A stretch of 34,086 nucleotides of DNA from assembly GCA_017934185.1 (NCBI GenBank), contig JAGBJY010000032.1, positions 1 to 34,086 on the forward strand, in the 5' to 3' direction. The position numbers and the translations under genes were made by a program. This document shows positions 1 through 34,086 of this stretch, piece after piece (the stretch's first letter is position 1; each line of letters opens with the position of its first letter). A model generated the notes under the pieces. It was not told where the DNA came from, searched no databases, and saw only the letters and a list, made by a program, of their open reading frames with translations. Source of the stretch: Bacteroidales bacterium (GTDB lineage Bacteria; Bacteroidota; Bacteroidia; Bacteroidales; UBA932).

Positions 1-52
1 CCTTCCCCTCATCTCCCTTCCTCACCCCCCCTCCATATTACTACAAAGTCAG

Positions 53-99
53 AAAAAAAACAAGGCCACAAATCGCCCACTACAGCGGTCTGTGGCCTT
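53..99 (-). terminator. Intrinsic terminator of the ABC-F gene
   Basis: On the minus strand a 9-bp perfect stem (AAGGCCACA at 99-91 pairing with TGTGGCCTT at 70-62) encloses a 20-base loop in which CGC and GCG can pair further. One base after the stem come eight U residues (positions 60-53). This is a classical rho-independent terminator, about 85 bases past the ABC-F stop codon. On the plus strand the A-run precedes the stem, so it works for minus-strand transcription only. Confidence 0.85.
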
Positions 100-124
100 A
101 TCTTTCGCCCTGCCTGACTAAATC

Positions 125-160
125 AAAGTGTCAAACATGGGTTTGTAAAGATAACACTTT
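125..160. repeat. Nested inverted repeat in the 3' UTR of the ABC-F gene
   Basis: AAAGTGT (125-131) pairs with ACACTTT (154-160). Inside it CAAAC (132-136) pairs with GTTTG (141-145) around the loop ATGG. The structure lies between the ABC-F stop codon and its terminator. It could be part of the mRNA 3' end or of a short 3'-derived RNA; nothing shows which. Confidence 0.4.
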
Positions 161-183
161 TTAATGAAACTCCCAATTCCGGT

Positions 184-2001
184 TTAAATTTCTTGCAATT
201 CCAGCCAGCGCATCTCTGCGGCATCCAGTTCTTCCTGCAGGGTGCCATAGCGGGCCGATGCTTCCAGCAGCTCCTGCCCCTGGAGCGTTCCGCTGCAGAG
301 TCGGGTTTCCAACTCGGCCTTTTCCGCTTCCAGCCCCGGCAGCTTTTCCTCCAGGGCCCTGAGTTCCTGCTGCTCCTTCCAGGAGAGCTTGCGCCTGGAA
401 GATGCCCGGTCGGTGCCGGGCATGTCGGATCCCTTGCCGGGCATGACGGGTTTGGACTTTTTAGCGTCATGGCCGGTCTGATCGGCCATCTTCTTCCCGG
501 CCTCATAATCCTTGATGAACGTCCTGTACTCCGTGTAATTGCCGATGAAGTCCTTCACCACGCCGTCTCCGCAGAACACAAAGAGGTGGTCTACCAGGCG
601 GTCCAGGAAGTGACGGTCGTGCGAGACAATCAGGAGCGAGCCCTTGAACTCCTGCAAGTACTCTTCCAGCACTTCCAGCGTCACAATGTCCAGGTCGTTG
701 GTGGGCTCGTCCAGGATAAGGAAATTGGGCTGCCGCATAAGGATGGTCAGCAGGTACAGCCGCCTTCTCTCCCCGCCGGAAAGCCGCTCTACGGGCGTTT
801 GCAGCATGTCGTGCGGGAACAGGAAGCGGCTCAGAAGATGGGTGTCATTCACGGTCTGGAGCACCGTCTGGCCGGGTTTGAACTGCATGCCGGCCTGGTG
901 ATAATAGCCGATTTTCAGCGATTCCCCCAGGTCTATCACGCCTTCCAGCGTTCCGCCCAGCTCCGGCGTCCATCCGCCCGTGATGAGGTTCAGGAAGGTG
1001 GTCTTGCCGCTGGCATTCCGGCCCACGATGCCCACGCGCTCATAGCGCTGGAAATTGTAGGTGAAGTGGCTCAGGTAGCACTGATTCTCCCACCAGAAAC
1101 TCACGTCCTTGCAGTTGATTACCTTGTTCCCCAGATAAGTGCTTTTGGCCTGGGTCTCGGAAAGGTCCACCTGCTTCTGGACGTAGCTGTCATCGGCCCG
1201 ATCCTTGATGTCCCAGAAGGCCTGCTTGCGGTATTTGGCTTTGCCGGTGCGGGCGCAGGGGCTGGCGTGCATCCACTCCAGCTCCCGCCTGTAGAGATTT
1301 CTAACCTTCTCTGTCTCAGCGTTGTAGTTGTCTATCCGTTCCTGGCGCTTTTCCAGGAAGTTCATGTAGTCGCCGCGATAGATGTAAATCTTGCCCCGGT
1401 CCAGTTCCATCACGGTATTGCACACGCGGTCCAGGAAATAGCGGTCGTGGGTAACCATGAAAAGGGTGCAGCGGCTGTGCCTGAGATGACTTTCCAAAAA
1501 CTCGATGGCGTCCAGGTCCAAGTGGTTGGTGGGCTCGTCCATGATGTAGAAATCGGCCTCGGAAGAGAGCATGGCGGTGAGGGCCACGCGTTTCACTTCC
1601 CCGCCGGAAAGGCCGCTCATGGGCTTGTCCGCATCGGTGAGTCCGAACTGGGTCAGCAGCTGCTTCACCTTTAACTCATACTGCCACAGATGGTCCGGAT
1701 CGAGCCCCCGGGTCCACTGCCGGGAACTCTCCATAAGCTGCTCCCAGATACTGTTCTTCGGATTGTAAGCGTACTCCTGCTCCAGGAATGCAATGCGTAT
1801 GTCTTTGAGAAACAGCACCTTCCCGCCGCTGTCCGATGCGTCCTTCCCCGCCAGTATCTTCAGCAGCGACGTCTTCCCCGTCCCGTTGGGCGCTATGAGA
1901 GCCACCTTGTCGCCCTCATTGATATTGAACCCAATCCCGCTGAACAGCACCTTGGGCCCGTAACTCTTGGAAATATTCTCAATCTGAAGATAACTCGACA
2001 T
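184..2001 (-). CDS. uup: ABC-F family ATPase, Uup type
   Basis: A soluble protein of 605 residues with two ABC ATPase domains in tandem and no membrane segments, which is the ABC-F arrangement. These proteins act on ribosomes or, for Uup, on branched DNA intermediates and ribosome-linked processes. Domain 1 has Walker A APNGTGKT (37-44), signature LSGGEVKR and Walker B IMDEPTNHLD. Domain 2 has GRNASGKTT, LSGGERRRL and ILDEPTNDLD. A charged C-terminal coiled coil (about residues 535-605) follows, as in Uup. The ATG at 2001 was chosen because the protein then begins right before the first ABC domain and a TATCTTTG promoter box lies 8 bases upstream; a longer frame would run through the REP element. 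The linker at about residues 519-534 is encoded by a palindromic repeat (separate entry). The family is certain, the Uup subgroup likely. Confidence 0.92.
   Translation of the reverse strand: MSSYLQIENISKSYGPKVLFSGIGFNINEGDKVALIAPNGTGKTSLLKILAGKDASDSGGKVLFLKDIRIAFLEQEYAYNPKNSIWEQLMESSRQWTRGLDPDHLWQYELKVKQLLTQFGLTDADKPMSGLSGGEVKRVALTAMLSSEADFYIMDEPTNHLDLDAIEFLESHLRHSRCTLFMVTHDRYFLDRVCNTVMELDRGKIYIYRGDYMNFLEKRQERIDNYNAETEKVRNLYRRELEWMHASPCARTGKAKYRKQAFWDIKDRADDSYVQKQVDLSETQAKSTYLGNKVINCKDVSFWWENQCYLSHFTYNFQRYERVGIVGRNASGKTTFLNLITGGWTPELGGTLEGVIDLGESLKIGYYHQAGMQFKPGQTVLQTVNDTHLLSRFLFPHDMLQTPVERLSGGERRRLYLLTILMRQPNFLILDEPTNDLDIVTLEVLEEYLQEFKGSLLIVSHDRHFLDRLVDHLFVFCGDGVVKDFIGNYTEYRTFIKDYEAGKKMADQTGHDAKKSKPVMPGKGSDMPGTDRASSRRKLSWKEQQELRALEEKLPGLEAEKAELETRLCSGTLQGQELLEASARYGTLQEELDAAEMRWLELQEI
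401..447 (+). repeat. GAT-hairpin-ATGAC palindromic repeat, two adjacent units inside the ABC-F gene
   Basis: Read on the plus strand, unit 1 (401-426) starts with GAT, has the stem ATGCCCGG/CCGGGCAT (402-409 with 416-423), and ends ATGTC. Unit 2 (428-447) starts GAT, has the weaker stem CCC/GGG, and ends ATGAC. The pair keeps the ABC-F frame open and encodes residues 519-534 in the linker between the second ATPase domain and the coiled coil. The first unit matches the xerC copy at 20664-20688, with a compensatory change of the innermost stem pair. Confidence 0.7.
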
Positions 2002-2009
2002 AGCGCCTG

Positions 2010-2017
2010 CAAAGATA
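2010..2017 (-). promoter_or_regulatory. Promoter -7 box of the ABC-F gene
   Basis: TATCTTTG on the minus strand matches the Bacteroidetes sigma-ABfr consensus TAnnTTTG. Only 8 bases separate it from the start codon at 2001, so the transcript leader would be at most a few bases. No clear TTG box is seen upstream. Confidence 0.6.
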
Positions 2018-2032
2018 CGAAAAAACTGCGAG

Positions 2033-2123
2033 GTGTGCATGAAGGTCCATCGCTTGGACCCTCGCGAGCAAAAATGGGGGTAAAATGCTCGTGAAGGTCC
2101 AAACCGTGGACCCACATGCACAC
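2033..2123. repeat. REP-like double-hairpin palindromic element, copy A
   Basis: A 91-bp imperfect palindrome. The outer arms GTGTGCATG (2033-2041) and CATGCACAC (2115-2123) are perfect inverted repeats. Two hairpins follow one another: GGTCCA-tcgct-TGGACC (2044-2060) and GGTCCA-aaccg-TGGACC (2096-2112). Between them CGCGAGCA (2063-2070) pairs with TGCTCGTG (2086-2093), with one G-T pair. Each GGTCCA hairpin is preceded by CRTGAA. A second copy lies at 7632-7721. The element sits immediately upstream of a REP-associated transposase gene, the usual setting for a REP sequence and its RAYT. Confidence 0.85.
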
Positions 2124-2150
2124 GGAACCAAAATTTTTATCAAAAAAGCC

Positions 2151-2181
2151 TTGCAAATAACTGATTCTATGTCTATTTTTG
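2151..2181 (+). promoter_or_regulatory. Promoter of the RAYT / helicase pair
   Basis: TTG (2151-2153), then 20 bases, then TATTTTTG (2174-2181), matching the Bacteroidetes TTG / TAnnTTTG pattern with proper spacing. The start codon is 33 bases further on, so this gene has a true leader. The sequence GGAGTAAGAGGAT just before the ATG is purine-rich and could serve as a ribosome binding site. Confidence 0.65.
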
Positions 2182-2214
2182 TACAGGAACTCCATTCTAA
2201 CGGAGTAAGAGGAT

Positions 2215-3087
2215 ATGATGGGTCAGAGCGAATTCTATCTGGTTTCAACCGACCACCTGGAAACAACACTGTGGTTCAGGGATGAAGATGATTTTAAACA
2301 GGGGATGAATGCTGTAGCATTGATTGCTTCAGTCGCGCACGTATGTGTAGTGGCCTTTATTCTAATGTCCAACCATGTTCATTTCTTACTGCAATGCAGC
2401 AAAGGCAAAGCTGCCCTGTTTATTGAGTCCTACAAGAGCCAGTATTCACGCTACTACAGCAAAAAATATGGCGTGAAAGAACTCCTTAGAAGAAATGGTG
2501 TGGATATCAGGGAAATACCTCTGGAGAATGAATCGCTAGAGAGAGCTATCGCTTATGTCCAGGCCAACCCTGTTGCCGCAAACATCTGCCTCTCCGCCTC
2601 CGACTATCCCTGGGGTAGCGGAAGCTGTTTTTTCCGCCCATCTCCACTCATGGGCACACCGCTTGAATCACTCAGCAAACGGAAACAGTACTCTCTTCTG
2701 CACAGCCGGCAGTCAGTTTCGGAAAGGCTGATTATTGGAGCAGAAGGATATATTGATCCACGCAGTTATGTTAACATCCATCTGGTAGAATCTGTTTTCC
2801 GCACCCCAAAAAGGATGAATTTTTTCCTCCTCAACTCTTCCAAAGCCAAACGGCGCCTGGAAAATGACTCCGACATTCCCGCTTTCCGTGATCAGGTGGT
2901 TTCATCGGCTCTGGGAGACCTATGCACAACCTTGTTCGGTACGCCAAGTTTCAATACCCTCTCAGAGCAAGGTCAGGCAGAGATTCTTAAGCAGGTAAAA
3001 TACCGCTTTTCTTCCAACGTACACCAACTCTCGCGCGTATGCGGAAAAGATTATGAAGAGGTCTGTCATCTTCTGGAAACAGTATAA
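2215..3087 (+). CDS. REP-associated tyrosine transposase (RAYT), Y1/HUH superfamily
   Basis: A protein of 290 residues. The N-terminal half is a Y1_Tnp (IS200-like) domain: the metal-binding HUH motif is MSNHVHFLL with H54 and H56, followed by a helix with candidate nucleophile tyrosines (Y73, Y77, Y80, Y81; the YSRYY stretch). The segment YVQANPVAANICLSAS-YPWGSG is typical of Bacteroidetes RAYTs. The C-terminal part (about 230-290) is helical and ends in what looks like a helix-turn-helix. RAYTs nick single-stranded REP hairpins and are linked to the spread of REP sequences. REP-like copy A lies just upstream and copy B at 7632. No terminal inverted repeats or target duplications delimit an IS. 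It is more AT-rich than its neighbours, which suggests later acquisition. ATG at 2218 is an alternative start. Confidence 0.85.
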   Translation: MMGQSEFYLVSTDHLETTLWFRDEDDFKQGMNAVALIASVAHVCVVAFILMSNHVHFLLQCSKGKAALFIESYKSQYSRYYSKKYGVKELLRRNGVDIREIPLENESLERAIAYVQANPVAANICLSASDYPWGSGSCFFRPSPLMGTPLESLSKRKQYSLLHSRQSVSERLIIGAEGYIDPRSYVNIHLVESVFRTPKRMNFFLLNSSKAKRRLENDSDIPAFRDQVVSSALGDLCTTLFGTPSFNTLSEQGQAEILKQVKYRFSSNVHQLSRVCGKDYEEVCHLLETV

Positions 3088-3089
3088 GT

Positions 3090-5234
3090 ATGGAAATTGT
3101 GAAAGACCGCCTTTTTGCGCTGGCGGAGAAATACGTGAATGAGACGGGCGTGTCGGTGTTCCTTACCGGAAAGGCGGGGACGGGAAAGACCACGTTCCTC
3201 CGGTACATCGTGGAGCATACGTGCAAGCGGGCTGTGGTGCTGGCTCCCACGGGCGTGGCGGCCGTGAACGCCCAGGGAAGCACCATCCATTCGTTCTTCG
3301 GCCTGCCGCTGTGCCCTTACCTGCCAGACGTTCCGGAGCTCCAGACGGAGTACCAGATGCCGGAGCGCTACAGGCGCATAAAACGCGATAAGGAACGGAT
3401 TATCAAAACCTTGGACCTTCTCATTATTGACGAGATTTCCATGGTCCGGGCCGATTTGCTGGACGCCGTGGACATGAGCCTCAGGCGCCTGAGGCATTCG
3501 GACAAGCCCTTTGGCGGAGTCCAGCTTCTGATGATTGGCGATGCCCAGCAGCTTTCCCCAGTGGTCACCGAACAGGAGCGGCCGTACATCCAAAGAGTGT
3601 ACCCCTCGCCGTATTTCTTCCACTCCAAGGCGCTGCTGCGGCTCCATTACGTAACTATTGAATTACAAGCAATTTACCGTCAGGAAGACCAGGCCTTTAT
3701 TAACCTTCTCAACGCCGTACGGGAGCAACGTCTGAGCCGGGAAATGCTCCAGAAACTCAATTCACGCGTGGGCGCTCCAGCCGGTGAAGACTGGATTCGC
3801 CTTACCACCCACAACGTACAGGCCGACAGCATCAACCAGGAAAAGATGGCCGCCCTTCCCAGTAAGGAACACATCTTTGAGGCCTCCATTCAAGGTGACT
3901 ACCCCGAAAGCCTGTACCCCGCAGCAACGCAGCTGCATCTGAAAGTGGGAGCACGGGTGATGTTCCTCCGCAATGACCCGGAAGGCCAGTTCTACAACGG
4001 CAAAATAGCCACGGTCTCTGAAATCCATCCGGAGGCGGTTCAAGTGACCGATGATAAGGGTAAAGAGCTCACCGTCAGCAGGATGTCCTGGGAGAACATG
4101 CAGTATAGCCTGAATGAAGAAAACGGAGAAATTGAGCAGAAAACCATCGGCTCGTTTTCCCAGTTTCCGCTGCGTCCTGCCTGGGCCATTACCATTCACA
4201 AGAGCCAGGGCCTTACCTTCGAGCATGTGATTATCGATGCCGGCGCCGCCTTCGCTTTCGGGCAGGTGTACGTGGCCCTGTCCCGCTGCCGCTCGCTGGA
4301 AGGCATTTCGCTCTCGCGTCCCATCACGCCGTCCGTGCTTTTCCAGGAGGCCGATGTCACTGCCTTCCACGCCGGTTTCCCCAGCGTAAACTCAGTAGCC
4401 GAAGCCCTTCCTTCCTGGCAACAGCGCTACGCCCAGGACCTAAGGGCCGATTGTTTCACCTTCGAAGCGCTCCGGCAGCAGCTCTGCACCCTTCGGAAAC
4501 TCTGGCGCGAGCATCTGGGAAAAGCGCATCCGGAGCTTTTGGAAACCCTGGAAAAAGCAAGCTCACAAGTGATTGAGGCAGAGTCAGTTGCTCTCCGGTT
4601 CCGCAAACAGATGGCAGCGCTCTCCACGCAAGCATCGGCCCTGAAAGAGAGGATGGAAAAGGCGGCGGCCTATTTCCTGCCCATCTTGGAGGGCCTTCCT
4701 GTACGCACCTGGCTTTCGGCCGAAATCGGGAATGCCGAGCTGCGCAAACGGGTGCAGCGGCTGGGCGCCGAATTGCTCCCCCAGTGGCAGATGCATCTGC
4801 TTACACTTCGGGAGGTACTGGCGAACGGTTTTGACTCCGGCAAATACTTGAAGCTCAGGACGCAAGCCTTGCTGGGCGAAGCGGGCCCGCGGAAACAAGC
4901 CCGGAAACTCAAAGAGCCCAAGCCGGAGAAAGTGCCCACAACGCAGCAGACCCTGGCCCTGTACCGGGAAGGCCTGGACCTCAGTGCCATTGCCCGGCGC
5001 CGGGAACTGAGCCAGGAAACCATCTTCCGCCACCTGCTGTCCTTTGTGGAAAGCGGAGAGGTGGACATCCACGACCTTGTGCCGGAAGAGCATCTGCTGG
5101 CCGTAGTGGACTACTTTACGCAGCATCCGGAGGTGACGATGCTCTCGCCCTGCTATGAAGCCCTGGGCGGTGCCGTTCCGTATGAGGAGATCCGTGCCGT
5201 CCGGTATTGGATGAAACCCGGCGAGCGTGCATAA
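3090..5234 (+). CDS. PIF1/RecD-like superfamily 1 DNA helicase with C-terminal HTH domain
   Basis: 714 residues. Walker A GKAGTGKT (27-34), motif Ia LAPTGVAA, Walker B IIDEIS (112-117), motif III GDAQQLSPV (150-158), a late HKSQGLTFEHV motif and motif VI YVALSRC. This set defines the PIF1/RecD branch of SF1 helicases, which move 5'-3' on DNA and resolve structures such as hairpins and G-quadruplexes. The middle (about 430-610) is helical. The last hundred residues contain a helix-turn-helix of the kind found at the end of bacterial PIF1-like helicases. The gene begins 2 bases after the RAYT stop and has no promoter of its own in that gap, so it probably shares the RAYT transcript. Its stop lies 7 bases from the stop of the convergent lplA. 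Confidence 0.88.
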   Translation: MEIVKDRLFALAEKYVNETGVSVFLTGKAGTGKTTFLRYIVEHTCKRAVVLAPTGVAAVNAQGSTIHSFFGLPLCPYLPDVPELQTEYQMPERYRRIKRDKERIIKTLDLLIIDEISMVRADLLDAVDMSLRRLRHSDKPFGGVQLLMIGDAQQLSPVVTEQERPYIQRVYPSPYFFHSKALLRLHYVTIELQAIYRQEDQAFINLLNAVREQRLSREMLQKLNSRVGAPAGEDWIRLTTHNVQADSINQEKMAALPSKEHIFEASIQGDYPESLYPAATQLHLKVGARVMFLRNDPEGQFYNGKIATVSEIHPEAVQVTDDKGKELTVSRMSWENMQYSLNEENGEIEQKTIGSFSQFPLRPAWAITIHKSQGLTFEHVIIDAGAAFAFGQVYVALSRCRSLEGISLSRPITPSVLFQEADVTAFHAGFPSVNSVAEALPSWQQRYAQDLRADCFTFEALRQQLCTLRKLWREHLGKAHPELLETLEKASSQVIEAESVALRFRKQMAALSTQASALKERMEKAAAYFLPILEGLPVRTWLSAEIGNAELRKRVQRLGAELLPQWQMHLLTLREVLANGFDSGKYLKLRTQALLGEAGPRKQARKLKEPKPEKVPTTQQTLALYREGLDLSAIARRRELSQETIFRHLLSFVESGEVDIHDLVPEEHLLAVVDYFTQHPEVTMLSPCYEALGGAVPYEEIRAVRYWMKPGERA

Positions 5235-5241
5235 TGTACGT

Positions 5242-6180
5242 TTAACTGAAAAGGGATGTGAATTCTGCTGGCGTAAGGGCATCGAAGTAGGGAGAGACGT
5301 CCAGGGCGGCCAGGTCTTCCAGACGCAACCCTTTGAGGCGGGCGGCCAGGTCCGAGGCGGGGCGGTTGCCCAGGAAGTCGCCGCCGAACGCTACGTTTTC
5401 CAGCACGCCGTGATTAAGGCTGTAGCGCACTTCCACCGTTCCGCAGGCAAATTTCCGCCGGCTTTGGAAACTGGCCGATGGCGAGTGGCCGTAAATCCAC
5501 TCCCACTGGCGGAATCTCTCATCGGCAAGGCGGTCGATGGAGCGCAGCTGGTCCGGGGTAAGGCACACCTGCGGGGAGCCATCGGCCAGAATCCCGTGCA
5601 GGGCATCGCGGAAACTCAAAATGTCCGGGAACTGGGGCAAATAGTCGCGCAAATTGGCCACCCGGCTGCGTACAGAGGCAATTCCGGCGGCTTCCAGCTT
5701 GCTGCCGGGAACGCGCAGTGCTTCCGTAAGAACCTCAATATCCACGTCCCACATGAGCGTGCCGTGAATCATCATGCGGTCTTTTGAGAGCCGCTTGGCA
5801 TAGCCGGAGCACTTGTGGCCGTCTACCAGAATGTCGTTGCGGCCGGAGCGCTCGGCGGAAACGCCCAGCTGCCGAAGCACGGCGGGCATGGTTTCAAAGG
5901 CGTTTTCCATTTCCCGGATGGGCCCGGCAATGCTGTAATTGAGGTTTTGAAGGTCGTGGTATACCGCACCGCCGCCGGTTACACGCCGGGCCAGCTGGAT
6001 GCCGTGGGCCTCAAGATACGGAAGATTCACCTCCGCGTAAGCACTCTGATTGAGGCCGATAATCACGGCCGGAGCATTCCTCCAAAGGCAGAAAACCTGC
6101 TCCTGCAGGCCTTCCAGCAGGAATTCGTCATGCGCCATGTTCCAGGCGGCATCGGTATGGTCATTCAATATGTACTTCAT
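5242..6180 (-). CDS. lplA: Lipoate--protein ligase A family protein
   Basis: 312 residues. It activates lipoate (or octanoate) with ATP and attaches it to a lysine of 2-oxoacid dehydrogenase E2 subunits or GcvH. The family signature RRVTGGGAVYHD (65-76) forms the lipoyl-AMP loop, and NDILVDGHKCSG contains the expected active lysine (K123). The C-terminal third resembles the LplA accessory domain. ATG at 6180 gives the usual N-terminus (MKYILNDHTDAAWNMA); a longer frame would run past the mnmA promoter. An E3 gene (lpd) lies two genes away, which fits a role in lipoate-dependent dehydrogenases. Confidence 0.88.
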   Translation of the reverse strand: MKYILNDHTDAAWNMAHDEFLLEGLQEQVFCLWRNAPAVIIGLNQSAYAEVNLPYLEAHGIQLARRVTGGGAVYHDLQNLNYSIAGPIREMENAFETMPAVLRQLGVSAERSGRNDILVDGHKCSGYAKRLSKDRMMIHGTLMWDVDIEVLTEALRVPGSKLEAAGIASVRSRVANLRDYLPQFPDILSFRDALHGILADGSPQVCLTPDQLRSIDRLADERFRQWEWIYGHSPSASFQSRRKFACGTVEVRYSLNHGVLENVAFGGDFLGNRPASDLAARLKGLRLEDLAALDVSPYFDALTPAEFTSLFS

Positions 6181-6188
6181 AGAGGGTG

Positions 6189-6196
6189 TAAATATA
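6189..6196 (-). promoter_or_regulatory. Possible weak promoter box of lplA
   Basis: TATATTTA on the minus strand differs from TAnnTTTG in the last base. It lies 8 bases before the lplA start and back to back with the mnmA box at 6210-6217. Confidence 0.35.
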
Positions 6197-6209
6197 GACA
6201 AAAAATGTG

Positions 6210-6217
6210 TAATTTTG
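6210..6217 (+). promoter_or_regulatory. Promoter -7 box of mnmA
   Basis: TAATTTTG fits TAnnTTTG. It ends 4 bases before the GTG start codon at 6222. Its first three bases are also an in-frame TAA, so translation cannot start further upstream. Confidence 0.6.
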
Positions 6218-6221
6218 CACC

Positions 6222-7631
6222 GTGGACAAGTCAAAGATAAAAGTTTGCATCGGGCTTTCCGGCGGGGTAGACTCGTCGGTGGCGGCGTACCTTCTCAAGA
6301 AAGAGGGCTACGACGTTTTTGCCATGTTCATGCAAAACTGGCATGAGGCCGATGCAACGCTCCATGGCGACTGCGAGTGGGAGGAAGACCGTTTTGTGGC
6401 CGAAATGGTGGCCCGCAAAATAGGCATTCCTTTCTATTTTGTGGACCTTTCGCGCACCTATCGTCAGCGGGTGGTGGACTACATGTTTGACGAATACGCC
6501 AAGGGCCGCACCCCCAACCCGGACGTCCTGTGCAACCGAGAAATCAAGTTCGACGCCTTCCTTGAGGTGGCGATCAAGTATGGGGCCGATTATGTGGCCA
6601 CGGGGCACTATTGCCGGAAGGAGATCCTTCGCTCCGCTCAGGATGACAAAGCGGTTTATCGGATCATGGAGGGCACGGACCCTAACAAAGACCAGACGTA
6701 TTTCCTCTGTCAATTGTCGCAGGAGCAGCTTTCCAAGGCGCTTTTCCCCATCGGCCACCTGACCAAACCTGAGGTGCGGCGCATTGCCAAGGAGGCCGAC
6801 CTGCCATCGGCCGAAAAGAAGGATTCGCAGGGCATCTGCTTTGTGGGAAAGGTGGATTTGCCCACTTTCCTAAAGCAGAAACTGACGTCTGTGGAAGGCC
6901 CCGTGGTAGAAGTTTTTGATGCCTATTATGCCGATAATCCGCTGTACCAGTGGCAACAAAGCTTCCTGACAGGGATTTTGAAACCGGGCGCAACGCTGGA
7001 GCGCACCGTGCGGTATGCCCCGGAAGAGAAAGTCCTTACATCCGATGGGAAACCTTTGGGCGAAAGTCCGTTCCGGGAAGAGGCCGTGGCGGCCCTTAGG
7101 GATGCGGAACTGGACCATCTGGCCCTGCCTGTCAAGTACGATATTGCTTTTGAGACGGAAACTTACCGCTCCGGAAAGCACCATATCAAGAAGACGCGCT
7201 ATAAGGAGAATCCCCACGGCCGCATTGTGGGAACGCACGAAGGTGCGCAGTTCTATACCATCGGCCAGCGGAAAGGATTGGGCATTGGAGGACACTCGGA
7301 GCCCGTTTTTGTCATTGCTACGGATACTTCTTCCAATACCGTTTACGTGGGCGAGGGGCATCACCATAAGGGGCTCAGCCGCTTCTGCCTCAGGATTGCT
7401 GCTTCGGAAGTGCACTGGATACGCCCGGACCTTGCCATGCCCGTTGGGGCCGTTCGCCGCTGCCGGGTGCGCATCCGTTACCGTCAGCCGCTCCAGAGCG
7501 CCACGCTTCTGATGCGCCCGGAGGGCCTGTACGTTCTTTTTGACGAGCCCCAACGCGGCATCTCGCCCGGCCAGTTCTGCGTCTGGTACGACGGAGAGGA
7601 AATGCAGGGCTCCGGTCCCATTCAGGCCTAA
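6222..7631 (+). CDS. mnmA: tRNA-specific 2-thiouridylase MnmA with a large insertion
   Basis: 469 residues; makes 2-thiouridine at position 34 of tRNA-Lys, -Glu and -Gln. The PP-loop is GLSGGVDSS (11-19). The catalytic cysteines are C104 (DVLCNREIKF) and C206 (SQGICFVGK). DPNKDQTYFL and YTIGQRKGLGIGG are family motifs, and the C-terminal beta-barrel domain is present. Usual length is about 350-380. The excess is mostly a charged insertion at about residues 226-332, between the FLKQKL segment and GTHEGAQFYTIGQRKG. A second, small insertion at residues 134-144 (EILRSAQDDKA) is encoded by a palindromic repeat. The start is GTG at 6222; TAA lies in frame just upstream, and the promoter box ends 4 bases before it, implying a leaderless mRNA. 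Confidence 0.93.
   Translation: MDKSKIKVCIGLSGGVDSSVAAYLLKKEGYDVFAMFMQNWHEADATLHGDCEWEEDRFVAEMVARKIGIPFYFVDLSRTYRQRVVDYMFDEYAKGRTPNPDVLCNREIKFDAFLEVAIKYGADYVATGHYCRKEILRSAQDDKAVYRIMEGTDPNKDQTYFLCQLSQEQLSKALFPIGHLTKPEVRRIAKEADLPSAEKKDSQGICFVGKVDLPTFLKQKLTSVEGPVVEVFDAYYADNPLYQWQQSFLTGILKPGATLERTVRYAPEEKVLTSDGKPLGESPFREEAVAALRDAELDHLALPVKYDIAFETETYRSGKHHIKKTRYKENPHGRIVGTHEGAQFYTIGQRKGLGIGGHSEPVFVIATDTSSNTVYVGEGHHHKGLSRFCLRIAASEVHWIRPDLAMPVGAVRRCRVRIRYRQPLQSATLLMRPEGLYVLFDEPQRGISPGQFCVWYDGEEMQGSGPIQA
6623..6648 (+). repeat. GAT-hairpin-ATGACA palindromic repeat inside mnmA
   Basis: A 26-bp unit starting GAT and ending ATGACA, with stem ATCCT (6624-6628) and AGGAT (6640-6644). It encodes ILRSAQDD in a loop between two strands of the PP-loop domain. 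The unit at 20858-20883 is the same word with ATTCT/AGAAT in the stem, a compensatory change, and one changed loop base. Reading frame and catalytic residues are intact. Confidence 0.75.
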
Positions 7632-7721
7632 GCGTGCATAAGGGTCCATGCGCTGGACCTTCAAGAGCAAAAACAGGGGTAAAATGCGCGTAAGAGTCCA
7701 GCGTTTGGACCTTCGCGAGCA
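7632..7721. repeat. REP-like double-hairpin element, copy B
   Basis: It fills the whole gap between the convergent stop codons of mnmA and lpd. Hairpin 1 is GGTCCA-tgcgc-TGGACC (7643-7659). Hairpin 2 is GTCCA-gcgtt-TGGAC (7696-7710). The spacer GAGCAAAAACAGGGGTAAAA closely matches copy A. The bases before the hairpins are CATAAG and CGTAAGA, against CATGAA and CGTGAA in copy A. The left end GCGTGCAT matches copy A, but the right end reads TTCGCGAGCAT, matching the 3' flank of copy A's first hairpin. It may also act as a terminator for both genes. Confidence 0.8.
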
Positions 7722-9086
7722 TTAGAGCGCCGTCTCCAGCGTTTCCTTCAAAACTTCTGCCACAGTGGGGTGGGGCCACACCGCGGAGAGCATCTCAGAG
7801 ACGGTCATGCGCCGGGAAATGGCCAGAGCGGCGGCGGGAAGGATTTCAGAGGCGGGGTTCCCCAGAAGGTGCACGCCCAGCACACGGCCGGAGGCTTCGG
7901 CCAGCACTTTGCACAGGCCTTCGCCCCGCTCGTTCTCTGCCACAAAGCGGCCGGAGTAGGCCATGGGCAGCTTTGCAATGCGTACAGCGCCCGTTTCCAG
8001 CAGCCCGGCCGATGCCGCTTCCTGCTCGGTGAGCCCTACGCCGGCCACCTCGGGATTGGTGTACACAATGGACGGAATGGCGTCATAGGACATCTGGGCG
8101 GGCTGTCCCAGCATATTGGCTACCGCTACCTCGGCCTCCTTGGATGCAGTGTGCGCCAACATGGAGAACCCCGTCACATCTCCAGCGGCATACACCCCCG
8201 GCACGGAGGTTTCCATGCGGGCGTTCACCACGATGCCCCGCTGCACCTCAACGCCAATGTTTTCAAGGCCAAAGCCCCGCACACGGGCCCGCCGGCCAAC
8301 GCTCAGAAGAATCTTGTCCCCGGCAGCTCGGCAGACGGAACCATCGGCCGTCTCATACACCACCTCGGAGCCCTCGATGCCCGTGACCTTGCAGCCCAGG
8401 AAGAACTGCACGCCCTTTTTGGCATACTGCGCCTGGAGCATGGAGGACAGTTCGTCGTCCATAGGGCCAAGAATCTTGGGAAGCATCTCAATGACAGTCA
8501 CTTCCGTACCCAGAGAGTTAAACAGGCTGGCAAATTCCATCCCAATGACGCCCCCGCCGATAATGACCAATCGGGACGGCACAGCAGTGAGCCCCAGGAT
8601 TCCCCGGCTGCCCACAACAGCCTCAGAATCGGCAAGCCCCGGAATGGGGGGAACGGCCGGTTCAGAGCCTGTACAGACCAATATCCGCGCGGCTTCATAG
8701 CGCTCCCCCGCCGCCTCCACAACAAAAGCACCCTCCGCTCCACCGATAAGGGTGGCCAGGGCCTTCACCACTTCCACGCCGGCATTTCGCATCCGCACCC
8801 GCACGCCGCCTACCAACTTCTTCATCACTTTATCCTTCCGCTTCTGAACGGCGGCAAAATCCACGGTGGCTTCCGGAACAGTGATGCCATATCTGTCGGC
8901 ATGCCGCGCCTGATCCAGCATTTTAGCGCTATACAGCAGCGTTTTGGTGGGGATACAACCCTCGTTCAGGCACACCCCGCCCAGTTCCGAAGCTTCAAAC
9001 AAGACCACAGACATGCCGCCCTTGGCAGCCTTTTCGGCGGCCACATATCCGGCAGGGCCGCCGCCAATGATTGCGAGTGAATACAT
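7722..9086 (-). CDS. lpdA: Dihydrolipoyl dehydrogenase (E3)
   Basis: 454 residues; an FAD flavoprotein that reoxidises dihydrolipoamide on E2 or GcvH using NAD+. FAD-binding GGGPAG (8-13), redox disulfide GGVCLNEGCIPTK (C39, C44), NAD-binding VIIGGGVIGMEFA, second FAD motif VYAAGDV, and the C-terminal dimerisation domain with the active pair in WPHPTVAE (H439, E444). Length is normal. ATG at 9086 gives the standard flavin N-terminus; the upstream extension is hydrophobic, atypical and runs over the promoter. TATCTTTG lies 20 bases upstream. Lipoate ligase is encoded nearby. Confidence 0.94.
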   Translation of the reverse strand: MYSLAIIGGGPAGYVAAEKAAKGGMSVVLFEASELGGVCLNEGCIPTKTLLYSAKMLDQARHADRYGITVPEATVDFAAVQKRKDKVMKKLVGGVRVRMRNAGVEVVKALATLIGGAEGAFVVEAAGERYEAARILVCTGSEPAVPPIPGLADSEAVVGSRGILGLTAVPSRLVIIGGGVIGMEFASLFNSLGTEVTVIEMLPKILGPMDDELSSMLQAQYAKKGVQFFLGCKVTGIEGSEVVYETADGSVCRAAGDKILLSVGRRARVRGFGLENIGVEVQRGIVVNARMETSVPGVYAAGDVTGFSMLAHTASKEAEVAVANMLGQPAQMSYDAIPSIVYTNPEVAGVGLTEQEAASAGLLETGAVRIAKLPMAYSGRFVAENERGEGLCKVLAEASGRVLGVHLLGNPASEILPAAALAISRRMTVSEMLSAVWPHPTVAEVLKETLETAL

Positions 9087-9106
9087 AAAAAACGTTTTAG
9101 TGCACA

Positions 9107-9114
9107 CAAAGATA
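9107..9114 (-). promoter_or_regulatory. Promoter -7 box of lpd
   Basis: TATCTTTG on the minus strand, 20 bases before the lpd start. It is arranged back to back with the plus-strand box at 9128-9135, so the two divergent transcription units share one short control region. Confidence 0.6.
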
Positions 9115-9127
9115 AACAAAAAATCAC

Positions 9128-9135
9128 TATATTTG
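9128..9135 (+). promoter_or_regulatory. Promoter -7 box of the 9154 operon
   Basis: TATATTTG fits TAnnTTTG, 18 bases before the ATG at 9154. It would drive the small membrane protein, the DPP IV and the NPCBM protein, since no promoter is seen between those genes. Confidence 0.6.
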
Positions 9136-9153
9136 AGGAAAATATAAACGCTT

Positions 9154-9573
9154 ATGGCAAAGACTGGAAAAACCATCGGGTGCCTCACCGCCCTCCTGAT
9201 ACTGCTGGCCCTGCTGGGCTTCGGATATTTCAAGTTCCTCTGGGTCTTCAGCGACGGCACCAAAACCGGCGAACTGAACTCCCTCACCTACACCGGTTAC
9301 GTTTTCAAAACCTACGAAGGAGAGATGATTCTCACCGGCTACGGCAACAAAAACGCACAGGGAACCGTCCAGTCCAAGACTTTCAAGTTCTCCGTGGCCG
9401 ATAAAGAAGTGGCTCAGCAGCTCACCCAAATGACCGGCCTCAGGGTCACCGTCCACTACAAAGAGTACAAAGGCACCCTTCCCTGGCGCGGCTATGAACG
9501 GGCCATCGTGGACAAGGTGGAGGAAGAGCCCCTGGGCAGCAGCACCGTTCCGGACGAGCCTTTTTTTCTTTAA
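9154..9573 (+). CDS. Small membrane-anchored protein of unknown function
   Basis: 139 residues. One hydrophobic segment (about 8-27) after a lysine-containing N-terminus predicts a single membrane anchor with the rest outside the cytoplasm. The soluble part has the pattern GELNSLTYTGYVFKTYEGE followed by VTVHYKEYKGTLPWRGY. From memory, short proteins of this kind are common in Bacteroidetes and are sometimes carried in databases under an enzyme name; no catalytic motif is visible here. The DPP IV gene starts 6 bases downstream, so the two are probably co-transcribed. Confidence 0.75.
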   Translation: MAKTGKTIGCLTALLILLALLGFGYFKFLWVFSDGTKTGELNSLTYTGYVFKTYEGEMILTGYGNKNAQGTVQSKTFKFSVADKEVAQQLTQMTGLRVTVHYKEYKGTLPWRGYERAIVDKVEEEPLGSSTVPDEPFFL

Positions 9574-9579
9574 TAGCCT

Positions 9580-11505
9580 ATGAAACACGCACTTAGCATA
9601 GCAGGCGTACTACTCGCCTGCGCCTCCGTGTTTGCACAGAACCGCGTCATTGACACCCGGACTGCCCACGGGGGCAAAGACCTCACCATGGAAGAGGCCA
9701 TCTACAAAGGCATCGGCTATTCCAGGGCACCCCTTTTCAAGGCCGATGGCACCCGCCTCCAGGGCCGCCCCGAAGCCCCCAAGGAAAAGTACACCCTTTT
9801 CACTGATAAAGGCAGCCTCTTTGCCCGCGACAACGAGCGGGAAGAAGCCTTTGTGATTGCCCCCTCCGACGGCCCCAACCTGGTGTACGGAGAAACGGTG
9901 AGCCGCAATGAATTCGGGATTGAAGACGGCTGGCTCATGTCCCCGGACAGCGCCAAAGTGGCTTTTTACCGCAAAGACCAGAACAAAGTAACCTGGTTCC
10001 CCCTTCTGGACATCACTACCCGCACCGGAGAGCTCAAGCAAATCAAATACCCCATGAACGGCATGGACAGCGAGGAAGTGGCCGTGGGCGTGTACGATTT
10101 CAAAAGTGCCCAAACCGTTTATCTTGAGGTAGATGACTTCACAACGGAGCGCTACATCACCAACCTTTCCTGGAGCCCGGAGGGCAAATACCTCTTTGCC
10201 CAGATTGTAGACCGCTCCCAGCACCACATGAAGCTGAACCAGTACAGCGCCGCTACGGGCAACTTCATAAGGACCCTCCTCACAGAGGACAACGACGCCT
10301 GGATAGAGCCCCTGGACCCCATCTGGCCCGTCAAAGGCCGCTCAGACCTGTACATCTACCGCACCGACAACCGCGACGGTTACCGTAGTCTGTACCTCCT
10401 GGACACCCTGGGGAATGTAAAACGCCTCACCCCTGTCCAGGCCGATGTCCGCTACCTGGGCAACGACGGCACCCACGTCTTCTACACCTCGGCCGAAGTT
10501 TCCCCGGCAGAGAATCGCCTGTACAAGATCAAACTGCCCAAGGGGAAAAAGCAGAACAAGCCCGTGGCCCTCACCCCCGAAAGAGGCTGGCACAGCATCC
10601 AGATGGCCCCTGACTTCCTGAGTTTCATAGACCGCTACTCCAACACCTCCACGCCGGTGAAAGTGCTGCGGCGCAGCACCGACGGCAAGTCCGCCGAGAC
10701 CCTCTACGAGGGCACGGACCCGCTGGAGGGCTATGCCTCCTGCACCGTGGAACTGGGCACGGTTCCATCGGCCGACGGCCTGTACGAAAACTACTACCGC
10801 CTCATCTATCCCAAGGATTTTGACCCCGCCCAAAAGTATCCCGTGATTCTGTACGTGTACGGCGGGCCGCACAGCCAGATGGTACAGGATACCTGGCTGG
10901 GCAACATCCGCATGTGGGAAATGCTTATGGCCCAGAAAGGCTACCTGGTGTATGTCCAGGACAACCGGGGCACCGAAAACCGCGGCGCCGCCTTTGAAAA
11001 AGCCATCAACCGCCGCTGCGGCCAGGCCGAAATGGCCGACCAAATGGTGGGCATTAATTGGCTCAAAACACTCCCCTACGTGGATGCAAGCCGCATTGGC
11101 GTGCATGGCTGGAGCTATGGCGGCTTCATGACCATCAGCCTCATGACCACCTTCCCGGAAACCTTCAAGGTGGGGGTGGCCGGCGGCCCGGTCATTGACT
11201 GGAAGTGGTACGAAATCATGTACGGAGAGCGTTACATGGACACCGAAGCCACCAACCCCGAAGGCTTCGCCGAAACTTCCCTCATCGGCAAGGCCAAAGA
11301 CCTCCGGGGCAAGCTCCTCATCTGCCAGGGCGCTATGGACAACACCGTGGTCTGGGAGCACAGCCTCAGTTTTATCCAGCAGTGCATAGACCTTGAAATC
11401 CCCGTGGATTACTTCCCCTACCCGGTAGCCGAGCATAATGTCTTCGGGCGCAACCGGATTCACCTTATGGACAAAGTCACCCAGTATTTTGAAGATTACC
11501 TGTAG
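9580..11505 (+). CDS. Dipeptidyl peptidase IV, S9B family
   Basis: 641 residues; removes Xaa-Pro or Xaa-Ala dipeptides from peptide N-termini outside the cytoplasm. A signal peptide ends near residue 19 (VFAQN). The N-terminal part is a DPPIV beta-propeller, with conserved elements such as MSPDSAKVAFYR and SWSPEGKYLFAQ. The alpha/beta hydrolase domain carries the triad S512 (GWSYGG), D587 (GAMDNTVV) and H619 (AEHNVFG). Relatives are usually 700-740 residues; the propeller here lacks part of its first blades. It is the second gene of its operon. Another S9 peptidase gene lies at 22738-24744. Confidence 0.9.
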   Translation: MKHALSIAGVLLACASVFAQNRVIDTRTAHGGKDLTMEEAIYKGIGYSRAPLFKADGTRLQGRPEAPKEKYTLFTDKGSLFARDNEREEAFVIAPSDGPNLVYGETVSRNEFGIEDGWLMSPDSAKVAFYRKDQNKVTWFPLLDITTRTGELKQIKYPMNGMDSEEVAVGVYDFKSAQTVYLEVDDFTTERYITNLSWSPEGKYLFAQIVDRSQHHMKLNQYSAATGNFIRTLLTEDNDAWIEPLDPIWPVKGRSDLYIYRTDNRDGYRSLYLLDTLGNVKRLTPVQADVRYLGNDGTHVFYTSAEVSPAENRLYKIKLPKGKKQNKPVALTPERGWHSIQMAPDFLSFIDRYSNTSTPVKVLRRSTDGKSAETLYEGTDPLEGYASCTVELGTVPSADGLYENYYRLIYPKDFDPAQKYPVILYVYGGPHSQMVQDTWLGNIRMWEMLMAQKGYLVYVQDNRGTENRGAAFEKAINRRCGQAEMADQMVGINWLKTLPYVDASRIGVHGWSYGGFMTISLMTTFPETFKVGVAGGPVIDWKWYEIMYGERYMDTEATNPEGFAETSLIGKAKDLRGKLLICQGAMDNTVVWEHSLSFIQQCIDLEIPVDYFPYPVAEHNVFGRNRIHLMDKVTQYFEDYL

Positions 11506-11506
11506 T

Positions 11507-14494
11507 ATGAAACGAACCCTCCTTTCCCTGCTCCTTCTGGCGGCAAATCTGTCGGCCGGAGCCCAAGTATACCTTTCCAAGACCTACAAGCCCATAGAGA
11601 TGCGGAAGTACAATCCGCACTACCCGGGTGTAAGCAATGAGGAAGACCACATGACCATTGCCGGTTTCCGCTACACCAACGGCTTCGGCCTGAGAAACGG
11701 CGTCCTTCACGACCAGGCCAAGGAATGGGCCTATGCCGTTTTCTCCCTCAAGGGGGAATACGAAAAAATCAGTTTCGTCCTGGGATTCGACCGCGGCGGC
11801 ATCTTTGCCCCCGACAACGAAGATGCCAGCATCATCACCATCAAGGCCGATGGCCGCCGCATCTTCGATGAAGTGGTGCGCTCCTGGCACGCCCCGCGGG
11901 AGGTGGTGCTGGACATCAGCGGCGTGGACGAGCTCCGCTTCGACCACCTCAAAGGCCTCTATACCATGGGCTTTGCAGAGGTGAAGCTCTGGAAAAAAGG
12001 CCAGACGCCCACGCCCGTAGCCAATCCGCTGGCAAAAGAGATAGCGAAAGACAAGGTAAACCTGATTGATGACATCCAGCCCCATTTCCTCTGCCACCGC
12101 GGCTGGTCCGTTCCCGTCACCGTGAAACGCAGCTGGGGCGGCGTGGGCACCCGGGAATCTGTCCGGATGAACCGCATCGACTACAACTCCGGCATGGACT
12201 TCCAGAGCTCCCAGGAATTCGGCCACGGCATCAGCGAGGGCTTTGTGTATTTCTGGCTCCAGAAACAGTTTGACAAAGTATCCTTCCTCCTGGGCCCCTT
12301 AGATGCCAACAGCCGCAATGCCCAAGGCTGGTTCACCGTAATGGCCGATGGCAAAATCATTTACGAAAAACTCATCACCCAGGAGGACCTGGGAGAGTAT
12401 GTAGTGCTGGACGTTGCCGGCGTCAATGTGCTGTCCATGCACAGCGGAGAGCCCGAAAAGAGCGATTTCCTGGGCGGCCTGCACTTTGGCGCAGTGGACA
12501 TTTACGCCTATAAGAAGGGTGTCAGCGGCATCCCTACCCCGGGCATCGCCAATACCGCCAAGGACAAGATTTCCAAATTCCCCAATGCCACCCGCCTGTG
12601 CTCTTCCCTGGAACCCTACTCCGTGCGCGGAAAAGCACGCTACGATGACATCTATTTCAACGGCGCCTCCTCCTATTACCACTTCTCCATGGGCGGCGAG
12701 CAGTTTGACGAAGGCTTCATCCTGGCCACCGGAGAAAGCTTCATGGACGGTAACATCAGCGCTTACGTTGAGTACGACCTGGCCGGAGAATTCGACTGGC
12801 TGTCCTTCACCGTGGGCACCCTCAGTAAACGCCGCGTCCTGGGAGAAGACCGCCTGATGGTGTATGCCGATGACAACCTGGTGCTGGATGTGGATGTGCA
12901 CTGCCTCTGGCCCAACCAGAAGTTCACCGTTCCCCTGAACAAATGCCGCCGCCTCAAATTCGCCAAACCCGGCACCGGCCAGGACAAACAGACCTACATA
13001 GGTGTGGGAGACGTGATGGTGTTCCGCGGAGAGCCACAGGATACCGCGCCCTTCTTCTATCACCGCAAACCGGAACTTCCCGAAACCGCAGACCTCATTG
13101 ACCTTTGCGAGCAGCCGTATTTCCATTACGTGGGCCGATACCTTTCCAGCCTCACCAACTTTGACTTCAACGACTGCTTCAAGAACGGCAGCAGCCGCCA
13201 GCAGTATTTCTCCATGCGGGACGGCAGCCAGATTTACAAGGGCATCATGCTGGAAACCAATGTACCTCCGGCACTGGCCTTCGAAGACATTACCCTGAAC
13301 GAAGCCATCTTCCTCTTTGTGGTAGGGGCCGGCAGCAGCATCAGCGCCAGCAATGTGGCCGCCGCCACAGGGGTATCGGCCGGAGCAGGTCTCGCAGGTG
13401 CCCTGGCCGCCGGTTACTCCGCCCTGAACCTGGTGGACAAGGGCCATCAGAGTGCTGTGGCCGCCTTCAACCCCTTCGGTGCATACGAGACCCTCACCTT
13501 CACCGTAGACTGCAAAAGCCCCTTCGTAGACACAGACCTCTTTGGCAAGAAGCTCAATCCGGACAATCCCGTGAAACTGGATGTGTTTGCCGATATGCGC
13601 AAGGTGGGCGAATTCTGGCTTTCCAACAACATGAGCGCCACCACCTACAGCGTGCCCATCTACGGCTGCTCCCAGCTGGTGTTCTGGCTGGAATGCGGCG
13701 AAACCCGCAGCGGCCAGTATGTGCTGTACGACATGACGGTGAGTAAAACGCCCCTGAAAGATGCGCCTGTATTCGTGCCCCAGGCAGCTGCCACGCAGCA
13801 GAGCGCCAATGTCTTGGAGCAGAGCTACGACGACGAGGTGCGTCCCGCCTCCGTGAACACCAAGGCCGCCAAGATCAAGGGCAAGAAGGAGAAAAAAGCC
13901 AAGGAACGCATTGTATGGGAACATCCCAGCCATTCCTCCCGCGTCCCCGCCATTGACCAGCTCATTGCCGACACCGACGAAATCTGGGCCCTCACGGCCG
14001 ATTGCCTGAGCCGCGCCTATTACCAGAGCTACCGGGTGAACGAAGACTATGTCCAGAGCCAGAGCGGCCGTATTTTCAAGGCGGTTTCCCTGGTGAATGC
14101 AGCCGGACAGCGCCTGAGCTTCAAGGAAGTGATGCAGTTCAACAAAGACGCCGCATCTTCCACCACGGCCATCAGCCTCAAGATTGCCGGGGCCCTCATC
14201 GGCGTTCCCTCGGCCACCCTGGGCCTGGCTTCCCTGCAGGGAGAAAACCTCTTTATCTTCCCCAAAGTGGTGAAAAACGCCCCCAAGGCCCTGAATCAGT
14301 GCGACAAAGACCTCCAGGCCATGGTACAGGCCAAAGAAGCGGAGAATGCCGGCCTCCAGGCCCTGCTGGACAGCGCTGTAGATGTGGGCAGCATTGCCTC
14401 CACAGACTATGTGCTGCTCCTTCCGCTGGCTGCCGGAGAAAAGGCGCCGGAGGGAAATACCCTCCAGCGTCTGGAATACTACAGGATGAATTAA
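11507..14494 (+). CDS. Large secreted protein with repeated NPCBM-like domains
   Basis: 995 residues with a signal peptide (cleavage near SAGAQ, 19-20). It shows four successive beta-sandwich units that resemble NPCBM/NEW2 carbohydrate-binding domains. Unit 1 contains NGFGLRNG...AVFSLKGEYEKISFVLGFD; unit 2 EFGHGISEG...FDKVSFLLGPLD; unit 3 EYDLAGEFDWLSFTVGTL; unit 4 ends LVFWLECGETRSGQYVLYD. Unit 4 is interrupted at about residues 600-650 by a hydrophobic Gly/Ala/Ser-rich stretch. A lysine-rich linker (about 786) precedes a C-terminal part that seems to repeat the start of unit 4 (RIFKAVSLV against QIYKGIMLE) with another small hydrophobic stretch (about 885-910). No catalytic motif is seen. 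ATG at 11507 is one base after the DPP stop. Its stop lies 1 base from the convergent gene. NPCBM is my pattern-based suggestion, not a searched result. Confidence 0.7.
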   Translation: MKRTLLSLLLLAANLSAGAQVYLSKTYKPIEMRKYNPHYPGVSNEEDHMTIAGFRYTNGFGLRNGVLHDQAKEWAYAVFSLKGEYEKISFVLGFDRGGIFAPDNEDASIITIKADGRRIFDEVVRSWHAPREVVLDISGVDELRFDHLKGLYTMGFAEVKLWKKGQTPTPVANPLAKEIAKDKVNLIDDIQPHFLCHRGWSVPVTVKRSWGGVGTRESVRMNRIDYNSGMDFQSSQEFGHGISEGFVYFWLQKQFDKVSFLLGPLDANSRNAQGWFTVMADGKIIYEKLITQEDLGEYVVLDVAGVNVLSMHSGEPEKSDFLGGLHFGAVDIYAYKKGVSGIPTPGIANTAKDKISKFPNATRLCSSLEPYSVRGKARYDDIYFNGASSYYHFSMGGEQFDEGFILATGESFMDGNISAYVEYDLAGEFDWLSFTVGTLSKRRVLGEDRLMVYADDNLVLDVDVHCLWPNQKFTVPLNKCRRLKFAKPGTGQDKQTYIGVGDVMVFRGEPQDTAPFFYHRKPELPETADLIDLCEQPYFHYVGRYLSSLTNFDFNDCFKNGSSRQQYFSMRDGSQIYKGIMLETNVPPALAFEDITLNEAIFLFVVGAGSSISASNVAAATGVSAGAGLAGALAAGYSALNLVDKGHQSAVAAFNPFGAYETLTFTVDCKSPFVDTDLFGKKLNPDNPVKLDVFADMRKVGEFWLSNNMSATTYSVPIYGCSQLVFWLECGETRSGQYVLYDMTVSKTPLKDAPVFVPQAAATQQSANVLEQSYDDEVRPASVNTKAAKIKGKKEKKAKERIVWEHPSHSSRVPAIDQLIADTDEIWALTADCLSRAYYQSYRVNEDYVQSQSGRIFKAVSLVNAAGQRLSFKEVMQFNKDAASSTTAISLKIAGALIGVPSATLGLASLQGENLFIFPKVVKNAPKALNQCDKDLQAMVQAKEAENAGLQALLDSAVDVGSIASTDYVLLLPLAAGEKAPEGNTLQRLEYYRMN

Positions 14495-14495
14495 A

Positions 14496-15365
14496 CTACA
14501 GTTTCACATGGAACTCGCCCATGTTCACCCCCATCCAGCCGGTCTGGACAACGGGGATGGGCTTGCCGTCCAGGTTCTTCACGTAGTCCGGCTCCTCCAT
14601 GAACGTATGGGAGTGGCCGCCCACAAAAAGGTCAATGCCCCTGGTAGCGGCGCAGAGGATGGGATCGGTGATGTCCCCGGGATTGTGTTCCGTGTAGCCG
14701 ATGTGCGTGAGGGCAATCACCAGGTCGCACTGCGGCCCAATTTCATCGGCATACTTTTGCAGGCTTTCCACCATGGGGAACTCCGGGACACGGTTGGCAA
14801 CGTCCCCGGCGACCATGTCCTTGAGGCCACAGAGCACGCCGATGACGCCAATCTTGAGACCGGCCTTCTCCACAATCACATAAGGTTTGATGAACTGCCC
14901 GGCCTTGAAGGGGGAAAAGTCGTAGTTGCACACCACGACAGGGCATTCCAGGCTTTCCAGAAGGTCTCCCATCGCCTCCAGGCCATTGTCAAACTCGTGA
15001 TTGCCAAGGGTAACCACGTCGTAGCGGTTGGCATTCAGCAGCTGCACCTCCACCTTCCCCTTGAACTCGGAGAAATAGGACGTGCCCTGGCAGAAGTCGC
15101 CGGCGTGCAGCAGCAGCACGTTCTCCGGCCCGTCGGCCTGGCGCACGGAATCTATGTACGCAGCGCGCTCCAGGGCGCCGCCGCGGCCCATGTATTCCCC
15201 GGAACGCTCGGCCTCGTTGTGGCTGTGCGTATCGTTCACATGGAGGATGGTGAGTTCGTGCCTGGCTTTCTTGCCGGCTTTCATTCCTACGCCAATGCAG
15301 TAGCCCAGCACGGCGCAGCCCGCTACTATCAGTCCTATCCGGACCACTTTGTCTTTCAGTTCCAT
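14496..15365 (-). CDS. 5'-nucleotidase, N-terminal metallophosphatase half
   Basis: 289 residues. The calcineurin-like phosphoesterase domain has all metal-site motifs: HVNDTHSH, HAGDFCQGT, TLGNHEFDNG, ALTHIGY and GGHSHT. This is the catalytic domain of UshA/5'-nucleotidase proteins; the substrate-binding C-terminal domain is absent and is encoded by the preceding gene. The N-terminus (IGLIVAGCAVLGYCIGVG) is a membrane anchor; VAGC could also be read as a lipobox. It starts 3 bases after the stop of its partner gene, so the two are co-transcribed. Confidence 0.88.
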   Translation of the reverse strand: MELKDKVVRIGLIVAGCAVLGYCIGVGMKAGKKARHELTILHVNDTHSHNEAERSGEYMGRGGALERAAYIDSVRQADGPENVLLLHAGDFCQGTSYFSEFKGKVEVQLLNANRYDVVTLGNHEFDNGLEAMGDLLESLECPVVVCNYDFSPFKAGQFIKPYVIVEKAGLKIGVIGVLCGLKDMVAGDVANRVPEFPMVESLQKYADEIGPQCDLVIALTHIGYTEHNPGDITDPILCAATRGIDLFVGGHSHTFMEEPDYVKNLDGKPIPVVQTGWMGVNMGEFHVKL

Positions 15366-15368
15366 ACG

Positions 15369-16262
15369 CTAGTCCTCCGTCATAATTACACGTCCGTCCG
15401 CCTGGCCGTGGACAAGTTCGCCACGGGCCTCGCAGCCCCGTACATAATCCAGCATCACATCCTGCAGCAGCACCCCGGAGAGTACCACATGCTCTGACAG
15501 GGCGCCGATATTGAGTTTGTCTCCGCCGTCCAGGAGGAAGTCGATGGTGATCACATTGTAAATTTTGTCCGGGACAATGGGCTGCCCGCCGATGAGCGCA
15601 CTCTCCAGCACATGGTTTTTCACGCGGATGGTTGCCCCGGAAGTGGCCTGGAAAGCCTTTGTTTCGGCCAACTGGTCAAAGAGCGTCAGGAGGGAAGAGC
15701 CCTTCATCTTGGCCCACACCATATAATTCCGGAAGGGGAACATGGAAGTGATGTCTTCCAGGGTGATGTCGCCCTTGGGCAGGGGCACGCGGATGCCACC
15801 GAAGTTGGTGAGGGCAAAGTCCATGGGCACCTTGAAATAGGCCGAGCCATAAGTGCGGAGCGCATCGGCAAAAAGGTTCCCCAGCGGAAGGTCAGGCTCG
15901 GTGCGGAGGTTCAGGAGCATGGCATCGCTGTGGCCGATGACCGCTTTGAGGGGTGCCAGCTGCTGCTGGGCCTCCATGAGCACCTGAGCAACGGCCGCTA
16001 CGGGGCTGTCATCGGCATAACGCACGCCGGAAGGGGCTACGTAACCTTCGTCGTCGAAGACGCCCAGGGCCCGGTCGATGTTCTCGCTGTTCACGGGAAC
16101 AGATTGCATGCGGTGTCCGTCCATGGGTACCGGCCGCCATGAGATTTTCGCTCCGTTATTCCGGGCGGCATTGAGGGCGGCAAAAAGCGCCCCCACGATA
16201 ATCAGCGCCCAGGCCAGATACCAGAGGTTTTGGTTTTTTACTTTTGTTTGAGCCATTTCCAC
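15369..16262 (-). CDS. 5'-nucleotidase, C-terminal domain as a separate membrane-anchored protein
   Basis: 297 residues. One membrane segment near the N-terminus (LWYLAWALIIVGALFAAL), then a domain matching the 5'-nucleotidase C-terminal (substrate-binding) fold: LGNLFADALR, FALTNFGGIRVPLPKGDIT, FPFRNYMVWAKMKGSSLL, and YNVITIDFLLDGGD. It likely forms a two-subunit enzyme with the metallophosphatase encoded next. In the operon the C-terminal half comes first, so this is not a broken gene or frameshift. The start overlaps the permease 3' end; ATG at 16262 or 16256 is possible. Confidence 0.85.
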   Translation of the reverse strand: MEMAQTKVKNQNLWYLAWALIIVGALFAALNAARNNGAKISWRPVPMDGHRMQSVPVNSENIDRALGVFDDEGYVAPSGVRYADDSPVAAVAQVLMEAQQQLAPLKAVIGHSDAMLLNLRTEPDLPLGNLFADALRTYGSAYFKVPMDFALTNFGGIRVPLPKGDITLEDITSMFPFRNYMVWAKMKGSSLLTLFDQLAETKAFQATSGATIRVKNHVLESALIGGQPIVPDKIYNVITIDFLLDGGDKLNIGALSEHVVLSGVLLQDVMLDYVRGCEARGELVHGQADGRVIMTED

Positions 16263-17647
16263 AAATCTTTAAACGTGGATTTTTTACCGTACATGAGAAT
16301 CCCCACCTTGTAAATCTTGGCCGATGCCCAGGCGCACACGAGGAAAGTGGCCACCAGCACCAGCATGCTTACAAGCAGTTCCCAGGTGGGCACGCCGAAA
16401 GGAATGCGGGAGAGCATCACAATGGGAGAGGTGAAGGGAATCATGGAGCCCCAGAACACCAGCGCGCTGTCCGGTGCCTTGAAGGCGTAGATGGCAATAA
16501 AGAAGCCCAGCATGAGCGGGATGGTTACGGGCAGCTGCAGCTGCGTGGAGTCGCCTTCGTTTTCTACGGCCGAGCCGATGGCGGCAAAAAGTGACGCATA
16601 CAGCAGGTAACCGAAGATGAAATACACGAGGAAGGAAAGCAGAATCTGCCCCAGGTTCAGGTTCCCGAGGGTGCTCATCACCACCTCCATTCCGCCAGGC
16701 TCACCGGCGGCCACGGCAGTGGTGTCCGTAGCGGCGGAGAGGGCCTCTTCCAGGGAAATATCCCCCACGTGCACACCTTCCGGGGTGGCCATCTGCTGCA
16801 CCATTTCCGTGGTGGATTCGTCATTGAACATGCCCATCATCCTGTCTTTGCCGATGATGCCCATGGCAACCGCCACCAGCACCAGGGTAAGGACAATCCA
16901 GAGGAAGAACTGGGTAACGGCCACCAGCGCCACGCCGATGATTTTACCAAACATGAGTTCCGTGGCCTTCACGGAAGACATCAGGACCTCCACCACGCGG
17001 GAGCTCTTCTCTTCAATGACAGAGCTCATGACCATGCCGGAGAAAAGGGCGATGAACATGTACAGCGCCATGCCCAGAATCATGGACAGGGCCATGTAGA
17101 TGCCGCTTTCGGAGATGCTTTCCTTGCCGCTTTCATCAATGGTGTAGCTGCGCAGCTTCACATGGGACTTGACCCCGGCCATGATTTCTTCCAGGTTCTC
17201 AATGCCGTAAGAATCAATGCGGTAGGCCTCCACGGCGTCGTTGATGCGGTTCTCGATGATTTCCCCGGTATCCAGACCCAGCGGTTTCTCGGAGTAGCTG
17301 TCGGCCTTCACCGTACGGTTTTCGCTGTCCAGCTCCGAAATGTTCACCAGGATATCAATTCCGTAGGCTTTCAAATCGGCCTTCACGGCCTCGGGGGAAG
17401 CCTCGGGGCCCAGGTCGATGAAATGCGTGACCTCATTGTCCGTGAAATACGGCATCACAATGCCGCTGCGGTCAATTACGCCCACTTTCTTGGCCTCTTC
17501 CTTGGCGCCCAGCATGATGAGGGAAGGGAGCACGGCAATGCCGGCAAAGAGCACCGGGGCCAGGAAAGTGATGAGGAGGAAACTCTTTTTCTTAACCTTG
17601 TTAAGATACTCGCGCTGGACAATAATACCTAACTTCTTGAAATTCAT
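16238..17647 (-). CDS. ABC-2 type exporter permease (NatB-like)
   Basis: 469 residues. One hydrophobic segment near the N-terminus (LLITFLAPVLFAGIAVLP), a large extracytoplasmic loop of about 150 residues, then about five membrane segments in the C-terminal half, interrupted by a second soluble loop (GDISLEEALSAATDTT). SSVIEEKSSRVVEVLMSSV is the family hallmark that precedes the transmembrane core. The substrate cannot be told; relatives export ions, peptides or antibiotics. The ATPase gene ends 3 bases upstream. Confidence 0.88.
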   Translation of the reverse strand: MNFKKLGIIVQREYLNKVKKKSFLLITFLAPVLFAGIAVLPSLIMLGAKEEAKKVGVIDRSGIVMPYFTDNEVTHFIDLGPEASPEAVKADLKAYGIDILVNISELDSENRTVKADSYSEKPLGLDTGEIIENRINDAVEAYRIDSYGIENLEEIMAGVKSHVKLRSYTIDESGKESISESGIYMALSMILGMALYMFIALFSGMVMSSVIEEKSSRVVEVLMSSVKATELMFGKIIGVALVAVTQFFLWIVLTLVLVAVAMGIIGKDRMMGMFNDESTTEMVQQMATPEGVHVGDISLEEALSAATDTTAVAAGEPGGMEVVMSTLGNLNLGQILLSFLVYFIFGYLLYASLFAAIGSAVENEGDSTQLQLPVTIPLMLGFFIAIYAFKAPDSALVFWGSMIPFTSPIVMLSRIPFGVPTWELLVSMLVLVATFLVCAWASAKIYKVGILMYGKKSTFKDLWKWLKQK

Positions 17648-17650
17648 AGT

Positions 17651-18505
17651 CTATTCCTCCTCCGTTACAAGTTTAATGAAAATGTCGTTCATGCGCGGAA
17701 TCACCTCTTTGAAGGAGTTGATGGTATAGTCCTGGGCAATGAGCTCGTGCAGCTTGGCATTCACCTGGGGACGGGCCACTACCAGGGTCCTGCGGTCCAG
17801 GGTCTGGTCGGTGTACTCAATCTCCACATTGTCTTCGCCGTGCTGACGGCGGATTTCCTCCGTACCGCCCGTCACCACCAGTTTGGCCTTATTGATAAGG
17901 GCAATGTTGTCACAGAGCGCCTCCACGGATTCCATGTTGTGGGTGGAGAGGATGATGGTAGCCCCCTCCTCCTTCAGGCGCAGGATTTCTTTACGGATCA
18001 GTTCCGCGTTCACCGGGTCAAAGCCGGAAAAAGGCTCGTCCAGAATCATGAGGGAAGGTTTGTGCACCACCGTTGTGATGAACTGCACCTTCTGGGCCAT
18101 GCCTTTGGAAAGCTCTTCCACCTTCTTGTTCCACCAGTCCTGAATTTCAAAACGGACAAACCATTTCTTCAGTTCCACGGCGGCATCGTGGGCGCTCATG
18201 CCCTTGAGCTGGGCAAAGTACATGGCCTGGTCCCCCACCTTCATTTTGCGGTACAGGCCGCGCTCCTCCGGCAGGTAGCCGATACGGGCCACGTCTTCCT
18301 CCGTGATGGGATGTCCCTGGAACCAGACTTCGCCCGTCGAGGCGATGGTAATGCGGTTGATAATGCGGATGAGGGTGCTCTTCCCCGCTCCGTTGGGGCC
18401 CAGCAGGCCGAAAATCTTGCCCTCCGGTATCTCCAACGACACATTGTCCAGTGCCACTTTGGGTCCGAAGGACTTGGAAACGTTTTTTACTTCTATAATT
18501 GCCAT
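17651..18505 (-). CDS. ABC transporter ATP-binding protein (partner of the permease)
   Basis: 284 residues. Walker A GPNGAGKST, Q-loop region GYLPEERGLY, signature LSKGMAQKV, Walker B LMILDEPFSGFD, H-loop STHNM. A C-terminal extension of about 80 residues follows, as in NatA/DRA-type ATPases. ATG at 18505 was preferred over the TTG two codons upstream. It is the first gene of the operon that continues with the permease and the two 5'-nucleotidase halves. Confidence 0.92.
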   Translation of the reverse strand: MAIIEVKNVSKSFGPKVALDNVSLEIPEGKIFGLLGPNGAGKSTLIRIINRITIASTGEVWFQGHPITEEDVARIGYLPEERGLYRKMKVGDQAMYFAQLKGMSAHDAAVELKKWFVRFEIQDWWNKKVEELSKGMAQKVQFITTVVHKPSLMILDEPFSGFDPVNAELIRKEILRLKEEGATIILSTHNMESVEALCDNIALINKAKLVVTGGTEEIRRQHGEDNVEIEYTDQTLDRRTLVVARPQVNAKLHELIAQDYTINSFKEVIPRMNDIFIKLVTEEE

Positions 18506-18521
18506 TGCCAATAGATTTCTG

Positions 18522-18551
18522 CAAATATAATAAATACTTATCGAATTGCAA
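18522..18551 (-). promoter_or_regulatory. Promoter of the ABC exporter / 5'-nucleotidase operon
   Basis: On the minus strand TTG (18551-18549), 19 bases, then TATATTTG (18529-18522), matching both Bacteroidetes boxes and spacing. The TTG box lies inside the last codons of holA. The leader to the ATG at 18505 would be about 10 bases. Confidence 0.75.
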
Positions 18552-19545
18552 TAATTTTTGTAATCAATTCAACAAGCAGATCCCCTTGCGAGGCTTCGCC
18601 GGCATCGCCGCCCTTGCCTTTGTAGTCATACTCGCACAGCAGCGACACCACGCTGCGGCACCGGGCCAGGGAGTAATTGCGCGCGGCGGCATCGTACTCT
18701 TTGAGGAAGTAAGGATTCACCTTGGGCGTTTCCCCGGCGTGATACTTGAGGATGCGGTAAAAATGATTGAACAGCGGAGCCACGGCCGCGGGCAGGGCAA
18801 AACGCGGCGTTTCGCCAATGCGGGCGGCAATTTGCAGCGCTTTGGCACTTTCCCGGTAACTGAGGCACTTGGTGAGCTCAAAAATGCTGTACTGGCGGCT
18901 CACCCCCACGTTTTTCTCCACATCGGCCACCGAGATTTCCCGGGTGCCTTCCGGAAGGTTCTTCAGGAGTTTCTCGGTCTCTACCGCTATTTTGCCAAGG
19001 TCGGTGCCGGCGCTTTCGGCCAAAAGACGGGCGGCCTCGGGATGAATCTTCAGCCCCCTGCTTTCATAATAGGAGGCTATCCACTGGGGCATTTCGTAGT
19101 CCCTGAGCGGCAGCGACTCCACCACAACGCCCGTTTTGAGCACGTTCTTGTACAGGGCCTTGCGTTTATCGGCCGATGCCCCGTGCATTAGAATCACCAG
19201 CACGGTGCTGTCCAGGGGCTGCTGGCAGTAGAGGGCCAGTTCCTCCAGCGACTTCATCTGCTGGGCCTCTTTCACCACCACCAACTGGCGCTCCGCCATC
19301 ATGGGAAAGCGCCGTGCGGCGGTGATAACGGTGTCGGCATCCACATCGGCCCCGTAACAGATGGTTTCGTTGAAGTCCTTTTCCCAGTCCTGGAGGCAAT
19401 TGTCGATGATGCCGCTGCACACCAGCTCCGGGTAATAAGGCTCTTCGCCCATAAGTAAATATACAGACTTGAAGATGCCGCTGCGGACATCTTCAAGGAT
19501 CTGGGACACCTGTTTTTGGGTCTCTATGTAACTTTTACCGGCCAC
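18538..19545 (-). CDS. holA: DNA polymerase III delta subunit
   Basis: 335 residues; the clamp-loader subunit that opens the beta sliding clamp. Typical features are the N-terminal IFKSVYLLMGEEPYYPEL, MMAERQLVVVKEAQQM, a stretch of small helices with LLAESAGTDLGKIAVETEKL, and the C-terminal collar helices. The start is GTG at 19545, two bases after the hpf stop (TAA AA GTG); the next in-frame methionine would remove the conserved N-terminal strand. Last gene of the operon that starts at 22724. Confidence 0.9.
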   Translation of the reverse strand: MAGKSYIETQKQVSQILEDVRSGIFKSVYLLMGEEPYYPELVCSGIIDNCLQDWEKDFNETICYGADVDADTVITAARRFPMMAERQLVVVKEAQQMKSLEELALYCQQPLDSTVLVILMHGASADKRKALYKNVLKTGVVVESLPLRDYEMPQWIASYYESRGLKIHPEAARLLAESAGTDLGKIAVETEKLLKNLPEGTREISVADVEKNVGVSRQYSIFELTKCLSYRESAKALQIAARIGETPRFALPAAVAPLFNHFYRILKYHAGETPKVNPYFLKEYDAAARNYSLARCRSVVSLLCEYDYKGKGGDAGEASQGDLLVELITKIIAIR

Positions 19546-19547
19546 TT

Positions 19548-19838
19548 TTATTTGGAGAATTTCTTCTCCTTTGCGCGGACAATGCGCTCTTTGAGGGCAT
19601 CGGCGGCATCCGTTACTGCCTCTTCAAAAGTGCGGGCCTGGCGCTCTATAATCAGGTCCTCGCCAGGGATGTGGGTCTGAAGTTTGACACTTTTGTTCTC
19701 CGCGTCCGGGAGCAGGCTCAGGGTGACATCGATGTCACTCATGTTGTCGAAGAACTTTTCCACTTTTCCAACTTTGGTGTCAATAAAGTCCAGCAGCTTC
19801 TGGTCTGCATTGAACTTGAGGGACTTAACATTAATCAT
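19548..19838 (-). CDS. hpf: Ribosome hibernation promoting factor, short form
   Basis: 96 residues, beta-alpha-beta-beta-beta-alpha S30AE/YfiA fold; binds the decoding centre of the 30S subunit in starved cells. INVKSLKFNADQKLLDFIDTKV and the C-terminal helix AVTDAADALKERIVR are characteristic. It lacks the C-terminal dimerisation domain of long HPF. The ATG overlaps the end of xerC by 8 bases, suggesting coupled translation; xerC-hpf is a pairing known in Bacteroidetes. Confidence 0.93.
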   Translation of the reverse strand: MINVKSLKFNADQKLLDFIDTKVGKVEKFFDNMSDIDVTLSLLPDAENKSVKLQTHIPGEDLIIERQARTFEEAVTDAADALKERIVRAKEKKFSK

Positions 19839-20823
19839 CTCTACCAGTGTTTTTTGCCCTTGGATGGGCGTTCATGTATTGTGTCCTCAGCCGCTGTACA
19901 CTGTTGTGGGTATAGACCTCCGTGGCGGCCAGAGAAGAGTGGCCCAGCATTTCTTTAATGGCATTCAGGTCTGCTCCTTCCTGCAAAAGCGCCGTTGCGA
20001 GCGAGTGCCTGAGTACGTGGGGGGACTTCCTCCCGGTAATGCTGCTGCCGTCCAATTCTGCCTTCACAGCCCTGTCTACGAACTCCGGATAGAGGGCTTT
20101 TCCCTTGTCCGTTGTGAGAAGAGGGCTTTCTGCCGACCTTTCCCCGCCAGTGACAAAACTAGCTGCATTCAAATATAATGAAATTTCTTCAAGTATGGAA
20201 GGAATCAGTGGAATTTCTCGCATTTTATCTCCTTTTCCCAAAACGCGGAGATGTCCGCGGGAAAAATCCACGCTGGCCACCCTGAGGCCGATAAGCTCGG
20301 CCCGGCGGATGCCGCTCACGTACAAAAGATGCACAATAAGACGCCGTAATCGCCTGTTATACAGCTCTTTACAGAGCTTACTGCCCGCTTCGGTGCTGTG
20401 CAGCAGCTCCAGGGCATCGGCCGATGCCGCATAAGCGCTCTGCTCCAGGTACTCCTCCATGGAAAGCTCCGAGTAATACTCCGGCAGGCGTTTTTCCATT
20501 TTGGGCCGGCGGACACTCCGGACAGGATTGGACTGAAGGCGGCTCTGCTTCATGAGGTAGGCGCAAAAGCCGCTGAGGGCGCTCAGGTGCAGGTGCACCG
20601 TCCGGGGCTTCATGCCCCGCTCAATGAGGGTGGCCTCGTACTGCCGGATACGGGAAGGGATAAGATGCCCGATCAAGTCGGGCATGACGTCACCCCCGAC
20701 CTGTTCGGGGGGCTCTGCCCATACGGCAAAGTCCTCCAGGGCTTCACGGTACAACGTCAGTGTCCGCGGAGAATACCGCCGGACATCACGTAAGTAATTG
20801 ATATACGCATCAATACTTGTCAT
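19831..20823 (-). CDS. xerC: Tyrosine recombinase, XerC/XerD type
   Basis: 330 residues; a chromosome dimer-resolution type recombinase. Catalytic set complete: R173 (SGIRRAEL), K197 (GKGDK), H269 and R272 (HVLRHS), H295 (LGHSS) and nucleophile Y304. The N-terminal SAM-like domain is interrupted at about residues 37-54 (PPEQVGGDVMPDLIGHL) by sequence from a palindromic repeat, and a further small insertion lies near 142-158. The ATG at 20821-20823 is itself part of another repeat unit. It belongs to the cca-xerC-hpf-holA operon. Calling it XerC rather than XerD rests on the hpf neighbour. Confidence 0.9.
   Translation of the reverse strand: MTSIDAYINYLRDVRRYSPRTLTLYREALEDFAVWAEPPEQVGGDVMPDLIGHLIPSRIRQYEATLIERGMKPRTVHLHLSALSGFCAYLMKQSRLQSNPVRSVRRPKMEKRLPEYYSELSMEEYLEQSAYAASADALELLHSTEAGSKLCKELYNRRLRRLIVHLLYVSGIRRAELIGLRVASVDFSRGHLRVLGKGDKMREIPLIPSILEEISLYLNAASFVTGGERSAESPLLTTDKGKALYPEFVDRAVKAELDGSSITGRKSPHVLRHSLATALLQEGADLNAIKEMLGHSSLAATEVYTHNSVQRLRTQYMNAHPRAKNTGRDD
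20664..20711 (+). repeat. Palindromic repeat with two hairpins inside xerC
   Basis: Hairpin 1: GAT, then stem ATGCCCGA/TCGGGCAT (20665-20672 and 20678-20685) around TCAAG, ending ATGAC (20684-20688). Hairpin 2: CCCCCGA/TCGGGGG (20693-20699 and 20705-20711) around CCTGT. The insertion keeps frame and encodes residues of the N-terminal DNA-binding domain. Unit 1 of the ABC-F repeat (401-426) has the same stem with G-C in place of the innermost A-T pair. Confidence 0.75.
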
Positions 20824-20883
20824 TCTGAGCGAAGCCTTGTCATTCTGAGCGCAGCCTTGTCATTCTGAGCGCAGCGAAGAATC
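20818..20883 (-). repeat. Three tandem repeat units spanning the cca/xerC junction
   Basis: Two 20-bp truncated units (20818-20837, 20838-20857) and one full 26-bp unit (20858-20883) in tandem. Read on the minus strand, the full unit starts GATTCTTCGC and ends AGAATGACA. It encodes the last residues of the CCA enzyme (SSLRSE) and its TGA stop, and the last unit supplies the ATG (ATGACA) of xerC. The unit is the same word as the one in mnmA at 6623-6648. Confidence 0.8.
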
Positions 20884-22326
20884 TACCGGGAACAGTCCCA
20901 TTTCCGCAGCACACGCGCGCATAAAAGCATCGGCACTGGCAAAATCATAGGGAATCTCGCCGTCCAGGATGGCATTTTTCACCATCTCCTTCAGCTGGCC
21001 GATGGTATTGCAGGGTTCCAGGCCGAAAAGCTGCATAATATAGTCGCCGGTGATGGGATTCTTCCAATTGCGGATGCTGTCTTTGGCCTCCACTTCCTCC
21101 ATCTTGGCTTTCACCAACTCAAAGTTGCGGCGCAGGCGCTCCACCTTCGCCGGATTCTTGGAGGTGATATCGGCATTGCAAAGGAGCATGAGGTCGTCGA
21201 TATCGTCGCCGGCATCGAAAAGGAGGCGGCGCACAGCGCTGTCCGTCACTTCGTCGTCTACCAGCGCAATGGGCCTCAGATGCAGTCCCACCAGTTTCTG
21301 GACGTATTTCATTTTCTCGTTCAGGGGCATCTTGAGGGCCTGGAAAATCCTAGGGACCATGCGGGCGCCAATTACCTCATGACCATGGAAGGTCCAGCCC
21401 TGACCGGGCACATAACGCTTGCTCTGGGGCTTGCCGATGTCATGGAGAAGGGCCGCCCAGTGCAGCCAGAGATTGGGATCCTTACCGGCCTCGGCCTCAA
21501 AGCGCACCACATTGTCCACCACCTGCAAGCTATGGGAGAAGTTTTCCTTATGGCCTTTGCCGTCTACGGTTTCCACGCCCCTGAGGCGGCTCAGCTCCGG
21601 GAGGAACTCCTTCAGGAGGCCGGTTTCTTCCAAGAGGAAGAAAGCCTGGGAGGGGCGCTCGGTAAGGAGCATCTTGTTCAGCTCTTCCACAATGCGCTCT
21701 TTGGAGAGAATCTGCAGGCGCGGGGCCATGGCTTTCATGGCGGCCAGCGATTCGGGCACAATGGTGAAAGTGCGCTCCCGAGTACTCAGGCGCGTTGCAA
21801 AGCGGATGGCGCGCAGCATGCGCAGGGGGTCGTCGCTGTAAGTCTGTTCCGGCTCCAGCGGTGTGCGGATGATGCCGGCGGCCAGGTCCCGGATGCCGCC
21901 GAAAGGGTCTACCAGGGCACCGTAGTCTTCTTCCTGAAGGCTGAAGGCCATGGCGTTGATGGTAAAATCGCGCCTGAGCTGGTCTTCTTCCAGGGTGCCG
22001 TCCTCCACAATGGGTTTGCGGGATTCGCGGTGGTAGGACTCCTTGCGGGCCCCCACAAACTCCACTTCCATGCCATGGTACTTGAGCATGGCCGTCCCGA
22101 AACTCCGGAATACGCTCACCTTGGCCTTGGTCTTGGCAGCCACCGCCTGGGCCAGAGCAATGCCACTCCCCTCCACCACAATGTCGATATCCGTGTTGGG
22201 ACGGCCCAGAAAGCAGTCCCGCACGTATCCGCCAATCACAAAAGCCCGGACGCCCAGGTCCCGGGCCGTCTCGCTTACCAGCGCAAACACCGGATGGTCT
22301 AAATATCCTTCAGTTATTGTACTCAT
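20860..22326 (-). CDS. cca: CCA-adding enzyme / tRNA nucleotidyltransferase with HD domain
   Basis: 488 residues. Class II nucleotidyltransferase head: VIGGYVRDCFLGRPNTDIDIVV with the two catalytic aspartates D46 and D48, followed by RRDFTINAMA, DPFGGIRDL and the SDDPLRMLRAIRFA helix. The HD phosphohydrolase domain has HWAALLHDIGKP. The C-terminal tail (GLEPCNTIGQLKEMVKNAILDGEIP) is typical of Bacteroidetes homologues. It adds or repairs the 3' CCA of tRNAs. ATG at 22326 overlaps the TGA of the upstream nuclease gene (ATGA), indicating coupling. The last residues come from a repeat unit. Confidence 0.92.
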   Translation of the reverse strand: MSTITEGYLDHPVFALVSETARDLGVRAFVIGGYVRDCFLGRPNTDIDIVVEGSGIALAQAVAAKTKAKVSVFRSFGTAMLKYHGMEVEFVGARKESYHRESRKPIVEDGTLEEDQLRRDFTINAMAFSLQEEDYGALVDPFGGIRDLAAGIIRTPLEPEQTYSDDPLRMLRAIRFATRLSTRERTFTIVPESLAAMKAMAPRLQILSKERIVEELNKMLLTERPSQAFFLLEETGLLKEFLPELSRLRGVETVDGKGHKENFSHSLQVVDNVVRFEAEAGKDPNLWLHWAALLHDIGKPQSKRYVPGQGWTFHGHEVIGARMVPRIFQALKMPLNEKMKYVQKLVGLHLRPIALVDDEVTDSAVRRLLFDAGDDIDDLMLLCNADITSKNPAKVERLRRNFELVKAKMEEVEAKDSIRNWKNPITGDYIMQLFGLEPCNTIGQLKEMVKNAILDGEIPYDFASADAFMRACAAEMGLFPVDSSLRSE

Positions 22327-22724
22327 ATCATCTCTTCCCACAGGGGGGCTTTCTGCATAAACTGCCAGCCGTCTTCCGTGCGCTGGAACAGGAAGGTCTT
22401 TTCGCCGTTTGTAATGGCAATGTACTTAACTTCCAGTTCGTTGCAATAGCGGATGGCCTGGTCCACCACTTCCTGGCTCAGGCTTACTTCCGGACGCTTG
22501 CACTCCACCAGCATCAGGGGGCGGGCCTGGCGGCTATACACCACAATGTCGGCCCGGTACTCCTTGGCGCCGCGGCGGAACGCCACTTCCGAGCCCATCA
22601 TGTGCTCCGGGACATGCATCCCCTCATGCAGCACGGAGATGAACCACTGGCGCACGGCCTCCTCCGGCGTATTCTTTACACTTTTACGCCGCAGGGGATC
22701 CCATACATAGTCCGTTTGTACCAT
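22323..22724 (-). CDS. Stand-alone HsdR N-terminal-like PD-(D/E)XK nuclease domain protein
   Basis: 133 residues. It corresponds to the nuclease domain found at the N-terminus of type I restriction HsdR subunits: EYRADIVVYS supplies the aspartate and LMLVECKRPEV the E-x-K, followed by QAIRYCNELEVKYIAITNG. No helicase domain, HsdM or HsdS is present, so it is not a restriction system here. It heads an operon with cca, xerC, hpf and holA; as far as I recall this gene sits beside holA in many Bacteroidetes. The cellular role is unknown. Confidence 0.85.
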   Translation of the reverse strand: MVQTDYVWDPLRRKSVKNTPEEAVRQWFISVLHEGMHVPEHMMGSEVAFRRGAKEYRADIVVYSRQARPLMLVECKRPEVSLSQEVVDQAIRYCNELEVKYIAITNGEKTFLFQRTEDGWQFMQKAPLWEEMI

Positions 22725-22728
22725 GGTA

Positions 22729-22736
22729 CAAAGGTA
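22729..22736 (-). promoter_or_regulatory. Promoter -7 box of the HsdR_N-cca-xerC-hpf-holA operon
   Basis: TACCTTTG on the minus strand, followed by TACC and then ATG at 22724. Only 4 bases separate box and start codon, so the mRNA should be leaderless or nearly so. Confidence 0.6.
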
Positions 22737-22737
22737 A

Positions 22738-24744
22738 CTATTTTTCCTCTAACAAGTACTTTTTCCAGAAAGCGTAATTCTCCTCCTGGAAGTGCCGGCC
22801 CTGATAACCGCGGTAGCCGTGCATGCCGTCGGGATAAATCATGAACTCAAAACCCGCGTTTTGCCGATGGAGCACATCCAGGAGTTGAAGGGTGTTCTGG
22901 AAATGGACATTGTCGTCCCCGGTGCCATGGGTGAGTTTGAGCATTACGCTGCCATCGGCCTTTCCGGCCACCACCGGATACTGCTGAACGCGGCCCACTA
23001 CGGCCGTGCGTTTGTAGCCCTCGGGGTTGTCCTCAGGTGTGGACATGAAGCGCTCCGTGTAATGCGAATCGTAGAGCATCCAGTCGTACACGCCCCCGCC
23101 GGCAACGCCGTAATGGTAGTAGTCGGAGGCTTCGGCCACAAGAAGGGTGGTCATGGTGCCGCCAAAGCTGAAGCCCTCCACGCCAATCTTGGCCGGGTTC
23201 ACATAAGGGAGGCTCTGCAGCCAGCGGGCCCACTGCACGAAATCGGCCACCTCCGTTACGCCCAGCTGCTTGTAAATGGCGTCAAGGCCCTCGCGGCCGT
23301 TATGGCCTGCGGCCCGGCAGTCGGCCACCAGCTGGATGATGCCGTTTCGGGCATACCAGGCATAGGTGGCGGGGTGCACCCAGCGGTCGTGGACCATGGG
23401 GGTGTCGGGGCCGCCATAAATATCCACGTGCACGGGGTACTGCCTGGCAGGGTCAAAGCTCTCCGGATAATAGATGACTCCGGGCAGTTCCAGCCCGTCC
23501 ACGGTAATGGAAACCATTTCCCCCACAGGACCTTCCACAGGCTCCTGCGCAGCCACCAGGACAGAATTTCCCTTCAGGTCATACAGGCGCAGCTGCGGGG
23601 GGGTCTGCAAATTGGAAGTCAGGGCCAGGAAATGCTTCCCGTCGGGGGCAAAACGCACATTCAAGACATTCTGGGCCACATCGGTAAGGGCCGATATTGC
23701 GCCCTTCGGCGAAAGCTTGTACAGGGCTTTGCGCACGTGGGAATCCCGCTCGGCGGTAAAAAACACCGTCCCGTCTTTTTCGGCCCGGACCAGGGTCACG
23801 CGCCAGTTGGCACCGTCGGTGAGGCGCTTCAGGGTGCTGCCGTCATAGCTCAGGAAATAGATTTGTTGCCAGCGGGTCTCAAAGTCACGGACCATGTAAA
23901 GGCCTTTTTCGGAAAAGAGCATCCCGTCAATCCAGTCCAGCCAGGTGGGTACCTCTTCGTGATAGATGGCTTTCTTGCTTCCGTCCTTGGGGTTAACCGC
24001 GTATAAATCAAGCGTATTCTGAATGCGGGGTTCCCGGGCTACATAGAAGGTCCGGCTGTCGGCGCTCCAGAAAGGGATGCCAAAATACTGGTCCTCGGCG
24101 GGGTTGAAATCGGCCCACACCACCTGCGGGGAAGCCGGCTGCACAAAGCCGATGCGTACCTCCGGATTGCGCTCCCCTGCCTTGGGATAATGCGTGCGGC
24201 GAAGGGTTCCGTCCTGCCCGAATGGCGAATAGATGGGGAACATGGGAACCTCCGTGTCGTCAAAGCGGTAGAAGGCCAGGGTCTGGCTGTCCGGGCTCCA
24301 CCAAAATGCCCTGTAGCGCGACGGACGGCCGAAAATCTCCTCATAGTACACCCAGGAGGCATAGCCGTTCATAAGGGTCTCAGATCCGTCGAAGGTAAGG
24401 CGGGTTTCGGCGCCGCTGGCAATATCGGCCACCCAAAGATCATTGTTACGGGTAAAGGCCAGCTGGGTGGAATCGGGCGAAAAGCAGAGGTTCACTGCCC
24501 CTTCCGGCTCAAGCGGAAAGCCGGCGTATTTTTCGGGCGCAGAGGCCGGGGTCCCGGGCAGCGTCCCTTTCAGTTTGGAGGGAACGGTGAGTTTGAAGCA
24601 GGAACTGTCTTGGTAAGTGCCGTCGTAGGAGAACACTACTTCTTTGTTACTGAGCCACTTATAAGAGCGGGGCACCTGTGCCTGCGCACAAAAGGCCGCC
24701 AGAAGGGCAGCCGTTACAAAAAAATATCTAAACCTCATATTCAT
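22738..24744 (-). CDS. S9 family dipeptidyl/prolyl oligopeptidase, secreted
   Basis: 668 residues. Signal peptide YFFVTAALLAAFCAQAQ. Beta-propeller (DPPIV_N type) with repeated SPDSTQLAFTR and WSPDSQTLAFYRFDD motifs. Alpha/beta hydrolase domain with S526 (GFSFGGT), D610 (GTGDDNVHF) and H642 (DGMHGYRG). The DDNVHF sequence is as in DPP IV. ATG at 24744, with 24738 as an alternative. Together with the enzyme at 9580 it suggests a peptide-based diet. It follows a strong inverted repeat downstream of the aminotransferase gene; no clear TAnnTTTG box is seen ahead of it. Confidence 0.9.
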   Translation of the reverse strand: MNMRFRYFFVTAALLAAFCAQAQVPRSYKWLSNKEVVFSYDGTYQDSSCFKLTVPSKLKGTLPGTPASAPEKYAGFPLEPEGAVNLCFSPDSTQLAFTRNNDLWVADIASGAETRLTFDGSETLMNGYASWVYYEEIFGRPSRYRAFWWSPDSQTLAFYRFDDTEVPMFPIYSPFGQDGTLRRTHYPKAGERNPEVRIGFVQPASPQVVWADFNPAEDQYFGIPFWSADSRTFYVAREPRIQNTLDLYAVNPKDGSKKAIYHEEVPTWLDWIDGMLFSEKGLYMVRDFETRWQQIYFLSYDGSTLKRLTDGANWRVTLVRAEKDGTVFFTAERDSHVRKALYKLSPKGAISALTDVAQNVLNVRFAPDGKHFLALTSNLQTPPQLRLYDLKGNSVLVAAQEPVEGPVGEMVSITVDGLELPGVIYYPESFDPARQYPVHVDIYGGPDTPMVHDRWVHPATYAWYARNGIIQLVADCRAAGHNGREGLDAIYKQLGVTEVADFVQWARWLQSLPYVNPAKIGVEGFSFGGTMTTLLVAEASDYYHYGVAGGGVYDWMLYDSHYTERFMSTPEDNPEGYKRTAVVGRVQQYPVVAGKADGSVMLKLTHGTGDDNVHFQNTLQLLDVLHRQNAGFEFMIYPDGMHGYRGYQGRHFQEENYAFWKKYLLEEK

Positions 24745-24754
24745 TCTTCATTTT

Positions 24755-24838
24755 CAAAAAATAACCAGTTTCAACGCTCCCTGTCGCTTCGCGACCCTGT
24801 CCGGGCAAATGGTCGCTTATGAATCCGGTTATTTTTTG
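24755..24838 (-). terminator. Large inverted repeat with alternative inner hairpins between aminotransferase and peptidase genes
   Basis: CAAAAAATAACC (24755-24766) and GGTTATTTTTTG (24827-24838) are perfect 12-bp inverted repeats. Inside, GTCGC-TTC-GCGAC (24783-24795) and GCGACC/GGTCGC (24791-24796 with 24811-24816) are mutually exclusive hairpins. On the minus strand the outer arm ends in a U-run just before the peptidase gene, so the whole can act as a terminator of the aminotransferase transcript or as an attenuator. The stop codon of the aminotransferase lies in the outer arm. Confidence 0.6.
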
Positions 24839-26019
24839 TTGTATGCTTCAAGGGAGGCGCGGAGCAGTTCCAGGGCGCGGGCCAGGTCTTGTTTTTTGAG
24901 TACATACGCAAGGCGCACTTCATTGCGCCCCATTCCCGGTGTTGCATAAAAACCGGCGGCGGGGGCCATCATCACCGTTTCTCCGTTTTGGCGGAAATCT
25001 GTCAGGAGCCATCGGCAAAAATCTTCGGCATCCTCAACGGGCAGCGAGGCTACCGTATAGAAGGCCCCCTGGGGCATGGGAGAATACACGTCCGGAATTT
25101 GGTTGAGCCCTTCGATAAAGAAGTCGCGTCGGGCCTTGTACTCTTCATAGCAGGCCCGGGCATAGTCTTCCGTCCCCTCGATGGAGGCCTCGGCCACTAT
25201 CTGGCCCAGCAGGGGCGGGCTCAGGCGGGCCTGGCAGAGTTTCATCACGGCGGCGCGCACCTCCGGATTAAGGCTTACCAGCATGCCCACACGGATGCCG
25301 CAGGCCGAATAGCGCTTGCTTACGGAATCCAGCACCACCACATGCTCCGGGATGTCCAGGGCCAGGGCGCTCACGAAGGGCACGTCATTGTAAACGAATT
25401 CCCGGTACACCTCATCGGAGAAAAGATAGAGATTGTACTTGAGTACCAGCCGTTTAAGCTGCAGCAGTTCTTCCCTGTCGTACACCGTTCCCGTGGGGTT
25501 GGACGGATGGCAGAGGAGGATGCCCCGCGTACGCTCAGTAATGGCCGCTTCAAAGGCCGATACCGGCGGCAGGGCAAAGCCGTCTTCGATGCGGGCCGTC
25601 ACGGTTTTCACCACCACCCCGGCCGCCTGGGCAAGGGTGATGTAATTGGCGTACACCGGCTCCAGCATCACAATTTCGTCGCCGGGGTCCAGGCAGGCAA
25701 GGAAGGCAAACAAAATGGCCTCCGATCCGCCTGTCGTGACGATAATTTCCGAAGGAGCCACCTGCAGGCCGAAGCGGGCATAATAGGCCGACATTTTCTC
25801 CCTCAGGGGAAGAATCCCTTCGGAAGGGCTGTACTCCAGGGTGGTGCGGGTAATGTGCTTTAAGGCTTCCAGGCCCTTGGGCGGGGTAGGCAGGTCCGGC
25901 TGCCCGATGTTCAGGTGATACACCTTCACCCCTTCCCGCTTGGCAGCATCGGAGAGGGGAACGAGTTTGCGGATGGGAGAGGACGGCAAACGGGTGCCGC
26001 GCTGGGAAATGCTTGGCAT
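24829..26019 (-). CDS. PLP-dependent class I/II aminotransferase
   Basis: 396 residues; aspartate-aminotransferase fold type I. PLP site: N174 (HPSNPTG), D202 (SDEVY) and Schiff-base lysine K235 (DSVSKRYSACGIRVG). The N-terminal NIGQPDLPTP and the C-terminal arginine in NEVRLAYV are typical. It probably transaminates aspartate or another amino acid with 2-oxoglutarate; the exact substrate cannot be read. ATG lies 4 bases after the ROK stop, so the two form one transcript. Confidence 0.9.
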   Translation of the reverse strand: MPSISQRGTRLPSSPIRKLVPLSDAAKREGVKVYHLNIGQPDLPTPPKGLEALKHITRTTLEYSPSEGILPLREKMSAYYARFGLQVAPSEIIVTTGGSEAILFAFLACLDPGDEIVMLEPVYANYITLAQAAGVVVKTVTARIEDGFALPPVSAFEAAITERTRGILLCHPSNPTGTVYDREELLQLKRLVLKYNLYLFSDEVYREFVYNDVPFVSALALDIPEHVVVLDSVSKRYSACGIRVGMLVSLNPEVRAAVMKLCQARLSPPLLGQIVAEASIEGTEDYARACYEEYKARRDFFIEGLNQIPDVYSPMPQGAFYTVASLPVEDAEDFCRWLLTDFRQNGETVMMAPAAGFYATPGMGRNEVRLAYVLKKQDLARALELLRASLEAYNKK

Positions 26020-26023
26020 AAGG

Positions 26024-27226
26024 CTACAGGATGCCCAGCATACGGCTCCTCACCAGGAGGGCGGCGCCGATGGGGGCGGCTTTTTGTTTGAGTTGGGAGC
26101 GTTTGACGGTGGTATCCTGATTGGCAATGTTCAGGACATGGCGCTTGATGGCGGTGCGGATGGGCAGCATCAGGTAGTCCCCTGCCGCCACGGCCACCTT
26201 ACCGCCGATGACCACCAGCTGCGGGTTGAAGATATTGATAAGGCCCGCCAGGCCCTTGCCCAGGTTGATGCCCAGTTTTTCCACCGTTTCGATGGCCAGG
26301 ATGTCCTCGCTGCGCACGGCGGCGAAAATGTCGTTCAGGTTCACCCGGCCATCGGCCTTGTACTTACGCGAGAGGGTGGATGCCCGGCCGGCCTCCAGTT
26401 TTTCGCCTATCATGCGCACCATGGCACTGCCGGATGCCCCGGTTTCCAGGCAGCCGATTTTACCGCATCGGCAGATTTGTCCGTTGTCCAGGAGCGGGAA
26501 ATGCCCAAACTCGCCGGAATAGCCGGAGGTGCCGTAGTAGAGACGGCCGTCCAGCACCATGCCCATGCCCAAACCCCAGCTCACGTTCACAAAGAGCATG
26601 TTTTTCTCCTTGAGGCCGCCGCCCATGTACTCGCCGTAGGTCATGGCGCGGGAGTCGTTCTCCAGCACCACATGCACGCCCAGGTCTTCCTGGAGGATTT
26701 GGCTGATGGGACGGTTGGGGTCGAAGGAATAGCTGTTGCTGTAGCCGGTGAGGGGGTTCACGCGTCCGGGCAGGCTCATGCCCAGGCCCATGACTCGGTT
26801 CCAGTCCAGGTTCTGCCCGTCCAGGTAGGTGCGCACCACGGTGGCAATCTGATGGATGGTCTGTTCATTGGCTTCCATCTGGAAAGGGATATCGTCCTGG
26901 AAGGAGATAAGGCCTCCCTTGAAATCCGTGACGGCGATGCTGCAATGGGTATTGCGCATGTCAATGCCCACGAAATACCCGGCGGCGGGATTGAGGCCAT
27001 AGATGGAAGGCCTGCGGCCTCCGGACGTGCCGGATTTTCCCAGGTCTATCATAAAGCCCTCATCCATAAGCTCGCCGATAAGTTTGGTGGTGGTGGGCAC
27101 AGAGGCGCCGATGGCTTCGCTGATAACGGCAATACTTTGTTCGCCCCGCTCGATGCAAAGGAAGAGAATGGTCTTCTTGAGCAACGAGTTCTTATTATCT
27201 TTCTTATCAAGGAAGGTTTCTCTCAT
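26024..27226 (-). CDS. ROK family transcriptional regulator (NagC/XylR-like)
   Basis: 400 residues. An N-terminal winged helix-turn-helix (about 14-75, with IAVISEAIGASVPTTTKLIGEL as the reading head) is fused to a ROK sugar-kinase-like domain. The ROK zinc motif CRCGKIGCLETGASG is intact, as are the GIDMRNTHCSIAV phosphate-1 region and GLGMSLPGRVN. ROK repressors release DNA on binding a sugar or sugar phosphate. The start is ATG at 27226, not the TTG further up, since the promoter box would otherwise lie within the gene. An aminotransferase is its only close partner, so the effector is unclear. Confidence 0.9.
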   Translation of the reverse strand: MRETFLDKKDNKNSLLKKTILFLCIERGEQSIAVISEAIGASVPTTTKLIGELMDEGFMIDLGKSGTSGGRRPSIYGLNPAAGYFVGIDMRNTHCSIAVTDFKGGLISFQDDIPFQMEANEQTIHQIATVVRTYLDGQNLDWNRVMGLGMSLPGRVNPLTGYSNSYSFDPNRPISQILQEDLGVHVVLENDSRAMTYGEYMGGGLKEKNMLFVNVSWGLGMGMVLDGRLYYGTSGYSGEFGHFPLLDNGQICRCGKIGCLETGASGSAMVRMIGEKLEAGRASTLSRKYKADGRVNLNDIFAAVRSEDILAIETVEKLGINLGKGLAGLINIFNPQLVVIGGKVAVAAGDYLMLPIRTAIKRHVLNIANQDTTVKRSQLKQKAAPIGAALLVRSRMLGIL

Positions 27227-27244
27227 GGTTTTTATCTTTGGAAG

Positions 27245-27275
27245 CAAAAGTAATAAAATATTTTAAATAACGCAA
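27245..27275 (-). promoter_or_regulatory. Promoter of the ROK-aminotransferase unit
   Basis: TTG (27275-27273), 20 bases, TACTTTTG (27252-27245) on the minus strand. The leader would be about 12 bases. The surrounding 27227-27330 is AT-rich and shared with the divergent plus-strand gene. Confidence 0.7.
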
Positions 27276-27332
27276 ACCAATTAAATAAAAATCAGCACAA
27301 ATAGCCTATTTTTTCATCTGCTAAAAAATGAT

Positions 27333-27340
27333 TACCTTTG
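27333..27340 (+). promoter_or_regulatory. Promoter -7 box of the sensor-trkH-helicase operon
   Basis: TACCTTTG, then TACCATT, then the ATG at 27348. The gap of 7 bases again implies a very short leader. No good TTG box is visible upstream. Confidence 0.6.
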
Positions 27341-27347
27341 TACCATT

Positions 27348-28187
27348 ATGTTGGTGAAGTTAAGAAATTGGCTCAGAGAGTTCAGACTCTCCCTTCGCAG
27401 CAAGATGGTACTGGCCCTCAGCGCCATTGCCGTGGTGCTTCTGGCGGCCAGCGTCATCTCTTTCATGGAATACAAGCGTATGTCCGGCAGCGTGTCGCAA
27501 ATCATCGCCGGCGACGTCCACAACATCCGAATCACCCAGCGCCTGACCGATGCCGTAGACAATTACAACCTGCAAATCCTGGCGGTGATTGGCGACGACA
27601 AACTGTCGGCTCTCCCGGATTTTGACAGGTCGGCCTTCCTCACCTACTGCGACTCCCTGAACAGCAGCCTGGGCGCAGGCAAAAACGCCCCGCTCACGGA
27701 CTCTGTCGTTTACGCCTATTCGGCCTACATGCTGGCGTCGCTGGAACTGGAAGATGTCCTGGAATCCAATTTCATAGACACGCGGGACTGGTACTTCGAG
27801 CGTCTGCAGCCGCTTTTCGGCCGCATGCGCGGAGCCCTGGACAACCTGAGCCAGGCCATGTACGAGGAACTGCAGCACAATTCCCGGGAATTTGACCGGG
27901 GCTTCTCCCGCAGCGTCATTCCGGGCGCCACGGCCATCCTGGTAGGTATCCTCCTGGTGTTCCTGCTGCTGTTCTACCTGCTGGTATACTACGTAAAGCC
28001 GCTCTACGGCATGCTGGACAGCCTCTCAGACTATCTGAACTACCGCAGGCGCTACACTTATGAGTTTGACAGCAACGACCAGATGGGCCAGCTGAACAGC
28101 CAGATAACGGAACTCACCGAAGAAAACCGCCAGCTCAGAAGGCGGATGGCCGAACTCAAGGACAAGACTTCCAGAGATGAATCTTAA
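27348..28187 (+). CDS. Membrane protein with sensor-like architecture, no output domain
   Basis: 279 residues. Membrane segment 1 (about 20-40), an extracytoplasmic helical domain of about 150 residues (41-193) like the four-helix sensor of chemoreceptors and histidine kinases, membrane segment 2 (about 195-216), a short HAMP-like linker (VKPLYGMLDSLSDYL) and a terminal coiled coil (QLNSQITELTEENRQLRRRMAELK). There is no kinase, cyclase or MCP signalling domain. The stop overlaps the TrkH start by 11 bases, so translation is coupled. I do not recognise a named family; a role as a regulatory partner of TrkH is inference from the coupling. Confidence 0.8.
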   Translation: MLVKLRNWLREFRLSLRSKMVLALSAIAVVLLAASVISFMEYKRMSGSVSQIIAGDVHNIRITQRLTDAVDNYNLQILAVIGDDKLSALPDFDRSAFLTYCDSLNSSLGAGKNAPLTDSVVYAYSAYMLASLELEDVLESNFIDTRDWYFERLQPLFGRMRGALDNLSQAMYEELQHNSREFDRGFSRSVIPGATAILVGILLVFLLLFYLLVYYVKPLYGMLDSLSDYLNYRRRYTYEFDSNDQMGQLNSQITELTEENRQLRRRMAELKDKTSRDES

Positions 28188-29631
28188 AGTCATATCCCGG
28201 AATGTGGGTGTGGCCCTGCTGGTCAGTGCCCTGTTCATGCTGCTGTCGGTGGGGGTTTCCATCTATGACGGCGGCGACAGCGCCCTGGCTCCGCTCCTGA
28301 TCAGTTTCACCATCACCTTCATCTTCGGTGTCTTTCCTTTTATTTTTGTCCGGAAAACCGCCCAGATTTCCCTGAAGGACGGCTACATGATTATTTTCCT
28401 GTCGTGGCTGCTCTCCTTCATTTTCGGCGCCCTGCCTTATGCCATGTGGGGCGGTCCGTTCACGCTCATCAATGCCTGGTTCGAGAGCGTCTCCGGTTTC
28501 ACCACCACCGGCGCCACCATCCTGGAAGACATTGAAGGGCTGCCCCGGAGCCTGCTTTTCTGGCGCGCTTCCACGCATTTCATCGGCGGCCTGGGGGTTG
28601 TGGTGTTCCTGCTGCTCATCATTCCCACCTCGTCTCCCGTGCGCCTGAGGCTCACCAATATGGAACTTTCGTCGCTTTCGCGGGACGACTACCGCAGCCG
28701 CGCCAACAAGACGGTGTTTATCTTCGCCTGGGTGTATATGGGCCTCTGCGGGGCGGCGTTTGTGAGCTACTTACTTGCAGGCATGTCTCCCTTTGACGCC
28801 ATCTGCCATGCGTTCAGCGTCTGCGCCTGCGGCGGTTTCTCTACCCGCAACCTCTCCATCGGCGGTTTTTCCAGCGAGCTTATCTCCGTGATTACCATTG
28901 TGTTCATGTTCCTGGGCTCCATCCATTTCGGCCTTATTTTCGTGACACTGGCCAACCGGACCCTCCGGCCCCTGAAAAACCCGGTCCTGCGTTTCTATAT
29001 TCTTTCTCTGCTCGCGGTTTCCGTCATCACCTCGGCGTCCCTGAAATTCCAGGGCCTGGACCAGAACTGGGGCCGCGCCTTCCTGGACGGCACTTTCCAC
29101 GTGGTGAGTTACGCGTCCACTACGGGTTTTGCCATCAGTGACAACGCCACGTGGCCCATGCTCCCCTGCTTCATGCTGGTACTGGTGAGCCTGGTGTGCG
29201 GCTGCGCAGGCTCCACCACGGGCGGTCTCAAGGTAGACCGCGTGATGGTGCTGTTCAAGGCCATCCACATGCAAATCCAGAAGACCCTGTACCCTTCTTC
29301 CGTGTTTGAAGTGCGCATGGGACGGCGCATCCTGCATGACGACGACATTTACCCGCAGGTGCTGTACATTGCCATGTTTTTCCTGCTCATCGGCTTCTCT
29401 GCTGTGCTGTGCATGCTCCTGGGAGACCCTAACGGCCATGCCCTTACCGGCTCCGTGGCTTCCCTTTCCAATGTGGGGCCCTCCCTGGGCAGCATCGGCT
29501 CCTACGGCAACTATAACATGGAACCCGGGGCCATCAAGTTTATCTTCTCGGCCGATATGTTCCTGGGACGCGTGGAAATTTATCCCATTTTCGCCGTCCT
29601 TTCCAGCATTTTCAAGAATCAGGGCCGATGA
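28177..29631 (+). CDS. trkH: Trk-type potassium uptake channel subunit
   Basis: 484 residues with about ten hydrophobic segments arranged as repeated membrane-pore-membrane units. Pore loops are readable: SGFTTTGATIL, CACGGFSTRN, SYASTTGFAIS and SNVGPSLGSIGSYG, the last with the expected glycine of the filter. CAGSTTGGLKVDR precedes the intracellular hinge. TrkH normally works with the cytosolic NAD-binding TrkA; no trkA is seen here, unlike the trkA-trkH pairs common in relatives. The stop overlaps the next start (ATGA). Confidence 0.92.
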   Translation: MNLKVISRNVGVALLVSALFMLLSVGVSIYDGGDSALAPLLISFTITFIFGVFPFIFVRKTAQISLKDGYMIIFLSWLLSFIFGALPYAMWGGPFTLINAWFESVSGFTTTGATILEDIEGLPRSLLFWRASTHFIGGLGVVVFLLLIIPTSSPVRLRLTNMELSSLSRDDYRSRANKTVFIFAWVYMGLCGAAFVSYLLAGMSPFDAICHAFSVCACGGFSTRNLSIGGFSSELISVITIVFMFLGSIHFGLIFVTLANRTLRPLKNPVLRFYILSLLAVSVITSASLKFQGLDQNWGRAFLDGTFHVVSYASTTGFAISDNATWPMLPCFMLVLVSLVCGCAGSTTGGLKVDRVMVLFKAIHMQIQKTLYPSSVFEVRMGRRILHDDDIYPQVLYIAMFFLLIGFSAVLCMLLGDPNGHALTGSVASLSNVGPSLGSIGSYGNYNMEPGAIKFIFSADMFLGRVEIYPIFAVLSSIFKNQGR

Positions 29632-31037
29632 ACACACGTTCCGCCTTCTTCTATCAGCAGTTCCTGACGCAGTTCCCCTATGAGCCCACGGCCTGCCAGG
29701 AGCACCTGCTGGCCGCCTTGTCGGAATTTCTGACGACGGATGACGGAGACATTCTGGTAGTGAACGGTTACGCCGGTACCGGAAAAACCACGGCTGTGGC
29801 CGCTGTGGTGGCGGCTTTGAGACCGCTGGAACTGCCCTGCGTGCTGCTGGCCCCTACCGGCCGTGCCGCCAAGGTGCTTTCCCTGTACGCCGGACGCCCT
29901 GCCTCTACCATCCATAAGCACATCTATCGGCAGAAATCCATGGGCGCCGACGGCTTCGGAGCCTTCTCCCTTGCGCCCAACAAAGCCAAAGGCACGCTCT
30001 TCATCGTGGATGAGGTCTCGCTCATCGGCATCTCCTCCGAGGGCAGCTCCGGCGCCTTTGGAACGGGAAACCTGCTGGAAGACCTGGTGACTTTTGTCCG
30101 CTCCGGGGCCGATTGCAAGCTGGTCCTTATGGGCGATGCCGCCCAATTGCCGCCCGTAGGCCTGGAGGCTTCGCCGGCACTGGCCCGGAAGTATATGGAC
30201 GGTTTTGGCGGCGTCACTTATGCCACGCTCACTACGGTGGTGCGCCAAGCCCAGGAGTCCGGTATCTTACAGAATGCCACGCATTTACGTTCGCTGCTCC
30301 CGCTGGAGGATGTCATAGAAACGCTTGGGCTGCAGTGCTTTCCGGATGTGCAGCGCCTTGAAGGAGGAGAGCTCTTGGATGCCCTCGCCGATGCCTACAA
30401 CAAATACGGAGAAGACGATGTGGTGGTGCTGAGCCGCTCCAACAAAAGGGCCGGCCGATACAATGCGGGCATCCGGGCCCAGGTCCTTTACCGGGAAGAA
30501 CGCCTGGTACGCGGAGACAAGCTGATGGTGGTCAAGAATCACTATCTGGACGGCCTGGAAGGCACAGACTACATTGCCAACGGCGACATTGCCACGCTGG
30601 TTTGGGCCCGGCACTTTGAGGAGCGCTACGGGCTTCACTTTGCCGATGCCTGCCTGGCTTTCCCGGACTATGGCAACCAGGAGGTGGAAATGAAAATCCT
30701 GCTGGATACCCTGGAATCCGACGCCCCTTCCCTGAACTATGAGCAGTCCCAAGCCCTTTACCAGGGTGTTCTGGCCGACTACATGCACCTCACCACCCAA
30801 AAGAAGCGCTACGATGCCGTTCGGGATGACCCTTTCTACAGCGCCCTCCAAATCAAATACGCACACGCCATTACCGGTCACAAAGCCCAGGGCGGCCAGT
30901 GGAGCTGTGTTTTCATTGACAACCCCCTCTGGCAGGACTTCCTCACGGAAGACGATGTGAAATGGCTCTACACCGCCTTCACCCGCGCCGTGGAAAAGGT
31001 GTATCTGGTGAATTTCCGGGACAGCCTCTTTGCCTGA
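29628..31037 (+). CDS. RecD-like ATP-dependent DNA helicase
   Basis: 469 residues. N-terminal residues 1-45 precede Walker A GYAGTGKTT (47-55). Then LAPTGRAAKVLS, Walker B FIVDEVSL (125-132), GDAAQLPPVG, and near the C-terminus AHAITGHKAQGGQW and WLYTAFTRA (UvrD-like C-terminal motif). This is the short RecD/Dda-like branch of SF1 helicases often seen in Bacteroidetes; it lacks the RecD N-terminal domain and RecBC neighbours. It is translationally coupled to trkH, which looks like operon packing rather than shared function. The promoter of the next gene lies over its last codons. Confidence 0.88.
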   Translation: MNTRSAFFYQQFLTQFPYEPTACQEHLLAALSEFLTTDDGDILVVNGYAGTGKTTAVAAVVAALRPLELPCVLLAPTGRAAKVLSLYAGRPASTIHKHIYRQKSMGADGFGAFSLAPNKAKGTLFIVDEVSLIGISSEGSSGAFGTGNLLEDLVTFVRSGADCKLVLMGDAAQLPPVGLEASPALARKYMDGFGGVTYATLTTVVRQAQESGILQNATHLRSLLPLEDVIETLGLQCFPDVQRLEGGELLDALADAYNKYGEDDVVVLSRSNKRAGRYNAGIRAQVLYREERLVRGDKLMVVKNHYLDGLEGTDYIANGDIATLVWARHFEERYGLHFADACLAFPDYGNQEVEMKILLDTLESDAPSLNYEQSQALYQGVLADYMHLTTQKKRYDAVRDDPFYSALQIKYAHAITGHKAQGGQWSCVFIDNPLWQDFLTEDDVKWLYTAFTRAVEKVYLVNFRDSLFA

Positions 31038-31058
31038 AGGGTTTTTTATTTATCTTTG
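31030..31058 (+). promoter_or_regulatory. Promoter of the ketosynthase-oxidoreductase-fabG cassette
   Basis: TTG (31030-31032), 18 bases, TATCTTTG (31051-31058), then TACC and ATG at 31063. It overlaps the end of the helicase gene. Confidence 0.65.
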
Positions 31059-31062
31059 TACC

Positions 31063-32283
31063 ATGATGAACAGAGTAGTGATTACCGGCATAGGTATCTG
31101 GTCTTGTCTTGGAACAGGGCTGGAGGAAGTGCGCGATGCTTTATATAAGGGAAAATCGGGCATTATGCTGGATCCGGAGCGAAAAGCCAAGGGGTTCAGG
31201 AGCGGGCTTACGGCCCGGGTGCCGGCGCCGGATTTGAAGGCCGAACTGCCCCGTTCCCAGCGGGTATACATGCCGGAGCCGGCCCAATATGCGTACTGCG
31301 CTACAAGAGATGCGCTGAGGCAAGCCGGCATCGATCAGGATTACCTGGACAGCCACGAGGTGGGGCTCCTTTACGGCAATGACAGTACGGCCGACGCCGT
31401 GTACAAGTCCGTGGCCAAAATCATTGAGAAAAACGACACCATGCTCTGCGGCAGCGGCGCCATTTTCCAGAGCATGAATTCCACCGTAACCATGAACCTG
31501 GGCGTAATCTTCCACCTGAAGGGCATCAACCTCACGGTTTCGGGCGCCTGCGCCAGCGGTTCCCATGCCATCGGCCTGGGGGCACTGCTCATCCAGAATG
31601 GCTTGCAGGAGATGGTGGTTTGCGGCGGAGCGCAGGAAGTGAACATGGCCGCTACCGCTTCCTTCGACGGGATATCGGCCTTCTCTACGCGGGAGGATGC
31701 GCCGGAAAAGGCTTCCCGTCCCTTCGACCGGGACAGGGACGGCCTGGTACCCGGAGGCGGCGCCGCTACGGTAATTCTGGAAAGCTATGAGAGCGCCCAA
31801 CGCCGCGGTGCCCCCATCCTTGCCGAAGTCCTGGGCTACGGCTTCTCCTCCAACGGAGACCACATTTCTTCGCCCAATGTGGACGGCCCCGCCCGCTCCC
31901 TGGAGATGGCCATCCGCCGTGCAGGGGTGAGGCTAGAAGAGATTGGCTATGTGAATGCGCACGCCACTTCCACGCATGTGGGCGATGCCAACGAGGCAAA
32001 GGCCCTCCTCAGGGTACTGGGAGAAAAAACCGTTCCCATTACCTCTACCAAGAGCCAGACCGGTCACGAAATGTGGATGGCAGGGGCTTCAGAGGTCATT
32101 TATTCCCTCCTCATGATGAAAAACGACTTTGTGGCCGGCTGCCTCAATTTTGAACATCCGGACGAAGATTCCAGCCACCTGCTTATTCCCGGCAGCACCC
32201 TGGAGTGCCACTTTGACACGTTCCTGTCCAATTCCTTCGGCTTTGGCGGCACCAATTCCACACTGATTATCCGGAATGCCTAA
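31063..32283 (+). CDS. Beta-ketoacyl-ACP synthase (FabF/FabB family)
   Basis: 406 residues (405 if the second ATG is used). Condenses acyl chains with malonyl-ACP. Catalytic triad C163 (SGACASGSHAIG), H300 (VNAHATSTHVGD) and H335 (KSQTGHEMWMAG), at positions almost identical to FabF. C-terminal NSFGFGGTNSTLI is typical. The gene begins a tightly overlapping set with an FAD oxidoreductase and a FabG. Ketosynthases in such sets are often dedicated to secondary lipids or polyenes rather than bulk fatty acid synthesis, but a housekeeping FabF cannot be excluded. Confidence 0.9.
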   Translation: MMNRVVITGIGIWSCLGTGLEEVRDALYKGKSGIMLDPERKAKGFRSGLTARVPAPDLKAELPRSQRVYMPEPAQYAYCATRDALRQAGIDQDYLDSHEVGLLYGNDSTADAVYKSVAKIIEKNDTMLCGSGAIFQSMNSTVTMNLGVIFHLKGINLTVSGACASGSHAIGLGALLIQNGLQEMVVCGGAQEVNMAATASFDGISAFSTREDAPEKASRPFDRDRDGLVPGGGAATVILESYESAQRRGAPILAEVLGYGFSSNGDHISSPNVDGPARSLEMAIRRAGVRLEEIGYVNAHATSTHVGDANEAKALLRVLGEKTVPITSTKSQTGHEMWMAGASEVIYSLLMMKNDFVAGCLNFEHPDEDSSHLLIPGSTLECHFDTFLSNSFGFGGTNSTLIIRNA

Positions 32284-33229
32284 AAGCGCCCTCATAATAG
32301 GCGCCGGCCTGGGAGGTCTCCTCTGCGGCCGCCTGCTTTCCCGCAAAGGATGGGACGTGACGCTGCTGGAGGCCGATGAAAAACCCGGCGGCGTGCTGAA
32401 AAGTTTCCTCTGGGAAGGCATCCCCTGCGAATGCGGTTTCCACTCCGTCGGGGGGCTGGGACCCGGCGAAGCTTTGGAAAAAATCTTCCGCCCCCTGGGC
32501 CTTATGGAACTCCCCTGGTATAAGGCCGATGCCGACGAAGGCTTCCCCTTTTTGCGGCTCAACGCTGCCACGGAGGAGGAAATCCGGCACATCACAGGGC
32601 CCTACACCCAAAGTACCTGGCGTTTGAAGGGCGGAGGGAGCACCCTGGTAGAGGAATTAACTAAAGGACTGAAAATCAATACAGGTAACAAAGTAGTCAA
32701 GATAGAAAACCAAAGTGTTACCTGCCAAAATGAGCGCTCCTTTAAGGCCGATGTAACGGTCTCTTCCCTCTCCCCTGACCTTACGTTCTCCCTTCTTCAG
32801 GATCACGTCCGGCCGGCCTACCTGAAACGCCTGGCCAGGATGGAAAAAGGCCCCTCCATTTTCACGGTGCACTGCCTGCTGGAGCCGGACTGCGTGCCTT
32901 GGCAAAGCGGAGACATCTTCCTGGATGGGCAATTGATGCTACACTTCGGCGAGCCCGGAACCCACCTCCTAGAACTGCTTTGTTTTGGACGCGGCCGGGC
33001 CGAAGAAATGATAGCCCGCGCAAAAACGCGCCTTCCGGGACTCGTTGTCCGGAAATACCACACCCTCACATCGGCCGGATATGGCTACATCAAGCATTCC
33101 CGTGCCGATTATATTGCGCCAGCCACGCCCCTTCCCTGGCTCTTCCTTACCGGGCAGAACTTGGGGCTGCATGGAATCCTGGGCACAGCCGTAAGCGCTT
33201 TAAACACCTGTAAATGCATAGAATCATGA
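32276..33229 (+). CDS. FAD-dependent oxidoreductase related to phytoene desaturase, compact form
   Basis: 317 residues. Dinucleotide-binding motif IIGAGLGGLLCGRLLSRKGW with the trailing E of LLEADEKPGG, and a C-terminal FAD contact region PWLFLTGQNLGLHGILGTAVSA. This is the CrtI/amine-oxidase-like pattern, but CrtI proteins are near 490 residues, so the central substrate domain is much reduced. It overlaps the ketosynthase by 8 bases and fabG by 4 (ATGA). It may introduce or remove double bonds in the ketosynthase product; that is inference. Confidence 0.8.
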   Translation: MPKSALIIGAGLGGLLCGRLLSRKGWDVTLLEADEKPGGVLKSFLWEGIPCECGFHSVGGLGPGEALEKIFRPLGLMELPWYKADADEGFPFLRLNAATEEEIRHITGPYTQSTWRLKGGGSTLVEELTKGLKINTGNKVVKIENQSVTCQNERSFKADVTVSSLSPDLTFSLLQDHVRPAYLKRLARMEKGPSIFTVHCLLEPDCVPWQSGDIFLDGQLMLHFGEPGTHLLELLCFGRGRAEEMIARAKTRLPGLVVRKYHTLTSAGYGYIKHSRADYIAPATPLPWLFLTGQNLGLHGILGTAVSALNTCKCIES

Positions 33230-33945
33230 AATACGCTCTTGTTACCGGCGGCAGCCGTGGCATAGGCCGCGCCATTTGCCAGAAGCTCTATCAGATGGGC
33301 TATGAAGTGCTTATCAATTATGTTTCAAACGATGCTGCAGCAAAAGAGACCCTTGCACTGCTGGACGGTCATGGCGAACTGATGAAATTTGACGTGGGAG
33401 ACCCCGAGGCCTCCGTCAAAGGCATCACCCAGTGGCAAGAAGCGCATCCGGAGGCATATATAGAGGTGCTGGTGAACAATGCCGGTATCCGCAGGGACAA
33501 TCTTCTCATCTGGCTGGAGCCCCAGGAGTGGAACCAGGTGCTCCGGACCAATCTGGACAGTTGGTATTACATTACCCGCGCCTGCCTGCAACCCATGCTG
33601 CTGCACCGCTACGGCCGCATCGTCAATGTAACTTCGCTGAGCGGTGTCAAGGGACTGCCCGGACAGACCAACTATTCAGCGGCCAAAGGAGGCCTCATTG
33701 CCGCCACCAAGGCACTGGCGCAGGAGGTAGCCCGTAAGAAAGTGACCGTCAACGCCGTAGCGCCCGGATTTATCAAGACCGACATGGTGGAAGGCCTGGA
33801 CGAAGCCTCGCTCAAGCAGAACATTCCTGCCGCCCGTTTCGGCACACCGGACGAGGTAGCCGCCGTCGTGGGCTTCCTCGCCTCCGCAGACGCCTCCTAC
33901 GTCACCGGCGAAGTCATCGCCGTCAACGGCGGTCTCTATACCTGA
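33226..33945 (+). CDS. fabG: 3-oxoacyl-ACP reductase (SDR family)
   Basis: 239 residues. NADPH-binding TGGSRGIG, NNAGI, catalytic S137, Y150 and K154 (SLSGVKGLPGQTNYSAAKGG), C-terminal VTGEVIAVNGG. Reduces 3-oxoacyl-ACP. ATG at 33226 overlaps the oxidoreductase stop; an ATG four codons upstream is possible but less likely. Whether it serves bulk fatty acid synthesis or a dedicated product depends on other genes not in the window. Confidence 0.92.
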   Translation: MKYALVTGGSRGIGRAICQKLYQMGYEVLINYVSNDAAAKETLALLDGHGELMKFDVGDPEASVKGITQWQEAHPEAYIEVLVNNAGIRRDNLLIWLEPQEWNQVLRTNLDSWYYITRACLQPMLLHRYGRIVNVTSLSGVKGLPGQTNYSAAKGGLIAATKALAQEVARKKVTVNAVAPGFIKTDMVEGLDEASLKQNIPAARFGTPDEVAAVVGFLASADASYVTGEVIAVNGGLYT

Positions 33946-33949
33946 CGAA

Positions 33950-33983
33950 AGAGCCCCGGAGGTCGCAAGACCTTCGGGGCTCT
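33950..33983 (+). terminator. Strong hairpin between fabG and the 5S rRNA gene
   Basis: A 15-bp stem (33950-33964 with 33969-33983) closed by a GCAA tetraloop on the plus strand. It has one G-U pair on that strand, which becomes a C-A mismatch on the other, so it is better formed in fabG mRNA. It lacks a U-run on the plus strand. On the minus strand six U residues (33990-33985) precede it, directly after the 5S 3' end. It probably separates the convergent fabG and rRNA units. Confidence 0.55.
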
Positions 33984-33990
33984 CAAAAAA

Positions 33991-34086
<96 letters not shown>

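Follow-up and report, generated by a model that had tools for sequence, protein, structure and literature searches.

The closest described relatives of the palindromes analysed here are the REPs of the CGTC superfamily, which, according to its published text description, includes RPE-4 and RPE-6 of Rickettsia and dRS3 of Neisseria, the latter a CGTC-1 member, and is presented there as lacking a dedicated transposase (PMC3733652). The same description reports CGTC repeats from five phyla, Bacteroidetes among them, gives them a tail that fits CCA in most, not all, cases, and notes that in two Xanthomonas species the repeats of recB occupy roughly the same position, with those of other genes at different sites (PMC3733652). 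What moves CGTC-type REPs was a question left open in 2013. A RAYT subclass with atypical structures has been described from Bacteroidetes (PMC6006769). Among the papers listed on RAYTs and REPs of Bacteroidetes or Bacteroidales, we found no description of the two repeat classes or of the reused sites reported below, and papers containing the letters of class 1 included, judged by title, none on bacterial repeats.

The window, i.e. the whole 34,086-nt stretch of Bacteroidales DNA analysed, contains palindromes of two repeat classes that are both multicopy genome-wide, with more than 100 copies in the host bacterium (Table 1). We consider it probable (roughly 0.77) that these are non-autonomous CGTC-type REP/REPIN elements, spread by a trans-acting enzyme and kept at tolerant linkers.

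Table 1. Repeats, repeat-bearing genes and the RAYT-like gene of the window (coordinates in nucleotides of the window).
Feature	Position	Strand	Evidence or detail
ABC-F ATPase gene	187..1998	-	head-to-head class 2 dimer in linker before C-terminal domain
Class 2 half in ABC-F gene, 6-nt loop, 8-bp stem, CGACATGCCCGGCACCGACCGGGCATCT	400..427	-	z -4.1
Truncated class 2 copy without full hairpin, GTCATGCCCGGCAAGGGATCC	427..447	-	in ABC-F insert
Inverted class 2 partner, 5-nt loop, CGTCATGGCCGGTCTGATCGGCCATCT	465..491	+	z -3.8
RAYT-like IS200-type transposase, without flanking class 1 or class 2 repeats	2215..3087	+	Y1_Tnp 23.7 bits (cut-off 23)
mnmA, tRNA 2-thiouridine(34) synthase, with in-frame class 1 repeat	6222..7631	+	NF001138 416.1 bits (cut-off 284)
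Class 1 repeat in mnmA, TGTCATCCTGAGCGGAGCGAAGGATCT	6622..6648	-	encodes EILRSAQDDK, residues 134-143, on mnmA strand
xerC, class 2 head-to-head dimer in N-terminal SAM-like region	19831..20823	-	profile matches (Pfam, NCBIfam)
Class 2 half in xerC, CGTCATGCCCGACTTGATCGGGCATCT	20663..20689	-	z -5.1; class 2 pattern match
Inverted partner in xerC, degenerate, CGTCACCCCCGACCTGTTCGGGGGGCTCT	20688..20716	+	read from sequence
Class 1 array at cca/xerC junction	20818..20884	+	two truncated 20-nt units and one full unit (20858-20884)

Class 2 repeats, with the consensus CGTC-AT..CCGR-loop-YCGG..AT-CT, form a stem of eight pairs (97.4% of cells paired) closed by a loop of 5 or 6 nt. Class 1 repeats (TGTC-ATTCT-GA-GC-GNA-GC-GA-AGAAT-CT) combine a 5-bp stem, a GA/GA step, two further base pairs and a 3-nt loop. 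At E ≤ 0.01, the genome to which the window belongs holds at least 54 class 1 and at least 89 class 2 copies (at least 143 together), and 41 genomes of the genus at least 661 and at least 1085, respectively; these counts are lower bounds because only the top first-look candidates were scored (150 or 30 per genome), and some of the genus tallies include the window's own genome. A pattern scan of that genome found 29 class 1 copies (up to two mismatches) and 19 class 2 copies (up to three), with none for either class in a reversed control, and dinucleotide shuffles of the window yielded no match to either pattern. The genome-wide search for further copies that an earlier note on this DNA had proposed thus returned two multicopy families.

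The ends are fixed in both: all 48 own-genome pattern copies retain GTCAT and, at the opposite end, ATC, although mismatches were permitted there, and ATC was followed by T in 45. In 1.45 Mb, 53 hairpins with AT..AT stems have GTC as their head, while the other 63 heads average 15.5 hairpins each and the runner-up, CGG, reaches 37; this collection is drawn from mnmA neighbourhoods and counts the same orthologous sites repeatedly. CT followed directly in 43 of the 53, the tail being unfixed in the search. The base preceding GTC, which lies outside the search pattern, was C at a frequency of 0.82 in 98 class 2 copies and T at 0.95 in 59 class 1 copies (in this tally, the pattern sets the C after the stem, and information comes only from the letters that follow it). 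Class 2 copies up to 80 nt apart were arranged head-to-head in 19 pairs, tail-to-tail in four and head-to-tail in four; same-class pairs of class 1 numbered only two.

Paired stem changes that preserve the hairpin, which the earlier note had seen in a handful of copies, recur in larger alignments of both classes. The covariation score was 0.364 for class 2 (0.120 shuffled), with pairs 3, 4 and 8 changing on both sides in an alignment for which 19 of 37 rows had been chosen with a hairpin filter, and 0.265 for class 1 (0.140 shuffled), and in neither class did any of 500 shuffles score as high. Two of five covariation measures (the count of pairs changed on both sides and that of further pair types) did not exceed the shuffles in either class. 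Stable triloops extend from GAA to GNA, and tandem sheared G-A pairs obey a context rule. Under standard DNA parameters, class 1 folding was weak (z from -0.48 to 0.38) and the two strands of the mnmA copy folded about alike (-2.7 and -2.5 kcal/mol), so that the strand specificity and stability of class 1 rest on a motif from the literature: GCGAAGC is documented for DNA as an extraordinarily stable hairpin (PMC6582339), and class 1 is a variant with the GCGNAGC apex on the GTC strand. The class was also found in at least 118 stretches of environmental viral contigs. There, among the matches listed, the triloop was GNA in 134 of 151 and the two-by-two step GA/GA in 134 of 137, tallies that are biased to the consensus in that they include 118 stretches fetched with a pattern already fixing GNA, GA/GA and GC/GC, and that under-count other letters because the relaxed scans (10 new loci in one, 1 in another) cover only the matches listed. 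The viral scan for class 2 used a narrower pattern than that for class 1.

Codon statistics place 47 copies in frame inside genes and 110 not, in a set of 157 that remained of 163 after six at locus ends had been dropped and in which orthologous sites are counted more than once. The majority outside such placement would suit hairpins that serve primarily as mRNA elements, in stability, termination or attenuation, with their spread being secondary, and an action on transcripts has been proposed for REPs elsewhere (PMC3733652). However, the in-gene copies lie in mid-coding linkers and in both orientations (class 2: 22 antisense, 16 same-sense), and the apex motif of class 1 is one documented for DNA; we regard a primary role in mRNA as improbable. 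Searched with Rfam at its gathering threshold, the window returned 5S rRNA alone and no known RNA family matching the repeats.

The earlier note had listed palindromes with shared ends in the ABC-F gene, mnmA, xerC and at the cca/xerC junction. The mnmA (6623-6647), xerC (20664-20688) and junction (20859-20883) copies are present; the left ABC-F copy (401-426) ends in ATGTC rather than ATGAC, the ABC-F stretch 428-447, counted as a site of its own, is a truncated copy devoid of a full hairpin, and the palindromes in xerC and the ABC-F gene had been seen only in part, their inverted partners in head-to-head dimers having been missed. The xerC insert is such a dimer (20663-20716), its second half being degenerate, and that of the ABC-F gene spans about 400-491, as judged from the overlooked inverted partner GTCATGGCCGGTCTGATCGGCCATC at 466-490. 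The latter gene encodes two Pfam ABC_tran domains and ABC_tran_CTD (residues 537-603), and matches the NCBIfam model for ribosomal protection-like ABC-F (381.7 bits, cut-off 380). In a predicted MnmA model, EILRSAQDDK makes up the end of the strand 130-137 and the turn to the strand 144-150, with a block pLDDT of 78 and 83. At the junction, two codons are made of repeat letters: the stop with which cca ends (GAA TGA) and the start of xerC (ATG ACA).

The gene-borne copies examined keep the frame and contain no stops, and they fall into a beta-turn in mnmA and a linker in the ABC-F gene, just as had been proposed. Palindromic insertions within coding sequences bring to mind the bypassing elements, skipped by ribosomes, that are reported for palindromes in a yeast mitochondrion (PMC6649704), but no bypass is needed here, because the copies keep the frame without stops, and we hold ribosome skipping to be very improbable. 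In-frame segments in well-defined genes might also be ordinary conserved protein features, the case that the earlier note had set as refuting mobile repeats. This was ruled out by the comparison of orthologues, some of which were without the segments or had other palindromes in the same position. Of 31 xerC sequences (one, L153, without the region, and another, L163, with an unrelated long insert), that of the window alone carries the insert, its nearest orthologue (L135) being insert-free, and 50 of 69 mnmA sites are without a recognised repeat, with the filled ones encoding unrelated peptides. The likelihood of conserved peptides is thus close to nil.

The same comparisons gave a new result, namely the recurrence of hairpins at the same linkers. 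All 16 hairpins detected among 69 mnmA genes are at one beta-turn, and all 13 detected among 28 ABC-F genes in one linker. The 69 parsed mnmA sites hold class 2 (nine), class 1 (five), other hairpins (four), no recognised repeat (50) or an ambiguous sequence (one); 12 of 81 loci were unparsed, labels derive from hand-written patterns, and 'no repeat' also covers loci with remnants of half a repeat (L075-L077) or with long inserts (L066 and L067). Locus L069, tallied among the other hairpins, resembles a class 1 copy in decay. At one linker, different hairpin classes occur in different species and, in two genomes, even in paralogues of the same genome (GH3 in one, TolC-like in the other; 2 of 18 TolC-like loci unparsed). 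Insert-free relatives have no recognisable repeat at the site, and in filled sites the native linker letters are replaced, not simply added to. No target-site duplication was evident in the xerC, TolC-like and mnmA comparisons (the mnmA alignment comprising 47 of 80 fetched loci), nor was clean excision seen. An MnmA tree with several weakly supported nodes shows 13 changes of repeat label, a number that 300 shuffles never reached (minimum 16), and the mnmA pattern is therefore inherited in part.

Different hairpins at the same linkers point to a mobile repeat, a reading suggested by the patterns of presence and absence. If copies are tolerated only at certain linkers or beta-turns, the same few linkers would be reused by unrelated members in different species and paralogues. 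Going further, the hairpins of this Bacteroidales genus might be exchangeable linker cassettes, with a putative single-strand DNA enzyme repeatedly inserting or swapping stem classes via the shared AGAT/ATGAC ends, and linkers of housekeeping proteins turning over by cassette exchange and not by point mutation; we consider this doubtful.

As for the enzyme, the earlier note had stated that no mobiliser was evident and had named the RAYT of the window as a candidate, albeit one whose own REP differs. The absence of an evident mobiliser and the difference in REP both stand. The gene is flanked by another palindrome (GGTCCA..TGGACC) and scores 46.6 bits with REP_Tyr_transpos, under the cut-off of 80. 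Around the five RAYTs of its own genome, neither class occurs within ~1.5 kb, and none of 30 loci in a smaller sample is flanked by either. At 134 RAYT loci (of 242 matches), there was no excess of repeats, five loci having seven candidate hairpins, three of them class 2 pattern matches, against ~6 expected by arithmetic from the repeat density in the genus; at one locus, L451, hairpins lie on both sides of the RAYT. At the level of whole genomes, each of the 22 sampled genomes that hold 20 repeats or more has a RAYT, and the four RAYT-less genomes hold 3, 0, 0 and 1 repeats, a correlation open to shared ancestry and MAG gaps. The 35%-identity cluster of the window RAYT occurs in 12 of 16 class-2-rich and 12 of 13 class-1-rich genomes (28 of 41 overall), as would be expected if this RAYT mobilised the two classes; against this stand its different flanking palindrome and the repeat-free surroundings of the five RAYTs of its genome, and we deem such a role unlikely. 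A RAYT subfamily tracking one class was rejected, no cluster being present in all repeat-rich genomes (134 of 242 RAYT matches clustered). So was a different gene as regular companion of the repeats: of 558 ORFs lying up to 300 bp from a repeat at 108 loci, the groups found at three or more loci included no transposase, and consisted of TolC-like, cca and MutL-like genes (named by eye) and their antisense ORFs.

The absence of a dedicated enzyme at these RAYT loci and among the repeat neighbours would agree with a spread devoid of transposition, i.e. by recombination, gene conversion or template switching between repeats, together with uptake of foreign DNA. Given their shared ends, a class might take the place of another where a repeat is already present, and sites are reused by different classes; the class 1 copies of viral contigs speak for this reading, too. 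It is set against the many loci occupied in a single genome and the related insert-free genes, with no recognisable repeat at the site, and we think it rather unlikely.

We favour CGTC-type elements mobilised in trans. In this reading, DNA hairpins present in many copies, their ends fixed ([C/T]GTC-AT ... AT-CT) but their stems exchangeable, and at times joined head-to-head as pairs of two unlike halves, would spread by way of a hairpin of single-stranded DNA, the GTC strand being the one read, that is probably processed in trans by an enzyme, for which the RAYT/HUH type is the leading candidate, and copies landing in genes would persist only where a linker or beta-turn tolerates in-frame replacement. 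Genomes with up to 128 copies per class, pairs of filled and empty genes and mixed-class paralogues offer a tractable place to settle what the mover is and, should the GTC strand adopt the fold implied by the GCGNAGC motif, strand and substrate are defined for a biochemical search. The sites illustrate how parasitic DNA may repeatedly give essential proteins new loops without breaking them.

Judged by its text description (PMC3733652), the CGTC superfamily fits class 2. Common features are the unpaired CGTC/TGTC head, AT as the first stem pairs, in-frame intragenic copies, the 8-bp stem of class 2 (class 1 falling below 8-9 bp), head-to-head dimers, often of unlike halves and predominant here for class 2, and no association with a transposase (here from the 134 RAYT loci). 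The loop has 4-5 nt in the superfamily, 5 or 6 nt in class 2 and 3 nt in class 1. The tail is mostly CCA as compared to CT(C) here, which counts against the exact family, not the superfamily, because CCA holds for most, not all, members (PMC3733652). Class 1 further differs in its 5-bp stem, tandem G-A step and 3-nt GNA loop. The likeness to Rickettsia elements drawn in the earlier note is apt, since RPE-4 and RPE-6 are placed in the superfamily whose text description class 2 fits; by that description, they share CGTC-type palindromes in frame in protein genes and differ in host phylum (PMC3733652). Most CGTC elements of Neisseriae are described as forming large clusters (PMC3733652), whereas singles and dimers prevail here. 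With the REPIN/RAYT systems of GTAG REPs, the repeats share short hairpins with a head tetranucleotide, inverted pairs and a RAYT in the same genomes; in contrast to those systems, RAYT genes here are not repeat-flanked beyond chance. A further difference from the CGTC superfamily as described is the reuse of the same linkers by different classes, across species and paralogues.

The palindromes named in the earlier note are present, and shuffled versions of the window gave 0 matches to either class pattern. The genome carrying them (2.13 Mb in 62 contigs, 85.8% complete; the window is contig C25) holds 29 matches to the class 1 and 19 to the class 2 pattern and none to the reversed pattern, and the genome-wide covariance-model search that the note had proposed recovered at least 54 class 1 and at least 89 class 2 copies (E<=0.01), both lower bounds as only the top first-look candidates were scored. 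The hairpins described in ABC-F and xerC stand, but the description was incomplete: a second hairpin in ABC-F had been missed, and the xerC copy has a degenerate partner. As each partner is inverted, both inserts are head-to-head dimers, i.e., two inverted halves with their heads facing. At the cca/xerC junction, the cca stop codon and the xerC start codon are both made of repeat letters. The window MnmA is closest to proteins of uncultured Bacteroidales MAGs, many ruminant-derived, with Candidatus Cryptobacteroides further off; a 5S rRNA gene (33988-34086) runs off the contig end.

Inverted partners of the hairpins in two coding inserts of the window
Feature	Position
Second ABC-F hairpin, inverted	465-491
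Degenerate inverted partner in xerC insert	20688-20716

Class 2 opens with CGTC and closes with CT; between them, an 8-bp stem starting AT encloses a loop of 5 or 6 letters, usually C plus two or three letters plus GA. Its alignment comprised 37 rows (18 own-genome pattern matches and 19 picked by a hairpin filter), and 97.4% of stem cells were paired across 34 distinct sequences. Pair 3 changes on both sides (G-C, T-A, C-G, A-T), as do pair 4 (C-G, G-C) and pair 8 (A-T, G-C), and the compensatory changes proposed earlier are borne out by a covariation score of 0.364, compared with 0.120 after shuffling and no more than 0.112 when the structure was slid. Two other measures, changed pairs (3 versus 2.5) and additional pair types (8 versus 7.3), did not rise above shuffles. 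In class 2 head-to-head dimers, stem positions 3-4 differ between halves in 18/19 cases and a 5-letter loop is joined to a 6-letter loop in 13/19, with like halves expected in ~5/19 from pooled half frequencies; since several dimers are orthologous, this is a trend only.

Class 1 has the consensus TGTC ATTCT GA GC GNA GC GA AGAAT CT, with GA opposite GA as its 2x2 "mismatch" and a GCGNAGC apex in which any of the four letters occurs at N. GCGAAGC is described as an extraordinarily stable DNA hairpin in PMC6582339, which cites Hirao 1994. Among the matches listed from environmental viral contigs, the triloop was GNA in 134/151, the 2x2 step GA/GA in 134/137 and the inner letters GC/GC in 134/171 (AC/GT in 16), tallies that lean to the consensus because the 118 stretches were fetched with GNA, GA/GA and GC/GC already fixed; the outer letters formed compensating pairs (TC/GA, CC/GG, GT/AC, GC/GC or AC/GT) in 140/141. 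Since its complement carries TC/TC and lacks a GNA loop, only on the GTC strand do the class 1 letters make sense, and we read them as probable selection on single-stranded DNA of that strand. Standard DNA folding parameters, which give no credit to the GA/GA step and GNA apex, indicated no special class 1 stability and barely separated the two strands.

At the borders, GTC is preceded by T in 0.95 of 59 class 1 copies and by C in 0.82 of 98 class 2 copies, and the fixed ATC is followed by T in 0.98 and 0.95, respectively, with little conserved further out. In 1.45 Mb of mnmA neighbourhoods, where the same orthologous sites are counted several times, 53 hairpins were GTC-headed versus a mean of 15.5 over the other 63 heads (runner-up 37), and CT directly followed 43 of the 53.

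By codon statistics, 47 of the 157 copies lie in frame within a gene (38/98 class 2, 9/59 class 1), and a further 8 have the same frame on either side but run into a stop. Own-genome hosts include IspG, an HI0933-type flavoprotein, a ketoacyl synthase, an MFS transporter, an acyltransferase, two GH3 glycosidases, an amino-acid kinase and, by a weak match, an alpha-2-macroglobulin-type protein. At locus L037, such a macroglobulin-type protein is occupied at two different places, with three hairpins detected in total, and loci L047 and L077 (8045-9004), from two species, share a similar dimer at the same amino-acid kinase family site (GPYY-[E/K]EIPDQVGNDG..DRPS-QYRQ). Comparison of xerC orthologues, as the note suggested, placed the insert in the window only among 31 sequences, a net gain of 45 nt by our own count over the nearest relative, L135.

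Hairpins recur at particular linkers. All 16 hairpins detected in mnmA (12 loci; 69 coding regions scanned) fall at one site, and all 13 detected in ABC-F (7 loci; 28 genes scanned) in one linker. In MnmA the site follows GHYC and precedes the strand leading to G-D-P-N-K; it was parsed in 69/81 loci: 9 held class 2, 5 class 1 and 4 other GTC-AT hairpins, 50 had no recognised repeat and 1 was ambiguous. Filled sites all belong to one crown group with the classes interleaved, although several nodes are weak. The tree required 13 label changes (9 filled/empty) versus 18.4 on average, and at least 16, with shuffled labels; hence the pattern is inherited in part, yet a single origin cannot account for all of it. 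In the predicted structure (mean pLDDT 71), the repeat peptide (residues 134-143) closes strand 130-137 and makes the turn into strand 144-150; a solved MnmA is five residues shorter here. Side variants include an in-frame tandem of a 21-nt unit (NEGMQDD) after the class 1 copy in L065 mnmA, a dimer half triplicated in frame (MADQVGHDAKGAK repeated) in the L080 ABC-F linker (14364-14511), and other GTC-AT..AT-CT families at the same sites in L056, L082, L084, L066, L068 and L521, for example ATTTCGA..GAAAT and ATACCGAGCGAAGCGAG..GTAT.

Paralogues show the same reuse. A TolC-like protein has repeats at one linker in 6 of 16 parsed loci (of 18), the native TSMPVWQIEPVATES-type linker in 6 and other letters in 4; genome G011 has TolC-like paralogues with a class 2 and a class 1 dimer at this linker, and G023 a further repeat type. 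The own-genome GH3 paralogues carry class 1 in one and class 2 in the other, two residues past FAYSNL.

As to a mobiliser, a search with alignment A1, built from the genome's five RAYT-like proteins, detected RAYTs (IS200-type, REP-associated tyrosine transposases) in 37 of 41 genus genomes, including 22/22 genomes with at least 20 repeats; the four RAYT-less genomes had 3, 0, 0 and 1 repeats. The correlation of RAYT and repeat counts (Spearman 0.51) would allow for a RAYT acting in trans, but it might also stem from common descent and from gaps in the MAGs. In 134 of the 242 RAYT matches, CGTC-like hairpins lay near 5 loci (seven hairpins), about the number expected by density, in keeping with the earlier view that no mobilising enzyme is evident, and clustering these 134 revealed no RAYT cluster universal in repeat-rich genomes. 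L451 (G064:C32:9040-10730) is the most promising candidate for a RAYT associated with CGTC repeats, as CGTC-type hairpins flank the gene upstream (~390 bp away) and downstream (~140 bp away); L396 (G004:C45:1750-3275) has two consecutive CGTC hairpins ~300 bp upstream of its RAYT. By eye, the window RAYT has its own twin palindrome upstream (~2033-2119; GGTCCA..TGGACC within TGCATGAAGG..GCGAGCA), with a second such pair after mnmA (~7632-7721). L053 has an intergenic symmetrical hairpin (containing CGTCATTTC..GAAATGACG, ~1170-1224), neither class 1 nor 2, upstream of one of this genome's RAYTs.

Across a phylum sample of 247 genomes including this one, class 1 occurs in at least 64 and class 2 in at least 32 (E<=1e-4); viral contigs gave 118 class 1 stretches and 2 class 2, the latter with a narrower pattern. 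Both classes are probably non-autonomous single-strand-DNA hairpins whose gene-borne copies would be filtered by protein tolerance; site-directed exchange of hairpins at linkers is a bolder possibility. They work like the CGTC superfamily of REPs: class 2 passes the main tests, the tail excepted; class 1 resembles CGTC repeats but differs in its stem. The RAYT-locus result agrees with the 2013 conclusion that CGTC repeats have no dedicated transposase (PMC3733652). New in this material are the DNA mini-hairpin apex of class 1 and the finding that unrelated members repeatedly occupy the same linkers in proteins, among orthologues as well as among paralogues within one genome.
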